A DNA stretch of 64,000 nucleotides from a virus (IMGVR_UViG_3300030616_000506:80546-144545), one strand, 5' to 3'. Positions 1 to 64,000 are shown, counted from the first letter of the stretch. The notes: generated by a model from the letters alone, not told the origin. A program made the numbers and translations.

Positions 1-29
1 TTTTCCTTAAATATATTCAAATTATTCAT
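1..29 (-). CDS. Start of a truncated gene
   Basis: Only nine codons (MNNLNIFKE) lie inside the window. The start is credible because its ATG overlaps the stop of the upstream glycosyltransferase-like gene as ATGA and a GGTTGAA ribosome-binding-like stretch precedes it. It probably continues the glycan cluster. Function cannot be judged. Confidence 0.55.
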
Positions 30-952
30 TTCAACCATTTATCCATGAATTGAATTATATTATTTTTATTTAAATCTTCATTCTTCTGTATCATCATGTA
101 TTTAGATTTATCTCTCCAAAAATGCATACTATCTCCATATACACCTTTAGCTTGTTTCCACCATTCTTTTCCTCTAGCTGGAGGCTTTCCATTTTTTTCT
201 ACTAGTGGAATATCCATTAATATCATAGGCTTATTTAGCATTTCCATCCAGCAGTCAGGTCCTGATGGTGGAGTTATACAAAATGATGAGTTATTTACTA
301 TACTTATAAATTTATTTATATCATTATTATAATAAGGTATCAATTTGTCAAAATATTTATTTAAAGGTTTATAATGTTCTCCAGTTTGCCAATATTCATA
401 TTTATCACCATAATGTTCTTTAACTATTTTTACTAACTCTTTATATCTAAAAAAGTCTGAATTTCTCTGTGTATTATGAAATGGAGTATATCTTATATGA
501 AATAATATATATGGTTTATCTATATTAGTCATCTTTAGTTCTATGTGAGGACTCTTATTATTTTCCATTCTATATTTATTTAAATAATTAAGAAAAGACA
601 TATGGCTATGAACCTTCCTTCCTTCTTTTTCTTCATAGAGAGGAGGAGAATCTTCATAAAAAGTACCGTAATCATCTAGATATAATATTTGATCATATTC
701 ATCATAGGAATTTTTCCTATTTATAAATATTATTGGTAATATAGAGTCAGATTCAGGAAATTCAATATCGATCCTATTTCCTCTTATATCTGAGAACATA
801 TAATTTAATGGCCACTCTATAAATATATGATAATCTTCATACCCTAGCTCCTTTCCTTTATAATAACAAGCTTGTATTATATAAGCTAATTCTCCAAATC
901 TTAATTTCCACTGTCTCTCTCTTCTTATAGCAAATAATATATTTTTATTCAT
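26..952 (-). CDS. GT-B-like glycosyltransferase (putative)
   Basis: A 308-residue protein. The C-terminal half has the layout of heptosyltransferase-type (GT9-like) GT-B enzymes: a strand segment YILFHIRYT near residue 149, then residues about 225-250 with SFCITPPSGPDCWMEML followed by NKPMILMD, resembling the nucleotide-sugar-binding region of that family. It would transfer a sugar in the cytoplasm. It is the last complete gene of the 0-7 kb glycan cluster, and its ATG overlaps the stop of the nucleotidyltransferase gene. The family assignment is inferred from pattern only, and a non-catalytic relative is possible. Confidence 0.5.
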   Translation of the reverse strand: MNKNILFAIRRERQWKLRFGELAYIIQACYYKGKELGYEDYHIFIEWPLNYMFSDIRGNRIDIEFPESDSILPIIFINRKNSYDEYDQILYLDDYGTFYEDSPPLYEEKEGRKVHSHMSFLNYLNKYRMENNKSPHIELKMTNIDKPYILFHIRYTPFHNTQRNSDFFRYKELVKIVKEHYGDKYEYWQTGEHYKPLNKYFDKLIPYYNNDINKFISIVNNSSFCITPPSGPDCWMEMLNKPMILMDIPLVEKNGKPPARGKEWWKQAKGVYGDSMHFWRDKSKYMMIQKNEDLNKNNIIQFMDKWLK

Positions 953-1671
953 AATCTTAACTCCACTTCTTCTATATCTTCTGGATGTGATATTTCATTT
1001 AAATGTTCTGTCCAATATCCATTAAACTTTATACCATCATCTATCATTAAATTTATTGTATTTGTAATTATCTTCTCATCAAATCTACTATCATAATGAG
1101 TTCTATCTATATAATCATAGACTCTATTATCAAAGTAATATGCTCCACAATTAACGTAATTAGATGTAGGTCTAGTAGATTTCTCATTTATAAATTTTAT
1201 TTCCCAGAAACCAAATTCTCTTAAGGGTTTTCCTTTATCTATTGTACCATACTCATATAACCTATTAAATTTTTCTGTAAATAAAAGAGAGTTTTTCATC
1301 TTAATTAGATTATTTAATTCTGATTTATTGTATATTATATCACCTGATAGTACCAAGATATTCCTATTCTTTGTATGGGTTTTAGTTAACTTTATTGCAT
1401 CTGCCGTTCCAGATAGTTTCTTTTGATGAATGAACTGTATATCCATATCACTATAGTTATATTTTATATAGGACTTTATTATACTTTCCTTATAGTTACT
1501 TATAATAAATATTTTATTTACATCTATGTCCTTTATAGCATCTAATAGCCAGCCAATTATGGGTTTATTTTTAACTTCTACCATAGTCTTGGGTCTGTCT
1601 TCAGTTAAAGGCATTAATCTAGATCCTACTCCAGCTGCCATTATGATACAATCTACTTTATTTTTCTGCAT
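949..1671 (-). CDS. Sugar-phosphate nucleotidyltransferase
   Basis: A 240-residue NTP_transferase-family protein. The pyrophosphorylase signature lies at the N-terminus (MAAGVGSRLMPLTEDRPKTM, residues about 11-30), followed by VKNKPII and an LSGDIIY metal-binding aspartate near residue 110. Such enzymes activate a sugar 1-phosphate or a choline-type substrate with NTP to give the NDP-sugar donor used by the adjacent glycosyltransferases. The start lies inside the 3' end of the FkbM gene. With a GmhA-like isomerase and a HAD phosphatase nearby, a heptose-nucleotide pathway is possible but not proven. Confidence 0.85.
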   Translation of the reverse strand: MQKNKVDCIIMAAGVGSRLMPLTEDRPKTMVEVKNKPIIGWLLDAIKDIDVNKIFIISNYKESIIKSYIKYNYSDMDIQFIHQKKLSGTADAIKLTKTHTKNRNILVLSGDIIYNKSELNNLIKMKNSLLFTEKFNRLYEYGTIDKGKPLREFGFWEIKFINEKSTRPTSNYVNCGAYYFDNRVYDYIDRTHYDSRFDEKIITNTINLMIDDGIKFNGYWTEHLNEISHPEDIEEVELRL

Positions 1672-2314
1672 AAATCCACATCTCGTGATCCTTCACTCTT
1701 TCACAATTATATCCGTAATCTGTTAATATCTTGATTACATCATCAGTTGTTGTGTAATCATCATTAACTAGATGAGTAGATATACATATTTTACAATCAT
1801 TATTTAATAATGTATTCCTTGCTCCTTCTAAGAATTTAACTTCAGCTCCCTCTATATTGGTCCATATATAATCTACATGCTCTATATGAAGATTCTTAAC
1901 TATATCATCTAAAGCTGCAGTTCTTGCATATGCATAATCTTCTGATACTTTTCTGAAATCTTTGAGTAAGCTTCCAGCATTGCTATAAGATGATGGATAG
2001 AATTTCTCTCTAGAAGTTTTATTCCATAATCCCATTGGTAATATATATACATTATTAAGATTAAAATTCCTCTTAATTATTTTTAGTTGTTCTAAATTTA
2101 ATGGAACTGGTTCAAAGGAATACACTCTTCCTTCATTTCCTACTTTTTTAGAAAAATATTGCATCATATCTCCATGAAATGCTCCACCATCTATAACAAC
2201 TGATCCTTCCTCTATATCAAAATATTCTTCCAATACCCTATATCTCTCAGCTAGATTTGAATAACTGAATCTAGAAATTAGTAAATCTAAATCATCTTTG
2301 TTTAATTTGACCAT
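1658..2314 (-). CDS. FkbM-family methyltransferase
   Basis: A SAM-dependent O-methyltransferase. The SAM-binding motif I is visible as VVIDGGAFHGD (about residues 40-50), followed by VYSFEPVP and later WTNIEGAEVKFLEGA, a pattern typical of FkbM proteins that methylate sugars. The ATG at 2314 was chosen over an upstream in-frame TTG because it sits after GAAGAAT within the end of the preceding glycosyltransferase. It probably caps or decorates the glycan made by this cluster. Confidence 0.85.
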   Translation of the reverse strand: MVKLNKDDLDLLISRFSYSNLAERYRVLEEYFDIEEGSVVIDGGAFHGDMMQYFSKKVGNEGRVYSFEPVPLNLEQLKIIKRNFNLNNVYILPMGLWNKTSREKFYPSSYSNAGSLLKDFRKVSEDYAYARTAALDDIVKNLHIEHVDYIWTNIEGAEVKFLEGARNTLLNNDCKICISTHLVNDDYTTTDDVIKILTDYGYNCERVKDHEMWIYAEK

Positions 2315-3209
2315 ATTCTTCAATTGCTTTTAATAACATATTAACACAAACATCTGGACTATAAGTTTTTAATATCTCTTGTCTACCCTTCCAATTAGGT
2401 TCTTTTGATATATCATTTATAACATCCTCAATTTTTGACCAATCCTTTAGAAACATTACGTTTTCTAATTCTTTTATACCCGTAATAGGTGAGGCAATTA
2501 CCTGAAGCTCCATAAGCATTGCTTCCTTTACAGTATTGGGAATACCATCACGATTGCCATCTTCAACAATTCTGGCAGGGAATAAGTATATACTATTCTC
2601 TTCATATAAATCTCTTAAATCTTCTCCAGATTTATGTCCTACAAATTTAACATTTGAATTTCTTGATTGTAATTGTGATTTAAGAGGTCCATCACCAAAT
2701 ATAGTTAAGTTATTTAGATGGATAATCCTATCTAATCCCTTTCTAGGAATCAAACGACCTCCAGCTAAGACCCCACCCTCACGGGGGATTGGATGTGACC
2801 TCTTAAATAACTCTGTTCTCACACACATAGGTAAATAAACCAAGGGTTTATCTATACCTATTTCTTCAAAAAATTTCTTATGATAGAAACTCTGATAAGT
2901 TACGAACTTACAATTAGGATGTTTAGAAGCGTTAAGAAGAGTCCTGCCATTATCAGGAAAGACATCGTTAGTATGAGGAGAAATACAAAAAGGTACTCCT
3001 GACCTCTTGAAGTAATTGGCAACGTGGGAGTAATGGTAGTGAGCAAAATCCATCCACCTAATATCAGACCCAGTAGGATGACTATTTCGAAGACTATAAA
3101 CTCTAATATTAACATTTCTTCTCCTTAATTCATCTATTTCTAATTTAAACCAATGTTCAATATCATTTATACCTTGAGCATTAAAATAGCCTATTCGTAG
3201 CGGTTCCAT
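2292..3209 (-). CDS. GT4-type glycosyltransferase
   Basis: A 305-residue group 1 glycosyltransferase. The C-terminal GT-B half shows GGRLIPRKGLDRI (about residue 150), LTIFGDGPLKSQL and then a donor-site region with GIPNTVKEAMLMELQVIASPITGI, the E-x7-E-like element of GT4 enzymes. The N-terminal domain is short. The 5' end overlaps the LAGLIDADG endonuclease gene by 19 bases, so that endonuclease gene lies flush against this start. Confidence 0.88.
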   Translation of the reverse strand: MEPLRIGYFNAQGINDIEHWFKLEIDELRRRNVNIRVYSLRNSHPTGSDIRWMDFAHYHYSHVANYFKRSGVPFCISPHTNDVFPDNGRTLLNASKHPNCKFVTYQSFYHKKFFEEIGIDKPLVYLPMCVRTELFKRSHPIPREGGVLAGGRLIPRKGLDRIIHLNNLTIFGDGPLKSQLQSRNSNVKFVGHKSGEDLRDLYEENSIYLFPARIVEDGNRDGIPNTVKEAMLMELQVIASPITGIKELENVMFLKDWSKIEDVINDISKEPNWKGRQEILKTYSPDVCVNMLLKAIEEYGQIKQR

Positions 3210-4033
3210 TTATATCCATATATATCATTAATTTCATCTGGGCATTCTCCAATGTAATCTAATAGCTCATTTTTATATTTCATGTGTATGTATATTCTTT
3301 TATCTTTACAAATACTACCATCAAATCCTAAATCTCTTAATTTATTTAATAAAAATTCTATATCCCTATACAAATATGCTTGTGTACAAAATCCAATCCC
3401 ACTAGTCTTTCCATAGTTTGATCCATCTCCAATATACCATTGTCTTAAGGTTATAGGGGTTAATTTTAAATCTTTTGGAACTATTTTCTTATATAAAGAG
3501 TGCTCATTACATACAGGACATCTTTTAAATTCTAATTTGTTAATTTCAATTTCACAATATGGACAAAATTTACTATTATTTAAATACCATTTATCATATA
3601 AAGTTTTTAATTCTCTATAACTTTTACTATAATAATGATATAAATTATAATTTCCCTCTTTTAACCATCTTTTATGGGAGGATTTATAATCATTTCCTAT
3701 TCTTGTAATTCCATGTTTCTTTAATATAGAATCTAACCATTTAAGGTATTTACTATATTTAGACGTATAAACTAATACTCCAGATTTATTATGTCTTAAA
3801 TGTAAGCAACCATCTCCCAACAGTTCTCCATTAAGAAATTCTATTAATTTATCATTTAATTTAATGTGATTTGCTCTATAATTATAACCTCTACTAGGTA
3901 TATTTAATTTATATAACCAATTCCATATTGTAGTTGGCACAACGTGTTGCTCATCTGATATAGAATAGATTGATTTTCTCTTTATTACGTATTCGTTATA
4001 CAACCAATCTTTATCTCTATAGTTTTTATTCAT
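3191..4033 (-). CDS. Free-standing LAGLIDADG homing endonuclease
   Basis: A 280-residue protein with two degenerate LAGLIDADG helices: LNGELLGDGCL near residue 86 and LRQWYIGDGS near residue 200. Each carries the acidic metal ligand after a Gly. Between them is a Cys-rich knuckle (CPYCEIEIN and CPVCNEH). The N-terminus looks like a helix-turn-helix. The ATG at 4033 overlaps the upstream stop as ATGA, and an in-frame upstream TTG is less likely. It cuts DNA to propagate itself and is a selfish insertion in the glycan cluster. Confidence 0.88.
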   Translation of the reverse strand: MNKNYRDKDWLYNEYVIKRKSIYSISDEQHVVPTTIWNWLYKLNIPSRGYNYRANHIKLNDKLIEFLNGELLGDGCLHLRHNKSGVLVYTSKYSKYLKWLDSILKKHGITRIGNDYKSSHKRWLKEGNYNLYHYYSKSYRELKTLYDKWYLNNSKFCPYCEIEINKLEFKRCPVCNEHSLYKKIVPKDLKLTPITLRQWYIGDGSNYGKTSGIGFCTQAYLYRDIEFLLNKLRDLGFDGSICKDKRIYIHMKYKNELLDYIGECPDEINDIYGYKWNRYE

Positions 4034-4365
4034 ATACAACTCACCAATAATTTATCTAGTAATATTTCTATATCAGTTTCATAAAATTTAAAATCTCTAT
4101 ATCCTATCCATTTACTATTTTCTTTTTTATCTAATATACCATTGTATCTTTTAAATTTACAATAGTGTAAATTTTGATTTATATGTTGCCAAGTGTAATG
4201 GATGCCACATCCTTTATTAAATAAGATTCTTTGGGTATGTAATAATTCTTTATTTGGATGAGATCTTTTTATTAATAACCATTCATCATTCTCATTTAAT
4301 ATTTCAAATTTTGTATCCTTTAACCAACTTGGATGATATGTTTCTTTATAATCTTTGATATTCAT
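4030..4365 (-). CDS. Hypothetical protein in glycan cluster
   Basis: A 111-residue soluble protein, Trp/Tyr/His-rich in its middle, with no family I recognise. It starts at an ATGA overlap with the HAD phosphatase gene. Its last residues (DKLLVSCI) belong to the recurring C-terminal tail pattern found on many unrelated genes of the window, here encoding GGTGAG just before the endonuclease start. Confidence 0.7.
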   Translation of the reverse strand: MNIKDYKETYHPSWLKDTKFEILNENDEWLLIKRSHPNKELLHTQRILFNKGCGIHYTWQHINQNLHYCKFKRYNGILDKKENSKWIGYRDFKFYETDIEILLDKLLVSCI

Positions 4366-4709
4366 TTTTTCCACTGAGCGGTTATTCCTGAATAAAAACT
4401 CCATCTATTTAGAAATTCTTCTGGAGATATAGTTCTATCATCAACATATATTTCTCCACCAGGTTTACCAAATCTTAATTCGTGATATTTCACACCCCAA
4501 TCTGATAATTGTTTTTTAGTTTCATCTAGCCAGTCTCTTTTATGTACTGATCCTCTAGCAGTAAATATAGTTATATGTTCTCCTGAGTCATATAACTCAT
4601 TGATTTTCTTTATGATATCTTTTCTAGGAGTTGACTCCAAATACTCCCATGTATCAAAGTCATATGTTGTATCACAAATAGTTCCATCTAAATCAAATAC
4701 CCATCTCAT
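4362..4709 (-). CDS. HAD-superfamily phosphatase
   Basis: A compact 115-residue HAD hydrolase. Motif I is FDLDGTI at residues 4-10 (nucleophile and acid-base aspartates), motif II is TIFTARG (about residue 47) and motif III/IV is FGKPGGEIYVDDR near residue 80. There is no cap domain. The ATG at 4709 gives an exact ATGA junction with the upstream gene, and a longer start is unlikely. Beside a SIS isomerase and a nucleotidyltransferase it could act like a sugar-bisphosphate phosphatase. Confidence 0.85.
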   Translation of the reverse strand: MRWVFDLDGTICDTTYDFDTWEYLESTPRKDIIKKINELYDSGEHITIFTARGSVHKRDWLDETKKQLSDWGVKYHELRFGKPGGEIYVDDRTISPEEFLNRWSFYSGITAQWKK

Positions 4710-5611
4710 GCTTTCTCCACAAATAATTCTGATCCTAATTCCCACCAATCTTTAGGTATTGTATCCTTATTTCGTTGTATAATATTACGAACATTCTCAT
4801 TATACTTAGCAACATGCATTAACCATTGTGGTCTATGGTAATCAAATATAACTGTATCTTCAGGTAACTTACAATTTTCTATAAGATCAGTAGATGGGAA
4901 TTCTCCCTTCCTAAAATGACCTATAGGGTTAAAATTAAATTTATTATTCAATATTCTTATCTCCCATTCTGCATTAAATATTAATCCAGTAAATGCAAAT
5001 TCATTTGGATGAATTCCTAATTGTATCCATCTCTCACATATCTTAGTTAGAGGAACCCAGGTTGCATTTATATAGGGTAAATGTTTACTCCTAACTGCAA
5101 TAACACCAGTAGCTAATAGAGGTCTACCTATTTCCTTATTTTCAACGTATGGAATTTTTATATCAGGCATCTTAATCCCCATAGCTTTATAGATATTTCT
5201 CCATACTCTAGTCTCCATATTGTCATTCTTTATTATTCTTCTATTCTCAGATTGAATGATAATATCAGATTCATCATCTAATATCTTTTTAAATTCATCT
5301 AGATGTTTTAAGAATAATACATCTATTTCAGTTTTAATTACCCACTCTTTATCTGTCTCTATTTCAAAACAGTGAAACATATACTGACATCTTGACTTTA
5401 AATTTTTAAAGGGAGGTTTCTTATATATCTTAGTTGGTACTTGTTTCTGTATCCATTGTAAAGTTTCATCAGAATCATCTCTATTAGTAGTTATATGTAA
5501 TATACAACCATCTGGAATATTGTCTCTTAATGTATCTATCATCATTCTTAGTTGTGGATTAAGATATTCTGCTTTATCAAAACTTATTGTTAAGTCGAAA
5601 TTAGTTTGCAT
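4706..5611 (-). CDS. GT-A-like glycosyltransferase (putative)
   Basis: About 301 residues. An N-terminal LTISFDKAEYL and a central VIKTEIDVLFLKHLDEF, with an acidic E-x-D-like metal site, suggest a GT-A fold, and PLLATGVIAVRSKHL matches acceptor-side regions of such enzymes. The ATG at 5611 follows a clear GGAG, whereas the longer in-frame start lies deep inside the SIS gene. It sits between the SIS isomerase and HAD phosphatase genes. Confidence 0.6.
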   Translation of the reverse strand: MQTNFDLTISFDKAEYLNPQLRMMIDTLRDNIPDGCILHITTNRDDSDETLQWIQKQVPTKIYKKPPFKNLKSRCQYMFHCFEIETDKEWVIKTEIDVLFLKHLDEFKKILDDESDIIIQSENRRIIKNDNMETRVWRNIYKAMGIKMPDIKIPYVENKEIGRPLLATGVIAVRSKHLPYINATWVPLTKICERWIQLGIHPNEFAFTGLIFNAEWEIRILNNKFNFNPIGHFRKGEFPSTDLIENCKLPEDTVIFDYHRPQWLMHVAKYNENVRNIIQRNKDTIPKDWWELGSELFVEKA

Positions 5612-6129
5612 ATTAGATGCTCCAAAGTTAAATGCCAATCTTCTGCATGTAACATATCTGAATTTATTATAAACTTTATAGGTTCTTCCATTTTAGCGAT
5701 TCTTCCTTTATCTGATCCTAGAATAGCTATAGATATAATTCCATTATCGTATGCATAATTAATGGCTTCTATTAGATTATCTGAATCTCCACTTCCACTA
5801 AATATTATTAGCACATCATTTGTATCTCCTAATATTGCAATTTGCTCTCTAAATATTCTTTTATATTCAGTATCATTAGCCCAAGCTGTCAATAAAGGAA
5901 TATTATCTGATAGGCATATAGCTTTTATACCACACATTTTCTGTAGGTCATTAGCCATATGTGAAGCAGTTGAGGAGCTTCCACCATTTCCACAAATAAA
6001 TACCCTATTAGAGCCTTTAATTATTTTAACTATTGTCTTTATCAAGGCTTTCTGATCATTTATAGATTCTGCACATCTTTTAGTATTATATATATAATCC
6101 ATTATTTCTTTATTAAAGTTTTTTGCCAT
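5590..6129 (-). CDS. SIS-domain sugar isomerase (GmhA-like)
   Basis: A 179-residue single SIS domain. The phosphosugar-binding loop FICGNGGSSSTASHMANDL (about residues 43-61) and the second loop FSGSGDSDNLIEA (about 110) are those of phosphoheptose isomerase GmhA, and the length also fits. GmhA converts sedoheptulose 7-phosphate to a heptose 7-phosphate. The C-terminal HAEDWHLTLEHLIC matches the metal-ligand helix of GmhA. Together with the nucleotidyltransferase and HAD phosphatase this suggests an NDP-heptose route. The kinase is not visible here. Confidence 0.87.
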   Translation of the reverse strand: MAKNFNKEIMDYIYNTKRCAESINDQKALIKTIVKIIKGSNRVFICGNGGSSSTASHMANDLQKMCGIKAICLSDNIPLLTAWANDTEYKRIFREQIAILGDTNDVLIIFSGSGDSDNLIEAINYAYDNGIISIAILGSDKGRIAKMEEPIKFIINSDMLHAEDWHLTLEHLICKLIST

Positions 6130-7016
6130 TCTATTTGACCTCTTAAACCTTCATAAAAGTTTATTTTTGGACTCCAACCTAATTCCTTCATCCTATTAAT
6201 ATCTGCTAGAGTCTCATCAACATCATATATGTCTCTTGGCCTATAATCTATAGTAACTTTTTTTCCAGTTATTTTAGCTATATAACATATAATTTCATTA
6301 ATAGAGTGAGATTCATTAGATCCTATATTATAAGCACTATATAAAATTTTATTTGTAGATATTAATATTTCTATTGCACTACATATATCATCTATATGAG
6401 TAAAATCTCTCTTTTGTTTACCATCTCCATATAAAATAATAGGTTGATCTTTTAATATCCAATCAGTAAATGCTCTTATAGCTAATTCATTTCTCTGGTG
6501 AGGTCCATAGACTGTAAAGAATCTCATAGAGGTACATTCTATATCCTTTAACATACCACAATTCTTATAAGTACTTATTAAATATTCATTAGCACACTTA
6601 CTCATAGCATATGGTGATCTAGGAGACAGACTTTCATATTCTTCTAGTTCAAGTCCTCCTCTACCTTTATCTCCATATACACTGGAACTACTAGCAATTA
6701 ATAGTCTTTTAGGTTTCCAATTTTCTATACATTTTTTTATTATTCTCTGAGTACCTAAAATATTATCCTTACATACCTCATCGAATAATTCATGGCTATT
6801 CCTAACTCCTGGTCTAGCAGCTAGATGAATTACTGCATATACATCTTTTATATCTGGCAAATCAAAGTTTATATCCTTTTGATAAAATTTTATATCTGAA
6901 GATATATTTCTATTTATCTTATCTATTCCTATAACTTTATATTTCTTTTTTAATCTTTCTGTTAATGCTGATCCTATAAATCCACTACTTCCTGTTATTA
7001 TTACCTTCTTTTTCAT
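6102..7016 (-). CDS. NAD-dependent nucleotide-sugar epimerase/dehydratase
   Basis: A 304-residue extended short-chain dehydrogenase. The Rossmann motif ITGSSGFIGS is at residues 7-16, the catalytic S/Y/K set is in ASSSSVYGD and SPYAMSKCANEY (about 110-150), and YGDGKQKRDFTHIDD is the substrate-side signature of GalE/UDP-glucuronate epimerase relatives. It has its own AGGAGATAAT ribosome-binding site and heads the glycan cluster in transcription order. The exact substrate is not readable. Confidence 0.9.
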   Translation of the reverse strand: MKKKVIITGSSGFIGSALTERLKKKYKVIGIDKINRNISSDIKFYQKDINFDLPDIKDVYAVIHLAARPGVRNSHELFDEVCKDNILGTQRIIKKCIENWKPKRLLIASSSSVYGDKGRGGLELEEYESLSPRSPYAMSKCANEYLISTYKNCGMLKDIECTSMRFFTVYGPHQRNELAIRAFTDWILKDQPIILYGDGKQKRDFTHIDDICSAIEILISTNKILYSAYNIGSNESHSINEIICYIAKITGKKVTIDYRPRDIYDVDETLADINRMKELGWSPKINFYEGLRGQIEWQKTLIKK

Positions 7017-7024
7017 ATTATCTC

Positions 7025-7435
7025 CTATAAATAACCTAGTTCTTTTAATCTCTTCTCTATGATCTTCTTATCGTTTTCTGTGATTTTATTGTCTTCGCTA
7101 TTATCTTTATCTAGAGTTATATCTAATATATAATTATTAAATGTTATAATTGCAGTCTCTGGCTTTACTTTGCATGGTAATCTAAAGGTTTTCTTTCTCC
7201 AACTTCCTTCTGACATAATTTCTAGGGATATATCATACTCACTAGGTTTGACCTCTAAATCTTCATTAGCTACTTTTATTTCTAAAGTTAAATAGATATG
7301 ATCATCATCCTCATTAATATCCACATGCCCTGTGGTATCTGTATAATTTGATTTTGTATATCCTCCAGAGAATCCTCTGGAGAACATTTCATCTACAATT
7401 CTGAAGATCCTATCTATTTCATCAAAGTCTCTCAT
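7025..7435 (-). CDS. Small heat-shock protein (Hsp20/alpha-crystallin)
   Basis: 136 residues. A short N-terminal arm (MRDFDEIDRIFRIVDEMF) is followed by an alpha-crystallin domain from about residue 35 to 110 (GHVDINEDDDHIYLTLEI, then KTFRLPCKVKPETAIITFNN), ending in a degenerate version of the family's final strand. It would bind unfolding proteins without ATP. It is transcribed just before the glycan genes. Confidence 0.8.
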   Translation of the reverse strand: MRDFDEIDRIFRIVDEMFSRGFSGGYTKSNYTDTTGHVDINEDDDHIYLTLEIKVANEDLEVKPSEYDISLEIMSEGSWRKKTFRLPCKVKPETAIITFNNYILDITLDKDNSEDNKITENDKKIIEKRLKELGYL

Positions 7436-7436
7436 A

Positions 7437-7670
7437 TTACAACCTTATTTTTTCTTGTAATTCTTTAGCTGTTTTTTCTATCCATTCCAATTTAGCTATT
7501 ACAGCATTTTTTGTGCATGCTCTAGCAGTTTTTGCTATCTCTTCTAGTTTGATTTGAATAGAATCTATATCAGATTTTGATAAAGTTATATTTTTTGGTT
7601 TTGGCTTAGGGATATCTTTTGGTATATCTTCCTGGATTTCTTCATCTACTAAAATTTCATCTTCTGTCAT
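7437..7670 (-). CDS. Hypothetical acidic/helical protein
   Basis: 77 residues. An acidic N-terminal third leads into a Pro/Lys linker (IPKDIPKPKPK) and a helical C-terminal half with heptad-like leucines and isoleucines, suggesting a coiled coil. The ATG at 7670 follows a strong GAGGAGG, so the longer open frame upstream is not used. It ends one base before the small heat-shock gene. Function unknown. Confidence 0.65.
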   Translation of the reverse strand: MTEDEILVDEEIQEDIPKDIPKPKPKNITLSKSDIDSIQIKLEEIAKTARACTKNAVIAKLEWIEKTAKELQEKIRL

Positions 7671-7706
7671 ATTATTCCTCCTCATTCTTATAACATTAAA
7701 CATTCT

Positions 7707-7850
7707 TTAATCTTTCTGAACTAACTGAATAGTGATATACTGTTTACCACTATCAGATTCCCATGGTTTAAAGGACTTTAAAACATATATATCTGAAGCT
7801 TCCTTAACTGCTTCATATATTTTTTGCCATTCCTCGAAGCTTATTTCCAT
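7707..7850 (-). CDS. Small hypothetical protein
   Basis: 47 residues (starts MEISFEEWQKIYEAVKEA), a helical N-terminus followed by a short strand-rich half. The start is two bases after the zinc-ribbon gene stop and a GAGAGG sequence precedes it. No family recognised. Confidence 0.55.
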   Translation of the reverse strand: MEISFEEWQKIYEAVKEASDIYVLKSFKPWESDSGKQYITIQLVQKD

Positions 7851-7851
7851 T

Positions 7852-8052
7852 TTAATTCCTCTCTAATAATTTTTTAAGATCTCTCTTTAATTTATTATAC
7901 ATTACTTTATAATTCCATCCTTCATCAGTCATTTCCTTGGTTTGGAATTTTTCTTTACATTTTGGGCAATACCTTGATCTAGCTGTAAAATTACCCTTAT
8001 CCTTTACCCAAACAGTTTTTGTCTTTGTGTTGCCACATTTTGGGCACTTCAT
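7852..8052 (-). CDS. Zinc-ribbon protein (NrdR-like ribbon)
   Basis: 66 residues. CPKCGNTKTKTVW at residues 3-15 and RYCPKCKEKF at about 27-36 form a four-cysteine ribbon resembling the N-terminal zinc ribbon of NrdR, followed by a basic helix (NKLKRDLKKLLERN). The ATP-cone of NrdR is absent. The ribonucleotide reductase gene lies nearby, but a regulatory link is speculative. The ATG follows GTGAT. Confidence 0.65.
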   Translation of the reverse strand: MKCPKCGNTKTKTVWVKDKGNFTARSRYCPKCKEKFQTKEMTDEGWNYKVMYNKLKRDLKKLLERN

Positions 8053-8059
8053 TTTATCA

Positions 8060-8320
8060 CTAATCCTTTATTAGGTGATGATATTTGTATTTATCCATTA
8101 GTTTCTCAGCTGTTTTAACTATGCTCTTCATATTATCATCCTTATGTTCAGTCGTTACAGTTACTGAAACATATGGAGTAGTTATTTCTACCTGTCTAGA
8201 AATTTTTAATTTTTCTATATTCTCTTCCTCTTCATCATCCTCTTCATCTAAGTCAACCAGATCAGGATTATTTAATATTTCTGGTATATTTATTTCATCT
8301 TGTTTTTCTTTTTTTGTCAT
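8060..8320 (-). CDS. Hypothetical acidic protein
   Basis: 86 residues with an acidic run (DLDEEDDEEEENIE, about residues 22-35), then a strand-rich segment and a Lys/His C-terminus. It may be a nucleic-acid mimic or linker protein, but nothing identifies it. It is co-transcribed just after the glutaredoxin gene. Confidence 0.6.
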   Translation of the reverse strand: MTKKEKQDEINIPEILNNPDLVDLDEEDDEEEENIEKLKISRQVEITTPYVSVTVTTEHKDDNMKSIVKTAEKLMDKYKYHHLIKD

Positions 8321-8324
8321 AATA

Positions 8325-8561
8325 TCATCTTAATAATTCATCCAACACATCCTTGTCAAAACCAGGAACTATATCTTCTCCTACTACTATAATAGGAACA
8401 GTATCTATTCCTAATTTCTTAAACTTCTTTTTCATTTGTATCGTCTCTGGATTACCACCCTTCTTCATATTAATTTCTTTGTATTCTAATCCTCTCTCTT
8501 GTAGATACTCTTTTGTCTGATTACAGTGAGTACAATCCGGTAATGTATATATTATTATCAT
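8325..8561 (-). CDS. Glutaredoxin/thioredoxin-like protein
   Basis: 78 residues, a minimal glutaredoxin fold. MIIIYTLPDCTHCNQTKEYL holds the redox CxxC (CTHC) at residues 10-13, KLGIDTVPIIVV carries the cis-proline and DIVPGFD the C-terminal loop. The ATG overlaps the stop of the ribonucleotide reductase gene as ATGA, so the two are translationally coupled. It is a good candidate electron donor for that reductase. Confidence 0.88.
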   Translation of the reverse strand: MIIIYTLPDCTHCNQTKEYLQERGLEYKEINMKKGGNPETIQMKKKFKKLGIDTVPIIVVGEDIVPGFDKDVLDELLR

Positions 8562-10057
8562 AAATAACAACTCTCATCTTCACATGTTGATCTTAGAACT
8601 TGTCCTGCAGATCCTAAACATCCGTCTCTAAAGATAGTAATTCCTTTACAACCCATCTCCCAAGCTTTAGTATATATTTCAGCTACATCCTGAATTGTTG
8701 CAGAGTGTGGTAAGTTTATAGTCTTACTTACTCCATTATCTATATATGATTGCCACTTGGCCTGAACTTTAAGATGCCACTCTGGAGTTATATCATGAGC
8801 TGTCCTTAGATATTCTGATTCTCTAGATTCCTTCACCTTTCCATGAGTTAAATGTCTTGTATAAGATTTACTAAACCAAGGTTCAATTCCTGATGAGCAG
8901 TCTGCAAGAATTGATAGACTACCAGTTGGTGCTATAGATAATGTAGCTACTGATTGAGGAGCATATTTCTTAGATTCCTGCATAACTTTACCTATATCAT
9001 CTATTATATCCAATGTCTCATCTGAGTCATACATAACTCCCATCTTCATCAACATATCAGCAAATCCCATTACTCCTAGACCTATTCTTAGGTATTTAGC
9101 TTGAGCTATATAGCAATCATCTATAGGAAATTCACATATCTTATTCATACCCATTAAGAACTTAGTTCCTATTCTTACTACATCTGAGAATCTTTGTTTA
9201 TCAAATTCCTTATCTTTTGTCACAAAGTTAGATAGATTTATACTACCAAGACAACATGATTCATAAGGAAGTAATGGTACCTCACCACAAGGATTAGTGG
9301 CTCTTATAGGATACTTTGGATGAAATGGATTATCTTGATTTATTCTATCATAAAATAATAAACCTGGATCTCCTGTTAACCAAGCTGAATATGTGATTAT
9401 ATTGAATAAGTCTCTACAATTAAATTTGCCTTTAATAACTCTCTTATCTAGTCTACTTCTCAAATAGACTTTACTATCTTCCTTTACTCCTCTCATAAAG
9501 TCATCTGTAACCATAACAGAAAGATTAAAATTATTCATCGAACCTGGTTTAAGTTTTTCCTTTATAAAGTCTAATATCTCTGGATGGTCCACATCAAGAA
9601 CACCCATAGATGCTCCTCTACGAAAGCCTCCTTGCTTTATTGCTTCCGTTATTGAATTATAAATTTTCATAAAGGATATAACTCCTGAGGATGTACCTCC
9701 TTGTGCTAAGTTTGCTCCTCTCTCTCTTAAATCACTAAAGTTATAACCTACCCCACCACCTGATTTAAATATCATAGCTGAGTCTCTGAGAGTACTAAAT
9801 ATACTATCCATAGAATCTTCTATAGGCAAGACAAAACAAGCTTTAACTTGATTTGAATAACCTGCATTTCTAATACAAGGACTATTAGGTAAGAAATCTA
9901 AATCTTCCATAATCTTTGTAAATTGTTGTGCATCTTCATCTCCATTCATTACTGATGAGATTGTTTTTCCAACTCTAGGAAATACATCTTTAGGTTTCTC
10001 TCCGTGACTGCAGTATCTCTGTTCCATTAAATTTATTCCAGCTTTAGTTAACTTCAT
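8558..10057 (-). CDS. nrdJ: Adenosylcobalamin-dependent (class II) ribonucleotide reductase
   Basis: 499 residues, the catalytic barrel of NrdJ. Visible signatures are FLPNSPCIRNAG near residue 55, KSGGGVGYNFSDLR near 93, NPCGEVPLLPYESCCLGSINLSNF with the finger-loop cysteine region near 255, and SIAPTGSLSILADCSSGIEP near 380. It reduces ribonucleotides to deoxyribonucleotides. It is shorter than cellular NrdJ: the N-terminal ATP-cone and the long C-terminal tail are missing, and it ends soon after ITIFRDGC with CEDESCYL, whose cysteines could still relay electrons. The start follows GGTGATAGT. Confidence 0.93.
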   Translation of the reverse strand: MKLTKAGINLMEQRYCSHGEKPKDVFPRVGKTISSVMNGDEDAQQFTKIMEDLDFLPNSPCIRNAGYSNQVKACFVLPIEDSMDSIFSTLRDSAMIFKSGGGVGYNFSDLRERGANLAQGGTSSGVISFMKIYNSITEAIKQGGFRRGASMGVLDVDHPEILDFIKEKLKPGSMNNFNLSVMVTDDFMRGVKEDSKVYLRSRLDKRVIKGKFNCRDLFNIITYSAWLTGDPGLLFYDRINQDNPFHPKYPIRATNPCGEVPLLPYESCCLGSINLSNFVTKDKEFDKQRFSDVVRIGTKFLMGMNKICEFPIDDCYIAQAKYLRIGLGVMGFADMLMKMGVMYDSDETLDIIDDIGKVMQESKKYAPQSVATLSIAPTGSLSILADCSSGIEPWFSKSYTRHLTHGKVKESRESEYLRTAHDITPEWHLKVQAKWQSYIDNGVSKTINLPHSATIQDVAEIYTKAWEMGCKGITIFRDGCLGSAGQVLRSTCEDESCYL

Positions 10058-10081
10058 ACTATCACCTAATTTATAAAAACA

Positions 10082-10651
10082 TTAGACCTTATTCCTATAA
10101 AGTTTCGGGTCTATAACATCCTTTGCTTTATCAATATCCAAATCTGGATAGTATATCCTAAGTTCATTTAATTCACTTGGATAGTTACCATTATTAAATA
10201 GTCCTCTATGGGATATTAATATCAATTTTACATCGTCTCTTTTTCTCATTTCATCTAATATATTATTTCTAAGTTTAATTAACGCTAATCTTAAATCTTC
10301 TTTATCAGCTTCATACTCTTTGGAAGCCATTTTTAGTGTCGATTCAATTATTTCCTTTATATTTCTATCCATAAATATTACTTCATATTTACCCTTTGGT
10401 AGATATTTAAGACCATAAGCAGTTATTTTAATAAATTTACCTTTATATTTATCGAATGGAAAATCCCCATTTTTTAGTTTATTTATTATTTTACCCTTCT
10501 CTAGTTCATAGTATCCTTTAGGATTATTCTTATCAGCTTCTCTAGAATCATCATAAGCTATCGGTAATCCTCCAGCTTTTAGTATTTGCATCATTAGACT
10601 AGTTCCAGATCTCTCTATACCAGATACGATATAGTTAGTCTTCTCGTTCAT
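10082..10651 (-). CDS. Sulfotransferase-like P-loop protein
   Basis: 189 residues. The N-terminal YIVSGIERSGTSLMMQIL (residues about 7-24) is the PAPS-binding loop of sulfotransferases, followed by a 3'-phosphate region around EVIFMDRNIKEIIES. It may sulfate a glycan or lipid, fitting the sulfatase elsewhere in the window, or be a related kinase-like protein. It precedes the reductase gene in the transcript. Confidence 0.75.
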   Translation of the reverse strand: MNEKTNYIVSGIERSGTSLMMQILKAGGLPIAYDDSREADKNNPKGYYELEKGKIINKLKNGDFPFDKYKGKFIKITAYGLKYLPKGKYEVIFMDRNIKEIIESTLKMASKEYEADKEDLRLALIKLRNNILDEMRKRDDVKLILISHRGLFNNGNYPSELNELRIYYPDLDIDKAKDVIDPKLYRNKV

Positions 10652-10971
10652 ATCTTACTCACCATTAATTTATCTATATACTCTTGATATGTGATATTAT
10701 TTAAATCCTCTAAATTATTTATAGCTTCTAAAGCTTCATATATATCTATTGTATATTCTCCATCTTTAAATTTAATTTTAATATTTTCTCCACTGGATAC
10801 GGGCTGTCCTAGTAATTTCAAATCTATGTTAGCGTAAGGATTATCCTCAGCACTCATTTCTATATTGTATGCAGTCATCCCCCATAATTTAAATGCAAAT
10901 TTAGATCCATTATCACCCATAGTTATAATCATGTAATCTCCGTTCATTTGAATTGATCTGTCCTTCTTCAT
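10648..10971 (-). CDS. Hypothetical beta-rich protein
   Basis: 107 residues, mostly predicted strands with a helical C-terminus. It ends in IDKLMVSKI, a member of the recurrent tail pattern, and the tail overlaps the ATG of the sulfotransferase-like gene. No family recognised. Confidence 0.65.
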   Translation of the reverse strand: MKKDRSIQMNGDYMIITMGDNGSKFAFKLWGMTAYNIEMSAEDNPYANIDLKLLGQPVSSGENIKIKFKDGEYTIDIYEALEAINNLEDLNNITYQEYIDKLMVSKI

Positions 10972-11015
10972 AATCTTACCGCCATTATAGCTTCTCCATA
11001 TTCATTTATATCCAT
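10968..11015 (-). other. 15-codon reading frame carrying the tail motif
   Basis: A minimal frame MDINEYGEAIMAVRL whose end (EAIMAVRL, stop overlapping the next ATG) is exactly the tail seen on larger genes. It has no clear ribosome-binding site. It may be the remnant of a decayed tail-bearing gene kept only because the tail supplies GGCGGTAAG for the next start. The surrounding 10972-11065 stretch shows no better gene. Confidence 0.3.
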
Positions 11016-11065
11016 ATGTATAACTATTTGGAGAAGTAGTTGTAGTATAATATGCAGTAATACCT

Positions 11066-11422
11066 TTAATTTCTACCATACGAATCTTCTAACCTTACAA
11101 TATCTTCCTCTTTACATTCTCCGATTTGTATTTCTACAAATATAAAGTCTTTATCATCTGATAAATTTTCTGCTCGGTGAATCATTCCTCTCGGAATATC
11201 TATATTATATCCCTTACTACAATACACTTTATCTTCATCTCTTGTTATTATACCTTCTCCTTCTACCACTATCCAATATTCATCTCTCTTTCTATGAACT
11301 TGCTTACTGAGTCTCTGATTTGGTTTAATTACAATCCTCTTAACCTTATAATTAGGTTTTTCTAAGATTAGTGCGTATGATCCCCACGGTTTAAGAGTTA
11401 TCTCTTCACAATATATTTCCAT
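11066..11422 (-). CDS. Cupin, mannose-6-phosphate isomerase C-terminal type
   Basis: 118 residues, matching the type II phosphomannose isomerase cupin: KPWGSYALILEKPNYKVKRI at the start, QRLSKQVHRKRDEYWIVVEGEG with the metal-ligand histidine and glutamate (about residues 38-58), and GYNIDIPRGMIHRAEN with the distal histidine. It stands alone without the guanylyltransferase domain. It would interconvert fructose 6-phosphate and mannose 6-phosphate for glycan precursors. Confidence 0.87.
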   Translation of the reverse strand: MEIYCEEITLKPWGSYALILEKPNYKVKRIVIKPNQRLSKQVHRKRDEYWIVVEGEGIITRDEDKVYCSKGYNIDIPRGMIHRAENLSDDKDFIFVEIQIGECKEEDIVRLEDSYGRN

Positions 11423-11424
11423 AT

Positions 11425-11586
11425 TTATCTTCCAAATGTTATAATTAAAATTGCCATTATTATCTTATCAACTATCCATAAAGCTATAAGCCATGAGGTT
11501 TTTTTATCTATAGATGCTGTATCCTCTACAATGTCATCAACATCAACTGATATTTCTTCTATTTGTCCATTTTCTAGTTTATTCAT
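11425..11586 (-). CDS. Small membrane protein
   Basis: 53 residues. An acidic N-terminal half (EEISVDVDDIVEDTAS) precedes one transmembrane segment (SWLIALWIVDKIIMAILIITF). The ATG overlaps the zinc-ribbon gene stop as ATGA, and the stop lies just before the cupin start, supplying its GGAAG. Function unknown. Confidence 0.6.
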   Translation of the reverse strand: MNKLENGQIEEISVDVDDIVEDTASIDKKTSWLIALWIVDKIIMAILIITFGR

Positions 11587-11720
11587 ATTTCATACTCTTG
11601 TACTGGATAAGGTCCTAATATCATATCTCTCTCACAGAAACACATAGGACATCTTGGTGGTGCATAAGTCGGAACTGTGAAAAACTCTTCACATCTTTTA
11701 CAATAATACTTATATTCCAT
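11583..11720 (-). CDS. Small zinc-ribbon protein
   Basis: 45 residues: MEYKYYCKRCEEFFTV and later PPRCPMCFCERD give two CxxC pairs, a rubredoxin-like knuckle. Starts as TAATG overlapping the MazG-like gene stop. A protein or nucleic-acid contact role is likely, but no family is assigned. Confidence 0.6.
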   Translation of the reverse strand: MEYKYYCKRCEEFFTVPTYAPPRCPMCFCERDMILGPYPVQEYEI

Positions 11721-12013
11721 TAATATCTCTTCCTATGTAATTTAGGTCTCTTTATATTCTTAATCATTTTCTTATTTATTTCGTTCTCTATATCTATATC
11801 TAGATATCCACAAAGATCAAATAATCTTATAAAGGTATCAGCTATCTCTTCCTTAAAGTTATCCTTATCTCCAAGTCTATCTGCTTCACAAGCTTCTCCT
11901 AGCTCTGTAACTATAAGCATTAATTTAGTTGGTATATCATTAGATGCATTCCAAAATCCTTTTTCCTTAGCTATTCTATGACATTCTATTACATAATCAT
12001 TTATATCATACAT
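11720..12013 (-). CDS. MazG-like nucleotide pyrophosphohydrolase
   Basis: 97 residues. The all-alpha NTP-PPase motif is visible: KLMLIVTELGEACEADRLGD (E-x-x-E), then FKEEIADTFIRLFDLCGYLDID (E-x-x-D). It hydrolyses nucleoside triphosphates to monophosphates, a common viral function for nucleotide-pool or alarmone control. The ATG at 12013 follows a perfect GGTGGGA, preferred over an earlier in-frame codon. Confidence 0.85.
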   Translation of the reverse strand: MYDINDYVIECHRIAKEKGFWNASNDIPTKLMLIVTELGEACEADRLGDKDNFKEEIADTFIRLFDLCGYLDIDIENEINKKMIKNIKRPKLHRKRY

Positions 12014-12180
12014 TATTCCCACCATCTATTATTACAATGATTGCATTCAAATAATCTTTCTTCAATTAATTTCCATATAACTCTATGTACCCATCTTCTT
12101 CTATATTTATTTAATTTCTTTATATTTCTAGATCCACACTCTGGGCACTTCTTTTTATAGAAATTCCATATCTTGCTCAT
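12013..12180 (-). CDS. Small zinc-binding basic protein
   Basis: 55 residues: KKKCPECGSRNIKK near the start and FECNHCNNRWWE at the end form a four-cysteine ribbon around a very basic helix (YRRRWVHRVIWKL), so it may bind nucleic acid. Its last codons (WWE) encode the ribosome-binding site of the MazG-like gene. Confidence 0.6.
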   Translation of the reverse strand: MSKIWNFYKKKCPECGSRNIKKLNKYRRRWVHRVIWKLIEERLFECNHCNNRWWE

Positions 12181-12362
12181 TATTTCCAAGTTTCCTTATC
12201 TAGTTCTTCCTCTACCTCTGGATATCTCAATAATAATTCTGTGATTATAGCTTCTATAGTTTCAAAGTTATCGTTGTCTTTCAGTATTTTATATTCATCT
12301 CTAACTAACTCTAATTCATATACTGCTCTTAATATATGTCTATCAATATCTATATTACTCAT
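12180..12362 (-). CDS. Small helical hypothetical protein
   Basis: 60 residues, wholly helical and acidic (IDRHILRAVYELELVRDEYK and a C-terminal EVEEELDKETW). The ATG at 12362 was chosen for its GGAAGGAG, and a longer frame lacks a ribosome-binding site. No recognised family. Confidence 0.6.
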   Translation of the reverse strand: MSNIDIDRHILRAVYELELVRDEYKILKDNDNFETIEAIITELLLRYPEVEEELDKETWK

Positions 12363-12480
12363 TTTCTTTCTCCTTCCATTTACATCTTTTATTCTCTTCA
12401 TCCCACCATATACAATCATTAAATGACTGACCACATTCTAATCCGTAGCCAGTCACAAAACTAATATCACAAAGTGGCAC
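12355..12480 (-). CDS. Small Cys-containing protein, GTG start
   Basis: 41 residues if started at the GTG inside the end of the caspase-like gene, where GGAG lies six bases upstream. Cysteines occur as CGQSFNDCIWWDEENKRCKW. It ends across the start of the next gene. Gene status is moderately uncertain because no ATG is available. Confidence 0.45.
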   Translation of the reverse strand: MPLCDISFVTGYGLECGQSFNDCIWWDEENKRCKWKEKENE

Positions 12481-13207
12481 TCATATCTCCTAAGCCCACT
12501 AAGCCATCTCTATCATGAGCTAACCACTTAATTAACTCATTTTTATTTGGATCAGAACTATTATACCAATAATTAATCCAATAATTATATTTAGCTACTG
12601 ATGCACTTAGTGCCTGCTTAAAGGTATACCCATCACATAGGGCTTTCCATAATTCATTTGATGATTCATAGAATCCCTTAGCATATTTATCATCGTATGG
12701 ATCTCTCATTATGGATCCTTCTGTCAACCAAGTCCATGATATATTAAATCCAGCATAAGATTTAGCTCCAGTAGCTATCATTGCTGGTCCAAGTAGATTT
12801 GCTGTTAAGCATGATAACAAATAAATAATTTTACCTTTTGTCTTAGCACATTCTATTGATGTAAATATCGGTTTTTCATCATCACCTGTATATATACTGG
12901 GAGCTCCATGTCCAAAACCATGAATGCTAGCTGGTTTATATTTATCTATTAATTCATATATCTTAGTCTTCTTAGCATCAGTTGCTCTTATGTCTATTAT
13001 ATCCCATTTATTCTTACTATCTGCATCGATAACTGAATGATACAAACCATTATAACCATGAGTACAGTAATGACAATTTTTTGGTCTAATAAACATCATA
13101 TTATTTTTCTCTGTATCATCTGGTTCTTTAGTCTTATTATACCACCAATATAAGAATAATACTGCACCTACTATAACTGCTCCTATTAAGACTTCTATCC
13201 AACCCAT
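12467..13207 (-). CDS. Membrane-anchored caspase/gingipain-like cysteine peptidase (copy A)
   Basis: 246 residues. One transmembrane helix lies at residues about 3-22, followed by a domain with the clan CD signature. A hydrophobic block leads to HGFGHG (residues 96-101, catalytic His), and a second block IIYLLSC ends in Cys133, followed by GAKSYAGFN as in C25/CHAT-type folds. Cys43 and Cys46-type pairs (NCHYC) may bind metal. It would cleave proteins from the inner or outer membrane face. It is paralogous to the gene at 13440, and each copy is preceded by a small partner gene. No substrate is evident. Confidence 0.72.
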   Translation of the reverse strand: MGWIEVLIGAVIVGAVLFLYWWYNKTKEPDDTEKNNMMFIRPKNCHYCTHGYNGLYHSVIDADSKNKWDIIDIRATDAKKTKIYELIDKYKPASIHGFGHGAPSIYTGDDEKPIFTSIECAKTKGKIIYLLSCLTANLLGPAMIATGAKSYAGFNISWTWLTEGSIMRDPYDDKYAKGFYESSNELWKALCDGYTFKQALSASVAKYNYWINYWYNSSDPNKNELIKWLAHDRDGLVGLGDMSATL

Positions 13208-13217
13208 AGATATACCT

Positions 13218-13421
13218 CTATTGATTTTTTAATTTCTTGAGTTCATCTTGCAGTTTCTTCTCTGCCATCATGAATTCAATACCTTCATCGGTTTCATTTT
13301 CCACAGCTTCTAATATTTGTTCAGGAGTCCACTCTCTACCCATAGTATATACAGATATAAGTTCTCCTTCATCATATTTCTTTTTTATATCTTCCTTCAA
13401 TTTATTCCAGGATATTCTCAT
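13218..13421 (-). CDS. Small partner protein of caspase-like copy A
   Basis: 67 residues. It resembles the C-terminal part of the 14123 gene: GELISVYTMGREWTPEQILEA here against GKLMDITCSEGTFTPDQQMEE there. The gene pair order (small protein, then peptidase) is the same in both copies, so it is probably a cognate regulator, inhibitor or substrate. It has a strong GGAGGGATAT ribosome-binding site. Confidence 0.65.
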   Translation of the reverse strand: MRISWNKLKEDIKKKYDEGELISVYTMGREWTPEQILEAVENETDEGIEFMMAEKKLQDELKKLKNQ

Positions 13422-13439
13422 TATATCCCTCCTTAAATC

Positions 13440-14126
13440 TTAATTTAAAACATTTATGAATATATTTTCTACATCCGTAACTACTTCTTCATTATCATCC
13501 ACTTCAATTAACTTTGCATTCATATTTCCTAAAAATACTAATGTATCCCTATTCCATATTAGATGTGCAGGAGAGTACCCTTGTTGTATCAATTGATCTA
13601 TACAATAATCATATTTATCCAACATTCTGTCCTTAGCCTCATCGAAAGTGTCTCCATCCATTAGTGCTATCCACAACTCACACTCTGCATCTCTGTATTC
13701 CCATTTAGTTGATGCCCAGAATATGTCATTATGTCCACAGAATGCTACTCCTCCATTATTAATTATATAACAACCTATTCCATTATCTGCTCCAGTGTGG
13801 CAAGATATAAAGTGAACTATTCTATCTGGACTTAAGATATCCATATGTCCTTGGTCACCACACCACCACACCATTTTAGTATCATGTCCACTTATAGTCC
13901 ATTTACTTCCATGTCCTTCTTCCAGTATTCCTCTAGGATTAGTATCACTAACAGATTGTCTTACATTAGGTCCAACTGCGTTCTCTTTAGTTATATTTAT
14001 TATATCCCATAATCCTAAATTTTCTGCATAAGGTTTGACATAATATTGTATCCAATCATGTATGTACTTACATGCATTGTCTTGATATGGACACACAAAT
14101 GTCATCTTTGAATTATCACTATTCAT
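13440..14126 (-). CDS. Caspase/gingipain-like cysteine peptidase (copy B)
   Basis: 228 residues without a membrane helix. The clan CD dyad is visible as GILEEGHGS (His72) and IVHFISCHTGADNG (Cys109), followed by GGVAFCGHNDIFW. The order, spacing and following glycine-rich turn match copy A, and the N-terminal FVCPYQDNACKYIHDW parallels copy A's FIRPKNCHYCTHG. It starts at an ATGA overlap with its small partner gene. As a soluble copy it may act in the cytoplasm while copy A is membrane-bound. Confidence 0.7.
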   Translation of the reverse strand: MNSDNSKMTFVCPYQDNACKYIHDWIQYYVKPYAENLGLWDIINITKENAVGPNVRQSVSDTNPRGILEEGHGSKWTISGHDTKMVWWCGDQGHMDILSPDRIVHFISCHTGADNGIGCYIINNGGVAFCGHNDIFWASTKWEYRDAECELWIALMDGDTFDEAKDRMLDKYDYCIDQLIQQGYSPAHLIWNRDTLVFLGNMNAKLIEVDDNEEVVTDVENIFINVLN

Positions 14127-14449
14127 ATATAATCCAATATATATTCTATAAAGTTATTTTCTATACTTAGTAGTTTTATACCAAATCTACTCCTTTTTCT
14201 GATTTCTTCCATTTGTTGGTCAGGAGTAAAGGTACCTTCACTACAAGTTATATCCATAAGTTTTCCATCTGCGTATCTCATTTCTAGTCTCAATGTTAAT
14301 AAATCCCAGTTAGGTTCATGTGTTAACGGTAAATCTATATCTTCTTTATATAAATCATTAGCTGAATAATATGTATCCTCTATTTTCAATATAGGATAAT
14401 TATCTTCTTTCAATTTTCTTAAAATTTTCATAACTTCCTTATCTATCAT
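14123..14449 (-). CDS. Small partner protein of caspase-like copy B
   Basis: 108 residues. The C-terminal half (DGKLMDITCSEGTFTPDQQM and on to RSRFGIKLLSIE) is alignable by eye with the 13218 protein, and an N-terminal helical part is extra. The ATG at 14449 follows GAGGTTGGAC, with an earlier TTG rejected. It is coupled by ATGA to caspase-like copy B. Confidence 0.62.
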   Translation of the reverse strand: MIDKEVMKILRKLKEDNYPILKIEDTYYSANDLYKEDIDLPLTHEPNWDLLTLRLEMRYADGKLMDITCSEGTFTPDQQMEEIRKRSRFGIKLLSIENNFIEYILDYI

Positions 14450-14708
14450 GTCCAACCTCAATAGTATATGTAGTATTTTCTTCTATACCGTTCCATTCAC
14501 TAGTTATATGTTCTCTATAACCCCAGAACCACCAATGTTTTAGATTATAAGAGCAATCAACTACATCTCCTTTCTTTCTTATCCTAGAGATAATTTTATA
14601 TTTTTTAAATGGCCATATTAAAAACCATTCTCTCCAGTATATATCAAAGGGAACTTTAGAGGCAACTTTCTTTGGTGCCTCTACTTTACTTATCCATATT
14701 ATTGGCAT
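14439..14708 (-). CDS. Beta-sandwich-like hypothetical protein
   Basis: 89 residues from the ATG (a TTG 24 bases upstream is the alternative). Trp-rich strands (YWREWFLIWPFKK, NLKHWWFWGYRE) end in NTTYTIEVGHDR, resembling the final strand of the neighbouring 14716 protein (ETLEVVLEVGYIK). A CARDB/Ig-like module is likely but not certain. Confidence 0.55.
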   Translation of the reverse strand: MPIIWISKVEAPKKVASKVPFDIYWREWFLIWPFKKYKIISRIRKKGDVVDCSYNLKHWWFWGYREHITSEWNGIEENTTYTIEVGHDR

Positions 14709-14715
14709 ATTAATC

Positions 14716-15021
14716 TTATTTAATATAACCAACTTCTAATACAACTTCTAATGTTTCTGTTATACCAGTATTAAATGTAACTACTTTATTTACTGTTCCA
14801 CCAGATGGTATTGTTTCTTCCCAATTATCATAAGTAGTATCGGTATCATAAAGTTTACCGAAACAAGTATCCGTTGCACCATTATTTGTACAATCATATG
14901 ATATATCGAAGGATTCTCCTGATTCTACTTCAGTTGGATAAGTTAAATTATTAATACTACAATTAGCATGTTGTATTATTGATATTGAAATATTTTTTGT
15001 ATCCGTTATTACTTCTACCAT
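14716..15021 (-). CDS. CARDB/Ig-like domain protein
   Basis: 101 residues, one beta-sandwich: the YPTEVESGESFDISYDCTNN strand pair, FGKLYDTDTTYDNWEET, then IPSGGTVNKVVTFNTGITET is the typical CARDB progression. No signal peptide is visible. The ATG at 15021 is nine bases from AGGAG, whereas the alternative ATG six bases upstream is too close. It may be a structural or surface-exposed component. Confidence 0.65.
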   Translation of the reverse strand: MVEVITDTKNISISIIQHANCSINNLTYPTEVESGESFDISYDCTNNGATDTCFGKLYDTDTTYDNWEETIPSGGTVNKVVTFNTGITETLEVVLEVGYIK

Positions 15022-15070
15022 ATTCATTACTCCTATTTATTTTTCTTTATTGACATTTAAACTTTCTTAC

Positions 15071-15268
15071 TTACTCTCTTGTTAATGTTGCTCCACATTT
15101 AGGACATTTTCTAGTATTACATGGTTCTGCCCATGTATGTTCAGTTTTATATCCACAAGATGGACATACACAGTTTCCACCTGGTCCACTTCCAGGTTTA
15201 TCTCCTTGTGGATATCTACCTCTACCTGGTCTTTGGAATCTAGTTCCTCTACCTCTTCTTGGTCTCAT
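15071..15268 (-). CDS. RG-rich zinc-ribbon protein
   Basis: 65 residues. An Arg/Gly-rich N-terminus (RPRRGRGTRFQRPGRGRY) precedes GPGGNCVCPSCGYKTEHTW and EPCNTRKCPKCGATLTRE, the zinc ribbon that archaea attach to NifX/iron-molybdenum-cluster-binding-like proteins (CxCPxCGY...PCxxxxCPKCG). Here only the ribbon remains. The ATG follows TAAGGAG. An RNA- or protein-binding role is inferred. Confidence 0.75.
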   Translation of the reverse strand: MRPRRGRGTRFQRPGRGRYPQGDKPGSGPGGNCVCPSCGYKTEHTWAEPCNTRKCPKCGATLTRE

Positions 15269-15304
15269 ATTTATTCTCCTTAAGTTTTATACATTAAACA
15301 TAAA

Positions 15305-15538
15305 TTAGTCTTTTCCTAATTTACAAATTCTTGCAAACCAATAGTGATAGTTATAATATAGTAATGTATTAAATATATTCCATACTATAGATGAGCTTAT
15401 AGCCCATTCCCATTTCCAAGTATTTGCTGTTATTCCATAGAAGAAATACCAAAATATACTTTGGATTAATATAATATGTAATCTATATATTATACCACTT
15501 AATAATAACCTATCAGCCCTTATTTTTCTTAATTTCAT
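15305..15538 (-). CDS. DUF2061-like membrane protein
   Basis: 77 residues with two hydrophobic helices: IIYRLHIILIQSIFWYFFYG and WAISSSIVWNIFNTLLYYNYHYWF. The arrangement resembles DUF2061 small membrane proteins. Start ATG overlaps the upstream stop as ATGA, and a longer frame is a shadow of that gene. Confidence 0.62.
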   Translation of the reverse strand: MKLRKIRADRLLLSGIIYRLHIILIQSIFWYFFYGITANTWKWEWAISSSIVWNIFNTLLYYNYHYWFARICKLGKD

Positions 15539-15717
15539 TTTATTCTCAATCCTACTATAAATCCTATTATTATTAATATAAGACCATAGAACTCGTGACC
15601 TAACCAATCTCCCCAGTCAAATCCACCCCAAGTCATAAGGTGTTCTATCAATAAGGTAGCTCCTACAATTATTGCACATAGAGAAATTAATTTCTTAATA
15701 TATTCCCAATCAATCAT
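15535..15717 (-). CDS. Small two-helix membrane protein
   Basis: 60 residues with hydrophobic segments LISLCAIIVGATLLIEHLM and FYGLILIIIGFIVGL. Starts within the end of the FeoA-like gene. Function unknown. It could be a holin-like or scaffolding membrane peptide. Confidence 0.62.
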   Translation of the reverse strand: MIDWEYIKKLISLCAIIVGATLLIEHLMTWGGFDWGDWLGHEFYGLILIIIGFIVGLRIK

Positions 15718-15931
15718 TTACTTCTTCCAATAGAAGCTTTTCAAATAAGCCTCTTCCTACTGATAACTTATTTCCATTTAAACTTACAACATATGGTCCA
15801 TGTAATGGTTGAACGGTTACTATCTTTACTTTTCTACCTATATTTAATCCCATAGTAATAAACTTAGATCTAGCAGTTCTACCACAAATATACCCACATA
15901 TTTCGTAGGTTTTACCTTCTTCTACATCCAT
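15710..15931 (-). CDS. FeoA-domain protein
   Basis: 73 residues matching the FeoA SH3-like fold: YEICGYICGRTARSKFITMG (leading strand and helix), LNIGRKVKIVTVQPLHGPYVV, then the NGNKLSVGRGLFEKL strand and helix. Cellular FeoA assists FeoB iron uptake, but stand-alone copies also serve as DtxR-type C-terminal modules. No FeoB is present here. Confidence 0.8.
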   Translation of the reverse strand: MDVEEGKTYEICGYICGRTARSKFITMGLNIGRKVKIVTVQPLHGPYVVSLNGNKLSVGRGLFEKLLLEEVND

Positions 15932-16206
15932 TATTTTCCAAGACCTATTAATTTAATGAACCAGTTACTTCTCATTTTGTCCATATCTTTTTTAAGGTTG
16001 TTATAATCTTTATTAAGCTCGTCTATAGTATTATTTATTTTCTTAAACATATCTTTTACTTCTTCAACTGTTTCTTGTGTATCATCAATAAGATCATTGA
16101 CATTATCTACAAAGTCTTCTATCTTCTCAACTCTATCTTGCCATTTCTTAATACGAGCCTCTATCTCTTTTCTTAATTGTTCTAATCTCTGTAAAAATGT
16201 TACCAT
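15931..16206 (-). CDS. Coiled-coil protein
   Basis: 91 residues, almost entirely a charged coiled coil (heptads from RLEQLRKEIEARIKKW to NNLKKDMDKM) ending in a short hydrophobic NWFIKLIGLGK. The stop overlaps the FeoA-like start as TAATG. Possibly a membrane-associated tether. Confidence 0.65.
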   Translation of the reverse strand: MVTFLQRLEQLRKEIEARIKKWQDRVEKIEDFVDNVNDLIDDTQETVEEVKDMFKKINNTIDELNKDYNNLKKDMDKMRSNWFIKLIGLGK

Positions 16207-16210
16207 ATTA

Positions 16211-16510
16211 TCACCTAAATACTCCTGCTAATGCAGCCAATATCATAGCAGAAAATGATATCACTATAGCTAATATACTTGTATCCTTAGCTAATTCTAA
16301 TCTATAATCTCTAAGAGCATCCTTAGTTATATATAAATCAACTGGTGCTCTTGTAAGTTTAGCTTTAAGGATATCTTCTATATGCTCTTTATTAGCATAA
16401 GCTCTTCCACATTTATTGCATTTCTTTTGATTATAGAAATACTTACATCTCTTATGTCTACAAGGTTCTTTCTTATATCCTAACATTTCATCATCAGTTC
16501 CTTCAACCAT
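16211..16510 (-). CDS. Zinc-finger membrane protein
   Basis: 99 residues. The N-terminal C-x4-C-x8-C-x2-C set (CRHKRCKYFYNQKKCNKC) is followed by a helical middle and a C-terminal transmembrane segment (SILAIVISFSAMILAALAGV). The ATG at 16510 follows GTGATAAT, which is itself read as a start in a longer frame that I reject. Confidence 0.65.
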   Translation of the reverse strand: MVEGTDDEMLGYKKEPCRHKRCKYFYNQKKCNKCGRAYANKEHIEDILKAKLTRAPVDLYITKDALRDYRLELAKDTSILAIVISFSAMILAALAGVFR

Positions 16511-16515
16511 TATTA

Positions 16516-17400
16516 TCACTTCTTATTCAACTTCTTCTTCCAAGCTTGATACTCTGGATTATTAACTTCATATTTATTATACATTTTAACAATCCAATCT
16601 TTAAGGTTTAAATTATTAATATCCTTAGGTATTTCTTCTTTTTTGTTTATCCAAATTGGAACTGTACCTAAAACTGGATGTTTCTCCATACCATGGAAGT
16701 GTCCTACATCTGGCATTCCATCCATTGGTCCAAAGGATTCTCCGTGATCAGCAAAGCATATTATAGTTTCATTATTGTTACAAATATCTCTAAGCCCTGT
16801 TAGTACCTGAACTGCATTATTAACTCCCTGCATATATAAATCCTTCATCTTCTGAGGATTTTGTGAACATAATCTTCTCATAACCTTAGATCCATTCATT
16901 ATCTCTGGTGACTCAACATGCCCCTTACTATCAAATATACTAAAGTTACCATGAGTTATAAAGGTATGGAACCATATCATATCCCACCAATAAGGTGATG
17001 TTCCAGACCACTTCATACCGAAGTATCTATATATATCTGGATCCCAATTGCTTACCGCATTCCACTTAATAGGAGGTAAAAACTTAAAGTTACCTACTCT
17101 ACTTGGAGGTAACGGCATGGTTCTGGTTTCTGGACCAATTAATCTACCTAAACTTATATATGAATTAAAGTGGTCAAATAACATATCATCTATTACATCT
17201 TTATTAAGAGTAGCAGTGAAATCACTAGTATCTCTATTTAAACCTAATTCTTCTGGAGTTTTACCTGTCATAGTTGATGCTACTACTGGTGCAGTAAACC
17301 CAGCTATTGTTCTATAAGAACCCCATGTTTCTTCTGGGAATATTCCATGTAAAGGTTCGGTCATATCAACCCTTAATGAATCCCATAATATGACTAACAT
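16516..17400 (-). CDS. Sulfatase / alkaline-phosphatase-superfamily hydrolase
   Basis: 294 residues. LVILWDSLRVDM at residues 2-13 is the first metal-binding aspartate motif, FTAPVVASTMTGKTPEELG (about 33-51) holds the Ser/Thr nucleophile region and ICFADHGESFG (about 225) the second metal site (DH). The family hydrolyses or transfers sulfate, phosphate or phosphoethanolamine on glycans. It is shorter than typical sulfatases and lacks a signal peptide. The preceding 50-residue gene ends in GGTGGA just before the start. Confidence 0.87.
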   Translation of the reverse strand: MLVILWDSLRVDMTEPLHGIFPEETWGSYRTIAGFTAPVVASTMTGKTPEELGLNRDTSDFTATLNKDVIDDMLFDHFNSYISLGRLIGPETRTMPLPPSRVGNFKFLPPIKWNAVSNWDPDIYRYFGMKWSGTSPYWWDMIWFHTFITHGNFSIFDSKGHVESPEIMNGSKVMRRLCSQNPQKMKDLYMQGVNNAVQVLTGLRDICNNNETIICFADHGESFGPMDGMPDVGHFHGMEKHPVLGTVPIWINKKEEIPKDINNLNLKDWIVKMYNKYEVNNPEYQAWKKKLNKK

Positions 17401-17552
17401 TATTCATCCACCATTATCCATTCATATTCTTCATTTTTCTTTTTATACATATCTGTTCTTTCTTTAATATGTTTAATACAAATACTGTAACCATCTACTA
17501 CTAAATCAGTTTCAGTATCTATTCCTTCAGCTAAACAATAAACACATCTCAT
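17400..17552 (-). CDS. Small zinc-binding protein with tail
   Basis: 50 residues: MRCVYCLAEG and later SICIKH give a CxxC plus C/H pair, similar to small treble-clef proteins. The last codons (WIMVDE) form GGTGGATGAATAATG, providing the ribosome-binding site of the sulfatase. Start preceded by CGAGGAAAG. Confidence 0.6.
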   Translation of the reverse strand: MRCVYCLAEGIDTETDLVVDGYSICIKHIKERTDMYKKKNEEYEWIMVDE

Positions 17553-17590
17553 TGTGCTTTCCTCGATAATACTTTTAATCTAAAGAAATA

Positions 17591-17608
17591 GAGGAGTATT
17601 ATCTCCTC
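17591..17608. terminator. Perfect 6-bp hairpin after the cold-shock gene
   Basis: GAGGAG and CTCCTC flank a 6-base loop, with AAATTTTT on the plus side and TATTTCTTT on the minus side. It lies in the 97-base gap between the cold-shock gene stop (17650) and the next start (17552), one of the few real gaps in the region. It could terminate the upstream transcript or sit in the leader of the 17552 gene. A TATA-like TTTATATT lies just upstream at about 17626-17633. Confidence 0.45.
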
Positions 17609-17649
17609 AAATTTTTACCAACAATATAAATAATCATAATTAATCCTAA

Positions 17650-17841
17650 TTATAACTTAACTATATCGACTGCCTCAAGACCTTTATCAGTCTCATGTGT
17701 GTTAAATTCCACTTCATCTCCCTCATAGAGTTCAATTTCTTGTGGAATTGCTGTTCTATGTACAAAAATATCCTTATCATCTTCGACTTCTATAAAGCCA
17801 AATCCTTTTCTAGAATTGTACCATTTTACGGTTCCTTTCAT
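17650..17841 (-). CDS. Cold-shock (CspA-type) protein
   Basis: 63 residues, a full cold-shock domain: MKGTVKWYNSRKGFGFIEVE contains RNP-1 (KGFGFI) and DIFVHRTAI holds RNP-2, ending NTHETDKGLEAVDIVKL. It binds single-stranded nucleic acid and may act as an RNA chaperone. Start at M-K-G-T, since the longer frame upstream is not part of the fold. Cold-shock proteins are patchy in archaea, so this may be a transferred gene. Confidence 0.93.
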   Translation of the reverse strand: MKGTVKWYNSRKGFGFIEVEDDKDIFVHRTAIPQEIELYEGDEVEFNTHETDKGLEAVDIVKL

Positions 17842-17863
17842 ATTCTTTCTCTTTTTCTTCTTA

Positions 17864-18505
17864 TTATACATTTCTGAGTATTTCAAATCCTTTCTTAAGG
17901 ACTTCATATACACCAACATTACATGGTAAACTTCTATATTCAAATCCATGGGTCTTTAATTCATATTCACCTAGATTTCTATCTGCTTCTTTTATAGTCC
18001 AATGAAAGTATTTATCCATCGATTTTACTATTTCCTCTATAGGTAAATCTATAACCTCTCCTGTATCTGCATCTCTTGATGAGAAATGCACATGCATTCC
18101 TGCTGTTAATCTTTTGGATTTAAAACCATCAAAGTCTTCATCAATCACACCAAGATGATGAGACTGTACGTTTTTATTATATATATTCTTTGTATAGTCA
18201 CAATCATTGAATCTATGAAGATTATATTTCTTCCAGTGATTATCTACCCATTCAGGTGATATATGATAATTAGAAAAATCTACTAGTTCCATACCAAATT
18301 TATTAGCTCTAAGTTTATATTGTAATTCTTCTTGTTGTATGGTTGTATATATAGGATAAAGTCTATCAGATGGTATACTCCTTAATTCTACTAGGAATTC
18401 AAATTCATCTCTTGGGAAGCCATATAACTTAGGTTCCATTATAGTATTATTTGAATCTATCAAGAACATTTCCTTTTCTATCCCTATCTCTCTTATCTCA
18501 CTCAT
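17864..18505 (-). CDS. Amidoligase (COOH-NH2 ligase, glutamine-synthetase fold)
   Basis: 213 residues. EIREIGIEKEMFLID at the start carries the G-x-E-x-E metal ligands. The core AGMHVHFSSRDADT (about residue 135) matches the amidoligase T/A-G-x-H-V-H-x-S motif, and FEYRSLPCNVG near the end is the E-x-R element. The family forms amide bonds between carboxylates and amines and occurs in tailed phages, with peptide, polyamine or surface modification proposed. No acceptor partner is recognisable nearby. Confidence 0.83.
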   Translation of the reverse strand: MSEIREIGIEKEMFLIDSNNTIMEPKLYGFPRDEFEFLVELRSIPSDRLYPIYTTIQQEELQYKLRANKFGMELVDFSNYHISPEWVDNHWKKYNLHRFNDCDYTKNIYNKNVQSHHLGVIDEDFDGFKSKRLTAGMHVHFSSRDADTGEVIDLPIEEIVKSMDKYFHWTIKEADRNLGEYELKTHGFEYRSLPCNVGVYEVLKKGFEILRNV

Positions 18506-18690
18506 TTCTGTTTCCTGCCGCCTCTTCCCATGATTATAGTATCGGATCTATTACACTCTATTTCTCCAAACCATATCTTGTTAGAATCACATTTAGGACA
18601 TTTAGATTCTAATAACTCTGATGTTAAATTGTATTCGACTAAATACCATTTATCACATTCATCACAGAATATTTTTGCTTTATTAGTCAT
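18502..18690 (-). CDS. Zinc-ribbon protein
   Basis: 62 residues: IFCDECDKWYLVEYN and SKCPKCDSNKIWFGE form a four-Cys ribbon, with a basic GRGGRKQK C-terminus that also encodes GGCGGCAGGA before the amidoligase start. Likely nucleic-acid or protein binding. Confidence 0.65.
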   Translation of the reverse strand: MTNKAKIFCDECDKWYLVEYNLTSELLESKCPKCDSNKIWFGEIECNRSDTIIMGRGGRKQK

Positions 18691-18829
18691 GATTTTCTTT
18701 ATCTATCCAATTTAATTTAATAAAGGTAGATGTACATTTAGGACAGTGTATTAATTTAGGATATCCATTATTAAAGGATATCTTAAACTCTAAACCACAA
18801 TCTCTACATGTACACTCTGCAAACTTCAA
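18683..18829 (-). CDS. Zinc-ribbon protein, TTG start
   Basis: 48 residues: AECTCRDCGLEF and HCPKCTSTFIKL form a four-Cys ribbon. The only start is TTG at 18829, placed correctly after GGGTGATTAGAT. Its 3' end overlaps the next ribbon gene. The pair may be a duplication. Confidence 0.6.
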   Translation of the reverse strand: MKFAECTCRDCGLEFKISFNNGYPKLIHCPKCTSTFIKLNWIDKENHD

Positions 18830-18831
18830 AT

Positions 18832-20109
18832 CTAATCACCCGAAAGTACCTTATCAACAAAGTCTTTCCATTGTTCTCCTATTACAGTCCAAGAGCAATT
18901 CTTTTCTACCCATTTTCTTGCATTCTTACCATGCTGTTCAACTAAATCTCTGTTATAATAATATTTATTCATTACATTAGCCATATCATCAATATCAACA
19001 AGAGATCTTCTAACAGCTGCTACATCCATTTTTTGCCATAACAAATCTTTAACTTTAACTAACGATCCTCTTGGACCTGGTTTTCCTTCTTCAATTAACT
19101 CTCTAGATGTTGTATAGTCACAGCCTAGTGATGGTACTTCACATGCAAATCCTTCTATGTGAGTTAATCCAAAACCTTCTCCACCAGTACAATTTAGATT
19201 TAAATCCCATGTATTATAAACTTTAGCTACTGCTTCTCTTGGCATTCCTACTCTTTGTGGTGGTATCATCTTATTTTGAATTCCATACTTTTGAGCAAAG
19301 TAATCTATAGGCCATCCAAATTCATCTCTATAATCCATTTGCATATGTAATAATACATCTGGTTTATCTTTAGCAAATTTAGCAAATGCTTCCATGGTTC
19401 TTACGGGTTGTTTTCTTGGTTGGTTTCTATTTAAATTACCTACAATAAAGAAATTTTCTAATTGTTTTGGTTTTTTCTCAGATTTAAATACTACACTATC
19501 AACTCCATGCCATATCCTAGGTACATCCATATTGAAATATTTTTTGAATATATCCTTACCATAGTTACTCATTGCTACTACGTGATCTGCCATATTATAT
19601 ATTTGTCCCCATTGTCCCATGGGTGGGTCTCCATCTTGAGGAGCATATTGTATCCACTTAGTATCTCGAGGAAATCTTTCTGTAAATTTTTGTAATTCTC
19701 CTTTTAATTGTCTAGTTAAAGCTTCTTCAGATAATAACTTTTTTGAAGGTAAATCCATCACTTGTAATTTTACACTATTTTGGCACATTATTCCAGGAAC
19801 ATGTTGTACCATCTGAATATCATTTACTGTGAGTAATATTTCTGGTTCAAGATTATCTAATAAGACTGGTAAACTTCTATGACCAAAGTCCCATCTATTA
19901 TTACTTCTAGGTTGGTTTGCATGTTGTATCACTGTTCTTGGTTTACCTTCTATATTAAGTTTAACCTTTTGGTCTTGAACAGATTGTAAACCCAATACAT
20001 GAACATCATAGTTCTCTGCAAGAGACCATGATACACCCGCTAGATCATTAGCAAATCCAGTAGGTCCTTGTAGTGAGTCCCCAACTAATAATATCTTTTC
20101 TTTCGTCAT
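18832..20109 (-). CDS. GT4-type glycosyltransferase
   Basis: 425 residues, GT-B fold. The N-terminal KILLVGDSLQGPTGFANDLAG is the acceptor-side loop. The C-terminal domain shows NFFIVGNLNRNQPRKQPVRTME near residue 220 and TGGEGFGLTHIEGFACEVPSLG near 310, the E-x7-E donor site. With the 20587 gene it forms a second small glycosylation unit. An HNH gene separates the two. Start is an ATGA overlap with that HNH gene. Confidence 0.92.
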   Translation of the reverse strand: MTKEKILLVGDSLQGPTGFANDLAGVSWSLAENYDVHVLGLQSVQDQKVKLNIEGKPRTVIQHANQPRSNNRWDFGHRSLPVLLDNLEPEILLTVNDIQMVQHVPGIMCQNSVKLQVMDLPSKKLLSEEALTRQLKGELQKFTERFPRDTKWIQYAPQDGDPPMGQWGQIYNMADHVVAMSNYGKDIFKKYFNMDVPRIWHGVDSVVFKSEKKPKQLENFFIVGNLNRNQPRKQPVRTMEAFAKFAKDKPDVLLHMQMDYRDEFGWPIDYFAQKYGIQNKMIPPQRVGMPREAVAKVYNTWDLNLNCTGGEGFGLTHIEGFACEVPSLGCDYTTSRELIEEGKPGPRGSLVKVKDLLWQKMDVAAVRRSLVDIDDMANVMNKYYYNRDLVEQHGKNARKWVEKNCSWTVIGEQWKDFVDKVLSGD

Positions 20110-20585
20110 TCTCCTAAAATCTCCTCATTTTCATATCTTTTGATAAATTGACAATTCATACATAATACCTGATATCCTTCTGGATAATTATTTTTTATTA
20201 ACCATTTATAAAATGGAGATCCAGAACCTATATTATATTCTCTTCTATGTTTACATCCATTTCCATCTATATGATCTATACTAAGAACTCTTATGTCTGA
20301 ATTACCACAATATTTACATTCCATAGTATTGTTAGAGTAATGTTTAATAATTTTTTCTTTGTTAACTTTACGGAGATTTCTTTGGTATTTTACTATTTCA
20401 CTTTGGTTTTCATTATAATATTTTTTAGAAGTTAAATTCCCTCCCTCTTTGTATGCTTTTCTCGAATATTTATTTTTACACTCTTTACAATAACATAATT
20501 TACTATCCATATCATCTTTAGAAAATAGATTTCCACAACCTACCTTCCCACCACAACGATACTTGTCTAATTCTTTTATATACAT
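20106..20585 (-). CDS. HNH homing endonuclease
   Basis: 159 residues. The N-terminal zinc knuckle (CGGKVGCGN, CYCKECKNKYSRKAY) resembles that of phage HNH intron-type enzymes. The HNH core is MECKYCGNSDIRVLSIDHID (about residue 88), then HRREYNIGSGSPFYKWLIKN and YQVLCMNCQFIKRY. It is inserted between two glycosyltransferase genes, like the LAGLIDADG gene at 3.2 kb. Confidence 0.87.
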   Translation of the reverse strand: MYIKELDKYRCGGKVGCGNLFSKDDMDSKLCYCKECKNKYSRKAYKEGGNLTSKKYYNENQSEIVKYQRNLRKVNKEKIIKHYSNNTMECKYCGNSDIRVLSIDHIDGNGCKHRREYNIGSGSPFYKWLIKNNYPEGYQVLCMNCQFIKRYENEEILGE

Positions 20586-20586
20586 A

Positions 20587-21546
20587 TTAAAAACCTAATA
20601 TTTCATTAAAGTATTCTAGATACTCCTTCACTTTATTATCCCATGAATATTTATCTGGGTTAGGAGTTTTACTTAAATCTTTATTTCTTAATACATTAAA
20701 TACATCCCTTGCAAACTTACCCATATCTCTACTTCCTGCTTCTACTCCCTTTAATGATGCTGGATAGGAATAATGTGGACTATCTCTAACTATTAATTTA
20801 GTTCTAGATCCCATCATATCCATAGCTATACCGGAATTAGATCCTGGTCTGTCTAGTTTGTTCCAAGCAAATAATAAATCACATAACTGCATCTTTTCAT
20901 TCAATTCTTCCTCACTTAAAAAATCAGTATCTAATCTAAATTGATCTTCCTTACCTAATTTCTTAACTTCTGATCTTATTATATCAGAAAAACCAAAATC
21001 TCCTCCTTTCCAGAAGGATGTAGCGAAGTATAAAAATTCATCTTTTTCTAATTCTTTAAGTAGATATCTAACTATATCTGGAAGTTTTTTACCAGTACCA
21101 GCTATAAAACCCATTGTACCAACTACCTTTTTATCTTGTGGAATATTATATTTTTCTCTCAGTTTCTTTTTATCCTTTCTTGGAAATACTATAGCTGGGT
21201 GAGGTATTACCTTATAACTCCAAGGTTCATCTAATCCTATTAATTGACTTTTATCATGTATAACTATTCCATCCACTAATGGATAAAATTGTGGCAATAC
21301 ACCCATATGATGAGAAGTTATTACTATTGGTTGTGGGTATTTTTGTATTAATTTCTGTAAATTTTGTGGTGGCATTAAACCAGGTTCATACTGTACACTA
21401 ATTAAATCTGGACCATTTCTAATCCTACTTACAAATTGTTTACTTTCTACTCCCTTTATTTTGTTGAGAGCATCATTTAATCTATTTGAGTAGGTTCCTA
21501 TTCCCCCTCTCTGACCTAACTCATTGCACTGTATACTTATTTTCAT
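20587..21546 (-). CDS. Glycosyltransferase (GT4-like)
   Basis: 319 residues. MKISIQCNELGQRGGIGTYS gives the Gly-rich acceptor loop, VVGTMGFIAGTGKKLPDI (about residue 140) the inter-domain start of the donor fold, and LCDLLFAWNKLDRPGSNSGIAMDMMGS (about 225-250) the donor site with a weak E-x7-E equivalent. It probably decorates a surface glycan or protein. Confidence 0.8.
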   Translation of the reverse strand: MKISIQCNELGQRGGIGTYSNRLNDALNKIKGVESKQFVSRIRNGPDLISVQYEPGLMPPQNLQKLIQKYPQPIVITSHHMGVLPQFYPLVDGIVIHDKSQLIGLDEPWSYKVIPHPAIVFPRKDKKKLREKYNIPQDKKVVGTMGFIAGTGKKLPDIVRYLLKELEKDEFLYFATSFWKGGDFGFSDIIRSEVKKLGKEDQFRLDTDFLSEEELNEKMQLCDLLFAWNKLDRPGSNSGIAMDMMGSRTKLIVRDSPHYSYPASLKGVEAGSRDMGKFARDVFNVLRNKDLSKTPNPDKYSWDNKVKEYLEYFNEILGF

Positions 21547-21549
21547 ATA

Positions 21550-21735
21550 TTACTTATTCTTCAATTCATTAAAACATTTAAAACAGACTGGTACTCCTTC
21601 ATTAATTACCTTATAGGTTAGTTTATCTATATTTTTATGTACTGATAACAATTTATCTCTAGGAAATACCCTAGAAGATGTCCATATAAAAAAAGGTGAA
21701 CACTCTTGATTGCATATATAACATTTTTGTCCCAT
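21550..21735 (-). CDS. Small treble-clef/zinc protein
   Basis: 61 residues with CYICNQEC at residues 5-12 and VCFKCFNELKNK at the C-terminus, a four-Cys arrangement. Good TAAGGAGAATA ribosome-binding site. Function unknown. Confidence 0.6.
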   Translation of the reverse strand: MGQKCYICNQECSPFFIWTSSRVFPRDKLLSVHKNIDKLTYKVINEGVPVCFKCFNELKNK

Positions 21736-21746
21736 ATTTATTCTCC

Positions 21747-22310
21747 TTAGTGTTGGTTTCTCCTAAATACTATTTTAGCTGATGGAAATTTTTCTCCATC
21801 TTCAAACTCTTTTATAGCTGATACTATTCTATCTTCAAAGGAATTTCCAAATGGAGCTTTATGTCTCATTTTTCCCTTCTTATCTCTCCAAACCATTTGT
21901 ACAACTCTAGAAGATAATATATATATCTTTGGCTGATATTCTTCACATATTATTTTAGCGAACGCTTCTCTACCAGGTCCACCCTTTCCATCATCCATTC
22001 TATCATAAACTAAACAGATGTAGGCATTACCTGGCTCTATAGACTTTAGGTCTTCAGATTTATCTGGAAATAAAATCTTACCTGAAGGCATCTTGGATAC
22101 TAATTTTCTAGTTCCATCATCTTGTACCTTCCATCCAAAAACTACTGACATGATATCCTTAAATAAAGGATACTTTTCTTGGTTTTCAATTATTTCTTTT
22201 TCAAATGATTCTGCTCTCTTTCCTGTTACACCCTTTCTATTTTTAGCATCTTCTATGGTTAAGACTTTACTTTCAGTTATCTTTTCTGAAGACATACTCA
22301 AATCATCCAT
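21747..22310 (-). CDS. Hypothetical protein next to DNA polymerase
   Basis: 187 residues, mixed alpha/beta, with no recognised domain. Segments AYICLVYDRMDDGKGGPGRE and YILSSRVVQMVWRDKKGKM are conserved-looking. The start follows GGAGGTAAATA, formed by the last codons of the polymerase gene, so it is coupled to it and may be a replication accessory factor. Confidence 0.62.
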   Translation of the reverse strand: MDDLSMSSEKITESKVLTIEDAKNRKGVTGKRAESFEKEIIENQEKYPLFKDIMSVVFGWKVQDDGTRKLVSKMPSGKILFPDKSEDLKSIEPGNAYICLVYDRMDDGKGGPGREAFAKIICEEYQPKIYILSSRVVQMVWRDKKGKMRHKAPFGNSFEDRIVSAIKEFEDGEKFPSAKIVFRRNQH

Positions 22311-22312
22311 AC

Positions 22313-24868
22313 TTATTTACCTCCTTTTAATTTTTCCTTAATTTCTTTTGTCATGACTTCCTTTCCTAATTTTCTAGAAGTCATATCAAATAGTCCATTT
22401 ACTTTACCAAATAGACTACTCTTTAAATAGTTTTCATAATCAACTTCATATTCCTCTGGAAGACCCTCTTCTATTGGAAATGCTATGAAAACCTTCTTTC
22501 TCTTTATAACCCTAACACCTGTAGTTTCATCAGTTATTATAGGTATAATGCAGAATTTGTCTCCAACCTCTACATCAAAATCATATTCTTCTCTTGCCCT
22601 AAGCAGAGCAGTTATATGATAAGGAATATTACCATGAGAACCATCCAATAGAGTTTTACCATACTCTTCTATTGGTTTAGTTAGGGGTTTTATTATTCCT
22701 AAATCTGATTTATTTATATCTCTCAGATTCAATATTTCCTTTTTTAATTGATAAATCATACTCTCTTTACTAGCTCCCTTCATTTTTAATTTAATCATAT
22801 TTATTTCTATATTGGCTAAAGGAGTTGGAGTTTCTGATCTCATAAAATTACATCCAGTAACATCCCAAGTTGAGTCATCATCTATACTACTATCTTCTGG
22901 TATTAATATATTTCTAGCTGGGCTATGTATATAGGCATGTGGATAATATCCTTTAATATCTAACTCCGGCATTACCTTGGATCCTTCACTGTGATCCTCT
23001 AGTATATCATTTAGATAGCCAATCATCCCTTCATTATAACTCTTATTTATATTTATGAAACACGAATCAGTGTGGGCATAAACCCAAGGTTGGCCAACAA
23101 CATCACAAGCTTTCTTAACTACATCTATAAGATTTCTAACTATAGATGTGATTGCATCTGCTACTTGATAATCTCTCATCCTTGAATTAGCCCATCCAAA
23201 TATTCCGTGACTAAAGGCTGCTGCTTGTGTCTTTAATGCAAAGTCTATGGTTTTGTACCTTTTCCAAAGATTTGTATTTTTCTTAAGAGTTTTAAGTTTT
23301 TTCTTAATTTTTTTCCTATCATCCATAATTTCCTTAAGAGTTTCTATAAATACACTTCTCTCATCATTAAATCTAACTTCCCTTTCTTTACCATCAACAC
23401 TTATATATTTAACTATATTATTACCTTCAGGATCTTTGGTCTCTGGTGATACATTTTTAGATATAACCGCAAAGGGATAAGCATGAACCAAATCAGTTAC
23501 CAATAATCCTTTATAGATACCTGGTCTTGCATCAGGTTCAGCAGCTTTATACTTAACTTCATCTTGTTTTTCTGCAAAATCTCTTGTCGGTAATACTATA
23601 CCCTCTTTATGATAGGCTCTTAACATAGCTATATCATTTACTACCGCAGTAATTTTCATATCATCTAAGGTTGACTGTAATGACCATCCTAATATCATAT
23701 GTGCTTCAATTGCTCCAAGAAAATTATCAAGAATTTCTGGTATTATGGTATCCCTTACATTATATTCTAGAAGATCTTCTTCAGATAAATCTCCTATTCT
23801 GGTAGCACCTAGATGTATCTTATCTATTCCTGCCATTTGTACTCCAACGTTACCTAAAGACCACTTTCCTCTTATTTCTTGAGCATGCATTTTTCTAGCT
23901 AATGGTAACATATCCATTATAGCCATATTTTCAGAAATGTTAGGATCATATTCAGTATCTCCTAACTTTATTGTGTTATTTTCTTCCTTAAGATAATTAT
24001 ATTTAATTAATAAATCTATTAAATTTTTACTTTCATCATATGGAAAGTATCTATCTCCCATTCCCTTTATGTACTCTTCCTTATTTAAATTCCTTCCTTG
24101 TCTAGCATATTCAAGAAATTGATTTATCTTATCCAATATACCCATTTCATCCTTAATTATACTATTTAGTGTAGTTATGTTCTTATCTCCATATATATCA
24201 AACTCTATATTCCAACCAGTTACCACATCATATTTGATGAGTTCTCTAAATAAGTCTAGAACTAATTCAGACTCATATTTGATATCATACTTAGATCCAT
24301 ATATTATATCAGTTTCTTGATTATTTATTGAGTAAGCTATTATCTCATTGGATACTGGATGATCAGTTTCAATATCTAGAATAGCTACTTTTGGAGTAAT
24401 TGGTTCCTTTGGTTTAAAGTAATCATAAGTATCTATTAAGAATCTCCTTACAAATAATATATCAGCTTCATATGGTAAAGGCCAACCCATCTTTCTTCTA
24501 GTATCTCTATAGGTCTTGACTCTACTGGGATGCATTCCTTTAAAGATTATCTTCTCAACTGGAGTGCCTAAGTAGGATTTATATTCTCCCCCATCCTTCT
24601 TTATATAACAATATGGGTAAAATCCCTCTATCTTTATTTTAAATTTACCAGATTTTTTACCTCTACCTATTAGATATATTTTAGGACTATCCCATCCTTT
24701 ATTGAAGTGATAATATCCCTCATAAATCTGCAGTGTATGATTTTCTATATCATTTATTACACTTTTTGGAAAGTCCTCATTATAACAAAATTCATTATCA
24801 TTAATATAAACTAGGGAATCTTTATCGAAATCTTTCTTCATTATATCCGGTAAACTACATATTTTCAT
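22313..24868 (-). CDS. polB: Family B DNA polymerase with 3'-5' exonuclease
   Basis: 851 residues. Exonuclease motifs: ILDIETD (Exo I, residues 163-169), WNIEFD (Exo II, 219-224), EYNVRD (Exo III, 368-373), all with the expected acidic residues, so proofreading should be active. Polymerase motif A is DLVHAYP (459-465) instead of DxxSLYP, motif B runs from K546 to G558 (KTQAAAFSHGIFG), and motif C is AHTDS (598-602), with the second catalytic Asp kept but the usual first Asp replaced by His. It is the likely replicative polymerase. GGAG precedes the start. Confidence 0.95.
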   Translation of the reverse strand: MKICSLPDIMKKDFDKDSLVYINDNEFCYNEDFPKSVINDIENHTLQIYEGYYHFNKGWDSPKIYLIGRGKKSGKFKIKIEGFYPYCYIKKDGGEYKSYLGTPVEKIIFKGMHPSRVKTYRDTRRKMGWPLPYEADILFVRRFLIDTYDYFKPKEPITPKVAILDIETDHPVSNEIIAYSINNQETDIIYGSKYDIKYESELVLDLFRELIKYDVVTGWNIEFDIYGDKNITTLNSIIKDEMGILDKINQFLEYARQGRNLNKEEYIKGMGDRYFPYDESKNLIDLLIKYNYLKEENNTIKLGDTEYDPNISENMAIMDMLPLARKMHAQEIRGKWSLGNVGVQMAGIDKIHLGATRIGDLSEEDLLEYNVRDTIIPEILDNFLGAIEAHMILGWSLQSTLDDMKITAVVNDIAMLRAYHKEGIVLPTRDFAEKQDEVKYKAAEPDARPGIYKGLLVTDLVHAYPFAVISKNVSPETKDPEGNNIVKYISVDGKEREVRFNDERSVFIETLKEIMDDRKKIKKKLKTLKKNTNLWKRYKTIDFALKTQAAAFSHGIFGWANSRMRDYQVADAITSIVRNLIDVVKKACDVVGQPWVYAHTDSCFININKSYNEGMIGYLNDILEDHSEGSKVMPELDIKGYYPHAYIHSPARNILIPEDSSIDDDSTWDVTGCNFMRSETPTPLANIEINMIKLKMKGASKESMIYQLKKEILNLRDINKSDLGIIKPLTKPIEEYGKTLLDGSHGNIPYHITALLRAREEYDFDVEVGDKFCIIPIITDETTGVRVIKRKKVFIAFPIEEGLPEEYEVDYENYLKSSLFGKVNGLFDMTSRKLGKEVMTKEIKEKLKGGK

Positions 24869-24877
24869 TTTATCTCC

Positions 24878-25126
24878 TTATTGATACATCACTTCATCTT
24901 CATTATCCATATCATCTTCACTGTTTTTCTTCTTCTTTTCAGCCATCTCAGCAGCTTTCTTCATTATTTTTCCTAAATTCATATTCTTGGCGAAGTCCTC
25001 TCCACCTAATTTAACCATAAGTTTAAATCCTTCTACACTCCTATACCACATAGATAAATAGCTCCACCACCACTTCACTGCTATTATTGCTCCGAATGCA
25101 ATTATTATTCCAACAATTACATCCAT
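24878..25126 (-). CDS. Membrane-anchored hypothetical protein
   Basis: 82 residues. An N-terminal transmembrane helix (VIVGIIIAFGAIIAVKWWW) is followed by a basic helix (GKIMKKAAEMAEKKKK) and an acidic tail (EDDMDNEDE). It is transcribed just before the polymerase gene and could tether replication to membrane, but that is a guess. Confidence 0.62.
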   Translation of the reverse strand: MDVIVGIIIAFGAIIAVKWWWSYLSMWYRSVEGFKLMVKLGGEDFAKNMNLGKIMKKAAEMAEKKKKNSEDDMDNEDEVMYQ

Positions 25127-25255
25127 TTAGAAATCCTCTTCAAATAATTGATTCTCTTCAAAATAATCGTGTTCCAGAGTTGCAGTACAATCATTACAAA
25201 CTCCTTCTATTTCTTCTTCTTCTGTTAGTTCTTTTCCGCATATCTCACAATTCAT
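25127..25255 (-). CDS. Small zinc-finger protein
   Basis: 42 residues: MNCEICGKELTEEEEIEGVCNDC has two CxxC pairs, followed by an acidic C-terminus. Its stop lies directly before the next ATG. Typical of the many tiny ribbon proteins here. Confidence 0.58.
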   Translation of the reverse strand: MNCEICGKELTEEEEIEGVCNDCTATLEHDYFEENQLFEEDF

Positions 25256-25256
25256 C

Positions 25257-25643
25257 TTATATCACCTTAAACCAATATATTGTACATATTATTCCTATTA
25301 ATAAATATATTAAATATCTATATTTAACTCCTCTCCATCCTTCATATAAACCATAAATTAATTGTATCCATCCCATAGTAAAGAAGGCATATTGAAACTG
25401 TATATCTTGTGATAAAAAGTAAGCTATAAAACAAACTATACTAGATAATACTCCTCCACCCATACTATGTAATCTCTGATTATGAATATGATCTGCCTTT
25501 ACTGTCATACCTAACTTGTGAACCCAAATTGTTCCAGTCATTAATAAACCTTGAGATTTTATATGACATAACTCATGTAATAAAAATATTAATATCCAAA
25601 CTAATGCTGAAGTTATTATATAATCAGTAATCTCTATAATCAT
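25257..25643 (-). CDS. Membrane HExxH metallopeptidase-like protein
   Basis: 128 residues with four hydrophobic helices. The first carries FLLHELCHIKSQG (about residues 21-33), a zinc-binding HExxH inside or next to a membrane segment as in M50/site-2-protease relatives. The third ligand is not identifiable with certainty, and HSMGGGVLSS is a candidate region. It would cleave membrane-proximal proteins. ATGA overlap with the primase stop couples it to the primase. Confidence 0.62.
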   Translation of the reverse strand: MIIEITDYIITSALVWILIFLLHELCHIKSQGLLMTGTIWVHKLGMTVKADHIHNQRLHSMGGGVLSSIVCFIAYFLSQDIQFQYAFFTMGWIQLIYGLYEGWRGVKYRYLIYLLIGIICTIYWFKVI

Positions 25644-26560
25644 AATATATCCTCTATTCTTATGTCGGTATCATATTTACAATCTTTATATAAACAATAT
25701 CCTAAGTTTTTTAAAGTTTTACAAGAGTGTGGTACATATTGATTACTATCTATATGTTCTATCTGCCATCTTGTTTTACCTTCATCAAAATCATCCCAAC
25801 CAAAGGATTCAGCTTCATCTATTATTTCATCCATAGACCATCCTTCTGCTAATTTAAGAATAGCCCATGAAAATCTTATAACTTGATGGGGTTCAAACTT
25901 ACCTCTTGGATGATTTTTATACCAATATTCTTTATTTTTAATTAAATTCTCTATACAGGGGTACTTATGATAACTCCTAAAGGTAGACATGGGAGTATAG
26001 GGCTCATAGTCCTTTTCATATTTAATAGTAGTTAAATTATTTAAATCTAATGATAAACCTTCATTATAGGCTAACACCTTACAGATACCTCCTCTTATAT
26101 TATAGGTTCCTGGTATCCTCATTAATCTTCTTATATCTCCCATTATTTGACTATCAACTGTCTTAAGCTTAAGCATATCACTAATCATATTCTGAACATC
26201 CTTTATCTGTCTTTTAGAGTAAGGCTTTAATTCAGTTACCATAAACACATGGAAACCCTTTCTACCTGAAAAGGTTAGATAAGATGAATAATTATTCTCT
26301 ATACAGAAATTATATAGTTTACTAGCATCATCCCATGCTTCCCTTAAATCTTCTGAGTCAAAGTCAAATGGTAAGAATAATAAATGTGGTAATCCATCTT
26401 TATATGTACAGATAGATATAGCTAAATTATCTAGAGCCAAATGCTCTTCTATTATATTTACTATTTCTTTCTTAGATGATACTGGAACTTGATTACCGTA
26501 GTTCTCTCCATAGAACCCAACAAACCGTGTTCCAAATGGTATATCTAATAAATCAATCAT
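25640..26560 (-). CDS. Archaeo-eukaryotic primase (PriS-like)
   Basis: 306 residues. The AEP catalytic motifs are in order: FLPFDFDSE with D-x-D at residues 66-68, SGRKGFHVF with the S-x-x-G-x-H histidine at 104, and the third motif around DIRRLMRIPGTYN (142-154). A C-terminal region with HSCKTLKNLGYCLYKDCKYD provides four Cys/His that could hold a zinc ion or, as in PriL, an iron-sulfur cluster. It makes primers for the family B polymerase encoded a few genes downstream. Confidence 0.87.
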   Translation of the reverse strand: MIDLLDIPFGTRFVGFYGENYGNQVPVSSKKEIVNIIEEHLALDNLAISICTYKDGLPHLLFLPFDFDSEDLREAWDDASKLYNFCIENNYSSYLTFSGRKGFHVFMVTELKPYSKRQIKDVQNMISDMLKLKTVDSQIMGDIRRLMRIPGTYNIRGGICKVLAYNEGLSLDLNNLTTIKYEKDYEPYTPMSTFRSYHKYPCIENLIKNKEYWYKNHPRGKFEPHQVIRFSWAILKLAEGWSMDEIIDEAESFGWDDFDEGKTRWQIEHIDSNQYVPHSCKTLKNLGYCLYKDCKYDTDIRIEDIL

Positions 26561-26721
26561 TCTTCCTCTAAATTAAATTTCTCTTTCAAGAAGTTTATTA
26601 TATCAGTATCTCTATGGTCTCTTAACTCTTCTATCCATTCTCTAGCTAATTCTCTTAAGTCATCTGGGAATATAATTGTAGTTGTAAGTGAATCTTCTAT
26701 ATCTTTAAGAGTTCTACTCAT
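26557..26721 (-). CDS. Small helical protein
   Basis: 54 residues, a short strand (TTTIIFPDD) followed by amphipathic helices, faintly like a ribbon-helix-helix DNA-binding protein (LREL-AREW). Overlaps both neighbours by ATGA-type junctions, immediately before the primase. A regulator is possible but unproven. Confidence 0.55.
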   Translation of the reverse strand: MSRTLKDIEDSLTTTIIFPDDLRELAREWIEELRDHRDTDIINFLKEKFNLEEE

Positions 26722-26992
26722 CTTCATATTCTCCTTTTCTAATTATATCCTTAATAGTAACTCTAGCCCAAGCAAACTTATCTCCTCTTACTTTAGCTCT
26801 TAAGAAATGCCATAAGCAAAGATAATGCCAACCTTTTTTAAACTTAGGATATTCTCCATATTTTGTTTTCTGTGTTTTTATATTTCCCCTTTTATCTAAT
26901 TCAAATGGAAATATTTCAGCAAAGGGTATTCTATGACATGTTCCTTCCCAATCACACTTAAATATGGAGTTCTTATCTTTATTTTTAATCAT
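26714..26992 (-). CDS. Hypothetical Cys/His protein
   Basis: 92 residues: FKCDWEGTCHRIPF and WHYLCLWHFLRAK contain Cys/His sets that could bind zinc, and the C-terminus is mixed charge. Starts at an ATGA overlap. Unrecognised. Confidence 0.6.
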   Translation of the reverse strand: MIKNKDKNSIFKCDWEGTCHRIPFAEIFPFELDKRGNIKTQKTKYGEYPKFKKGWHYLCLWHFLRAKVRGDKFAWARVTIKDIIRKGEYEDE

Positions 26993-27192
26993 GGTGAAAA
27001 CTCATATAATAAATTCCAAATAGCACAATATTTACCGTTAGCTACTTCCTTCTTAGCTCTTGCATATAATTCTTCCCAATTATCTGAATACACTGAATTT
27101 CCTATTCTATTTTCATCATCTATTATTTCCATCATATACTTCTCATCCTTATAAGCTTTTAGTCTATATTTTTCTCTTTCATATTTTCTCAT
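26989..27192 (-). CDS. Hypothetical protein
   Basis: 67 residues, basic N-terminus (RKYEREKYRLKAYKDEK) and a helical C-terminus. Start overlaps the upstream stop (ATGA) downstream of GGTGAAT in the tail of the 27189 gene. Unrecognised. Confidence 0.58.
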   Translation of the reverse strand: MRKYEREKYRLKAYKDEKYMMEIIDDENRIGNSVYSDNWEELYARAKKEVANGKYCAIWNLLYEFSP

Positions 27193-27443
27193 AATCTATT
27201 CACCATTATCCAATCCTTAAGATTGCTTAAGGTCTTTATTGTTCCATTAAATAAATCATCTATATTAAGACTATCCAAATCTAGATTAAAGTTAATTTGT
27301 TCACCACCTTCAAGAATAACTTCCATGTTAGTTATTCTATCGGCATCTCCAGTAGAAATATTTAGACACTTAATTTTTATCTCTTGAGTTATTTCTATTG
27401 ATTTAACTCCCTCTATATTGTGGGATCTTATTATAGATGTCAT
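27189..27443 (-). CDS. Tail-bearing hypothetical protein
   Basis: 84 residues, mainly strands, then NLKDWIMVNRL at the C-terminus, one of the shared tails. GGTGAAT inside the tail precedes the ATGA junction. It may be a small viral structural or regulatory protein. Confidence 0.62.
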   Translation of the reverse strand: MTSIIRSHNIEGVKSIEITQEIKIKCLNISTGDADRITNMEVILEGGEQINFNLDLDSLNIDDLFNGTIKTLSNLKDWIMVNRL

Positions 27444-27760
27444 AATCTAATCACAAATAATCTATCCTTTAAATCTTCTAGGAGTATCTTATTATATCCC
27501 TCTTCTAATAGAGTTTCTACTTCACTCTTTTTTATACTAAAGTTCTGAGTAATCAAATACTCTTCCTCATCCTTAGAGTAAGTTTGACCATAAGTAGGTA
27601 TATTTAGAGATGTACTACTAATTGTATAGTATCCAGATGATGTCCCTGCCCAATTGGTTCCTGAATAAGATCTGGCTCCTCCACCCTGATCTATTTCTTG
27701 TAGAGCTTTATATAAATATACATATCCATCAATCAATACATTCTCAAGAATACTTTTCAT
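27440..27760 (-). CDS. Tail-bearing hypothetical protein (paralogue 1)
   Basis: 106 residues. The C-terminal 30 residues (EVETLLEEGYNKILLEDLKD then RLFVIRL) are clearly related to those of the next gene upstream (EIERLIRQGYKKVTLEQLKD then LIAVERL), so the two arose by duplication with divergent N-termini. Central Ser/Gly/Tyr-rich stretch. Function unknown. Confidence 0.65.
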   Translation of the reverse strand: MKSILENVLIDGYVYLYKALQEIDQGGGARSYSGTNWAGTSSGYYTISSTSLNIPTYGQTYSKDEEEYLITQNFSIKKSEVETLLEEGYNKILLEDLKDRLFVIRL

Positions 27761-27984
27761 AATCTCTCAACTGCTATTAAATCTTTTAATTGCTCAAGAG
27801 TTACTTTTTTATAACCTTGTCTTATGAGACGTTCAATCTCTCTTGAATCCAACCAGAATAGATTATTAACTAATATATTCCAGGATGATACAGTCCAATC
27901 TCCATAATCACTAGTATACTTTACGTTCTTAATTAGTTCAGATAGATCTATTATTGTCTCGGACGAATTCTTTGATTCTATCAT
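27757..27984 (-). CDS. Tail-bearing hypothetical protein (paralogue 2)
   Basis: 75 residues, paralogous at its C-terminus to the 27440 gene. Starts 47 bases inside the exonuclease gene after a GGAGAAG, an unusually long overlap for this genome. Its tail (AVERL) overlaps the next ATG. Confidence 0.63.
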   Translation of the reverse strand: MIESKNSSETIIDLSELIKNVKYTSDYGDWTVSSWNILVNNLFWLDSREIERLIRQGYKKVTLEQLKDLIAVERL

Positions 27985-28609
27985 GTAGCTTCTCCAGGAT
28001 GATAACGTCCTTCTTATTATGATCTAATATATAATCTAATGCTTTCTTATCTCCAGATAAAGCTTTAATCCAGTGTATACTCTCTATATGAGTTTTACCC
28101 ACTATACCAAGATGCTTACAAGCTGATTCTAATCTATTACTATGTAGACACATCTTAGCTCTTACCATATACCAAATATCTTTATGATGTAGTTCACCGT
28201 ACATTGGAAATTCTAAATCCCAATACATGGCTCTAGTTCTTATAAAGGGTATATCAAATTTAGTTGAGTAGTATCCCATAACTACATCAAACTTTTTCAT
28301 ATCTGTTATACAGTCTTTAACTAATCTCTTATCTAGAGTTCCATTCTCTATCTCTTTTTTAGTTATAACTCCTGTATGTATTTTCTTGGAGCCTCTTTCC
28401 TTTATACAGTAAGATAACATAATACCAAAGTTAGCCTTTAGATTAGATGTCTCAATATCTAGATATCCTATCTTTATATTATCTTCCTTCTCCTCTATAT
28501 AACATGCTGGATGTTCAGCATATGTATGGCCGTGTTTGCATCTACCCCTAAATAAATCAAGAAGCTCCGCTTTCTTCATTATAAAGGGATTAAATTTTTC
28601 TTTTGTCAT
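27938..28609 (-). CDS. DEDDy 3'-5' exonuclease (RNase H fold)
   Basis: 223 residues. Motifs: GYLDIETSN (Exo I, Asp51 and Glu53), KFDVVMGYYSTKFDIPFI (Exo II with its Asp), and HNKKDVIILEKLH with the Exo III aspartate. The N-terminal CKHGHTYAEHPAC looks like a metal-binding knuckle. It resembles the stand-alone exonuclease module of family B polymerases and YprB-type proteins, and would trim DNA or RNA during repair or replication. Confidence 0.82.
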   Translation of the reverse strand: MTKEKFNPFIMKKAELLDLFRGRCKHGHTYAEHPACYIEEKEDNIKIGYLDIETSNLKANFGIMLSYCIKERGSKKIHTGVITKKEIENGTLDKRLVKDCITDMKKFDVVMGYYSTKFDIPFIRTRAMYWDLEFPMYGELHHKDIWYMVRAKMCLHSNRLESACKHLGIVGKTHIESIHWIKALSGDKKALDYILDHNKKDVIILEKLHDRIKEFVRDNNRSI

Positions 28610-28818
28610 TATTTTTTGTTTCTCCTTTTTATATTTTTCTTTTTATTTTTTAATAATCTTTCTCTTATAAATCTATAAATAACTAATCCTGATAATACTG
28701 ATCCAATCATACACCATCCTAATCCATATTGATGGAATATATAATATGCACCAGAAAAGCTAATTGAAGTTGAACTTAAAAACAGTCCAAATGCTACATC
28801 ATTTCTTATCTTTTCCAT
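28609..28818 (-). CDS. Small membrane protein
   Basis: 69 residues with two hydrophobic segments (VAFGLFLSSTSISFSGAYYI and GWCMIGSVLSGLVIYRFI) and a Lys/Arg-rich C-terminus on the presumed cytoplasmic side. Overlaps the zinc-protein gene by 20 bases. Confidence 0.6.
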   Translation of the reverse strand: MEKIRNDVAFGLFLSSTSISFSGAYYIFHQYGLGWCMIGSVLSGLVIYRFIRERLLKNKKKNIKRRNKK

Positions 28819-29077
28819 ACAACTTCATCCAAGTGTATTCCTTGCCCTGACAAATATCACATATATGTTTCTTTTTATTTTCATCTTGTAAGTATCCTAG
28901 ACCACCACATCTAATACACTCTACCTTAACAAAATCTGGTCTAAGTTCATATAATTCTTCTGCTAATTTAATTAATGAATCTTGTAACTCTTGAGCCTTT
29001 ATTATAGCTAAGTCTCTTTTTCTTGATACACTTTTAATCTCATCTTCAATATCTTCTTTAGTTTTTTTATTTACCAT
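28799..29077 (-). CDS. DnaJ-type zinc-motif protein with coiled coil
   Basis: 92 residues. A helical N-terminal half (DEIKSVSRKRDLAIIKAQEL) leads into VECIRCGGLGYLQDE and HICDICQGKEYTW, that is two CxxCxGxG-like knuckles of the DnaJ zinc finger. The start follows CAGGAG. May bind unfolded protein or RNA. Confidence 0.68.
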   Translation of the reverse strand: MVNKKTKEDIEDEIKSVSRKRDLAIIKAQELQDSLIKLAEELYELRPDFVKVECIRCGGLGYLQDENKKKHICDICQGKEYTWMKLYGKDKK

Positions 29078-29093
29078 AATTTACTCCTGGTAG

Positions 29094-29132
29094 CTAGGTG
29101 GAGGATGGGGGGGTTTACATCCTCCTCCTTAG
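29094..29132 (-). terminator. Strong hairpin after the collagen-like gene
   Basis: On the minus strand, GGAGGATG and CATCCTCC pair across an 11-base loop containing seven consecutive Cs, extended by CTAAGG/CCTAG with one bulge. It begins nine bases after the collagen-like gene's stop. There is no T-run, so it could be a terminator of archaeal type, an mRNA 3' stabiliser, or a control element before the 29077 start. It is by far the most GC-rich stretch in this region. Confidence 0.5.
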
Positions 29133-29140
29133 CTTTTAGC

Positions 29141-29716
29141 CTAATTAGGCCATATTACTGGATGCCAGTAACTTGCATTATATGTTTCAGATATTAGATT
29201 TTCACCATCAGTTACATCAACTCTCCACTTGAATGATACAAGAGTTGGATCATAAACAAATGGTCTATCTAATGGTATCTTATTGAAACATACCTTTAAA
29301 GCAGTTTCAATATCATCTTCACTTCCAGCTTTTCCAGTTACATCCACTAACTGAATCCACTCACAAGTGTTCTCTGCCATCCAATACATTTCTACTTTTA
29401 CTACATCTTCCTCAGGATCTGTAATCCATACACATAGTTGAGTACCATCATATTCTTGTTGTGGTAACTCTTCTAATAGAGTATAGAATATTATCTCTGG
29501 GGGTTCGTTACATTGGCAATCCTCTCCTGGATCACCCTTATCTCCTTTTGGTCCTGGTGGTCCTTGTTCACCATCAGCACCATCAGCTCCATCCTGACCA
29601 TCTTCACCAGGAGGGCCTTGTGGTCCATTTGTTCCTTGCGGTAAGAATATACCTATTGCACCTAAGATAAGTGCAATAGCTACTAATACTGCAAGGATCT
29701 TTTCTGTTGTGTTCAT
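29141..29716 (-). CDS. Membrane-anchored collagen-like protein
   Basis: 191 residues. A signal anchor (KILAVLVAIALILGAIGIFL) is followed by about 12 Gly-x-y triplets (from NGPQGPPGEDGQDGADGADG to GDKGDPGEDC, residues about 29-67), then a globular C-terminal domain with CVWITDPEEDVVKVEMYW and FKWRVDVTDGENLISET, an Ig-like layout with paired cysteines. Collagen stalks that trimerise are common on viral fibres, so this may be displayed on a particle or cell surface. Confidence 0.82.
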   Translation of the reverse strand: MNTTEKILAVLVAIALILGAIGIFLPQGTNGPQGPPGEDGQDGADGADGEQGPPGPKGDKGDPGEDCQCNEPPEIIFYTLLEELPQQEYDGTQLCVWITDPEEDVVKVEMYWMAENTCEWIQLVDVTGKAGSEDDIETALKVCFNKIPLDRPFVYDPTLVSFKWRVDVTDGENLISETYNASYWHPVIWPN

Positions 29717-29740
29717 ATTAGTTTCTCCTTAATATTTTTA

Positions 29741-30181
29741 TTATAACTCATCTACAAATACTTTATCTTTAAATTCTTCGTATGACATATTCTCTGGTGG
29801 TCCATACTCTTCTTTAATATTAGAATAAGTTTCATAAGATACCTTATGAGCTCCATCAGTAAACTTTACTGGTGGAAATGGTTCTAAATATTTTACTTTA
29901 AATGTAGCATTACAAGTACAATTTCCATTTACATCTACATTCATATCAAAGGAAGATACCAAACAGTCTTTAGCTATATAACAATCTCCATCATTTAAAT
30001 CTATAGATAGATCCATTTCTGATTGATTACTCAGTTTATTTATATCATTTGAATTTGGTATAAATTCTAACTCTAGATCTATATCCTTATAACCAAGTGC
30101 ATAAGTTGGATCTGAGCTTGTAACTGAATAATATGTATTCAAATTATTATTATAAGTTAGTTTAGTAGCTTGTATCTTCAA
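29741..30181 (-). CDS. Hypothetical beta-rich protein (possible structural)
   Basis: 146 residues dominated by strands (DIDLELEFIPNSNDIN, DLSIDLNDGDCYIA, SFDMNVDVNGNCTC), similar in style to virion tube or baseplate proteins, though no homology is claimed. It starts at TTG seven bases after GGAG in the end of the ERCC4 gene. Its C-terminus (DKVFVDEL) follows the shared tail pattern even though the next start is some distance off. Confidence 0.6.
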   Translation of the reverse strand: MKIQATKLTYNNNLNTYYSVTSSDPTYALGYKDIDLELEFIPNSNDINKLSNQSEMDLSIDLNDGDCYIAKDCLVSSFDMNVDVNGNCTCNATFKVKYLEPFPPVKFTDGAHKVSYETYSNIKEEYGPPENMSYEEFKDKVFVDEL

Positions 30182-30810
30182 TTAAGAGTCTCCATTATCT
30201 TTTCCGCTAACTTCTTTCCTATTCCATCTACTTTCTGTAAATCAACTAAATTAGCATTAGCTATATTTCTTGGAGATCCAAAGTGTTTCAATAAAGACTT
30301 TGCCTTTGTAATAGATACTCCCTCTATTGCCGTTAAACAGTTTTCCTTTCTCATCTGAATTGATTTAGCTCTACGCATCTGAGGAGCTGGTCTTTCTGAT
30401 TTACCATTCTCATGTATCTTTTTATCCAAGCTAACCACATAACTTATAAATTCTTCCTCATCTTGAAGAAACATAATCTTTAATTTTGGATATTTAGTTG
30501 TTAGGGTGGTTAGAGTACCTAGATAACTTCTATGGATATATCTACTTCTACTAAAGTAAAATGTTTTCCAAAGATCTTGCAATGTTATACATAATATAGG
30601 ATGATCATACTGTGAAAGATTATTAAGTTGTTCATAAAGACGATTACTCTGAATGGAAGATATTAGATCCTTATCCTTCCTTTCAATAGCATATCCATTA
30701 TCTAGGAGATAATCTCCTACTTCTATAAAGTCAGTTTTAACTTCTAACTTTTTATTCTTTAATGAATTAATTATATGAGAGGGTTCTCTCGAATCAACTA
30801 TTATTGTCAT
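30178..30810 (-). CDS. XPF/Mus81-type ERCC4 nuclease with HhH domain
   Basis: 210 residues. The ERCC4 nuclease motif is complete: VDSREP (5-10), GDYLL (32-36) and IERKDKDLISSI (42-53), with the E-R-K-x3-D catalytic set. A C-terminal helix-hairpin-helix pair (TAIEGVSITKAKSLLKHFGS, VDGIGKKLAEKIM, about residues 160-208) binds structured DNA. It lacks the helicase domain of archaeal Hef. It would cut branched DNA or flaps during recombination. Confidence 0.92.
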   Translation of the reverse strand: MTIIVDSREPSHIINSLKNKKLEVKTDFIEVGDYLLDNGYAIERKDKDLISSIQSNRLYEQLNNLSQYDHPILCITLQDLWKTFYFSRSRYIHRSYLGTLTTLTTKYPKLKIMFLQDEEEFISYVVSLDKKIHENGKSERPAPQMRRAKSIQMRKENCLTAIEGVSITKAKSLLKHFGSPRNIANANLVDLQKVDGIGKKLAEKIMETLN

Positions 30811-30946
30811 TTAATTTAGTGGCTATACTTGATACATCTGACATAAATTTCTTAACTGCTTTAGTGAACTCTATCATCTCCTTTGGGGATAGATTCATTA
30901 GCATATCATAGAAATATTTCTCATCTCTCATCTTTTTTCCAAACAT
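30794..30946 (-). CDS. Small helical protein
   Basis: 50 residues (MFGKKMRDEKYFYDMLMNLS...), amphipathic helices, with TAGGAGAAAA upstream. Its end overlaps the ERCC4 gene start by 17 bases, suggesting coupling. May be a nuclease partner. Confidence 0.55.
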   Translation of the reverse strand: MFGKKMRDEKYFYDMLMNLSPKEMIEFTKAVKKFMSDVSSIATKLNDNNS

Positions 30947-30947
30947 T

Positions 30948-31058
30948 TTAATTTTCTCCTAAACTTTTAAAAAGTCCTCTCAGAATCGATTTAAAGGGGT
31001 CATACAAGGCCGTGAAGGCAATATCTTTTTTTACTGGACCCTTACCATTCGTAAACAT
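30948..31058 (-). CDS. Short basic peptide gene
   Basis: 36 residues (starts MFTNGKGPVKKDIAFTALYD). Codon use is a little more GC-rich than its neighbours, with GCC, TTC and ACG. A clear CAGGAGTAG ribosome-binding site supports translation. No function suggested. Confidence 0.48.
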   Translation of the reverse strand: MFTNGKGPVKKDIAFTALYDPFKSILRGLFKSLGEN

Positions 31059-31061
31059 ACT

Positions 31062-31478
31062 CTACTCCTGTTGAGCCTCAAATTCCTCTTCGTGAGCGGC
31101 TTTATAATCGCTCAATAATTTATCGTAATTTTTCAACACAAATTTGCTAGTATTATTATCATATATTATCTCTATATTATCTCCATACTTTGTAGATTTT
31201 GTATACATTCTATAACCTCCACTCTTACTCCATCTATATACTATCGGAACTTCTCCTCCAATTGCTTGTAAATAACCTTCAACTATCTTATCATTATCAT
31301 TAGGTTCTTTAGTCTCTCTCTTATAGTCACTACTCTTTATTTTATCTCCTGCACCAAAATCTCCATGCATCACAGCTTTATGTCTCTTTAATATTTTTTC
31401 ATCATCACTAGTATAATTACATCTATTACACTTGTACTTTCTCTTATATTTCTTAGCATAATCTTTTAGAGATTTCAT
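31062..31478 (-). CDS. C2H2 zinc-finger protein
   Basis: 138 residues. One classical C2H2 finger near the N-terminus: YKCNRCNYTSDDEKILKRHK then VMH (C17/C20 and H34/H39-type spacing), flanked by a basic arm, then an unassigned beta-rich domain. Probably a DNA- or RNA-binding regulator. It lies directly downstream of the eS17 gene, overlapping by ATGA-type junction. Confidence 0.72.
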   Translation of the reverse strand: MKSLKDYAKKYKRKYKCNRCNYTSDDEKILKRHKAVMHGDFGAGDKIKSSDYKRETKEPNDNDKIVEGYLQAIGGEVPIVYRWSKSGGYRMYTKSTKYGDNIEIIYDNNTSKFVLKNYDKLLSDYKAAHEEEFEAQQE

Positions 31479-31765
31479 ATTCTTCGCTTCCTTCTTCCTC
31501 TAGCCTTTTTTTTACATTTATGTTTTTTCTTTTTTCTTGTTGCAGGTTTCTTATCCTTTTTTGGAGGTATTATTACTCTATTCTCATTCTTTTTTAGAAT
31601 AACTAGATATCCAGCTATTCTATTTCTTAAGGGTTTACTATTTATTTCTGCTATAGAATCTATATATAGTTTATTAAGATTAAAGTCAGTAGTAATTTTA
31701 TCTTTATGTTTCTTATAAATTTTATCAGCTAATGATTTAACGTAATATTGTCTAACCTTTCCCAT
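31475..31765 (-). CDS. rps17e: Ribosomal protein eS17 homologue
   Basis: 96 residues. The first 62 match the archaeal/eukaryotic S17e signature: MGKVRQYYVKSLADKIYKKH, DKITTDFNLNK, then SKPLRNRIAGYLVILKK, with the invariant MGxVR, TxDFxxNK and LRNRIAGY elements. A 34-residue Lys/Arg-rich C-terminal extension ending in RGRRKRRI is extra and may bind rRNA. eS17 sits on the small-subunit head. No other ribosomal gene is near, and flanking genes are small zinc proteins. It could replace the host protein in ribosomes or act outside them. Confidence 0.9.
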   Translation of the reverse strand: MGKVRQYYVKSLADKIYKKHKDKITTDFNLNKLYIDSIAEINSKPLRNRIAGYLVILKKNENRVIIPPKKDKKPATRKKKKHKCKKKARGRRKRRI

Positions 31766-31872
31766 GATAAACCTACCGTATTAGATAATACTGGAGCTCC
31801 ACATCTTGGACATGTTGTTATATGATTGTTAGATTCAAATTCATACCAACAATTAGGACATACTAACTTCAT
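31735..31872 (-). CDS. Zinc-ribbon protein overlapping eS17
   Basis: 45 residues: MKLVCPNCWYEFESN and TTCPRCGAPVLSN form a clean four-Cys ribbon. The last 10 codons run into the eS17 gene in another frame, so the two are tightly coupled. Ribbon proteins often accompany ribosome-associated factors, but no direct role is shown. Confidence 0.65.
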
Positions 31873-32177
31873 ATAAGATATGCATCCATATACTCTTTAT
31901 AGCACTTATTACTACAACAGTGATGTATATAGGGATGATTGTAGTCTAAAGATTTATATTCTTCTTCGGATATCATAATTTCTTTACTGCAATTTATGCA
32001 TGTAGTTTTCCTATTTAAAACCTTCCAACAATTTTTACAGGATCTAACATCCCATCCTGTACCATGAGCAGGTGCCCATTCTTCAATACACCATGTAGTA
32101 TCTTTATGTTCACACTTACTTTGTATCTTCTTTAGATTCTCATCATACTCATCTTTTAATTCTTGAGCAGTCTTCAT
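31869..32177 (-). CDS. Multi-cysteine zinc protein
   Basis: 102 residues with three Cys/His clusters (CEHKDTTWC, SCKNCWKVLNRKTTCINC, HHCCSNKCYKEY). A helical N-terminus precedes them. Likely two zinc sites. ATGA coupling to the next ribbon gene. Confidence 0.66.
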   Translation of the reverse strand: MKTAQELKDEYDENLKKIQSKCEHKDTTWCIEEWAPAHGTGWDVRSCKNCWKVLNRKTTCINCSKEIMISEEEYKSLDYNHPYIHHCCSNKCYKEYMDAYLI

Positions 32178-32470
32178 AAGGCAATCACCATTAATAAATC
32201 TTTAAGATGTTCTTTATCTCTGATACGATTTATATTAAAGTGTTCTCTTAAATTAAGATAATCTAAATAATCAACTCTCTCACTTGTACCATCTAGAAAT
32301 TTTATCTCTTCTGTTAGAAAATTTGCTATATATTCATGTAAATTACTTTGTACCATTTTAGGATCATATCCCATTTTAGTAACAGTATTAATGGCAGCAA
32401 CAAGTTCATCTACTGTAACTCCACTTGAAGCTGCTATAGTTGACATCTTAACTATTTGTTTTTTATTCAT
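32174..32470 (-). CDS. Helical protein coupled to SWIM-RadA gene
   Basis: 98 residues from the ATG at 32470, which overlaps the end of the recombinase gene. A longer frame inside that gene is rejected. The N-terminal half (IVKMSTIAASSGVTVDELVA) resembles a helix-turn-helix segment. The C-terminus KDLLMVIAL is a shared tail. Possibly a recombination accessory factor. Confidence 0.6.
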   Translation of the reverse strand: MNKKQIVKMSTIAASSGVTVDELVAAINTVTKMGYDPKMVQSNLHEYIANFLTEEIKFLDGTSERVDYLDYLNLREHFNINRIRDKEHLKDLLMVIAL

Positions 32471-33509
32471 CACAGAAACCAAAGTCCTTTTTAAGTCTAA
32501 CTGGATATAGCTGATCATCTTGTGGGACATCCGGTCTCCTAAGTAGCTTGATTCTTCTAGTTTCATTTCCCCATCCAGTTTCTGTTTGTAATTTCTTGGG
32601 TGCATCTATAAATTCTAGTGCATACTTTGAATTATAAAGTACAGGATTACCACCATAAGGTTTACCTAGATCTCTACCAAATGGCATAACTGGATTGATA
32701 CTAGCATGATGATTAACAACTACCGCTATATTATATCTAGCCGCTATATCATATAGTTTACCGTATAGTCTCTGCATTAACTCTGCTCTAGAGGGTAAGT
32801 TCTGTGTATTGGATCCTACTGAATCTTTTACTGGTTTAGTGAAAGAATCTATTATTATCATTGAGGTTTCTTCCAACTCCTTCTCCTTAAGTTTAGGAGT
32901 ACAGTTAGTAAACTTTAATGTATATTTACCATTTTTAGATATCTCATCTGTAACTATATATCCAAACAATTGGAACATTTTTTGGTAGGATTTTAATTGA
33001 ATGTCTCCCATTGTATGTATAACTTTATATTTGTCATCTATTGTTTTCTTATCTAATCCCCATCTATCCATAAACTTATACTGAATAGCTCTAACATCAT
33101 ATGTCCTTAATCCTTCTGTCTCTATAAGAATTGTATTGTTTCCTGTTTCAGCTATATTAGCTAAACCTACTTGATGACCAAATAGTGATTTACCGGCAGT
33201 TGGTTCTCCATATATAGAAGTAACTATTCCATAGGGTACTCCTCCTCCAAGTAATTCATCTACCTTATTACATCCAGTTGCTATAAAGTTTAATTTTTTC
33301 TTAACCATTTTATCATACTCCAAATTATTTATTAGATGAATAATATGCTTACAACTCTTTCCTTCCTTACTAAATATATAGGAAGGACAGGTACACCACG
33401 ATCTACAAAGTTCGGAGTCAGCACAGGTTATATATTCCTTACCACTATCTCCTACTATAATAGCTCTGGCTATACCTAGATTATCATATTGTAAGCTCTT
33501 TATTATCAT
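32463..33509 (-). CDS. RadA/RecA-family recombinase with N-terminal SWIM zinc finger
   Basis: 348 residues. Residues 35-58 (CRSWCTCPSY...SCKHIIHLI) are a SWIM domain (C39-x-C41 and C53-x-H55). The RadA-like ATPase core follows: Walker A GEPTAGKS (101-108), Walker B around MIIIDSF (about 215), the QxxxLP-like linker PSRAELMQRLYGKLYDIA, and RYNIAVVVNHHA. The N-terminal HhH domain of cellular RadA is replaced by the SWIM finger. It would pair homologous DNA using the DHH phosphoesterase and ssDNA-binding protein encoded just upstream. Confidence 0.85.
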   Translation of the reverse strand: MIIKSLQYDNLGIARAIIVGDSGKEYITCADSELCRSWCTCPSYIFSKEGKSCKHIIHLINNLEYDKMVKKKLNFIATGCNKVDELLGGGVPYGIVTSIYGEPTAGKSLFGHQVGLANIAETGNNTILIETEGLRTYDVRAIQYKFMDRWGLDKKTIDDKYKVIHTMGDIQLKSYQKMFQLFGYIVTDEISKNGKYTLKFTNCTPKLKEKELEETSMIIIDSFTKPVKDSVGSNTQNLPSRAELMQRLYGKLYDIAARYNIAVVVNHHASINPVMPFGRDLGKPYGGNPVLYNSKYALEFIDAPKKLQTETGWGNETRRIKLLRRPDVPQDDQLYPVRLKKDFGFCDE

Positions 33510-34414
33510 ACTAATTTAAATAGATCCTCTATAAGAGTATCGGGATTAACAGTTAGAGTAACTCCCATAAATCCTGGATGACCATCAACTATAAGATATT
33601 CTAGATGTTTAAGTTTATCTCTCCAATAACAAGCTAAATCTCCTCTAAGAGATCCACTGCCTGTTTTTCTATTAATGGCCATAACTGTTTTACCACTGAG
33701 AGAACCACTCATACTCGATGATACATATCCTGACATTCGATAGTCGCTATCAAAAATAAATACCGCTAGATTATCAAACTCATAACTATCTGACTGTTTA
33801 ATTATATTCTCAAATTCCTTTTTAACATCTATCTTGGATGCTATAGCCTTCATTGAGTTTAATACATTAAAAGGACCTTGTGAATATTTGACTAAATTTA
33901 ATGCATCATTAAATAATCTTTTTCTCAGAAGTGAATTAACGTATGATGATAACAACTTATAAACTGGGTAATATGATATTTTCCAATTACCATACGATTG
34001 ATAGGATGATGTCTTTACCTTTGCTAATAATTGTGGACACTGTTCAAATACTTCAGTTGGTATAAGTTCTGGTTGTCCATCTCCCATTAAACCTATTGCT
34101 AGTTTCCACCACTCTGACTTTGGTATATCATCTTTATATTGTCTCCAAGCTATTAGTGAAGCGGGTACTTCATCTAAAACTGCATTGTATTTTCTATCCT
34201 CTCTATGAGGTGTGTGATGATCTATGACATTTATTCCCTCTTTATTTTGTAGAGGTCTCATGTCAGTCATCCAATCTCCTTCCTTCATTCCACTTGTATC
34301 ACCAAATGGTCCATCCCATATCTCTAATTGAGGGTCTTTTATCTCAGGATTAAAGGATGTGAAATAACCACTTATAATGCCATCTCCATCATGGTGTGAT
34401 CTGATCATTGTCAT
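33506..34414 (-). CDS. DHH-family phosphoesterase (RecJ/GAN-like)
   Basis: 302 residues. MIRSHHDGDGIISG (residues 3-16) is the first metal motif (HxDxDG type), EGDWMTDM and INVIDHHTPH (61-70) carry the second and the DHH signature. The C-terminal GSLRGD...VDGHPGFMGV matches the DHHA1 substrate-binding domain. Archaeal relatives degrade ssDNA or short nucleotides and work with the replisome. ATGA coupling to the recombinase gene supports a repair role. Confidence 0.87.
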   Translation of the reverse strand: MTMIRSHHDGDGIISGYFTSFNPEIKDPQLEIWDGPFGDTSGMKEGDWMTDMRPLQNKEGINVIDHHTPHREDRKYNAVLDEVPASLIAWRQYKDDIPKSEWWKLAIGLMGDGQPELIPTEVFEQCPQLLAKVKTSSYQSYGNWKISYYPVYKLLSSYVNSLLRKRLFNDALNLVKYSQGPFNVLNSMKAIASKIDVKKEFENIIKQSDSYEFDNLAVFIFDSDYRMSGYVSSSMSGSLSGKTVMAINRKTGSGSLRGDLACYWRDKLKHLEYLIVDGHPGFMGVTLTVNPDTLIEDLFKLV

Positions 34415-34426
34415 CTTTTATCACTC

Positions 34427-34660
34427 CTATTTAGATGACTTTTTCTTTTTAGTAGTCTTCTTTACTGTAGTTTTCTTTACAGATTTCTTAAACTCTTTGA
34501 GTCTTTTTTCTATAATTTCATTGCATATAGATGATATAGCTTCATAGCAATCATCACAAATTGCTAATACTCTTTCACCTGATTTATATGTATGGGGATC
34601 ATCCCCAGCACTAGCTTCACACATCTTGCAAACGTTAATCTTCTTTCCGAATATTGTCAT
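34427..34660 (-). CDS. Zinc protein with Lys-rich tail
   Basis: 77 residues. INVCKMCEASAGDD and LAICDDCYEAISSICNE form a four-Cys site. The C-terminus is almost pure Lys/Thr (KKTTVKKTTKKKKSSK), histone-tail-like, suggesting DNA or RNA binding. Strong AGGAGGAAAC ribosome-binding site. Lies between the DHH and ssDNA-binding genes. Confidence 0.66.
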   Translation of the reverse strand: MTIFGKKINVCKMCEASAGDDPHTYKSGERVLAICDDCYEAISSICNEIIEKRLKEFKKSVKKTTVKKTTKKKKSSK

Positions 34661-34672
34661 AATTGTTTCCTC

Positions 34673-35338
34673 CTATAAGATATAAATAAAATCTCCAGTT
34701 ACTTTGATTATTTTTTCTTCAACTAACTTTGGTATTAATTTTTCTACATCGCTAGCTCTTTGATGTGTCACAAAAGATAGATAAGCCAATATATCACTTT
34801 TCTTTATACCATCTTCACCCTGATCTTTTTTAGCTTTAAGAGCATCTATTACATTTTTATCTATAGAAGACTCTTTGCTTGGGGAAGTTGAGGGAGTTTT
34901 ATCTCCCTCATCCTTACCTATATACTTTATGTTCCAATCCCATTTGCCTATTCTATCTATGGTCCAGATAGTTCCAGGAAGATCCTCATTGGATATTTCC
35001 TCTCTCTTCATGGCCATAATCATATTTTTCAGAACAGAACTCTTTCTACCTGAAAAACTATAGACATGAGGAACACCATTTATTAAACATTGAGCTTCAA
35101 ATTTAGCCCAAGGTTCTCTTACATTCCCACTAAAGTCTAATAATGGGTTTCCATTTGCATCTGTTACAGGTGGATTCCAGATACGTCCCAGACAATCCTC
35201 ATCGCCTGGCTCTACTTGGTTGATGCTTGATGTAAAGGTTAATTCTATCTCACCAGTATCTTCCTTATGGAAGAAGTACTGAGAGCCACCTTCCTTTAAG
35301 ATGTCATCAAACATGTCGTTTGTTACGGTTTTTGCCAT
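34673..35338 (-). CDS. Probable single-stranded DNA-binding protein (OB fold plus winged helix)
   Basis: 221 residues. The N-terminal 140 are strand-rich with aromatic residues (YFFHKEDTGEIELTFTSSIN, GRIWNPPV, GTIWTIDRIGKWDWNIKYIG), typical of OB-fold ssDNA-binding proteins. A flexible acidic linker then leads to a C-terminal winged-helix-like domain (KKSDILAYLSF...VEKLIPKLVEEKIIKVTGDFIYIL) as in RPA32. The position among recombination genes fits. The family is inferred, not matched. Confidence 0.58.
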   Translation of the reverse strand: MAKTVTNDMFDDILKEGGSQYFFHKEDTGEIELTFTSSINQVEPGDEDCLGRIWNPPVTDANGNPLLDFSGNVREPWAKFEAQCLINGVPHVYSFSGRKSSVLKNMIMAMKREEISNEDLPGTIWTIDRIGKWDWNIKYIGKDEGDKTPSTSPSKESSIDKNVIDALKAKKDQGEDGIKKSDILAYLSFVTHQRASDVEKLIPKLVEEKIIKVTGDFIYIL

Positions 35339-35383
35339 ATTTTTCTTTTCTCCTTTTTTTTATATATTTTTTTTTTATTAAAT

Positions 35384-35878
35384 CTATTTTTTCCAATAGT
35401 GTTTATCACACCAGTTCTTACAAGATCTATATAATATAGTATATTTACTTAAAGATGAATTATATATTTTTAATAAATCATCTAAATTAAATTTTACATC
35501 ATAATGTTCTAAAACTATAGATACTATACATATAGATAATAATTCATTTGAATAAGGACCATGAGGTTTAAACCATTTATAAGCATCAATAAGCTTATCT
35601 GATATTATTTCACAGTCTTTTTTATAAATATCACTACAACTGTATCCCATTATATTTAGATTATTTCTAGTTAAAATTTTAATTTTGGTTGATATATATG
35701 AATCACTTTCAGTATATTCTAAATTTAAAGCTACACTTTTTTGTTGATGTAATCTCTTTAAATCTTCTAATCTCTTTCTATATCTATAAATTATTTTATT
35801 TAAATCATCTAATGATAGATCTTCATATACATCCATACTCCAATCAAGTTCTTTAATTTTCTCTTTTCTTTTTACCAT
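35384..35878 (-). CDS. Helical protein, possible cyclin-fold
   Basis: 164 residues. The C-terminal 85 are all-helical (DKLIDAYKWFKPHGPYSNEL, LSICIVSIVLEHYDVKFNLD, DLLKIYNSSLSKYTILYRSC) with a rhythm like one cyclin repeat of TFB. A zinc-ribbon gene lies just upstream. I rate the TFB resemblance as weak. An AT-rich gap with TATATA follows before the ssDNA-binding gene. Confidence 0.5.
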   Translation of the reverse strand: MVKRKEKIKELDWSMDVYEDLSLDDLNKIIYRYRKRLEDLKRLHQQKSVALNLEYTESDSYISTKIKILTRNNLNIMGYSCSDIYKKDCEIISDKLIDAYKWFKPHGPYSNELLSICIVSIVLEHYDVKFNLDDLLKIYNSSLSKYTILYRSCKNWCDKHYWKK

Positions 35879-36072
35879 GAGTATTGATCATTATAATAAT
35901 CACTTCTGGGAGCTTCACTTCCTCCTCCACTATTTCTATGGATAGAGTAATTATAATCACAATTTATTAAGATGATATTACCACTACTAGGATAAGGTCT
36001 ACAATCTTCACAATAAACTGAATTAACTGAATCATCTAGCTCTTTTTTACACTCTAAACATCTTCTAGCCAA
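35872..36072 (-). CDS. Small zinc-binding protein, TTG start
   Basis: 66 residues: RRCLECKKELDD and VYCEDCRPYPSS form a zinc knuckle, then an unstructured Ser/Gly/Tyr-rich C-terminus. Only TTG starts are available, and the one at 36072 is nine bases after GAGG. Overlaps the stop of the preceding gene. Confidence 0.52.
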   Translation of the reverse strand: MARRCLECKKELDDSVNSVYCEDCRPYPSSGNIILINCDYNYSIHRNSGGGSEAPRSDYYNDQYSW

Positions 36073-36551
36073 TAATCCCAACCTCTGTATATATCTTCTC
36101 TAGTTAATTTATAATCAACAATTTCATCTATAAAGGTGTAATCTATAACACATCCTTCTAGATCCTTAGTTATGTAACCCGTTTCATCTTCATTAAAATC
36201 TATTGTATATTTCCAATTTCCAACTTCATCTGATACTAAACCGGTATTAGCATCAAAGTAATATTTATTTTGACCATAATAAGTAGGAGATGCCCAAGTA
36301 TCAAACACTCTTTTTTCTAATTCATCATTAATCATTTTATACCTTTGTTGTATTTCTTTAAATTCAGTAACTTCATCATCCGTATCAAAATTGTGAGTAG
36401 AATAATAATTATCTAATTGCATTTCATATTTAATAACTAAAAATTGTAATCCAGAAATTGTTATGTCAGCTAAATTTATATCAAAATTAGGTTGTCTTTG
36501 CCAACTTTTTGTTCTTCTAAATGTACTTTCAGCCCATTGTTCTTTACTCAT
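36054..36551 (-). CDS. Hypothetical protein behind a TATA promoter
   Basis: 165 residues. A helical N-terminal half is followed by a segment with KYYFDANTGLVSDEVGNWKY and GYITKDLEGCVIDYTF. No domain assigned. It is the first gene after a well-formed TATA element, so it probably heads the transcript that runs through the replication block. Confidence 0.62.
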   Translation of the reverse strand: MSKEQWAESTFRRTKSWQRQPNFDINLADITISGLQFLVIKYEMQLDNYYSTHNFDTDDEVTEFKEIQQRYKMINDELEKRVFDTWASPTYYGQNKYYFDANTGLVSDEVGNWKYTIDFNEDETGYITKDLEGCVIDYTFIDEIVDYKLTREDIYRGWDYWLEDV

Positions 36552-36588
36552 TTTTCTTGCTCCGTATAGTTATTATGTTAGGGAAACA

Positions 36589-36602
36589 TTTATATAGTTT
36601 GT
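36589..36602 (-). promoter_or_regulatory. Archaeal TATA promoter
   Basis: On the minus strand ACAAACTATATAAA lies about 45 bases before the ATG at 36551, giving a predicted transcript start about 10-20 bases before the gene. CGGAG precedes the ATG. The same 14 bases occur at 60403-60416 on the same strand. A 21-codon frame (36544-36609) also spans it and starts at the tail junction of the previous gene, so it may be a read-through mini-gene. Confidence 0.62.
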
Positions 36603-36605
36603 GAT

Positions 36606-36953
36606 TCATAAAATTTCTACCATCGCTTCTTCCTTATCTAACTTTTCTCCATACTCATTAATATATGATCTATTAACTAGAGCATTTTTATTATTGGTTA
36701 TATTATAATATCTATAATGTTTACTAACATATCCTAGTATCCTTATTACTATAGTATCATCATCTTTCCATTTTAATCTTAAAATATCTCCTTTCTTATA
36801 TTTCTTTCTGTAACTCCATCTCTCCTTTAGATAACCTATAGGATGATAGGGAGAATTATAAAAGATATGAGTTACTCCTACTACAGTGATAAGACAAAAA
36901 CCAAATAATATTAGCACATACATTGTAGCATTAAATATATCTATCCAATTCAT
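36606..36953 (-). CDS. Tail-bearing membrane protein with SH3-like domain
   Basis: 115 residues. Transmembrane segment at residues about 8-28 (NATMYVLILFGFCLITVVGV), then a small barrel-like domain (YKKGDILRLKWKDDDTIVIR) of the same K-x-G-D type as many genes at 41-50 kb. Ends KLDKEEAMVEIL, the canonical tail, although it is the last gene of its cluster. Confidence 0.65.
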   Translation of the reverse strand: MNWIDIFNATMYVLILFGFCLITVVGVTHIFYNSPYHPIGYLKERWSYRKKYKKGDILRLKWKDDDTIVIRILGYVSKHYRYYNITNNKNALVNRSYINEYGEKLDKEEAMVEIL

Positions 36954-37198
36954 AATAACTCCACCATTATATCATCTTCTGATAATCTAGTTAATGTGTC
37001 ATGTATCCTATCAATATAAGTGATTTCATCATCTTCAACACCACTATCTATATTAATAATACACTTTATACAATCTTCAAAGCAATCATCTTTATAATGT
37101 ACATCTATAATAATTATACCTATAAAACTCTCTCCATTATCTAAAGTTACCTTTACAATATCTCCCTTATTTAAGTCAGTGAATTTTAAAGATGACAT
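36950..37198 (-). CDS. Tail-bearing SH3/KOW-like small protein
   Basis: 82 residues: LNKGDIVKVTLDNGESFIGI is a KOW/SH3-barrel opening, with later cysteines CFEDCIKC. Ends RLSEDDIMVELL with GGTGGAG in the DNA before the ATGA junction. Confidence 0.65.
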   Translation of the reverse strand: MSSLKFTDLNKGDIVKVTLDNGESFIGIIIIDVHYKDDCFEDCIKCIINIDSGVEDDEITYIDRIHDTLTRLSEDDIMVELL

Positions 37199-37769
37199 CT
37201 CCCTTACCTTCTAAACAATACTTACATTTATCACAAGTTAATTTAGATCCATGACCCTTACTACACATATGACCTGTAGGAGCATCTTTATAGTTAGGTA
37301 TCTTATTACTACCATCATCTATAACATATGCCTTTAATCCATCTTTAGGTACTTCTTTACTATCAGGCCATATCGTCCAATAGAGTATAAGATTATCAGG
37401 TTTATAGCTTAAGTCTAAATCATATATTTGAGTATAGGCTAAGAACTTTATCTCTGGAAATAGATAAGCTATAGTACACCATGTGTTAAAATATTCCTGT
37501 GAATAGAAATCTCCTGATTCATGTATCCTAAAGTAAATAGGTTGCTTTAATGATAACCAACTATATAAATTCCACATAAATTGTTTAAATCTTTTACTTT
37601 CTTTATAATTTTTTTCTCTACTAGGTAGAACATTAGGCCATACTCTCTCAGCTTTTTTAGCATAACAATATTCTTTACATAGATCAGTAGCTCCTGGACA
37701 TGTAGTCTCTGCCGGTAGACTAAATGTGGGTATTTCCATTCTTCTATTACCACTACTTATATATACCAT
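37176..37769 (-). CDS. GP88-family protein
   Basis: 197 residues matching the phage GP88 family: IPTFSLPAETTCPGATDLCK, EYCYAKKAERVWPNVLPSRE (about residues 13-52), then IHESGDFYSQEYFNTW and a C-terminal Cys cluster (CSKGHGSKLTCDKCKYCLEG) that may hold a metal or Fe-S cluster. GP88 proteins are widespread in phages and of unknown activity. The start overlaps the 52-residue gene upstream and follows CAGGAG. Confidence 0.83.
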   Translation of the reverse strand: MVYISSGNRRMEIPTFSLPAETTCPGATDLCKEYCYAKKAERVWPNVLPSREKNYKESKRFKQFMWNLYSWLSLKQPIYFRIHESGDFYSQEYFNTWCTIAYLFPEIKFLAYTQIYDLDLSYKPDNLILYWTIWPDSKEVPKDGLKAYVIDDGSNKIPNYKDAPTGHMCSKGHGSKLTCDKCKYCLEGKGDVIFKIH

Positions 37770-37911
37770 TCTTTTTATTCTCCTGATATTCTAAAATACA
37801 TTCCTTACAAACTTCTGGTAGCTGTTCACATAATCCATAATAAGTTCTATTGTAGAATCTAGGCATTTGTTCACATGGTAATCTATCTTTCCAATCAATC
37901 TCTTTCTTCAT
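37753..37911 (-). CDS. Small Cys-containing protein
   Basis: 52 residues with CEQ, CEQLPEVCKEC, a three- or four-Cys zinc-like pattern. Overlaps the GP88 gene start by 17 bases and carries its ribosome-binding site. Could assist GP88. Confidence 0.55.
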   Translation of the reverse strand: MKKEIDWKDRLPCEQMPRFYNRTYYGLCEQLPEVCKECILEYQENKKNGIYK

Positions 37912-37914
37912 ATT

Positions 37915-38121
37915 CTATCCCCATTTAGCCTTATTTATTTGTTGTTTTGTATAATTTCTTTTTTCTTCTTCTATATTATCTTCTGATAGTTGTTCTCCCT
38001 GAATTACAAATATACTATCGTGTATCAAACCTAATTCTTCATTCATATAATCAAGGAGTCTTTCTATTTCCTTTTCATGATAATCATATATTTTATTTGG
38101 TATTATTATTCTAATCTCCAT
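37915..38121 (-). CDS. Hypothetical protein
   Basis: 68 residues: a first strand MEIRIIIPNKIYDYHE, helices and a basic C-terminus. The ATG at 38121 follows GGAGAAGATT inside the end of the zinc-protein gene. An earlier ATG is in the same frame but poorly spaced. Unrecognised. Confidence 0.58.
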   Translation of the reverse strand: MEIRIIIPNKIYDYHEKEIERLLDYMNEELGLIHDSIFVIQGEQLSEDNIEEEKRNYTKQQINKAKWG

Positions 38122-38305
38122 AATCTTCTCCATGTTCTATCACTTCCAAATCTACATCCGTACTTTCTATCTTTTCAAACTTACATCCACAATCTTTACA
38201 TTCCCATACAGATACATCAGTCCAACTCCATTCGTCTCTCTGGATAACTTCAGAGTCATCTATAAGTTCTACATTATCACTATCACATTCAGGACAATAG
38301 TACAT
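38111..38305 (-). CDS. Zinc-ribbon protein
   Basis: 64 residues: MYYCPECDSDNVELIDD and WECKDCGCKFEKI make a four-Cys ribbon like those of transcription or replication accessory proteins, with an acidic C-terminus. The ATG after GAGGAATAATA was preferred over a longer frame. Confidence 0.65.
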   Translation of the reverse strand: MYYCPECDSDNVELIDDSEVIQRDEWSWTDVSVWECKDCGCKFEKIESTDVDLEVIEHGEDYGD

Positions 38306-38315
38306 TATTATTCCT

Positions 38316-38408
38316 CTATAATATTGCATTTGCTATAAACATTAGTAAAACAAAGTTCACGATAGTAAGTCCTATTCCCACTCCATCTAAAAATTCTTTA
38401 CTTATCAT
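38316..38408 (-). CDS. Single-helix membrane peptide
   Basis: 30 residues: MISKEFLDGVGIGLTIVNFV continues into a hydrophobic C-terminus (LLMFIANAIL). Strong GAGGAGATATAA ribosome-binding site. A short hairpin TCAAGC-TCTT-GCTTGA at 38419-38434 lies across the preceding stop codon and may modulate translation. Confidence 0.55.
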   Translation of the reverse strand: MISKEFLDGVGIGLTIVNFVLLMFIANAIL

Positions 38409-38418
38409 TTATATCTCC

Positions 38419-38571
38419 TCAAGCTCTTGCTTGAATATCATTATCAATTTCTCCTAATATTTTAGATACTTCCTCTAATTGTTTCCATTGTTCATCTGTA
38501 AGCATATAACAGGCTCTATCTATATTGTTAGCTCTGAATAATATATGTTGTGTTAAATCTCTTCCTTTCAT
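38419..38571 (-). CDS. Small helical protein
   Basis: 50 residues, helical (TDEQWKQLEEVSKILGEIDN). Starts one base before the two-helix membrane gene's stop region. No recognised family. Confidence 0.55.
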   Translation of the reverse strand: MKGRDLTQHILFRANNIDRACYMLTDEQWKQLEEVSKILGEIDNDIQARA

Positions 38572-38754
38572 TTAATATTCTCTCCTTAAATATAACCATA
38601 CACATGATAAGAATATAGCTGCACCTAGAATAGGTATTCCCAACATCAAATATAATGGTATTTCATATTGTTCTTCTATCAAAGTCATACCAGCAAATAA
38701 TAATACTATTAACAATCCAGATAATAATACAGCTTTATCTATTAAGTAACTCAT
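38572..38754 (-). CDS. Two-helix membrane protein
   Basis: 60 residues with segments AVLLSGLLIVLLFAGMTLI and LYLMLGIPILGAAIFLSCVW and a short charged end. One of five similar tiny membrane proteins in 38.3-40.1 kb. ATGA junction upstream. Confidence 0.6.
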   Translation of the reverse strand: MSYLIDKAVLLSGLLIVLLFAGMTLIEEQYEIPLYLMLGIPILGAAIFLSCVWLYLRREY

Positions 38755-39020
38755 TCTCTCTGTCTCCTTCCATCTCCATAGTTCTTATCTTTATATTCTT
38801 GATATGGAATTATTATAAATAGAAAGGTAAATAGTGTAGGAATCATAGATGATATAATCCCAAAAGCAAGACCTCTATCGCCTGATATTAGATAACCAAT
38901 TACTCCACATAATAACATCCATCCACCTGCTATTAAGAACACCCCTAATAATTCCTTACTTATTTCTGTATTTACTTTGTTCTTCCAATACCATCTTAAA
39001 AATCCTTCTTTCTTTTTCAT
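38751..39020 (-). CDS. Two-helix membrane protein
   Basis: 89 residues. A basic N-terminus (MKKKEGFLRWYWKNK), then ELLGVFLIAGGWMLLCGVIG and AFGIISSMIPTLFTFLFIII, and a charged C-terminus. Possibly an envelope or lysis protein. Function unknown. Confidence 0.6.
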   Translation of the reverse strand: MKKKEGFLRWYWKNKVNTEISKELLGVFLIAGGWMLLCGVIGYLISGDRGLAFGIISSMIPTLFTFLFIIIPYQEYKDKNYGDGRRQRE

Positions 39021-39023
39021 ATC

Positions 39024-39371
39024 TTATCTCCTATATGTTTTTAAATCTGATACTCTAACATATTCTCTAGCATCATTTGGCATTTCTGCTATATAAAACT
39101 TAGCAAACATTGGAGCAGGTTTACCTACCATCTCTAGAGGAATAAAGTTTTCATCATCTACAAAATCACTTTCTGATATCTCTTTTGCAGTATAAACTTT
39201 GACTCCATGTTCTTTAGCAAGTTGTCTATTTTTCTCTTTATCTCTATCCATTTGCTCCCAATGCTCTTCTAAATTTTTCATATCTGGAGTTTTTTCATTA
39301 ACCACATAATCTTCTTCAATCACTTCTTTTATTGATTCTTTAATTAATTCTTTCATCTCTTTCTTTTTCAT
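39024..39371 (-). CDS. Hypothetical soluble protein
   Basis: 115 residues. A charged coiled-coil-like N-terminus (KKKEMKELIKESIKEVIEED) precedes a compact domain with KVYTAKEISESDFVDDENFI and KFYIAEMPNDAREYVRVSDL. Ends with GGAGATAAG before the next start. Unrecognised. Confidence 0.6.
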   Translation of the reverse strand: MKKKEMKELIKESIKEVIEEDYVVNEKTPDMKNLEEHWEQMDRDKEKNRQLAKEHGVKVYTAKEISESDFVDDENFIPLEMVGKPAPMFAKFYIAEMPNDAREYVRVSDLKTYRR

Positions 39372-39560
39372 TTAATCTACTTCCCATAATGCAATTCCTA
39401 TAACCCAAGCAAATATTCCTTCAAAGAAACATATTAGTAATGTTACTAAAAAGGTTACTATAGATTGCCAGAATCCTATTGGATTTAGCAAGTTCCAGAT
39501 ACCAAATCCTATTAGAAAAGGTGACAAGAAACATCCTATACTTAATAGTTTATTTATCAT
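39372..39560 (-). CDS. Two-helix membrane protein
   Basis: 62 residues with LLSIGCFLSPFLIGFGIWNLL and WQSIVTFLVTLLICFFEGIFAW. Starts after GGAGTGATTG. The stop precedes the next ATG by zero bases (TAAATG). Confidence 0.6.
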   Translation of the reverse strand: MINKLLSIGCFLSPFLIGFGIWNLLNPIGFWQSIVTFLVTLLICFFEGIFAWVIGIALWEVD

Positions 39561-39725
39561 TCAATCACTCCTTATAGTATACTCTAACTCAAAACTCTTT
39601 ATTATCTTTTTATTCTTCATATATTGTAGCAACTCATAGTAATCATTCATTAGATTCTCTAGCTCACTTGTTCTCCAAGATGCTACAAACTTATCATTTA
39701 CCTTTACATCCAAATATTCTGCCAC
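39561..39725 (-). CDS. Small hypothetical protein, GTG start
   Basis: 54 residues (V-AEYLDVKVNDKFVASWRTS...), strand-rich then helical. GTG is the only start and lies nine bases after GGAGATATAAAG. The end AGGAGTGATTGA supplies the next ribosome-binding site. Confidence 0.55.
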   Translation of the reverse strand: MAEYLDVKVNDKFVASWRTSELENLMNDYYELLQYMKNKKIIKSFELEYTIRSD

Positions 39726-39727
39726 CT

Positions 39728-39910
39728 TTATATCTCCTTAAATCTATCTACTTGTTTCATTTCTTTCTTCTTAGATACTTTAATATGATACCACATATAT
39801 TTACATTTCCCACAATATTCCATATCTCTATATTCATAATCTGCACAATCAGATATATAATGAATACAATCACTATATTTACAAGGCGAATTACCTAATG
39901 CTAATGCCAT
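39728..39910 (-). CDS. Small Cys-rich protein
   Basis: 60 residues: SPCKYSDCIHYISDCADYEY and YCGKCKYMWYH give five cysteines and histidines, like small zinc proteins. The ATG at 39910 after GGAGAGATATAAAG excludes a longer frame. Confidence 0.6.
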   Translation of the reverse strand: MALALGNSPCKYSDCIHYISDCADYEYRDMEYCGKCKYMWYHIKVSKKKEMKQVDRFKEI

Positions 39911-39912
39911 CT

Positions 39913-40107
39913 TTATATCTCTCCTAATGCTTCTATTACAGCTAGCCATCCAAATACTATCTCTCCTAAACCTGCAAATAATAATATTATTGCTAATAAA
40001 CTATTTACAGAACTATTATAGTCATTAGCTAAAAACCATATTGCTATACTTGCTGTGATAATAAAACATATTATCATCAATGTTAAAAAGATTTTACTCC
40101 TTTCCAT
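39913..40107 (-). CDS. Two-helix membrane protein
   Basis: 64 residues: KIFLTLMIICFIITASIAIWFL and SLLAIILLFAGLGEIVFGWLAV. AAGGAGATATAAAG precedes the start. Function unknown. Confidence 0.6.
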   Translation of the reverse strand: MERSKIFLTLMIICFIITASIAIWFLANDYNSSVNSLLAIILLFAGLGEIVFGWLAVIEALGEI

Positions 40108-40109
40108 CT

Positions 40110-40655
40110 TTATATCTCCTTATACTCTCCATATAAATTCTTTTTACAGTAATTCAATTTAATCTTATTATATTGTTTTAAGACTGATGTAGTGGATACG
40201 GGAGTAAACTCATTGACATCTACTCCTACATTAATGATAGGAATACTGGGATTACTCTTTAATAACTTGAACTTCCACTTCTCATGGATATGTCCACAGA
40301 TTACAAAGTCACAGATAGGTAATATCTCTGGAGGATGATGTTGTACAAATACATCCTTACCTCCAAAGAACATCATGGCTTTATCAATATAAGTTTTAAC
40401 TCCATTATTCATATCGTGATTTCCTCTGATGTGTACGATACTACCATTTAATTTCTGTTCAAATAATCTACCATTATCCTGACCCTTAAAGGCAAAGTCT
40501 CCAACATGATAAACTAAATCATCTTTACTAACAACATTATTCCATCTCTTAATAATCTCTTCATTCATATGATTTACATTCTTGAATGGTCTATTGGTAT
40601 ACTTAATAATATTGTCATGGTCAAAGTGACAATCTGCAGAAAAATATATTTTCAT
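40110..40655 (-). CDS. Calcineurin-like metallophosphoesterase
   Basis: 181 residues with all metal motifs: YFSADCHFDH (D-x-H), VYHVGDFAF (GD-x), IVHIRGNHD (GNHD), VQHHPPE and ICGHIHEKW (GH-x-H). It resembles YfcE-like phage phosphoesterases acting on cyclic nucleotides or phosphoesters. The ATG at 40655 follows GGAAGTGATTG, with an in-frame TTG two codons upstream rejected. Confidence 0.92.
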   Translation of the reverse strand: MKIYFSADCHFDHDNIIKYTNRPFKNVNHMNEEIIKRWNNVVSKDDLVYHVGDFAFKGQDNGRLFEQKLNGSIVHIRGNHDMNNGVKTYIDKAMMFFGGKDVFVQHHPPEILPICDFVICGHIHEKWKFKLLKSNPSIPIINVGVDVNEFTPVSTTSVLKQYNKIKLNYCKKNLYGEYKEI

Positions 40656-40661
40656 TTTCAA

Positions 40662-40766
40662 TCACTTCCAAAATTGTTTCATTATACATCTATAATGTCC
40701 AACTGTCATGCCTATGTGATAAGTATCATCACCTAATGATTTACCACATATATCACATTTATCCAT
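40662..40766 (-). CDS. Tiny zinc-binding protein
   Basis: 34 residues: CDICGKSLGDDTYHIGMTVG then HYRC completes a C2HC-like zinc knuckle. The stop TGA lies within the ribosome-binding site of the phosphoesterase gene. Confidence 0.55.
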   Translation of the reverse strand: MDKCDICGKSLGDDTYHIGMTVGHYRCIMKQFWK

Positions 40767-40771
40767 TTACA

Positions 40772-41188
40772 TTACTCCCATTTATAAGGTAAGTCATCTG
40801 GAATATCCCAATTATACTTACCATAAAACTCTTTATCCTTTCTTAATAGATTACTCTTATGAGCATCATGGAAATCTTTTCTACCAAGCCAAGGGGGATA
40901 CTTAACTATCGCAGGACATCCTAACAATGTCATGTTGTTTTTATATCCTCTTTTAATCCATTCTTCAACTATTACATTATGATATTCTATCAATGCAGGT
41001 AAATAATCATACCATAGGTATATGGCAGGATGATTACCCCAAGCAACATCTGAAGCATCTTTACCATTCTTAATTTGCATTATCACATTTATTATTTGTC
41101 TTGCTTCTACTCTCTGCTTACCTAATCTTCTATAGTCTAAACATTCAGCTGACTTTTTAAAATCAGCATATGGTAAAAAGGTTTGCAT
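40772..41188 (-). CDS. Pyrimidine-dimer DNA glycosylase-like protein
   Basis: 138 residues matching the Pyr_excise-related family: MQTFLPYADFKKSAECLDYR then RLGKQRVEARQII, WGNHPAIYLWYDYLPALIEY and PPWLGRKDFHDAHKSNLLRK. Related to phage T4 DenV-type enzymes that cut UV-damaged DNA. Many relatives are of unproven activity. The ATG at 41188 follows CAGGAGATG. Confidence 0.8.
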   Translation of the reverse strand: MQTFLPYADFKKSAECLDYRRLGKQRVEARQIINVIMQIKNGKDASDVAWGNHPAIYLWYDYLPALIEYHNVIVEEWIKRGYKNNMTLLGCPAIVKYPPWLGRKDFHDAHKSNLLRKDKEFYGKYNWDIPDDLPYKWE

Positions 41189-41230
41189 ATTACATCTCCT
41201 GTACAAATACTATCTCAATAATCTTAGGTA

Positions 41231-41476
41231 TTAAAGCTCTTCTATCATTAATTTGTCCTTGCTTATTTTCATTACACATTTTTTATCTATTGCTCCATAC
41301 TTATGGGGATTTTCTGACTTTAACATCTTAACATAATAGAACTCTTCTCCATCATCTCCTATTATGTATCCATAATGATCATCCCAAACTAAACCTACCC
41401 ATCCACAATCTTCATCTCCAGGTATAGAATATAGATAAGTAGTCTTTAATACTCTAAAGTAATCACCCTTTTTCAT
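41231..41476 (-). CDS. Tail-bearing SH3-like small protein
   Basis: 81 residues: KKGDYFRVLKTTYLYSI opens a small barrel, with VKMLKSENPHKYGAID later. Ends MKISKDKLMIEEL. Last gene of a run of about seven similar ones (41.2-42.8 kb), followed by a 42-base gap to the glycosylase-like gene. Confidence 0.64.
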   Translation of the reverse strand: MKKGDYFRVLKTTYLYSIPGDEDCGWVGLVWDDHYGYIIGDDGEEFYYVKMLKSENPHKYGAIDKKCVMKISKDKLMIEEL

Positions 41477-41718
41477 AATGATGCAACCATAGCCTCATCT
41501 TCCGTTAATTCTGTAGCACATTTATCCCAATAGTATCTGCTACAATATATTATTCCTATATTTCCTTCTATAGGATCTACATATAATTTATACTTAAGAC
41601 TAACTCCATACATACAACCATCAGGTTGATGTTTTACTCCTGCTAATCTAATCACATAATGCTCTTCTCTGAAAGTATCATTGTATCTATAATATCTACC
41701 TATCTTCATTGATGTCAT
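41473..41718 (-). CDS. Tail-bearing small protein
   Basis: 81 residues, beta-rich (KIGRYYRYNDTFREEHYVIRL). Ends ELTEDEAMVASL, and the ATGGTTGC of the tail precedes an ATGA junction. Paralogous in form to its neighbours. Confidence 0.64.
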   Translation of the reverse strand: MTSMKIGRYYRYNDTFREEHYVIRLAGVKHQPDGCMYGVSLKYKLYVDPIEGNIGIIYCSRYYWDKCATELTEDEAMVASL

Positions 41719-41948
41719 AAACTATCAACAATTAATTCATCAAGAGTATCATAAAATTTAAACATCTGATGCCAACCAAATTCACTGTCTCCTTTCCATA
41801 TCCAATGATACTTAACTTTAGGATTATGGGGATAATTTGATTTTATTAATTCATATTTATAAACTACTTTACACTCTTTAAATATCTTACCTACTATATA
41901 AAAACCTATTTTATCTATTTTAAAATACTTTCCTTCTTTAGATTTCAT
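41715..41948 (-). CDS. Tail-bearing small protein
   Basis: 77 residues: SKEGKYFKIDKIGFYIVGKI opening, Trp-rich middle (KYHWIWKGDSEFGWHQ), end DTLDELIVDSL. Start lies inside the end of the next gene upstream. Confidence 0.63.
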   Translation of the reverse strand: MKSKEGKYFKIDKIGFYIVGKIFKECKVVYKYELIKSNYPHNPKVKYHWIWKGDSEFGWHQMFKFYDTLDELIVDSL

Positions 41949-42216
41949 ACATCATCATCTCATCTAATAGATTTTTACCTAAATAAGATAGTAACTTTTT
42001 CTTATTATTAAATCTGACAGATACATTCTTATCATCATCTGCACTTATTAAAATAACTTCATAATCATCATCAACACCACCATGAATAACTAATGATAAT
42101 CTATTATCCTTTAATTTATAAACCCATAAATAGTAATCATAATTAACCACATAGAATACATCTGGATATATTAAATTAATTAATTCTTCTACTTCATTAC
42201 ATATTCTATTCTTCAT
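41938..42216 (-). CDS. Hypothetical protein in tail cluster
   Basis: 92 residues, alpha/beta: YYLWVYKLKDNRLSLVIHGG and YEVILISADDDKNVSVRFNN. Ends LLDEMMMYEI, a divergent tail. Lacks the K-x-G-D opening of its neighbours. Confidence 0.62.
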   Translation of the reverse strand: MKNRICNEVEELINLIYPDVFYVVNYDYYLWVYKLKDNRLSLVIHGGVDDDYEVILISADDDKNVSVRFNNKKKLLSYLGKNLLDEMMMYEI

Positions 42217-42452
42217 AATAGTTCAACCATAACTTCTTCATAAGATAGTTTCTTACAAATTTCATTCTTGAAGTTTAAACCAATCCATCTATCTCCCCAC
42301 ATCCATTGAAGTTTTCCAATAGTTTTTATTATTTTAAATTTATATTGATTAATTTTATTTTTATTTATAATTTTTAATATATAAACTCCGTGTAAATATC
42401 TAGACTCATATAATATATAGTCTCCTATCTCAAATTTATCATAGGGTCTCAT
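42213..42452 (-). CDS. Tail-bearing SH3-like small protein
   Basis: 79 residues: KFEIGDYILYESRYLHGVYI opening, WMWGDRWIGLNFKNE middle, KKLSYEEVMVELL tail. ATGA junctions on both sides. Confidence 0.65.
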   Translation of the reverse strand: MRPYDKFEIGDYILYESRYLHGVYILKIINKNKINQYKFKIIKTIGKLQWMWGDRWIGLNFKNEICKKLSYEEVMVELL

Positions 42453-42841
42453 ATCTTATCAACTATATTTGCATCTATTACATAAGTAAAGTCATGATAC
42501 ATTCTTATTGAATACTTATAATCATCATTCTCTATATCATTTGTATAAGATAATCTATTAACTACCCAATCAAAATCCTTTTTATTAAGTAAACCAAATG
42601 AGCCTAAACTATAATATTCTCCATAAAACTTTTTATTATAAGATAACTTTAAATCAGCTCTATTCATTAAGTTCTTAACTAATGGCATAGATATATCTAT
42701 AGCCTCAGGATTTATTGTTAAATATACTCCTCCCCAATTCTTATCATCATTACTCTTATATATAGTTCCCCATATATTACCAGTTATCTTTTCATTATCA
42801 CTTTTTCTAGTGATTATATATTCCCCTATCTTTTTCTTCAT
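42449..42841 (-). CDS. Hypothetical protein in tail cluster
   Basis: 130 residues, beta-rich with NDDKNWGGVYLTINPEAIDI and a long strand/turn middle. Ends YVIDANIVDKI, which keeps only the VxxI part of the tail. Start after GGGAGTTAGT. Confidence 0.62.
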   Translation of the reverse strand: MKKKIGEYIITRKSDNEKITGNIWGTIYKSNDDKNWGGVYLTINPEAIDISMPLVKNLMNRADLKLSYNKKFYGEYYSLGSFGLLNKKDFDWVVNRLSYTNDIENDDYKYSIRMYHDFTYVIDANIVDKI

Positions 42842-42850
42842 ACTAACTCC

Positions 42851-43762
42851 CTAAATTAATCTATGTAAGATATAAGGTGATACTTCCTCTCTAAATTTAG
42901 AATAAGCCTTTGAGTTATTTTCATATACTTTCTTAACATTATCTATAATATCTTCCAATAATCCAATAGCTCTATCATCTAATTGTCCTAACATAAATCT
43001 ATCATCATCACTTAATCCTGCACCAAGAACAATTCTATAACCATAATAAGCATCTTTTTTACTAAAGTTTAAATTTATTAAATCAGATTCAATTGATACC
43101 CTCATTTTATCATAATTTATAATAGATAAATCTTGTATACCTTCACTATAATTATTTTCAATCTTAATCCTATTAGTATTTAATTTTATTTCATTATCCT
43201 TTAAATCTATATCCCTCCATGCTAATGCACATTTCCTAAATGCTCTAAATATTTCTTTCTTATCCTCTTTTTTTATGTAATCCTCTATATCAGGATTTCT
43301 TTCTACTATATATAAGATAGCTTTAAAGTCATCCATCATCTTTGTTGCATCTTTATCATGTTGTCTATAACTCCAATAGTAATATCTATCATTAGGTTTA
43401 AAGGCTAATCCTCTAGAATTTAACCATAATTCTTTTTCCCATGTAGATTCCTTTACCTTATCGGATATCTTTATATTTGTTTCTATTCTACCCGATATTA
43501 TTCCATGAAAGGATTTAAAGTATAATTCCCTAAATGAATTCCTAATATTACTTAAGCTATTCTCTCCCCTCATATATGTATTAACTTCATCTATTAAACT
43601 TTCTAATCCCTCTACTTCATTTGTATTATCTATAATAAACTTTTCTGTTATTTTCTCTTTCTTTTCCTTTATATCATTTATTTGATTTTCTAGTTTATCC
43701 TTCTCTAAATCAAGTTCTTCTATTTTTTTATTTACATCTTCTATCTTTTTATTTATATCCAC
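42851..43762 (-). CDS. Coiled-coil protein
   Basis: 303 residues. The N-terminal 45 are a strong coiled coil (KKIEELDLEKDKLENQINDI), then a helical domain with WEKELWLNSRGLAFKPNDRY and ILYIVERNPDIEDYIKKEDK. It starts at GTG six bases after AGGAGG, so translation does not depend on the preceding tail-bearing gene. It is the largest protein in the 41-46 kb array and could be its scaffold. No family recognised. Confidence 0.68.
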   Translation of the reverse strand: MDINKKIEDVNKKIEELDLEKDKLENQINDIKEKKEKITEKFIIDNTNEVEGLESLIDEVNTYMRGENSLSNIRNSFRELYFKSFHGIISGRIETNIKISDKVKESTWEKELWLNSRGLAFKPNDRYYYWSYRQHDKDATKMMDDFKAILYIVERNPDIEDYIKKEDKKEIFRAFRKCALAWRDIDLKDNEIKLNTNRIKIENNYSEGIQDLSIINYDKMRVSIESDLINLNFSKKDAYYGYRIVLGAGLSDDDRFMLGQLDDRAIGLLEDIIDNVKKVYENNSKAYSKFREEVSPYILHRLI

Positions 43763-43772
43763 ATTTTACCTC

Positions 43773-44012
43773 CTATAAACTCTCAACTATCATTTCATCT
43801 TTACTTATCTTTTTATAATCCCAAGCATCCTTATGACAAGTTATTCCTATTAATCTACTGTGCCTCATAAATTCATTAGTTATAATACTAGTAAATATCT
43901 GTTTTAGTTTAACTTCTATTAAATTATTATATTGTTTTACTGACTCAATATAAATAAATGATTTATATTTACCATCTGGATATATATAGTATTCTCCCTT
44001 TTTAGGTATCAT
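43773..44012 (-). CDS. Tail-bearing SH3-like small protein
   Basis: 79 residues: PKKGEYYIYPDGKYKSFIYI opening and KKISKDEMIVESL tail. Here the stop is TAG followed by a separate AGGAGG for the next gene, so the tail is kept although it is not the start signal. Confidence 0.64.
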   Translation of the reverse strand: MIPKKGEYYIYPDGKYKSFIYIESVKQYNNLIEVKLKQIFTSIITNEFMRHSRLIGITCHKDAWDYKKISKDEMIVESL

Positions 44013-44239
44013 AGTAATTCAACCATAGCCTCATCTTTAGATAATTTCTTTAAATCAAAAGCATATCTTTTTATACCATTAGTATGATTTATAAAATATT
44101 CTCCATATATATTTGGTATATATAATAATGGACATATTAAGTAGTAATCAGTATCTACTTCCTCCTTTATGATTCCATATATAGGATTATCTTTATATGG
44201 ATAATCTGATTTAACTAAATCTCCTTTCTTAAATTTCAT
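44009..44239 (-). CDS. Tail-bearing SH3-like small protein
   Basis: 76 residues: KFKKGDLVKSDYPYKDNPIY opening, YFINHTNGIKRYAFDL middle, KKLSKDEAMVELL tail. Canonical member of the 43.8-45.7 kb array. Confidence 0.65.
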   Translation of the reverse strand: MKFKKGDLVKSDYPYKDNPIYGIIKEEVDTDYYLICPLLYIPNIYGEYFINHTNGIKRYAFDLKKLSKDEAMVELL

Positions 44240-44463
44240 AATAACTCTACCATTACTTCATCTCTATTTGCTATCCTTAAACATTTATCATCAAACAATT
44301 CTGTTCTTCCTTTAATCCTTCCATTTAGAAATCTAACAATATATGGATATTTTTTAATTGGATATACATCTATTATTTCTGCTATTAATCCAACTTGATT
44401 CCTATAATATGTAACCTTTGGATGAAGTATTATCTTCACATAATCTCCTACTTTATACTTCAT
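44236..44463 (-). CDS. Tail-bearing SH3-like small protein
   Basis: 75 residues: KYKVGDYVKIILHPKVTYYR opening, RNQVGLIAEIIDVYP is a KOW-like turn, and RIANRDEVMVELL is the tail. ATGA junctions on both sides. Confidence 0.66.
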   Translation of the reverse strand: MKYKVGDYVKIILHPKVTYYRNQVGLIAEIIDVYPIKKYPYIVRFLNGRIKGRTELFDDKCLRIANRDEVMVELL

Positions 44464-44702
44464 AACAATTCTACCATTACTTCATCTTTATTCTTAATAA
44501 AAGTTATATCTATTACTGATGAATCTAAATTAAAATGTCCTTTTTCTCCTACATCCCAAACACTATTCTCATCAGCATATATAACTTTACAATAAGGAAA
44601 TTTATTTATTCTTGTATTATATTCTAATACTACAAAATATACTTCAAATGATTTGTAATATTTATATATAGCCTTTATATAATCTCCCTTTTTAAATTTC
44701 AT
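44460..44702 (-). CDS. Tail-bearing SH3-like small protein
   Basis: 80 residues: KFKKGDYIKAIYKYYKSFEV opening, VIYADENSVWDVGEKGHF middle (the YADEN string recurs in the 47299 protein), IKNKDEVMVELL tail. Confidence 0.66.
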   Translation of the reverse strand: MKFKKGDYIKAIYKYYKSFEVYFVVLEYNTRINKFPYCKVIYADENSVWDVGEKGHFNLDSSVIDITFIKNKDEVMVELL

Positions 44703-44938
44703 AAATTAAACACCATTATTTCATCATCAGTTAACTTCCTATCAATTTCCTCTTCAGATAATAAAAACTCAAACTCAGTGTTAACATAACTTGAATTTAG
44801 TATCTTAACTAGATAGGGATATTTTCTATCCTTTCTTAATTTAGTTACTATTGCTACCTTATTCTCAAATCCATCATAAATTGTTTTTCCTATTAATATA
44901 TAATCATTTAATTTATATAATAGTTTCTTGAATCTCAT
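44699..44938 (-). CDS. Tail-bearing SH3-like small protein
   Basis: 79 residues: YKLNDYILIGKTIYDGFENK then VAIVTKLRKDRKYPYLVKIL, like the YPYIVRFL segment of the 44236 gene. Ends RKLTDDEIMVFNL. Confidence 0.65.
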   Translation of the reverse strand: MRFKKLLYKLNDYILIGKTIYDGFENKVAIVTKLRKDRKYPYLVKILNSSYVNTEFEFLLSEEEIDRKLTDDEIMVFNL

Positions 44939-45126
44939 AACATCTCTACCATAATTTCATCATTAGATAATTTTTTATAATCAACACTATCACTAAAATA
45001 AATCTTTGTATTAGGATTAAATAATGATTCCCCTTCATAGCAATAAATATAATTACTCTCTATTATAGTAATTCTAAATAATTCTCCTTCATGATTTTTA
45101 ATTACATCTCCTTCTTTAAACTTCAT
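44935..45126 (-). CDS. Tail-bearing SH3-like small protein
   Basis: 63 residues, the shortest of the array: KFKEGDVIKNHEGELFRITI opening and KKLSNDEIMVEML tail. Essentially one barrel plus tail. Confidence 0.65.
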   Translation of the reverse strand: MKFKEGDVIKNHEGELFRITIIESNYIYCYEGESLFNPNTKIYFSDSVDYKKLSNDEIMVEML

Positions 45127-45419
45127 AATAATTCTACCATTAATTCTTCCTTTAATTTATTAATGTCATTAACCTTAAACCATCTCCTATGTAAAGCAGG
45201 AAATATAAAACTTAAATTTATAGGGAGATTCCAGTATGTTATATCATTTGTATTAATTTTACTATCATTAGTTTTCTTATATAAAACTTTAACTTCAACA
45301 TAATTAAAATCTGCTCCAGCCATATACCTTTTCTTTAATTCTAATATCCTTCTAATCTCTAACACAAATATATTAACCTTATTATCATCTACTTGTGCAA
45401 TTATATCTCCTATTTTCAT
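45123..45419 (-). CDS. Tail-bearing small protein
   Basis: 98 residues: MKIGDIIAQVDDNKVNIFVL opening, strand-rich middle, NKLKEELMVELL tail. ATGA junctions. Confidence 0.65.
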   Translation of the reverse strand: MKIGDIIAQVDDNKVNIFVLEIRRILELKKRYMAGADFNYVEVKVLYKKTNDSKINTNDITYWNLPINLSFIFPALHRRWFKVNDINKLKEELMVELL

Positions 45420-45742
45420 AAAAATTCAACCATAAGACTATCCAGTATATCATCTTCATAGCACTCTAATATATCTACTTCCTTATCAGATATCTTTTTC
45501 CAAACTTCTGACCACATTAAGCTAGATTTTTCATTAGTAAAATTCTCATCTACCTCTCTAATCCAAGTTCCTTTATTATTTGCTGTGATTATTCTAGAAG
45601 TTTCCTTTATTAGAACAGCAGGAAACAAATCATATTTACCCTTCTCAATATCAATTATATTAGCCAACCAATAATATATAATATAATCTTTAGTTTCCTT
45701 TACTATATTAAAAGTCATATTCCTATAATGTTTTCTTAACAT
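45416..45742 (-). CDS. Tail-bearing small protein
   Basis: 108 residues: DYIIYYWLANIIDIEKGKYD and a Trp-rich C-terminal helix (SSLMWSEVWKKISDKEVDI), tail DDILDSLMVEFL. First of the array after the VWA gene. Its start has only a weak ribosome-binding site (AAAGAA). Confidence 0.63.
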   Translation of the reverse strand: MLRKHYRNMTFNIVKETKDYIIYYWLANIIDIEKGKYDLFPAVLIKETSRIITANNKGTWIREVDENFTNEKSSLMWSEVWKKISDKEVDILECYEDDILDSLMVEFL

Positions 45743-45753
45743 TTCTTTATAAT

Positions 45754-47094
45754 TTAATTTCTTTTTGGTAATTCTATCACTTGTCCATAAGGAAAATCTT
45801 TAGAATCTGCTCTCCAATGTCCAGCTACTACCCATAAGACAGGCATATTAACTTGACTTTTAGGAGGAAATGATGTATAACCATCCGTAAAGGCTATAAC
45901 AAATTTAGATTGAGGTTTATTCTTATTAATCCAATCAAATACGGGAATGTGGCTAGTGCCTCCTCCTCCCTTAAGATTCTTACCTATTCTCTCAACTACT
46001 TCAGATGCTTGAGCATTTCTCATGGGATGAATACCATTTACTTGACAATCACAATCTATTACCGTTAAATCAACATTCTTAAAACTATTACATATACTAG
46101 ATATTTCAGATATAAATTCTGCTAATTCTTTTTGACTTATACTTCCTGATGTATCTACTGCTACCATTACATCTATACTTTCCCTAACAGTATCAGGTAG
46201 ATATATTCCTGTGCTATAACTTCTTTTAGATGGTTTAGCCCAAGTAAAATCTATAGGAATTTGATTTGTTATATATCTATAAAGTAATCCTTTCCAATCA
46301 ATATAAGTTTCCATTAATTGTCCAACTACTCTCTCCATACCTGCTGGTAAATCTCCTCTTTGCCTAGCATAAGTGCAAGCATCTACTAAAGTCTTTTTCC
46401 AATCAACTTGTTTATCAGATATCTTCTTACCATTCTTATTACCAGTTCCATTACATTTAGGGCAATCCTTATCTCCTACCTTACCTGTTCCATTACAGTT
46501 ATCACACTTACCATTTTTCTTTTTATCACCTTTACCATCACCATTACCATAGATATGTTTATCAAAACCCTTAACACCATTCTTCTCTAGGTATTTCTTA
46601 ATGGCTTTCATATCCTTTTTAATCTTTTTAGATAGTCCTCTATATAGTTTATCATATACTTCTTCAGATGTTTTCTCAGATGCTTTCTTAATAGTAATAC
46701 CAAATATAGTTATCTCTCCATTATAGGGATTAATAGCATTTTCAGGTAAACTCATACCATCATCTAATAGCATAGAATTAATTACTGTATCTGATGCTAT
46801 ATTAAATAACTCGTGGTTTTTACCCTTACCTCTCTCTAAATGTTCTAATGCACAATGCATTACTTCATGTGCCATTACTCCCTTTATCTGGTCATCTGTT
46901 AGTTTATTTATAAAATCTGAATTAAAATACAGATTACCATACATATCTACTCCTGCTGTTTCTATTTCAGGTTGCTCTATAAAGGTTAAGTGCATAGTTA
47001 AATAACTAAAGAAGGGTTTCTCTTTTTGTAATTGCACTCTAGCCCTTATAAGTTTTTCTTCTGCTGTTAAATCTAGGTTTAATATTCCACTCAT
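45754..47094 (-). CDS. Metallopeptidase-like protein with zin-finger insert and VWA domain
   Basis: 446 residues. HEVMH (76-80) in KGVMAHEVMHCALEH is the zinc site of the DUF2201-type putative metallopeptidase domain. A DnaJ-like insert follows (CDNCNGTGKVGDKDCPKCNG, about 195-215). The C-terminal von Willebrand A domain has the MIDAS motif DTSGSIS (about 315), with FTDG near 405. It pairs with the MoxR-type ATPase gene just upstream, as in many MoxR-VWA couples that remodel proteins or insert metals. Start coupled to the preceding gene by GAGGAG. Confidence 0.87.
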   Translation of the reverse strand: MSGILNLDLTAEEKLIRARVQLQKEKPFFSYLTMHLTFIEQPEIETAGVDMYGNLYFNSDFINKLTDDQIKGVMAHEVMHCALEHLERGKGKNHELFNIASDTVINSMLLDDGMSLPENAINPYNGEITIFGITIKKASEKTSEEVYDKLYRGLSKKIKKDMKAIKKYLEKNGVKGFDKHIYGNGDGKGDKKKNGKCDNCNGTGKVGDKDCPKCNGTGNKNGKKISDKQVDWKKTLVDACTYARQRGDLPAGMERVVGQLMETYIDWKGLLYRYITNQIPIDFTWAKPSKRSYSTGIYLPDTVRESIDVMVAVDTSGSISQKELAEFISEISSICNSFKNVDLTVIDCDCQVNGIHPMRNAQASEVVERIGKNLKGGGGTSHIPVFDWINKNKPQSKFVIAFTDGYTSFPPKSQVNMPVLWVVAGHWRADSKDFPYGQVIELPKRN

Positions 47095-47095
47095 A

Positions 47096-47302
47096 TTACA
47101 ACTCCTCTATCATTATTTCCTCTCTTAATTTTTTAGTATCAAAATTTATAGCTATATACTTTGCTATACATTCATATATTTTACCTCTCCTTTCTATTAC
47201 GGGATATGCTTCACAATAGTCATTTCTACAATCCTCTATCGTATTCCAATCTTCTATTATATCTAGTAAATCATCTATCTTTTTCTCTATTTCTTTATTC
47301 AT
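47096..47302 (-). CDS. Tail-bearing helical protein
   Basis: 68 residues, helical (NKEIEKKIDDLLDIIEDWNT). Tail KKLREEIMIEEL, whose GAGGAG is an obvious ribosome-binding site for the metallopeptidase/VWA gene six bases downstream. Cys pair near the middle. Confidence 0.64.
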   Translation of the reverse strand: MNKEIEKKIDDLLDIIEDWNTIEDCRNDYCEAYPVIERRGKIYECIAKYIAINFDTKKLREEIMIEEL

Positions 47303-47544
47303 ATTGCATACACCATAACTTCCTCTAAAGTTAATTGAAATATTTTATCATCACTATATACAAGTAAATATGTATCAGGATTACCATTTTCATCTGCGTA
47401 TATACATTGAAAGGAATATAGATTATCTACATCTAGAAATCTAATTACCTTACCAACATATACACAACCAAAATCAATTTCTTTTCCTGATATTACCTTT
47501 ATATATTGTCCTATCTCAAGTTTATCATAAGTAATCTTTTTCAT
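47299..47544 (-). CDS. Tail-bearing SH3-like small protein
   Basis: 81 residues: KLEIGQYIKVISGKEIDFGC opening, IYADENGNPDTYLLVYSDDK middle, LTLEEVMVYAI tail. Lies between the MoxR and VWA genes, so all three may be functionally linked. Confidence 0.65.
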   Translation of the reverse strand: MKKITYDKLEIGQYIKVISGKEIDFGCVYVGKVIRFLDVDNLYSFQCIYADENGNPDTYLLVYSDDKIFQLTLEEVMVYAI

Positions 47545-47548
47545 AAGA

Positions 47549-48694
47549 TTAAGTCAATAGATACTTTTGATATTTTTTGCTAATAGGTTTCCAAGATTTA
47601 AGAGTAGTTACATACTTCTTAAAGGATGAAGGATGTTTATTCTTTGCAAATCTCAAGAGAAGTATAGCAAATTCTGGTTGAATAACATTTGCTATTTGTA
47701 ATACTTTCTCTAGGTTTTCCTTCTTATTATTCATAGCATACCATTCTGCAACCATACCCAATAGAGAATACTTTAAATCCATTTCTTTAATATTGGCTGC
47801 CTTTTCAGGTCTAGCTAATATCTCATTAAGATTAATGTTCTTTTGTAATCTTAAGAAGGATTCAAATTCACTAGCTGCACCAACTCCAACACTAACACAA
47901 GCATATTGATATACTTGTTTTAAATCCTTAACACCAGATATAAGTTTATTACAATACTTACCCCAACTTCTAGGTGTAGGAAATGCTCTCTCATTACTAT
48001 CAGCTTTTATTTTAGGATTTAATAGAGTAGGTCTTTGTATTAAAAAGGATACTATCCTCATATCAATACCCTTCTCTAATGCCCATTCTCCCCAATCATT
48101 CTTACACTCTTGTGTAATATGGGGTATCTTTAATGTAGCATGACAGAATCTATTCTGTAAAGGTCTAGGCAAATCATATACATTTGCTTTATCCTCTATC
48201 CTATTACCAGCTGCTATTAAACCAACACCTTCAGCTAGTGCAACTTCTCCCATTTCTCTATCTAATATTAACTGATAAGCACCAGCCTGTATAGAAGGAG
48301 GAGCTAAGTTTATCTCATCAAAGAATATAATACCCATAGCATTCTTTAATGTTGCTACCAATAACCAGAATGGTATTTTCCATTCACAAGTATCTTTACC
48401 ATTTAAGGATGGTAGTCCTCTTAAGTCACTTGGGTCTAATTGGGATAACCTAATATCCATTAGAAAGAAATACTTTTCAGGATTATCAGCAACTTTATGC
48501 TTCTCTTCCTTTGTAAGTTTATTCCATCTAACATAGATTCTCCCGTGTTTTCTTGCTAATTCTTCAGCCTTCTTGTCCACAGTTTCTGATTTTCCTATAC
48601 CAGTTGCACCCCATATATATAATGGAATGTTAGATTCATAATGGACATCTACTAGGTTTTCTAATTCTTTATGGTCTACTTCTGCTACTGCCAT
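47549..48694 (-). CDS. MoxR-type AAA+ ATPase
   Basis: 381 residues. Walker A GATGIGKS (29-36), Walker B GIIFFDEINLAPP near residue 123, sensor 1 in GLIAAGNRIEDK, and the arginine-rich LPRPLQNRFCHATL after it. The C-terminal 160 residues are helical. It should power the metallopeptidase/VWA partner encoded next. Own AGGAG site despite a tail-bearing gene immediately before it. Confidence 0.9.
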   Translation of the reverse strand: MAVAEVDHKELENLVDVHYESNIPLYIWGATGIGKSETVDKKAEELARKHGRIYVRWNKLTKEEKHKVADNPEKYFFLMDIRLSQLDPSDLRGLPSLNGKDTCEWKIPFWLLVATLKNAMGIIFFDEINLAPPSIQAGAYQLILDREMGEVALAEGVGLIAAGNRIEDKANVYDLPRPLQNRFCHATLKIPHITQECKNDWGEWALEKGIDMRIVSFLIQRPTLLNPKIKADSNERAFPTPRSWGKYCNKLISGVKDLKQVYQYACVSVGVGAASEFESFLRLQKNINLNEILARPEKAANIKEMDLKYSLLGMVAEWYAMNNKKENLEKVLQIANVIQPEFAILLLRFAKNKHPSSFKKYVTTLKSWKPISKKYQKYLLT

Positions 48695-48705
48695 ATATTT
48701 TTCTC

Positions 48706-48942
48706 CTATAATTTTTCTACCATTACTTCATCATTAGTCATAATCTTAAATTGATAAGAATAATAAGATTCATCATAAGGTTTCCAAGTAGAGTGTCTTC
48801 TATCAATAAAAGCTACTTTGTATTCTACCCTTTTCTTACAAGAACTATCCCATTTAACTATTCCTTTAATCTTTCCTATCTTTCCAGTATCCCAACCCTT
48901 TATTATCCTTACATATTGTCCTAATTTACCTTTTTGTTTCAT
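48706..48942 (-). CDS. Tail-bearing KOW-like small protein
   Basis: 78 residues: KLGQYVRIIKGWDTGKIGKI is a KOW motif, then KVAFIDRRHSTWKPYDESYY. Tail KIMTNDEVMVEKL ends in TAG, and the following MoxR gene has its own GGAG, so the tail is retained without serving as the start site. Confidence 0.67.
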   Translation of the reverse strand: MKQKGKLGQYVRIIKGWDTGKIGKIKGIVKWDSSCKKRVEYKVAFIDRRHSTWKPYDESYYSYQFKIMTNDEVMVEKL

Positions 48943-49193
48943 AATCTCTCCACTAATATTTTATCCTTTATCTTTTTCCTCAATATTATGTAATCCTTAA
49001 ACTGCGTATAGAAACTTATTAGAAAACAATGTAGATGATACTTATCATATCTAGGTCTACTTGAATGCCCCCAATATTCTCCTGCTAATAATCTAACTAC
49101 ATCATCTCCCTCTTTAATAGTTTCTCCACAATATTCACAATTACACTCTAGATGCTTATACATCTTTCCTAACTTTATTTCGTGTGAAGTCAT
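48939..49193 (-). CDS. Tail-bearing treble-clef protein
   Basis: 84 residues: HLECNCEYCGETIKEGDDVV and HLHCFLISFYTQFKDY form a zinc treble clef similar to the next protein upstream. Tail KIKDKILVERL. Confidence 0.65.
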   Translation of the reverse strand: MTSHEIKLGKMYKHLECNCEYCGETIKEGDDVVRLLAGEYWGHSSRPRYDKYHLHCFLISFYTQFKDYIILRKKIKDKILVERL

Positions 49194-49423
49194 AATTTAT
49201 CAACCAACATCTTTTCTTTCCATTTTTCTAGAGAATCTTTATCTAATTCTAAATATAATTGTTCAATACAATAACTACATATTCTTTTATGTGAATATCC
49301 CCATTGAGTTCTATATTCAAATGATATCCTATCTATATCTTTAGGAATAGTTTTACTACATACTGAACATACTTGTCTACCATTTTCTCCCTTATTTAAT
49401 CTATTTCTATATCTATCACTCAT
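49190..49423 (-). CDS. Tail-bearing treble-clef protein
   Basis: 77 residues: RQVCSVCSKTIPKDIDRISF and KRICSYCIEQLYLELDK form a four-Cys treble clef. Tail KEKMLVDKL. Probably paralogous to the 48939 gene. Confidence 0.65.
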   Translation of the reverse strand: MSDRYRNRLNKGENGRQVCSVCSKTIPKDIDRISFEYRTQWGYSHKRICSYCIEQLYLELDKDSLEKWKEKMLVDKL

Positions 49424-50061
49424 TACAATTCATCCAATATCATTTGATTAACAATCTCCTCCTCAATTAAGGGTGTCAATTCAACTTTACCTAATCCATT
49501 TTGTTTGATTTCTCTTAATAAACTTAAACCTTTACTTAAGGATAATACGTGTCCTTTATTTTCCACATATCCTCCATTTCTTATTATCTTTGAAATATGA
49601 TAGCACAATAATCCTCCTCTTTTTCTAAAGAAGATTAAACAACCACAATAAGATTTAGCATAAGCTATTGCTTCTCTAAACATAGCTCTCTTTATAGTTC
49701 TAGTTTCTCCCCATCCTATACTGAAGTATTGTATTCCACAATCTCCTAATACATCTCTAACGGTTGTTGTATCCTCAACATCAGGCATCTCTACTAAACT
49801 CTCCTTTAATCTTAATCTATAAAACTTTTTAAGTTTATTTAAATATTTAGTTTCCATTCTAGCAAATTCACCTATACCATTTTCAAAGTATAATGTAGTT
49901 ACATCATCTTCTGTCTTATAATAGGTAGGTCTAGTGCAATAATAATTTCCTATATCAAACCCTTTATATTTACTAACATCATCAGGTTTATATTCTATAT
50001 AGTATATCTTTCTTTTTTTATCCCAATAATGAGGTTTACTATACAACTTACATTCACTCAT
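49423..50061 (-). CDS. Tail-bearing hypothetical protein
   Basis: 212 residues. An N-terminal strand-rich part (HYWDKKRKIYYIEYKPDD) leads to an alpha/beta region with YFSIGWGETRTIKRAMFREA and SYCGCLIFFRKRGGLLCYHI. Ends EEIVNQMILDEL. Start is TAATG. Unrecognised; possibly an enzyme given its size and Cys/His content. Confidence 0.62.
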   Translation of the reverse strand: MSECKLYSKPHYWDKKRKIYYIEYKPDDVSKYKGFDIGNYYCTRPTYYKTEDDVTTLYFENGIGEFARMETKYLNKLKKFYRLRLKESLVEMPDVEDTTTVRDVLGDCGIQYFSIGWGETRTIKRAMFREAIAYAKSYCGCLIFFRKRGGLLCYHISKIIRNGGYVENKGHVLSLSKGLSLLREIKQNGLGKVELTPLIEEEIVNQMILDEL

Positions 50062-50219
50062 TATATCACTCTATAATCCTCATCACCCTCAATAAAGTAA
50101 TAAGGTTTATTTCTATCTTTAAAGTAGATTGTGTATCTACCATCTTCTCCTTTTAATATATTTGTTACTTTTCCTTTTTGTCCATTACTAACTTCTATTT
50201 TATCTCCAACTTTTACCAT
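50061..50219 (-). CDS. KOW/SH3-like small protein
   Basis: 52 residues: MVKVGDKIEVSNGQKGKVTN is a textbook KOW/SH3 motif, ending YRVI with no tail. Same barrel as the tail-bearing family, so it may be a tail-less member. Confidence 0.6.
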   Translation of the reverse strand: MVKVGDKIEVSNGQKGKVTNILKGEDGRYTIYFKDRNKPYYFIEGDEDYRVI

Positions 50220-50220
50220 T

Positions 50221-50472
50221 TTATAATGCCTCTATAAATGCTTCTTTCTTACTAATCTTTTTAATCTCATTTCTATACCAATAACCTTGAAACTCATAGT
50301 TCTTACCACTGGATATATCTCCTCTAGGATTATAATTAACTACATATCTTTTTCTAAAAAATCTTCCTTTTTCTATAGCTACTATCTGCCCAATCTCATT
50401 AGCTTTATGAACTAATGTTCCATAAACATTAAATTCTTTTTTAACTCTAACGTAATCTCCTATCTTAAGCAT
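50221..50472 (-). CDS. Tail-bearing KOW-like small protein
   Basis: 83 residues: MLKIGDYVRVKKEFNVYGTL, then ANEIGQIVAIEKGRFFRKRY (KOW). Tail KKISKKEAFIEAL, stop TAA two bases before the next ATG. Confidence 0.65.
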   Translation of the reverse strand: MLKIGDYVRVKKEFNVYGTLVHKANEIGQIVAIEKGRFFRKRYVVNYNPRGDISSGKNYEFQGYWYRNEIKKISKKEAFIEAL

Positions 50473-50476
50473 TAAA

Positions 50477-50590
50477 TCACTTATCGAACTTACAGTTTCC
50501 TTTATATACCTTACTTAAGCAAATATTATCATTATCCTTATCAGCATAATCACAATACTTACATAGCTTTTTATCTATTTTTGCTTTCAT
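50477..50590 (-). CDS. Small Cys-rich protein
   Basis: 37 residues: KKLCKYCDYADKDNDNICLS and KGNCKFDK give four cysteines. Starts as an ATGA overlap. Probably zinc-binding. Confidence 0.55.
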   Translation of the reverse strand: MKAKIDKKLCKYCDYADKDNDNICLSKVYKGNCKFDK

Positions 50591-50751
50591 AATTCATCCT
50601 CTCTTAATAATCTAATCTTATTAAATATAATATGTTTATATTCAGATGCCAATGATTGTGCATAGTATATATCATTAAATTTATAAACTATAATCTCACA
50701 CTCAGTATCATCTTTAGAAATTCTAGACCAATATATATGTTTATCTTTCAT
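50587..50751 (-). CDS. Small hypothetical protein
   Basis: 54 residues (MKDKHIYWSRISKDDTECEI...), strand-rich then helical, ending RLLREDEL with ATGA overlap, a loose variant of the shared tail. Confidence 0.57.
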   Translation of the reverse strand: MKDKHIYWSRISKDDTECEIIVYKFNDIYYAQSLASEYKHIIFNKIRLLREDEL

Positions 50752-50760
50752 ATTTCCATC

Positions 50761-50955
50761 CTATAATTTACTTATTAATGCCTTATCCAAATCATCTTGA
50801 GTAGCATCTCTAAATTTATACTGTTCATTATCTACCTCTACACCTACAAATTCATCTCCATTATAATTAAAGATGACCATATATTTTTTAGAGTTATTAG
50901 ATTTTCTACATAAGAACTTCCATTCATCTTCTAAATTTGGAATGTAAGCTACCAT
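50761..50955 (-). CDS. Small hypothetical protein after radical SAM gene
   Basis: 64 residues, strand-rich (KKYMVIFNYNGDEFVGVEVD), ending QDDLDKALISKL, a tail variant. The ATG overlaps the radical SAM stop as TAATG. Confidence 0.6.
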   Translation of the reverse strand: MVAYIPNLEDEWKFLCRKSNNSKKYMVIFNYNGDEFVGVEVDNEQYKFRDATQDDLDKALISKL

Positions 50956-51770
50956 TATTTTCTCTTTAGATACGGACAATCATATCTCTCCTTATATTTA
51001 ACATTAGTTATTCTTAATAAATCTTTAGGTTTATTCAATTCTAATAAAGGTGTTTTACTAAATGAACAACCATAAACTTTACCTTGCTCATTTATACTGA
51101 TTATATCTCTACCAAAATGACAAGGCTTATCCCAACCTTGATATTTATTTTGAGTTAATATCATATTAGTTAAATCATCTACATAGAAATGTTTATACTT
51201 AAAGGTTGGTGCATAATATAATGCTCTAAACTTTAAGATATCAGGAGCTTTCCAATTCTTTGGATATAATGCAAATACTCTTTCTATCTTTGCACTATTG
51301 AAAAAGTAATGCAGTAAACTTAAAAATGATTTAGGAGTATTTAACCAGTAATTATTTATTAGAAAATTACAACCAACTCTAGTATATTTACTTAACTCTC
51401 TAGTAGTCATACAGTAATTATGTATATCTTGATTAGATTTTATTTTATGTTCATCAAAGGATACACTAACCATCTCTATATCATCAACATAATACTTCAT
51501 AGGTAATGTTCCATTAGTAGTAACATTAGTAATTAATCCATATTTTTTAGCTTCCCTTGAGAAATCTCTCACAAACTCTGGATACATAAAAGGCTCACCA
51601 CCACCTAAAGCTACTTGTGGTGTAAGCTTTGCTAGATAAGGTATTAATTCCTTAAACCAATTATGAGATTTATTATTATCTGTTTTCTTTGGTCTATAAC
51701 AGAATTTACAATCCATATTACAATCAGTTGTAAAGTGTAATGCTATAACTTTATATCTTTTTTCCTTCAT
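50955..51770 (-). CDS. Radical SAM enzyme with SPASM-like C-terminal cysteines
   Basis: 271 residues. The [4Fe-4S] motif CNMDCKFC is at residues 16-23, followed by VALGGGEPFMYPEF (GGE motif, about 54-67). The C-terminal part has CHFGRDIISINEQGKVYGCS and YDCPYLKRK, a reduced SPASM/twitch-type auxiliary cluster arrangement as in peptide-modifying enzymes. It is directly preceded by a series of small genes sharing an LNPNCSE start and overlaps the last as TGATG. Peptide modification is inferred from this context. Confidence 0.87.
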   Translation of the reverse strand: MKEKRYKVIALHFTTDCNMDCKFCYRPKKTDNNKSHNWFKELIPYLAKLTPQVALGGGEPFMYPEFVRDFSREAKKYGLITNVTTNGTLPMKYYVDDIEMVSVSFDEHKIKSNQDIHNYCMTTRELSKYTRVGCNFLINNYWLNTPKSFLSLLHYFFNSAKIERVFALYPKNWKAPDILKFRALYYAPTFKYKHFYVDDLTNMILTQNKYQGWDKPCHFGRDIISINEQGKVYGCSFSKTPLLELNKPKDLLRITNVKYKERYDCPYLKRK

Positions 51771-52063
51771 CAATATCCTATCTCCAATTTTTTTGCAAAT
51801 GGTAATTTATAAAGATATTCTAAAATCTTTTCCTCACTATTAAAGGGTGCATCTCCCCTAATTTCTATCCAAGATACACTACCTAAACTTGCTGTTTCTA
51901 TATAGGTATCATACCACCAATCATATTCCTCTATGTTATCTTCATCAGCATACTTATCAAGTAATAACAAATATCTATATAATTCTTCCTCTTCTTTATT
52001 GTTTAGATTATCTGTTCTAACTCTCATAGTAGCTTCAGAACAATTTGGGTTTAAATCAATCAT
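51770..52063 (-). CDS. LNPNCSE-leader small protein 1
   Basis: 97 residues beginning MIDLNPNCSEATMRVR, then an acidic helical/strand body and the end KLPFAKKLEIGY, which matches the end of the 52350 protein (NTPFAKKLKI). The conserved leader holds one Cys. The start is coupled by ATGA to the tail-bearing 52060 gene. Candidate partner or substrate of the radical SAM enzyme. Confidence 0.65.
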   Translation of the reverse strand: MIDLNPNCSEATMRVRTDNLNNKEEEELYRYLLLLDKYADEDNIEEYDWWYDTYIETASLGSVSWIEIRGDAPFNSEEKILEYLYKLPFAKKLEIGY

Positions 52064-52353
52064 AATAATTCCACCATTAATTTATTCTTATCTATCATTT
52101 CTTTATAACGATTTTTAATTTCAGCTAAATCTATTAATCCTATATTTTGTTTTAAGGTTAAATCATCTATATATCCATCATACTTTTTTATTGATATAGG
52201 TTTAAATATATAACAATTAGTTAGCATACCTGAATACTTGCTATATCTATATCCTGTAATTTTAATTATATTTCCATTAATCTTATTCTTAAAATATCTA
52301 TTAATATATTTAGATTTTGAATTCGGAAATGATTTATAGGTAGAATTCATCAT
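52060..52353 (-). CDS. Tail-bearing small protein
   Basis: 97 residues, basic, strand-rich (NRYFKNKINGNIIKITGYRY). Tail EMIDKNKLMVELL with GGTGGAATT. Inserted between two LNPNCSE genes. Confidence 0.64.
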   Translation of the reverse strand: MMNSTYKSFPNSKSKYINRYFKNKINGNIIKITGYRYSKYSGMLTNCYIFKPISIKKYDGYIDDLTLKQNIGLIDLAEIKNRYKEMIDKNKLMVELL

Positions 52354-52589
52354 ACATATTCCTGCTCATTTCTAATCTTTAATTTTTTAGCAAAGGGTGT
52401 ATTCATAATACATTCCTCTATCTCATCTGTCATATCCTCTACTCTAGCTACTGCATAATCTTTACAACAATCTATTTCATCAAACATAGAAAGATATTTA
52501 TTCATTTCCTCTCTTTCCTTTTTGGTTAAATCATCATACATTATGTAAAGAAATGTAACCCATTCGGAACAATTAGGATTGAGCATCAT
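52350..52589 (-). CDS. LNPNCSE-leader small protein 2
   Basis: 79 residues: MMLNPNCSEWVTFLYIMYDD, acidic helix, end NTPFAKKLKIRNEQEYV. The leader and the PFAKKL end match the 51770 gene. The start overlaps the end of the 52573 gene. Confidence 0.65.
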   Translation of the reverse strand: MMLNPNCSEWVTFLYIMYDDLTKKEREEMNKYLSMFDEIDCCKDYAVARVEDMTDEIEECIMNTPFAKKLKIRNEQEYV

Positions 52590-52884
52590 CTACATCATTC
52601 CCCATATGTCTTCTATTATATACATCTTTAAATGGTAATCCATAACAATTACAAAAGTGTTTCATCTCTTTAGTATATTCCTCTCTAGACCAACCACTTG
52701 TTCCTGATGTTGTCCAATGATTTCTATTAGAGTATATCCCAAAGTAATCTAGGAATAAATCTAATTCAGGTTTTTCAAAGTAAGGTCTATAATCTAATCC
52801 CTTACTATTAGGACTATACAATGCTCTCTCATAATCCTCTTCACTCATTATTCTTTTAAAGATTTTTAATTCATCATCTGTCAT
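52573..52884 (-). CDS. LNPNCSE-family protein lacking its leader start
   Basis: 103 residues from ATG (MTDDELKIFKRIMSEEDYER). Upstream in the same open frame the DNA encodes VDLNPNCSEAVYKIPIEIL, but that stretch has no ATG, GTG or TTG in a position to start it. Either the leader is lost by start-codon decay, or an unusual codon is used, or translation starts at this ATG. The C-terminal region (WTTSGTSGWSREEYTKEM) is unrecognised. Confidence 0.6.
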   Translation of the reverse strand: MTDDELKIFKRIMSEEDYERALYSPNSKGLDYRPYFEKPELDLFLDYFGIYSNRNHWTTSGTSGWSREEYTKEMKHFCNCYGLPFKDVYNRRHMGNDVDDAQS

Positions 52885-52943
52885 ATCCTTTAATATTTCT
52901 ATGGGTATCTTATATACTGCTTCAGAACAGTTAGGATTTAAAT

Positions 52944-53429
52944 CTACTTTATATTTACATCTGGTCTTTTTAATAAGCTATCCCTCTTCTTTTTACTCTT
53001 TTTACTTTGATAATCTTTAATAGGTTTACAACCATTATGAACCCATTCTTCATATTCATTAGCACTACCACCATCCTGTCCATATACTTCTCCACTTAAT
53101 TCATCCTGTATCTTTTTTAATGTGGGAAATAACTGATGTTGACAATGCTGATGTCCATCTATCCTTATACCATCATCTCCATAACCATTATCCTCACCAT
53201 CTCCATATATATGTATAGTTGCTCCATTTTCATAATCAGGCATATTAGGATTATCTTTATCAAATACTACTGACATCTTATCTCCTGAATTATCCCATTC
53301 ATATATATCATTACTAGGAATTTCTATATAATATATTCCTAAATCTTTAAGCATCTCTATAACTTGCTCTTTAGTATAATCATCAGGTAATCTCAACACT
53401 AACTCACTACAATTTGGATTTAATAGCAT
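52944..53429 (-). CDS. LNPNCSE-leader protein 3
   Basis: 161 residues: MLLNPNCSELVLRLPDDYTK, a body with Gly/Asp-rich strands (ATIHIYGDGEDNGYGDDGIR, HQHCQHQLFPTLKKIQ) and a basic C-terminus (KKSKKKRDSLLKRPD). First of the LNPNCSE series in transcription order, with its own GGAG. Confidence 0.66.
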   Translation of the reverse strand: MLLNPNCSELVLRLPDDYTKEQVIEMLKDLGIYYIEIPSNDIYEWDNSGDKMSVVFDKDNPNMPDYENGATIHIYGDGEDNGYGDDGIRIDGHQHCQHQLFPTLKKIQDELSGEVYGQDGGSANEYEEWVHNGCKPIKDYQSKKSKKKRDSLLKRPDVNIK

Positions 53430-53431
53430 TT

Positions 53432-53683
53432 TTATTTTCTCCTTTTCATCATATAATATAAACTATATAATCCTAATATAAATACTATTGGAAACATTAT
53501 AGCCTCTATATCAGCTTCTCCTAGCTTATTTATTAATATCGTAGTTGATTTACTAGGATGAAAATAAGCACTAAAAAATGTATAGGTTAATGTTATTGTA
53601 TTAGCAAATAAACAAGCTACACCTATTGTTGCTATAAAATGTTTTCTATCCTTTACTCTTAATTTTATTCTAATGTAACTCAC
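53432..53683 (-). CDS. Membrane protein
   Basis: 83 residues: two transmembrane helices (ATIGVACLFANTITLTYTFF, IMFPIVFILGLYSLYYMM) and a basic end. Start inside the preceding gene's end. Unknown role. Confidence 0.62.
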   Translation of the reverse strand: MSYIRIKLRVKDRKHFIATIGVACLFANTITLTYTFFSAYFHPSKSTTILINKLGEADIEAIMFPIVFILGLYSLYYMMKRRK

Positions 53684-53906
53684 CTGTTTTCTTTATGGAT
53701 TTTTCTCTATCTTTAATCAATCTTTTAATGTTTTCTTTAGTTCTTATTTCCTTTAGTCTTTCCTTAAGTTTAGTAATCTCATTAAGACAGTTAAGTATTT
53801 CCTTATCTATATCCATATCTCTATATTTTTCTAATAAGGTTACTCTACCTCTATAATATTTAAGTAATTTTTTAATTGCATCTTTAGTCATCTCTCCATT
53901 AGGCAT
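53670..53906 (-). CDS. Basic helical protein
   Basis: 78 residues, entirely helical and Lys/Arg-rich (TKDAIKKLLKYYRGRVTLLE, RLIKDREKSIKKTGEL), probably a coiled coil. The start ATG overlaps the upstream stop, with GGTGGTATG as ribosome-binding site. Confidence 0.62.
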   Translation of the reverse strand: MPNGEMTKDAIKKLLKYYRGRVTLLEKYRDMDIDKEILNCLNEITKLKERLKEIRTKENIKRLIKDREKSIKKTGELH

Positions 53907-54202
53907 TACATACCACCACAATCTGTATAATTCTCACTAATAAATGGAGCTATATTATCTAACATATGACTAATATCATCTCCTTGCTCTTCTATTAAGA
54001 CAAGATGTAATAATTCGTGGGATATAGTTGAGCATATAGTCTTATAATTTTCTTCCTTTAAAAATCTAGGATTAAGATGTATCCTATTATCTTCCATTAC
54101 TGCTCCTGTCCATATACCATTCCAACCAAAAGTAAAAATATATTCCTTATCTAACTCATCATATTTCTTTATGGTTATATTACTTCCATCTACAATAGAC
54201 AT
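53906..54202 (-). CDS. Small zinc metallopeptidase-like protein
   Basis: 98 residues. TISHELLHLVLIEEQ (about residues 62-76) contains HExxH, in a helix typical of small zincin peptidases. A downstream GDDISHMLDNI may supply the third ligand. Too short for a full known family. The ATG at 54202 follows GAGTGATTATT. Confidence 0.6.
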   Translation of the reverse strand: MSIVDGSNITIKKYDELDKEYIFTFGWNGIWTGAVMEDNRIHLNPRFLKEENYKTICSTISHELLHLVLIEEQGDDISHMLDNIAPFISENYTDCGGM

Positions 54203-54207
54203 AATAA

Positions 54208-54363
54208 TCACTCTGCATAAGTATAATCATTTGGAGGATATGTTTTATTCTGTAAATCCTCAATGTATTTAGTCATCTCTAGTTTCTTTAGTTCATCTAC
54301 TTTCTTTTTTAATCTTTCCATTCTGTCTTCCTCACTCTCATAACTACAATCTACATCATACAT
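54208..54363 (-). CDS. Small coiled-coil protein
   Basis: 51 residues, charged helix (EEDRMERLKKKVDELKKLEM) and a Pro/Tyr-rich end. The stop TGA lies within the ribosome-binding site of the metallopeptidase-like gene. Confidence 0.57.
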   Translation of the reverse strand: MYDVDCSYESEEDRMERLKKKVDELKKLEMTKYIEDLQNKTYPPNDYTYAE

Positions 54364-54449
54364 TACAGTTCACAACCACATACCCAGCATTCATCTGCAT
54401 TGATATTATTTCCCATTCCACAATCTTTACATATCTTTTTATTCTTCAT
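54363..54449 (-). CDS. Tiny zinc-binding protein
   Basis: 28 residues: KKICKDCGMGNNINADECWV and CGCEL make a four-Cys ribbon (double zinc-ribbon half). Overlaps the preceding gene end and the next start. Confidence 0.55.
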   Translation of the reverse strand: MKNKKICKDCGMGNNINADECWVCGCEL

Positions 54450-54783
54450 CACATACACCTTCCCAACATTTTAATAGAGTTTGTATCTTATTTTCTTTTC
54501 CCCATTTCTTTAAATCTTCATAAGCTTCTTTGTGATAAACTTTTATTATCTTTGTAGCTAGATTAATATCACCAGCTGGTCTAGATATATTTATAGTTTC
54601 TTTAATCTCCTTAAACCATTTCTTTTTAGTTCTTTCATAAGGTATATATTTCCATACAGTAGCAAATTTACCTGCACAGGATACCTGAAAATAATAATCA
54701 TCTCCAAAATAATTATCTAGCTCTTTCCTAAATATATCATCTTTCTTTTTTCTTAACATATTTGTGCATATTTCTTCCTTCAT
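54439..54783 (-). CDS. Hypothetical protein
   Basis: 114 residues, mixed: a basic helical start (NMLRKKKDDIFRKELDNYF), a strand region (YYFQVSCAGKFATVWKYIPY) and helices ending LLKCWEGVCDEE. Unrecognised. Confidence 0.6.
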   Translation of the reverse strand: MKEEICTNMLRKKKDDIFRKELDNYFGDDYYFQVSCAGKFATVWKYIPYERTKKKWFKEIKETINISRPAGDINLATKIIKVYHKEAYEDLKKWGKENKIQTLLKCWEGVCDEE

Positions 54784-54793
54784 ATATATTCCT

Positions 54794-54949
54794 CTATATA
54801 AGATGATATCTCTTTAATATTTCATAGTCCTTAAAGTATAGTAAATCCCATATCTGAAACAGCTTACCCAATCCCATATGGTTACATACACCCAAGAAAC
54901 TACTGTATGTTTGCTCTCTACTTTTTTTACTCTTATATTTCTTTCTCAT
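54794..54949 (-). CDS. Small basic hypothetical protein
   Basis: 51 residues: basic start MRKKYKSKKSREQTYSS, then a helical segment (LGKLFQIWDLLYFKDYEIL). Stop followed by GAGG for the next gene. Unrecognised. Confidence 0.52.
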   Translation of the reverse strand: MRKKYKSKKSREQTYSSFLGVCNHMGLGKLFQIWDLLYFKDYEILKRYHLI

Positions 54950-54950
54950 T

Positions 54951-55070
54951 TTATTCCTCTTTATAATTACACATTATATCTGAACAACCTAATACCTGTC
55001 CACCACCAGCACAACAATACCATATCTTTAGTGGCTTTCCACAGATAGGACATTTATCTCCTATTTTCAT
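54951..55070 (-). CDS. Tiny zinc-ribbon protein
   Basis: 39 residues: GDKCPICGKPLKIWYCCAGG and LGCSDIMCNYKEE hold six cysteines. Preceded by GAGTGACTGAAATG, one of a series of stop/Shine-Dalgarno overlaps. Confidence 0.58.
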   Translation of the reverse strand: MKIGDKCPICGKPLKIWYCCAGGGQVLGCSDIMCNYKEE

Positions 55071-55082
55071 TTCAGTCACTCA

Positions 55083-55229
55083 TCAAAAACTTTTATCTTT
55101 AATAACCATAATTGCATAAGGTATCCAAGCCAATAAATTAAATGGGAATATTTTATCACTAATGGCTAACAGTCCTAATGATACTATTGCACCAAATAGA
55201 AAAGTATATGTTTTTACTTTCATTTTCAT
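55083..55229 (-). CDS. Small membrane protein
   Basis: 48 residues with YTFLFGAIVSLGLLAISDKI and FNLLAWIPYAIMVI. Preceded by GAGTAATTGAAATG. Unknown role. Confidence 0.57.
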   Translation of the reverse strand: MKMKVKTYTFLFGAIVSLGLLAISDKIFPFNLLAWIPYAIMVIKDKSF

Positions 55230-55240
55230 TTCAATTACTC

Positions 55241-55360
55241 TCACTTTAATATTCTACTCGCTAATCTATGTATTCTTTCATGTTGTTTTAATTCTTTTTT
55301 ATTTAGTTTATACCAAACTAATCCTATATTTCTTGTTTTGTATATGTAAGTAATTTTCAT
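55241..55360 (-). CDS. Small basic protein
   Basis: 39 residues: ITYIYKTRNIGLVWYKLNKK then a helical KQHERIHRLASRILK, reminiscent of a compact DNA-binding peptide. GAGTGATTGAAA ribosome-binding site. Confidence 0.54.
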   Translation of the reverse strand: MKITYIYKTRNIGLVWYKLNKKELKQHERIHRLASRILK

Positions 55361-55366
55361 TTTCAA

Positions 55367-55489
55367 TCACTCTTTTATAATTTCTTTTAAAGTATTAGTA
55401 ACATCAACTCTATTATAATACTTTTTTAAATCTGGTATTTGAGTTTCTAAATAATCTGCTAACCAATTAGGCATTAATATTATATCCAT
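55367..55489 (-). CDS. Small hypothetical protein
   Basis: 40 residues (MDIILMPNWLADYLETQIPD...), strand then helices. GAGTGATTGA precedes the ATG and contains the upstream stop. Confidence 0.54.
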   Translation of the reverse strand: MDIILMPNWLADYLETQIPDLKKYYNRVDVTNTLKEIIKE

Positions 55490-55490
55490 T

Positions 55491-55652
55491 TCAATCACTC
55501 AACTTTATAAAATTTCTTTTAACTATAAGCTCCTCATATCTTATATCAACATTCATCTTATTGTAATCTATTAAAATTTGATACACCCAAATATTAGAGT
55601 TACCTTTAGTATCAAGATGTATTAAGTCTATAAATTTATCTCCTATTATCAT
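55491..55652 (-). CDS. Small SH3-like protein
   Basis: 53 residues: MIIGDKFIDLIHLDTKGNSN opening with the I-G-D start seen in the barrel family, end KRNFIKLSD. The longer frame upstream overlaps the zinc gene and is rejected. Confidence 0.55.
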   Translation of the reverse strand: MIIGDKFIDLIHLDTKGNSNIWVYQILIDYNKMNVDIRYEELIVKRNFIKLSD

Positions 55653-55653
55653 T

Positions 55654-55818
55654 TTATTTCTTTTCCTTTCTACAACAAGTGCATCTCCAACTATCATCTT
55701 TCATTTTATTATGCACTCTTTTTCCTTTACCATATATCTTATCCTGTTGAGGACATTCACAATCACAGGATAATATCTTACAGTTTGTTTCCTTTTTAGT
55801 TTTATCTCCTTCCGTCAT
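55654..55818 (-). CDS. Small Cys-rich protein
   Basis: 54 residues with CKILSCDCECPQQDK and RCTCCRKEKK, eight cysteines in tight clusters, suggesting metal binding beyond a simple ribbon. Coupled by ATGA to the tail (MVEYL) of the next gene upstream. Confidence 0.6.
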   Translation of the reverse strand: MTEGDKTKKETNCKILSCDCECPQQDKIYGKGKRVHNKMKDDSWRCTCCRKEKK

Positions 55819-56177
55819 AAATATTCCACCATTACTCTATCCCTTAACTCAATGGGTATTTCATTATCCTTTAATTTTCTTAACTTTAAAATTTCTATCC
55901 ACGAACTAGAAGCATACTTATCTCCTTCAACTAATTCCTTTAATAGATATCCCCCATATAATAATAAATCACTCAACATTCCTTCATTATCTTTATATCT
56001 ATTATATTCAAGATAGTAACTCATATTTTCTATATGCAAACAAAATAATCTATCCATAATATATATCCTAAAGAGTTTATTATTAATTCCTGCTATATTA
56101 ATAGGAGTAGCACTAACATAAGTTCTAATCTGACTATCCTCATCTATTTCAGGTAGTTTATTCCTCTTTAATTTCAT
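55815..56177 (-). CDS. Tail-bearing hypothetical protein
   Basis: 120 residues: strand-rich N-terminus (TYVSATPINIAGINNKLFRI), helical middle (MLSDLLLYGGYLLKELVEG) and tail ELRDRVMVEYL with GGTGGAAT. Farthest upstream tail gene of the region. Confidence 0.63.
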   Translation of the reverse strand: MKLKRNKLPEIDEDSQIRTYVSATPINIAGINNKLFRIYIMDRLFCLHIENMSYYLEYNRYKDNEGMLSDLLLYGGYLLKELVEGDKYASSSWIEILKLRKLKDNEIPIELRDRVMVEYL

Positions 56178-56274
56178 CCATTAATTCCCCAATAACTTTA
56201 AGCAATTTAGAATGAACAGTTTTTATTCCTTCTTTATAGCCATCTTTATAACCTTCATCATACTTATCATTCAT
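56158..56274 (-). CDS. Small repeat-containing peptide
   Basis: 38 residues beginning MNDKYDEGYKDGYKEGIKTV: a tandem YDEGYKDGYKEG tyrosine/glycine repeat, then a helix. Overlaps the 55815 gene start. Clear GAGGTAATC ribosome-binding site. Confidence 0.55.
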   Translation of the reverse strand: MNDKYDEGYKDGYKEGIKTVHSKLLKVIGELMDEIKEE

Positions 56275-56286
56275 AAAGATTACCTC

Positions 56287-56448
56287 TTACTTTATTATAT
56301 AAAATCTATTAGCCAAATGTTTAGTGAATATTTCTATATTGTCATCTGTCAGTAAACTTTCATTAAAAGCAACTATCCTTATATCCTTATGTTTATCTAA
56401 AAGATAGTCCACTATTAAATGAATATCTGCTCTACTTAATTTCTTCAT
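56287..56448 (-). CDS. Small hypothetical protein
   Basis: 53 residues (MKKLSRADIHLIVDYLLDKH...), alpha/beta with an IRIVAFNESLLTDDNI strand. Its stop TAA is followed by GAGG of the next gene. No family recognised. Confidence 0.55.
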   Translation of the reverse strand: MKKLSRADIHLIVDYLLDKHKDIRIVAFNESLLTDDNIEIFTKHLANRFYIIK

Positions 56449-56469
56449 CTAATTTCCTCTTACTTATTA

Positions 56470-56586
56470 TTATTTATTCCTAATTATAGAAATTATTTTA
56501 TATATCCAAGTTGCTAACTGCCAACCAGCAATAAAACTAACTATTATTATATAGATAATCTCTACTGTTCCTATTTCTATATTCAT
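56470..56586 (-). CDS. Single-helix membrane peptide
   Basis: 38 residues: MNIEIGTVEIIYIIIVSFIA continues GWQLATWIYKIISII, one or two membrane passes. GTGAGGTAG precedes the ATG. It is the first gene after the repeat-bearing gap and may be controlled from it. Confidence 0.57.
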   Translation of the reverse strand: MNIEIGTVEIIYIIIVSFIAGWQLATWIYKIISIIRNK

Positions 56587-56608
56587 TTTACTACCTCACT
56601 TTTTTAAC

Positions 56609-56667
56609 CCTATAAAATTGTTCCATATATAGAACTTTTTGCCTATAAAATATTCCATATATAGAAC
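56609..56667. repeat. Twin direct repeat with palindromic half-sites
   Basis: CCTATAAAAT followed by TTCCATATATAGAAC occurs twice, at 56609-56635 and 56642-56667, differing by one base of spacing. Each carries the near-palindrome TTC-CATATATA-GAA. They lie in a 185-base gene-free gap (56587-56771) between two minus-strand gene groups, and a 6-bp hairpin (CTAAAC/GTTTAG) sits at 56695-56714. They look like promoter/operator repeats. Confidence 0.55.
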
Positions 56668-56771
56668 AAAATGGCTTAAAACGATTTTTAATCACTAAAC
56701 TCTCCAATGTTTAGCATAAAAACCTATTTCCTAACCATTTATCCAGAATTAAAGGAAGATAAATATACCCC

Positions 56772-56852
56772 TTATTTCTTTTTATTCACTTTCTTATTTT
56801 CCTTTTCAAACCATTCCTTTATATCCTTCCATTCGTTAGGTGTAAACATCAT
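56772..56852 (-). CDS. Short peptide gene
   Basis: 26 residues: MMFTPNEWKDIKEWFEKENK then a basic end. ATGA overlap with the upstream stop supports translation. Function unknown. Confidence 0.48.
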   Translation of the reverse strand: MMFTPNEWKDIKEWFEKENKKVNKKK

Positions 56853-56959
56853 AATTTACATCTCCTTTTTATAATCATATATTTACCATACATTTTCTTT
56901 ATATATTTAGTAACCCTGTAATCTATAATCCTATTTCTAATCTTGTTAAGGATAGTCAT
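56849..56959 (-). CDS. Short basic peptide gene
   Basis: 36 residues, very basic (ILNKIRNRIIDYRVTKYIKK...). GAGTGATTGAAA precedes the start. Could bind nucleic acid. Confidence 0.5.
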   Translation of the reverse strand: MTILNKIRNRIIDYRVTKYIKKMYGKYMIIKRRCKL

Positions 56960-56965
56960 TTTCAA

Positions 56966-57166
56966 TCACTCAAAATCATAAGCATTATCTATATACCAAC
57001 CTTTAGGATTATCTCTACCTAATGTAGTATCCCCTATTTTATCTGCAAGACTATCATATGCTTTATATTCAAGCATACTATCAGTATCATTTTCACATAC
57101 ATCTACCAATACATATATATGCTCTTTATCATTGCAGAAATGATATTCCAATATATTTGTTTTCAT
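56966..57166 (-). CDS. Small hypothetical protein
   Basis: 66 residues: ILEYHFCNDKEHIYVLVDVC then acidic and WYIDNAYDFE at the end. The ATG at 57166 follows GAGTGATTAAA, with an earlier in-frame codon rejected. Confidence 0.58.
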   Translation of the reverse strand: MKTNILEYHFCNDKEHIYVLVDVCENDTDSMLEYKAYDSLADKIGDTTLGRDNPKGWYIDNAYDFE

Positions 57167-57171
57167 TTTAA

Positions 57172-57330
57172 TCACTCTATTTCATTCACTAAAGGATTAC
57201 TCTCTTTAGATTTTTTAACTGTAATCTCTATACAATATAATTCCCCACTCTCTAAATATGTTGGCTTTATATCTATATCTGAATGGGTTTTATACCATAT
57301 CCTTTTCCAATTTGTCTTATTTTTAATCAT
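57172..57330 (-). CDS. Small hypothetical protein
   Basis: 52 residues (MIKNKTNWKRIWYKTHSDID...), strand-rich. Preceded by GGTGATGGGGA. The stop lies in the next gene's ribosome-binding site. Confidence 0.55.
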   Translation of the reverse strand: MIKNKTNWKRIWYKTHSDIDIKPTYLESGELYCIEITVKKSKESNPLVNEIE

Positions 57331-57349
57331 TCCCCATCACCTATTTTAT

Positions 57350-57484
57350 CTAATCATCTACAAAATAATACCAAAACTTTTTACCATTTTTTATTTCAAA
57401 ACCCCTATATATATTTTTATCCAATTTACAGGCACATCTTAAAGCATCTCTAATATTATTAAACTTTGGTTTATCTTTACTCAC
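57350..57484 (-). CDS. Small hypothetical protein, GTG start
   Basis: 44 residues from GTG, which follows GGAGATTAGTAAT. Contains CACK and FEIKNGKKFWYYFVDD. A strand-rich small fold. Moderately confident. Confidence 0.5.
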   Translation of the reverse strand: MSKDKPKFNNIRDALRCACKLDKNIYRGFEIKNGKKFWYYFVDD

Positions 57485-57488
57485 ATTA

Positions 57489-57575
57489 CTAATCTCCTTT
57501 TATTAATTCCTTTCCACACTTACTACATCTGTAAACATCATCTATATAAGAATACACCAATTCATGTCTACACAT
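57489..57575 (-). CDS. Tiny zinc-binding protein
   Basis: 28 residues: MCRHELVYSYIDDVYRCSKC then GKELIKGD, a C-x2-H and CxxC zinc knuckle. GAGTGATTAAA precedes the ATG. Confidence 0.55.
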   Translation of the reverse strand: MCRHELVYSYIDDVYRCSKCGKELIKGD

Positions 57576-57663
57576 TTTAATCACTCTTTTTAAATGTGAT
57601 ATGGGTTTACTTTTTAATTTTATATATAGGTAAAAGAAACCCAACCTTAAAGAAACCTATTGT

Positions 57664-57789
57664 TTATTCTAATATTTTACAATCTATTATATTTGTATCA
57701 TCAAAGTATATACGAATTACTGTTCTTTCTTTATTTATAAAGGCTATATCCATAACCTTATTTCCTTCTAATCTTATTTCATTATTCAT
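57664..57789 (-). CDS. Small hypothetical protein
   Basis: 41 residues, strand-rich (EIRLEGNKVMDIAFINKERT then VIRIYFDDTNIIDC). GGAGATGATATAA precedes the ATG. The region 57580-57660 after it shows no further convincing gene. Confidence 0.55.
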   Translation of the reverse strand: MNNEIRLEGNKVMDIAFINKERTVIRIYFDDTNIIDCKILE

Positions 57790-57883
57790 TTATATCATCT
57801 CCTTTTTATAGGAGGGGATTAAGATATAGAGCAAGTATTAAAACTTGTATCTGAATTGAACAGATAACCCACTAATTATATTT

Positions 57884-57922
57884 ATTCGTATAGTAAAGAA
57901 TAGTTTATCACTCTATACGAAT
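57884..57922. promoter_or_regulatory. 10-bp inverted repeat
   Basis: ATTCGTATAG (57884-57893) and CTATACGAAT (57913-57922) are perfect arms around a 19-base loop, within the roughly 185-base gap between the 57664 and 57976 genes. Could be an operator dyad or a transcript hairpin. No T-run follows on either strand. Confidence 0.5.
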
Positions 57923-57975
57923 ATTTATATCTAATGGAAACCTAACCATAGGATAACGCCACTCTATATCCTTGT

Positions 57976-58116
57976 TTTATTCACGATTTTCTAACTCTTT
58001 TTGTATAATTGCTATTTGCTCTAAAAACCAAAAGTCTATTTGTCCATTATCAAATGCTAATGAGTATTCTTCAAGTTTTTTAAGCAACTTTTCTTTACTC
58101 ATTTTTGAGTAATCCA
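57976..58116 (-). CDS. Small helical protein
   Basis: 46 residues, helical (KEKLLKKLEEYSLAFDNGQI, FWFLEQIAIIQKELE), coiled-coil propensity. AAAGGTGTTAAA precedes the ATG. Confidence 0.55.
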
Positions 58117-58148
58117 TTTTAACACCTTTATTATAAATATAACTCTAC

Positions 58149-58298
58149 TCAATTATACATATTTGCTGGATATTTATTCAGTAAATCTTCTACAATTTTT
58201 CTATTTGTAATCATTACTACACTACCTAATGTAGCAACAATTTTACCTGAATTTTTATCATATATTTTATATCCAAGAAATTCCATATCATTATTCAT
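58149..58298 (-). CDS. Small hypothetical protein
   Basis: 49 residues (MNNDMEFLGYKIYDKNSGKI...), beta-hairpin then helix. GGTAGTAAT ribosome-binding site. Confidence 0.54.
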   Translation of the reverse strand: MNNDMEFLGYKIYDKNSGKIVATLGSVVMITNRKIVEDLLNKYPANMYN

Positions 58299-58313
58299 AT
58301 TACTACCATTGTT

Positions 58314-58409
58314 TTATAGTATGAACATTTCAAGCACTTTTTCTGCTTCTTCTTTTGAACAACCTGTTATTAGGTTGATTTTCTTTAGTGTTTCTTTTAC
58401 ATATTCCAT
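58314..58409 (-). CDS. Short helical peptide gene
   Basis: 31 residues (MEYVKETLKKINLITGCSKE...), helical, GGAGAAATAG before the ATG. Its last codons contain one copy of the GTGCTTGAAAT motif. Confidence 0.5.
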   Translation of the reverse strand: MEYVKETLKKINLITGCSKEEAEKVLEMFIL

Positions 58410-58423
58410 TTCTATTTCTCCAT

Positions 58424-58741
58424 TTAAATTTTATTCTGAATGTTATGAAAGATTTTTGAATGTAGATATGCAGGTAAGCACAATAGATTACCTGATAGAT
58501 ATACTACTTTACCAAAAAGCATAAAACAGTATATCTTTTTACCTAATCTATTGTCTTTTTTATTCCTATTAATATGGTGTATTTCATATCCTTTAGGAAT
58601 TTTTCCATATCTTAATTCCCATAAATATCTATGTTGAAATTCTAATTTTGTATCGCCATTTTTATTCATACGATACTCATAGATATATCCTTGCTTATCA
58701 TAGGAATTAAGCAAAGTTTCGTATTGCATTTTACTCATCAT
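58424..58741 (-). CDS. HNH endonuclease with an in-frame palindromic insertion
   Basis: 105 residues. Core RYLWELRYGKIPKGYEIHHI then NRNKKDNRL is the HNH motif of phage homing enzymes. The expected continuation N-L-(L)-C-L-P-x-x-L-H-S-K reappears later as NLLCLPAYLHSKIFHN, but about 16 residues (KKIYCFMLFGKVVYLS) are inserted between, encoded by an imperfect hairpin. Without the insert the domain would read normally. Activity may be lost. Confidence 0.72.
   Translation of the reverse strand: MMSKMQYETLLNSYDKQGYIYEYRMNKNGDTKLEFQHRYLWELRYGKIPKGYEIHHINRNKKDNRLGKKIYCFMLFGKVVYLSGNLLCLPAYLHSKIFHNIQNKI
58481..58553. repeat. 73-base imperfect hairpin inside the HNH gene
   Basis: Nested arms CAATAGATTA/TAATCTATTG (10 bp) and AGATATACT/AGTATATCT (9 bp) enclose a 22-base loop with AAAGCATAA. 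Its position coincides with the extra residues in the HNH domain, so it looks like a small palindromic element that inserted without breaking the frame. Confidence 0.6.
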
Positions 58742-58919
58742 CTATATATATGAATGGTAACTCATAAGGAATGAATACATTAAACACACTTTCATAAGTG
58801 CAATATAATTTACTCACTATCCTATGCACTATTTTATTGTAGTGAGAATACCTATGGATTTTAAATACAAACTTTTCAAAAATCCATTCAGCAATCACTA
58901 CACATTTTTTACCTAACAT
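58731..58919 (-). CDS. Small hypothetical protein
   Basis: 62 residues: CVVIAEWIFEKFVFKIHRYS, then IVHRIVSKLYCTYESVFNVF. Shares an H-R-I/L-V pattern with the 58927 protein. AGTGATTAA precedes the ATG. Confidence 0.55.
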   Translation of the reverse strand: MLGKKCVVIAEWIFEKFVFKIHRYSHYNKIVHRIVSKLYCTYESVFNVFIPYELPFIYIDDE

Positions 58920-58926
58920 TTAATCA

Positions 58927-59097
58927 CTATTTGTAAAGTTTTTCAAAGATACTATCACTTGCTATATCACATTCAATACTATATTTACAATGTTTTTCCT
59001 GAATTTTCCATAGCATTTTATAATTAAATTTCAAGCATAGGATACATATTATTTGATGTAACCTATAATGAAATTCATTCACTAATCTATGTATCAT
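58927..59097 (-). CDS. Small hypothetical protein
   Basis: 56 residues: MIHRLVNEFHYRLHQIICIL, Cys/His containing, end IFEKLYK. Possibly related to the 58731 protein. Contains an ATGCTTGAAAT motif copy in-frame. Confidence 0.52.
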   Translation of the reverse strand: MIHRLVNEFHYRLHQIICILCLKFNYKMLWKIQEKHCKYSIECDIASDSIFEKLYK

Positions 59098-59110
59098 TTT
59101 TACTCACTAT

Positions 59111-59218
59111 TTATAATTCTCTTATTCTAATTCCACAGATAACAGTATTCATAATTTCAAGCATTTCTTTATGCTCTTTTTTACTATCTACTGTTGCTAC
59201 TACTGTAAATCCATTCAC
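59111..59218 (-). CDS. Short peptide gene, GTG start
   Basis: 35 residues from GTG (V-NGFTVVATVDSKKEHKEML), alpha/beta. GGAGAG lies about eight bases upstream. Contains another ATGCTTGAAAT copy. Gene status moderately uncertain. Confidence 0.45.
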   Translation of the reverse strand: MNGFTVVATVDSKKEHKEMLEIMNTVICGIRIREL

Positions 59219-59273
59219 TATTTCATCTCTCCTTTTATTGCTACTTAAAGCGTAATCCTAATAAAAAATAAAT

Positions 59274-59344
59274 TCAGGATACCATTACTATTTTTTTTTA
59301 CCATAACTATTATTGTATGTGGATTTCTACTCACAGTATCCTGA
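59274..59344. repeat. 9-bp inverted repeat beside a GTGCTT motif
   Basis: TCAGGATAC and GTATCCTGA are separated by 53 bases that include a T9 run, and the right arm is followed at once by TTGTTTTAAGCAC. It lies downstream of the 59362 gene stop, in the gap before the 59218 start. Confidence 0.42.
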
Positions 59345-59361
59345 TTGTTTTAAGCACATAA

Positions 59362-59550
59362 TTATGCTTTCTTTTCGGTAAGGTAACCAGATAGGTAATG
59401 AATTTTACCGTCAATGACATGCTGTCCATATAATCTGAACATTTTGTTACCATTACTTGATTTTGATTTTGTAGCAGTAACAGTTCCGATTTCAATAGCA
59501 ACTTTTTCATTACCATTGCTGGATTTACCTAATTCTACAACTTTACTCAT
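59362..59550 (-). CDS. Small OB/beta-barrel-like protein
   Basis: 62 residues with two similar segments GKSSNGNEKVAIEIG and SKSSNGNKMFRLYGQ (shared SSNGN), then GKIHYLSGYLTEKKA. Low-complexity spacing suggests an internal duplication. AAAGGAGATAAA precedes the ATG. Unrecognised. Confidence 0.62.
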   Translation of the reverse strand: MSKVVELGKSSNGNEKVAIEIGTVTATKSKSSNGNKMFRLYGQHVIDGKIHYLSGYLTEKKA

Positions 59551-59674
59551 AGAATTTATCTCCTTTTTAGTTGTCTTTTTTAAAGTAGAGATTATAAAAC
59601 TACTGTTACAAAGTAACTCTAATTTTTAAGCACTTATTGTATCTGCTTTAAGGTTGTAATGAAGTTAAATTTAA

Positions 59675-59755
59675 TCACATATACAGAAACCTTTTTATGG
59701 GTAGGTAAACACCAAATAAAATCACTACAATACCTATATTTACAGCAATAAGCAC
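59675..59755 (-). CDS. Membrane peptide with GTG start
   Basis: 26 residues, V-LIAVNIGIVVILFGVYLP then KRFLYM, one clear transmembrane helix with a basic end. The start GTG is part of a GTGCTT motif, and there is no obvious ribosome-binding site. Uncertain but compositionally convincing. The rest of 59551-59814 shows no other gene. Confidence 0.42.
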   Translation of the reverse strand: MLIAVNIGIVVILFGVYLPIKRFLYM

Positions 59756-59814
59756 TTATTTATTCATATTTTAATTGATATTTTTACCTTATACCTATCC
59801 AAAAGAAATAAGAT

Positions 59815-60069
59815 TTATTTAATATTTGTAATTATTTTTCTATTATTATAAAATAATCCTATATGTAAACATCTTTTATACTTTAAGAATGAACTATTTT
59901 CATTCCAAGTATTATTAGGAAAGGTTAATATATCAAATATTATATTTCCATTTTTATTTACATATACTATCTGATTTTTATTAACTATATGTTTTATTTT
60001 ATTCATATTCTCACAACTCTTTTTGGGATATAAGATAAAAAGTAAGGATAATAACCTATATTTAAGCAC
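59815..60069 (-). CDS. Hypothetical protein with GTG start
   Basis: 84 residues beginning V-LKYRLLSLLFILYP (hydrophobic start, possibly signal-like), then strands (NKNQIVYVNKNGNIIFDILT) and a basic end. GTG again lies in a GTGCTT motif. An internal ATG (NMNKIKHIV) is an alternative start. Confidence 0.5.
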   Translation of the reverse strand: MLKYRLLSLLFILYPKKSCENMNKIKHIVNKNQIVYVNKNGNIIFDILTFPNNTWNENSSFLKYKRCLHIGLFYNNRKIITNIK

Positions 60070-60120
60070 ATATGGTAATGGCTTTTAAAGTATCCATATA
60101 GTTATTGCTATTATCCTTAC
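60041..60120. repeat. 12-bp inverted repeat
   Basis: GTAAGGATAATA (60041-60052) and TATTATCCTTAC (60109-60120) are perfect arms around a 56-base span that contains the GTGCTT start of the 59815 gene. If transcribed, the stem would hide or present that start. Confidence 0.5.
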
Positions 60121-60147
60121 GAATAACTGTTGCTATATTTCAAGCAC

Positions 60148-60669
60148 ATTGTTATTACTGTTTTTACTGTTATTATTAGTCATAGTGGATAATAATACCA
60201 TAAAATATCTTTTACTAATGATATTTATTTATACTATAAGATAAATTTTAGAATAACCAATATTCTTTTAAATATCCTATAATAAATTGAATTGTTAAAG
60301 GTTTAAAAGATGTTTAATTATTGGTTAATTAAACCTTAAACCTTTAACTTAATTCAAGTTTCATGGTTTATCGGTATTTCATATTTAAACGTTTGCATAA
60401 AGTTTATATAGTTTGTCAATAACATATTTAAACTTTATGGTTATTTTATTTGCTATAAAAATAAAAATATCAAAATAAAATTTATATCTTATAGGATAAA
60501 ACTTTAAGATATAATCTTATTTTCAATTTAAACCTATCTAAAATCAATCACAATCAAAAAACTATTTAGATAGGTATATTATCATTAATAAAAAAATAAT
60601 GTCTTAAATGATTTTAAAATAAATGTCAAATAAAAATAACAGTTAAAAAAAAAATAAAAAAAAAAGATT
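60148..60669. other. Gene-free AT-rich segment with strong inverted repeats
   Basis: About 520 bases with no convincing gene (one 16-codon frame, ATG at about 60195, only). It holds three inverted repeats: TTGAATTGTTAAAGGTTTA (60287-60305) with its near-complement at 60337-60357, CATAAAGTTTA (60396-60406) with TAAACTTTATG (60429-60439), and ACCTATCTAAA (60532-60542) with TTTAGATAGGT (60565-60575). A TATA element lies between the arms at 60403. Candidate control region or small RNA. Confidence 0.5.
60403..60416 (-). promoter_or_regulatory. TATA element identical to the 36.6 kb promoter
   Basis: ACAAACTATATAAA on the minus strand is a 14-base identical copy of the element before the 36551 start. 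A transcript would begin near 60378 and run through the 20-bp hairpin at 60287-60357 before reaching any start codon. Confidence 0.5.
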
Positions 60670-62220
60670 TTATTGTTTATGTAATTGTTTTATTTCTTTT
60701 ATTCTATTTTGACATCTAATTATTTGTTTTTGTTTTAAATTCTGTTGTGTTATCCAATATTTAGATTGTTTATTATCTATTGAATTAACTTTATTTGATT
60801 TTTTGATTAAAGAAATATTTTGTTTTAACCAATAGTTTAATTTATCTTTATCAATAACTGTTTTATCTATTAGTTTAATACCGTTTAATCTTATTAAATC
60901 ATAATCATAATTTAATATAGCATTTTTCTTTATATCATTTAACCAATAGTTTAAAACATCTATTTGTTTTTTATATAAACCATTATTATAAAATATTCTT
61001 TTATTATTCATTAATAATGATAAATACTTATCAAATAAAGATAAATCATTTTTGTTTAAGGTTTTATTGTAAATACTTATTTTTTTACCTTTAACAATTT
61101 TATAAACCTTAACATAATTATCTTTAAAATCAAATAAATTATTGTTAAAGAATAGATTATTTTTGATAAATGATTTTAGTTTTTTATCTATATTACTATT
61201 TAACAATAGGTTTTTTGTTTTTTCAAAATAGTAATTATTTGTTTTTATCATATTAATTAAACTATTGAATATTTCTAAAAACATATTACCATTAACAGTT
61301 TTTTGTTTTTTCTTTAAGTTATGATAACTAAATTTATGTTTTGTTTTGTTATCATTTAGAAAATATAAATAATCCCGATATACTTTAGATATAAACCTAT
61401 TAGATAATAGTTTTTTATTAACAGTTTTTTTACCAAATAAATTTATTATTTCATAAGGTTTATATAATTCAATATATCCATTATTTTCTAATAATTCTTT
61501 ATTATAATATAATCTATTTTTTCTTAATTCTAATTTATCTTTAGAATTTTTAATCGTATCATTATATATTTTTCTTTTAAAAGGATAACCATAATTATTA
61601 ATTGGTTTATTAAATGTATTTAAATTATCTGTTAAACCTAAATCTGTTAATCTAACAGTTATAATTTTTAAATTACTATCTAAAGATTTTAATTCACAAT
61701 CATTTTTTAAATGATAGCAAAAACCTTTAGAAATAATAAACTGGTTTATTAAATCATTATTTTTGATATTACCATTTTTATATCTGTTATATAAACCTAT
61801 ATTAAAATTACATCTAATATTGTGTTTATGTTTTTTAGAATTATAGATAAAAGGTTTATATTTTTCAATAGAAATATTATTTTCATTATTTTTATTGTTA
61901 TTATCTTTATTGTTTTTATTTTCATTTAAAGATTTTAACAATTTAGTTTTATTTCTTATTTCTTTATTGTAATTTTTCTTTAAGTTAGATAATACTTTAT
62001 TTCTATTTGATATTATCTTATTTTTAGGTTTAAAATTATTTTTGTTTTTATCTATTAAAAATGTTAAACCTAACTGTTTTTTATGTTTAGTTTTATGTTT
62101 TATTATAGGTTTATTTATCTTATTTTCTTTAAGATATTTGTTTATATCTTTTTTGTTAGTCAACAGCGTAATTTTACCATTTTTATTTATGGTTATAGAT
62201 TTTATTTTTTCGTTTTTCAT
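60670..62220 (-). CDS. Large Asn/Lys-rich protein of unknown function
   Basis: 516 residues with extreme Lys/Asn/Ile/Tyr content (runs such as NENKNNKDNNNKNNENN near residue 100) and almost only AAA, AAT, TTA and ATA codons. It starts MKNEKIKSITINKNGKITLL, and the C-terminal half is helical with repeated K-I-N-Y-W-L-type segments (VLNYWLNDIKKN, KLNYWLKQNISLI, SKYWITQQNLKQKQ). I recognise no catalytic motif. Its position at the divergent junction would fit a replication initiator or a transposition protein, but this is inference. The ATG has a weak AAAGGTG upstream. Confidence 0.72.
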   Translation of the reverse strand: MKNEKIKSITINKNGKITLLTNKKDINKYLKENKINKPIIKHKTKHKKQLGLTFLIDKNKNNFKPKNKIISNRNKVLSNLKKNYNKEIRNKTKLLKSLNENKNNKDNNNKNNENNISIEKYKPFIYNSKKHKHNIRCNFNIGLYNRYKNGNIKNNDLINQFIISKGFCYHLKNDCELKSLDSNLKIITVRLTDLGLTDNLNTFNKPINNYGYPFKRKIYNDTIKNSKDKLELRKNRLYYNKELLENNGYIELYKPYEIINLFGKKTVNKKLLSNRFISKVYRDYLYFLNDNKTKHKFSYHNLKKKQKTVNGNMFLEIFNSLINMIKTNNYYFEKTKNLLLNSNIDKKLKSFIKNNLFFNNNLFDFKDNYVKVYKIVKGKKISIYNKTLNKNDLSLFDKYLSLLMNNKRIFYNNGLYKKQIDVLNYWLNDIKKNAILNYDYDLIRLNGIKLIDKTVIDKDKLNYWLKQNISLIKKSNKVNSIDNKQSKYWITQQNLKQKQIIRCQNRIKEIKQLHKQ

Positions 62221-62238
62221 ATTTTACACCTTTTTTAT

Positions 62239-62376
62239 TTAATCTTTAAACATATAGTTTAAAGTTGATATTTCTTTTATGTTTATTTCTTTAATTAGAT
62301 TTATGGTTTTATCTAATTGACTAATTAACTTATTTTCTATTTCTATTCTAGGTTTAACTAATATTTCATTTTTCAT
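62239..62376 (-). CDS. Small helical protein
   Basis: 45 residues (MKNEILVKPRIEIENKLISQ...), a helical, Lys-rich protein of the same composition as the 516-residue neighbour, whose N-terminus it resembles (MKNE). GGAGATATT precedes the ATG. It is the outermost gene of the minus-strand transcript. Confidence 0.58.
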   Translation of the reverse strand: MKNEILVKPRIEIENKLISQLDKTINLIKEINIKEISTLNYMFKD

Positions 62377-62512
62377 AATATCTCCATAAATATACAACAA
62401 AAATTTACCATTAATCATTTATCTATACTATAAGGAGAAATAATTATCTAAATCTTAATATAAAGTAGATAGAATAAAAACCTTAATTTTATTTATTCGC
62501 TAAAAATCTAAA

Positions 62513-62707
62513 TTAACATCTGTTAATATTATTATCTAGTTGTAAAATCTTAAAATTTTATGGTTAATGTTATACCCTATTCCCATAACTTTATATATAA
62601 AAACTTACTACTTATTATAAAGTATATATATATAAATATATATTTGAAACAAATGTTAAAAAGATAAAAATAAAATGTAACAAATGTAAGATATTAACAA
62701 CTGTTAA
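62513..62707. repeat. Two TTAACA-nn-TGTTAA dyads
   Basis: TTAACATCTGTTAA at 62513-62526 and TTAACAACTGTTAA at 62694-62707. Both are 6-bp inverted arms with a 2-base centre and look like binding sites for a dimeric protein. Confidence 0.5.
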
Positions 62708-62787
62708 TCAATTTAGATAATAATAAAATGTTTTAGTTTATAGATATAGTTTAATAAAAAAACTATTATTATCCATGGTTACAAATG
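62650..62787. repeat. ACAAATGT direct repeats
   Basis: The string ACAAATGT occurs three times (about 62650, 62680 and 62776), each inside a T/A-ACAAATGT-AA context, interleaved with the TTAACA dyads. Iteron-like, but short. Confidence 0.4.
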
Positions 62788-63110
62788 TAAATATAATGAT
62801 AATATAAAAATATACATAAATTATTATTTAGGATTATATTAAATAATTTATAATTAAAGATAAATTAAATTGAATTATCTTTAAATTAATTAATTAATTA
62901 ATAATATATTAATAAAAGAATAAAAGATATATAGGTTTATTATTCCCATATATCTATACTATTAGAGATTGTTAATTTATCTTTATTATAGATAAATTCT
63001 ATATTGTCTTTATCTAATATCTTAAACATATTACAATCTATTTTCTATCTATTAATATACTTTATTTGTATGTAGTTATGTAAGTAAATATGCAACAGTA
63101 AAATATCGTT

Positions 63111-63169
63111 ATAGTATAAGGTTTATATCTGTTGTTTATGTGTTATAAAACATCTTTTCGTTATACTAT
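63111..63169. repeat. 9-bp inverted repeat
   Basis: ATAGTATAA (63111-63119) and TTATACTAT (63161-63169) flank 41 bases. Both arms are preceded on the plus strand by CGTTATA/CGTTATAC-type sequences. Confidence 0.38.
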
Positions 63170-63320
63170 TGTATATCTAAATTGGTTATATCTTAAACTT
63201 ATTGAATATTACATATAATTATATATTAAGATATAAGAAAAATATTAACTATTAGAGTATTAAAATTAAGTAATAACTTAATTACATATACATATTAGAT
63301 TGTTATATTCAAATTACAAA

Positions 63321-63390
63321 TTGACTAACTAACTATTGACTATCTTAAACAAAAAACCTATTGACTAATAGTCAAAAATTGACTAACTAA
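63321..63390. repeat. TTGACTA repeat cluster
   Basis: TTGACTA occurs four times in 70 bases: TTGACTAACTAA at 63321 and 63379, a single copy near 63336, and a palindrome TTGACTAATAGTCAA at 63361-63375. Candidate iterons or an operator array. Confidence 0.52.
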
Positions 63391-63641
63391 TATTACAATA
63401 TAGATATATCATATTATCAAAATTTTAAGCACTAAATTCTTTATTCATTATTATTTAGATTTAAACTACTCAAAAAATTTCTAATCAAAAAATTATATAT
63501 TAATATTAAAAAAATAAAGTTTGAATAAAAATAACAGAAAAAAATAAAAATGGCAATATTATCTATCTAGTATTATAATCTAGATTATTATATTAATAAC
63601 AACATAAATAAGCCTTAAAGTATATACAAATATATACATAT

Positions 63642-63711
63642 ACTGCTTAGTATCCCACCTCCGGTGTAACGGAAACTCAAAAAGCAGTCCTGATATCCTC
63701 ATCGCAGCACC
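63642..63711. ncRNA. GC-richer structured block (possible RNA element)
   Basis: In an otherwise AT-only region, ACTGCTT (63642-63648) pairs with AAGCAGT (63682-63688) around an inner TCCG/CGGA stem (63660-63673), followed by CCTGATATCCTCATCGCAGC. It may be a structured RNA or a protein-binding DNA site. The strand is not clear, and I do not recognise the family. Confidence 0.35.
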
Positions 63712-63764
63712 TTAATTTTATACCCCCATTTTTCACCAAAATAACGATAAATTGTAGCAACATA

Positions 63765-63773
63765 CTATATAAA
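63765..63773 (+). promoter_or_regulatory. Plus-strand TATA promoter
   Basis: ACATACTATATAAAGG, an archaeal TATA box 38 bases before the plus-strand ATG at 63811. Predicted transcript start is near 63795, with AGGAGTGGAG before the ATG. Confidence 0.6.
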
Positions 63774-63810
63774 GGTTTTGGTAGCCCAACAGGAGTGGAG
63801 TACTCAAATT

Positions 63811-63918
63811 ATGAAAAGTTATGCTCGTGTATATTATTATGGAGGAAGGAAAAAATATTTAAACCTTTCTACAATAAGTATAAATAAGATGAATTCGTTA
63901 ATTACGGAGAGCCAATAG
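63811..63918 (+). CDS. First plus-strand gene, small basic protein
   Basis: 35 residues (MKSYARVYYYGGRKKYLNLS...), basic and Tyr-rich. It has a TATA box, a good ribosome-binding site (AGGAGTGG) and lies on the opposite strand from every other gene in the window. Function unknown. Confidence 0.58.
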   Translation: MKSYARVYYYGGRKKYLNLSTISINKMNSLITESQ

Positions 63919-63929
63919 CTAAGGCGGGA

Positions 63930-63974
63930 ATGATGGTGGGAAACATTTTACTTATTCTATTCTATATTAATTAG
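63930..63974 (+). CDS. Possible tiny membrane peptide
   Basis: 14 residues, MMVGNILLILFYIN, preceded by AAGGCGGGA. Could be a leader-type peptide coupled to the next gene, or spurious. Confidence 0.3.
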   Translation: MMVGNILLILFYIN

Positions 63975-63982
63975 ATGATATA

Positions 63983-64000
63983 ATGACTAAAGTTAATAAG
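63983..64000 (+). CDS. Start of a gene running off the window
   Basis: MTKVNK, ATG preceded by GATGATATA and the stop of the previous frame. Only six codons are visible, so it is listed as partial. Confidence 0.35.

Follow-up and report, generated by a model that had tools for sequence, protein, structure and literature searches.

Many small accessory proteins of this phage end in one short acidic and hydrophobic tail, and its codons are under two superposed selections, one for a ribosome-binding site and one for the peptide. The hydrophobic register and the final Leu or Ile are selected as peptide, with a consensus that is specific to each phage lineage. The tail can be described tentatively as a dual-coded C-terminal helix that may be a docking tag for one common putative partner, a function given somewhat less than an even chance.

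The window, the whole stretch of 64,000 nucleotides analysed, corresponds to positions 80546-144545 in a virus record 144,545 bases long. Since the contig carries genes for a terminase with an intein-like insert, a portal, a prohead protease, an HK97-type capsid protein and a family B DNA polymerase, it belongs to a tailed phage. The insert, of Hint/LAGLIDADG type, splits the terminase large subunit (L001:1416-3821). Between 52 and 80 kb of the contig (L003, L004), large minus-strand genes follow one another in a long run; of the two genes checked there, one encodes a cytidylyltransferase fused to a PEP mutase and the other an NDP-sugar epimerase with a CBS match. Among named phages, neither the DNA polymerase nor the protein encoded at 44236 has a close relative. 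Evidence on the host is weak and consists of one capsid relative on a Planctomycetota MAG contig.

The tail in this phage and its relatives

The tails are placed among small accessory genes on the minus strand; the first 80 kb of the contig contain no good match. In the window, 33 minus-strand genes have the C-terminal pattern [D/E/N/K]-x-x-phi-phi-x-x-[L/I], which can be summarised as [D/E]-[E/K]-x-phi-[V/I]-x-x-[L/I]. Stricter endings are MVEx[L/I] in 12 genes and exact DExMVExL in five, which bears out the initial annotation's estimate of about 25 proteins ending close to D-E-x-M-V-E-x-L. All the tails it listed are present except the one at 17400, where a 50-aa ORF (17400-17552, minus strand) has the tail-like end EWIMVDE without the final Leu. 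In the N-terminal half of the consensus, position -8 is Asp (24/33), -7 is Glu or Lys and -6 is hydrophobic (32/33); in the C-terminal half, -5 is Met (21/33), -4 Val (27/33), -3 Glu (18/33) and -1 Leu (28/33). The tails, with their genes, are as follows:

4030-4056, minus strand, DKLLVSCI, gene 4030-4404
10648-10674, minus strand, DKLMVSKI, gene 10648-10971
27189-27215, minus strand, DWIMVNRL, gene 27189-27443
27440-27466, minus strand, DRLFVIRL, gene 27440-27760
27757-27783, minus strand, DLIAVERL, gene 27757-27984
29741-29767, minus strand, DKVFVDEL, gene 29741-30181; next gene has its own SD
32174-32200, minus strand, DLLMVIAL, gene 32174-32605
36606-36632, minus strand, EEAMVEIL, gene 36606-36953
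36950-36976, minus strand, DDIMVELL, gene 36950-37198; SH3-like signature
41231-41257, minus strand, DKLMIEEL, gene 41231-41476; SH3-like signature
41473-41499, minus strand, DEAMVASL, gene 41473-41718; SH3-like signature
41715-41741, minus strand, DELIVDSL, gene 41715-41948; SH3-like signature
41938-41964, minus strand, DEMMMYEI, gene 41938-42216
42213-42239, minus strand, EEVMVELL, gene 42213-42452; SH3-like signature
42449-42475, minus strand, DANIVDKI, gene 42449-42841
43773-43799, minus strand, DEMIVESL, gene 43773-44012; next gene has its own GGAGG
44009-44035, minus strand, DEAMVELL, gene 44009-44239; SH3-like signature
44236-44262, minus strand, DEVMVELL, gene 44236-44463; modelled as SH3-like barrel, tail is helix 67-74
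44460-44486, minus strand, DEVMVELL, gene 44460-44702
44699-44725, minus strand, DEIMVFNL, gene 44699-44938
44935-44961, minus strand, DEIMVEML, gene 44935-45126
45123-45149, minus strand, EELMVELL, gene 45123-45419
45416-45442, minus strand, DSLMVEFL, gene 45416-45742; without SH3 signature
47096-47122, minus strand, EEIMIEEL, gene 47096-47302; without N-terminal SH3-like signature
47299-47325, minus strand, EEVMVYAI, gene 47299-47544; SH3-like signature
48706-48732, minus strand, DEVMVEKL, gene 48706-48942; next gene has its own GGAG
48939-48965, minus strand, DKILVERL, gene 48939-49193; CxxC protein
49190-49216, minus strand, EKMLVDKL, gene 49190-49423; modelled as zf-PARP-like zinc finger
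49423-49449, minus strand, NQMILDEL, gene 49423-50061; 212-aa protein, orthologues in four related phages
50221-50247, minus strand, KEAFIEAL, gene 50221-50472; SH3-like signature
50761-50787, minus strand, DKALISKL, gene 50761-50979
52060-52086, minus strand, NKLMVELL, gene 52060-52353
55815-55841, minus strand, DRVMVEYL, gene 55815-56177

At the other end of some proteins, a shared motif of about M-x-(x)-LNPNCSE opens otherwise different sequences (51770-52063, 52350-52589 and 52944-53429, minus strand); starts of this type also occur at 8543 and 9163 in a related phage contig, L034.

An unbiased two-component mixture model, anchored at the stop and applied to the last 10 residues of 240 genes, gave a log-likelihood gain of 366 at the C-ends, compared with 204 +/- 8 in shuffled ends (z = 21) and 143-159 in other stretches of the same proteins. 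The z value is at most 2.3, that is, no tails, for the sections of T4, SPO1, N4 and phage G that were compared. Relatives of this phage (G000) were reached through its MoxR gene, and z values of 25.6, 44, 8.9 and 5.6 were found among them. The nearest relative, G003 (L013), has DExMVExL in common with this phage. The tail is F-[L/M]-E-x-[L/I] in G005 (L014/L015), SExELVAxLL in more than 25 genes of G006 (L022/L023), and DDEIxxH-phi-phi-MExI in the main array of G008 (L024). A second G008 array (L063:3531-4535) has LTxxEVxxMVLPRII common to four small proteins, with their own GGAGG after the stop in three and TAAGGAGG in the fourth. The version in G002 (L007) is weak, and the C-end model finds no tail consensus in G001 (L006). 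DNA-pattern scans of viral contigs returned mainly these same phages together with L034 and L105, other matches being mostly single and due to chance; a scan for the family of the 212-aa protein added no phages, and the literature searched yielded no relevant account of C-terminal tails shared within phage arrays.

Each lineage has its own consensus: this phage shares M-V with its nearest relative, another phage has F-[L/M] and a third L-V-A. Phe at -5 occurs in 19/30 tails of G005 and in 3/47 of G000 and G003 together (p = 9e-8). Orthologues follow the local type, the zinc-finger protein ending in KMLVDKL, KIMVKRI or EIFMEEL and the 212-aa protein in QMILDEL, ETLINKL, AIFMKNI or KIFMENL according to the phage. 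Since orthologues agree no better in their tails than in their bodies (2/8 and 48% identity for the zinc-finger pair), the pattern is kept but not the exact letters, as for a short linear motif.

Two selections on the same codons

The ribosome-binding layer is confined to two codons. At overlapping junctions, third-position G occurs at codon -4 in 11 cases in G000 (1.6 expected) and 20 in G005 (9.4 expected), and at codon -3 in 7 (4.1 expected) and 19 (4.7 expected), respectively, while the other tail codons are near expectation. Val codons in G000 are GTG in 11/27 cases, compared with 7% genome-wide, and in 7/8 where -3 is not GAN. SD-compatible codons thus stand at the right spacing in overlapping genes of G000 and G005, where predicted anti-SD pairing exceeds synonymous nulls (z -4.8 and -6.9). 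From this codon evidence, Glu at -3 is driven by the ribosome-binding site, and part of the M-V preference in G000 probably is too. The tails of G006 show no such pairing above synonymous nulls (z -0.3), SD-like sequence being present at other starts of that phage, and the strongest tail in one phage is without a ribosome site. The translational-coupling footprint proposed earlier therefore exists, but accounts only for Glu and the preceding G-ending codon.

The peptide layer was examined with the pattern [MLFIWVA][VILM]xx[LI]-stop in the array regions of G000, G003 and G005, regions and patterns having been picked after the tails had been seen. Inside the arrays, the pattern is present in 56/104 overlapping genes and in 12/25 genes whose neighbour has its own SD (p = 0.66), so that a separate ribosome site for the next gene does not abolish the tail. 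Outside the arrays it is found in 7/157 overlapping and 3/32 own-SD genes, together 10/189; own-SD genes inside and outside differ at p = 0.002, on small own-SD samples. Residue counts in own-SD genes are a less fair measure than these frequencies, because the final Leu or Ile is there by definition; in G005, such genes keep Phe at -5 in 5/7, while Glu at -3 is left in 2/7 and GAG in none. Two stops singled out in the initial annotation do retain the tail despite the next gene's own GGAGG or GGAG: TAG is followed by GAGGTAAAATG at 43773 and by GAGAAAAATATATG at 48706. The peptide-level constraint that it suggested thus persists where the neighbouring gene brings a ribosome site of its own, while free drift outside the ribosome-binding codons, which would have reduced the tail to a start signal, is not what is seen: residues are held and synonymous codons drift.

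A tail that is nothing more than the mark which ribosome binding for the next gene leaves in the DNA would explain the G excess at -4 and -3 and the GTG codons, and an SD inside the upstream gene is frequent at gene overlaps (PMC6728339). As sole cause it is refuted by the own-SD genes that keep the tail and by the G006 tails without SD, and the overlapping genes elsewhere in the same phages are mostly without a tail; it is left with a very small probability. Equally improbable are recombination or gene-conversion cassettes that homogenise the junctions. Junction DNA is indeed alike at 44-45 kb, but where residues agree, codon choice approximates genome usage at most positions, the clear departure being the last (ATGA) codon. 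Synonymous codons show almost the diversity expected from codon usage, so the tails are not homogenised DNA and gene conversion was rejected.

Carriers, and the possible meaning of the tail

Structure models (AlphaFold) cover two carriers. In the first, the 44236 protein forms an SH3-like barrel of five strands (pLDDT 89), and its tail is helix 67-74 (pLDDT about 90). Its nearest solved folds are PsaE, YorP and NusG, the first two with TM of about 0.65-0.7; it thus has the barrel fold of the SH3-like (PsaE/YorP/KOW) family, while its sequence scores 16.7 bits against PsaE, under the cut-off of 27. For the 49190 protein the model, of moderate confidence (pLDDT 76; tail 56-59), is a zf-PARP-like zinc finger in which the tail closes the last helix, 50-76. 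Not all carriers are therefore SH3-like, and on these models at least two folds carry the tail. Body similarity among carriers is barely detectable, in few pairs only, and a family uniting the 33 was sought without success in Pfam, PHROGs and PADLOC. An N-terminal SH3-like signature, G-[DEQ]-[Y/V/I], is present in about 16/33, so that about half of the carriers are probable paralogues and part of the tail sharing is descent. The description of the carriers as unrelated proteins holds as far as the two folds and the faint body similarity go, but not for this half.

The main rival to a docking tag is a purely structural helix: the tail would complete the fold of one fast-diverging small SH3-like family, the other carriers being coincidence or undetected kin. 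This is possible if doubtful. The signature in about half of the carriers is consistent with it, and the confident C-terminal helix of the modelled barrel could also reflect packing against that barrel. G006 and the main G008 array resemble single paralogue families sharing N- and C-terminal motifs, and G001 orthologues keep a hydrophobic helix end without the consensus. However, the zinc-finger, 212-aa and other proteins bear the tail and follow the lineage consensus, and divergence is far greater in the bodies meant to support the helix than in the register. A degron, by which a hydrophobic C-terminus would shorten the life of early phage proteins through a host protease, is quite unlikely. 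In Mycoplasma pneumoniae, C-terminal hydrophobic residues, Leu most of all, speed degradation, and they are avoided across bacteria (PMC7246954); but the acidic part, the helix cap and the -5/-4 register go beyond what that effect needs, and lineage-specific residues are unexplained unless proteases differ between hosts.

As in a docking motif, the peptide is conserved on different folds. The tail is best read as a short alpha helix at the C-terminus, N-capped by S/T-x-D/E-E in SH3-like carriers, whose positions -5, -4 and -1 form a hydrophobic face; numerous small accessory proteins, with at least two folds between them, bear it, and at ATGA overlaps codons -4 and -3 also serve the next gene as its ribosome-binding site. 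Inside the infected cell, the helix may dock each carrier on a single shared partner, encoded by phage or host, which would co-evolve with the phage lineage while the carrier bodies diverge freely. That several large phages each have a private C-terminal address tag directed to one phage-specific hub, tag and hub co-evolving while bodies turn over, is a broader and unlikely version.

A VWA and MoxR pair lies among the arrays (45754-47094 and 47549-48694, minus strand). Relatives of this MoxR, which is similar to N4 gp24, occur in many phages. The suggestion that the pair reads the tail found no support: phage contigs with the same MoxR (L016-L021, L025-L031), mostly covered as 10-kb flanks, have no tails within 10 kb of it, and G001 has both genes but no consensus.

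If the docking tag is true, dozens of orphan phage proteins would be grouped as one system, and the tail would be a direct bait for its target, a route into phage dark matter beyond sequence similarity. Even as a structural element, it would offer a clean example of codons on which selection for the protein can be told from selection for the ribosome site.

Comparison with known systems

The junctions are like ATGA termination-reinitiation coupling (PMC6728339) in their overlapping start and stop, the SD-like bases in codons -4 and -3 and the codon choice shaped by them, while the hydrophobic register, the acidic part and the tails without overlap or SD remain unaccounted for by coupling. ssrA-type C-terminal degrons are also short peptides with a hydrophobic end on many proteins; the present tail is gene-encoded each time, acidic and helical, and its consensus differs per phage. 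The tip of SSB is an acidic-hydrophobic C-terminal short linear motif able to bind one pocket. The tail is similar in its acidic stretch and hydrophobic C-terminus but, unlike the SSB tip, is found on dozens of different proteins instead of one hub, and its partner is putative. Small SH3-like proteins (PsaE-like, Bacillus YorP 2HEQ, KOW/uL24) are comparable in that a carrier model matches the PsaE and YorP folds and the array proteins are single-domain, whereas the sequence match is under family cut-offs and the tail occurs on other folds too.
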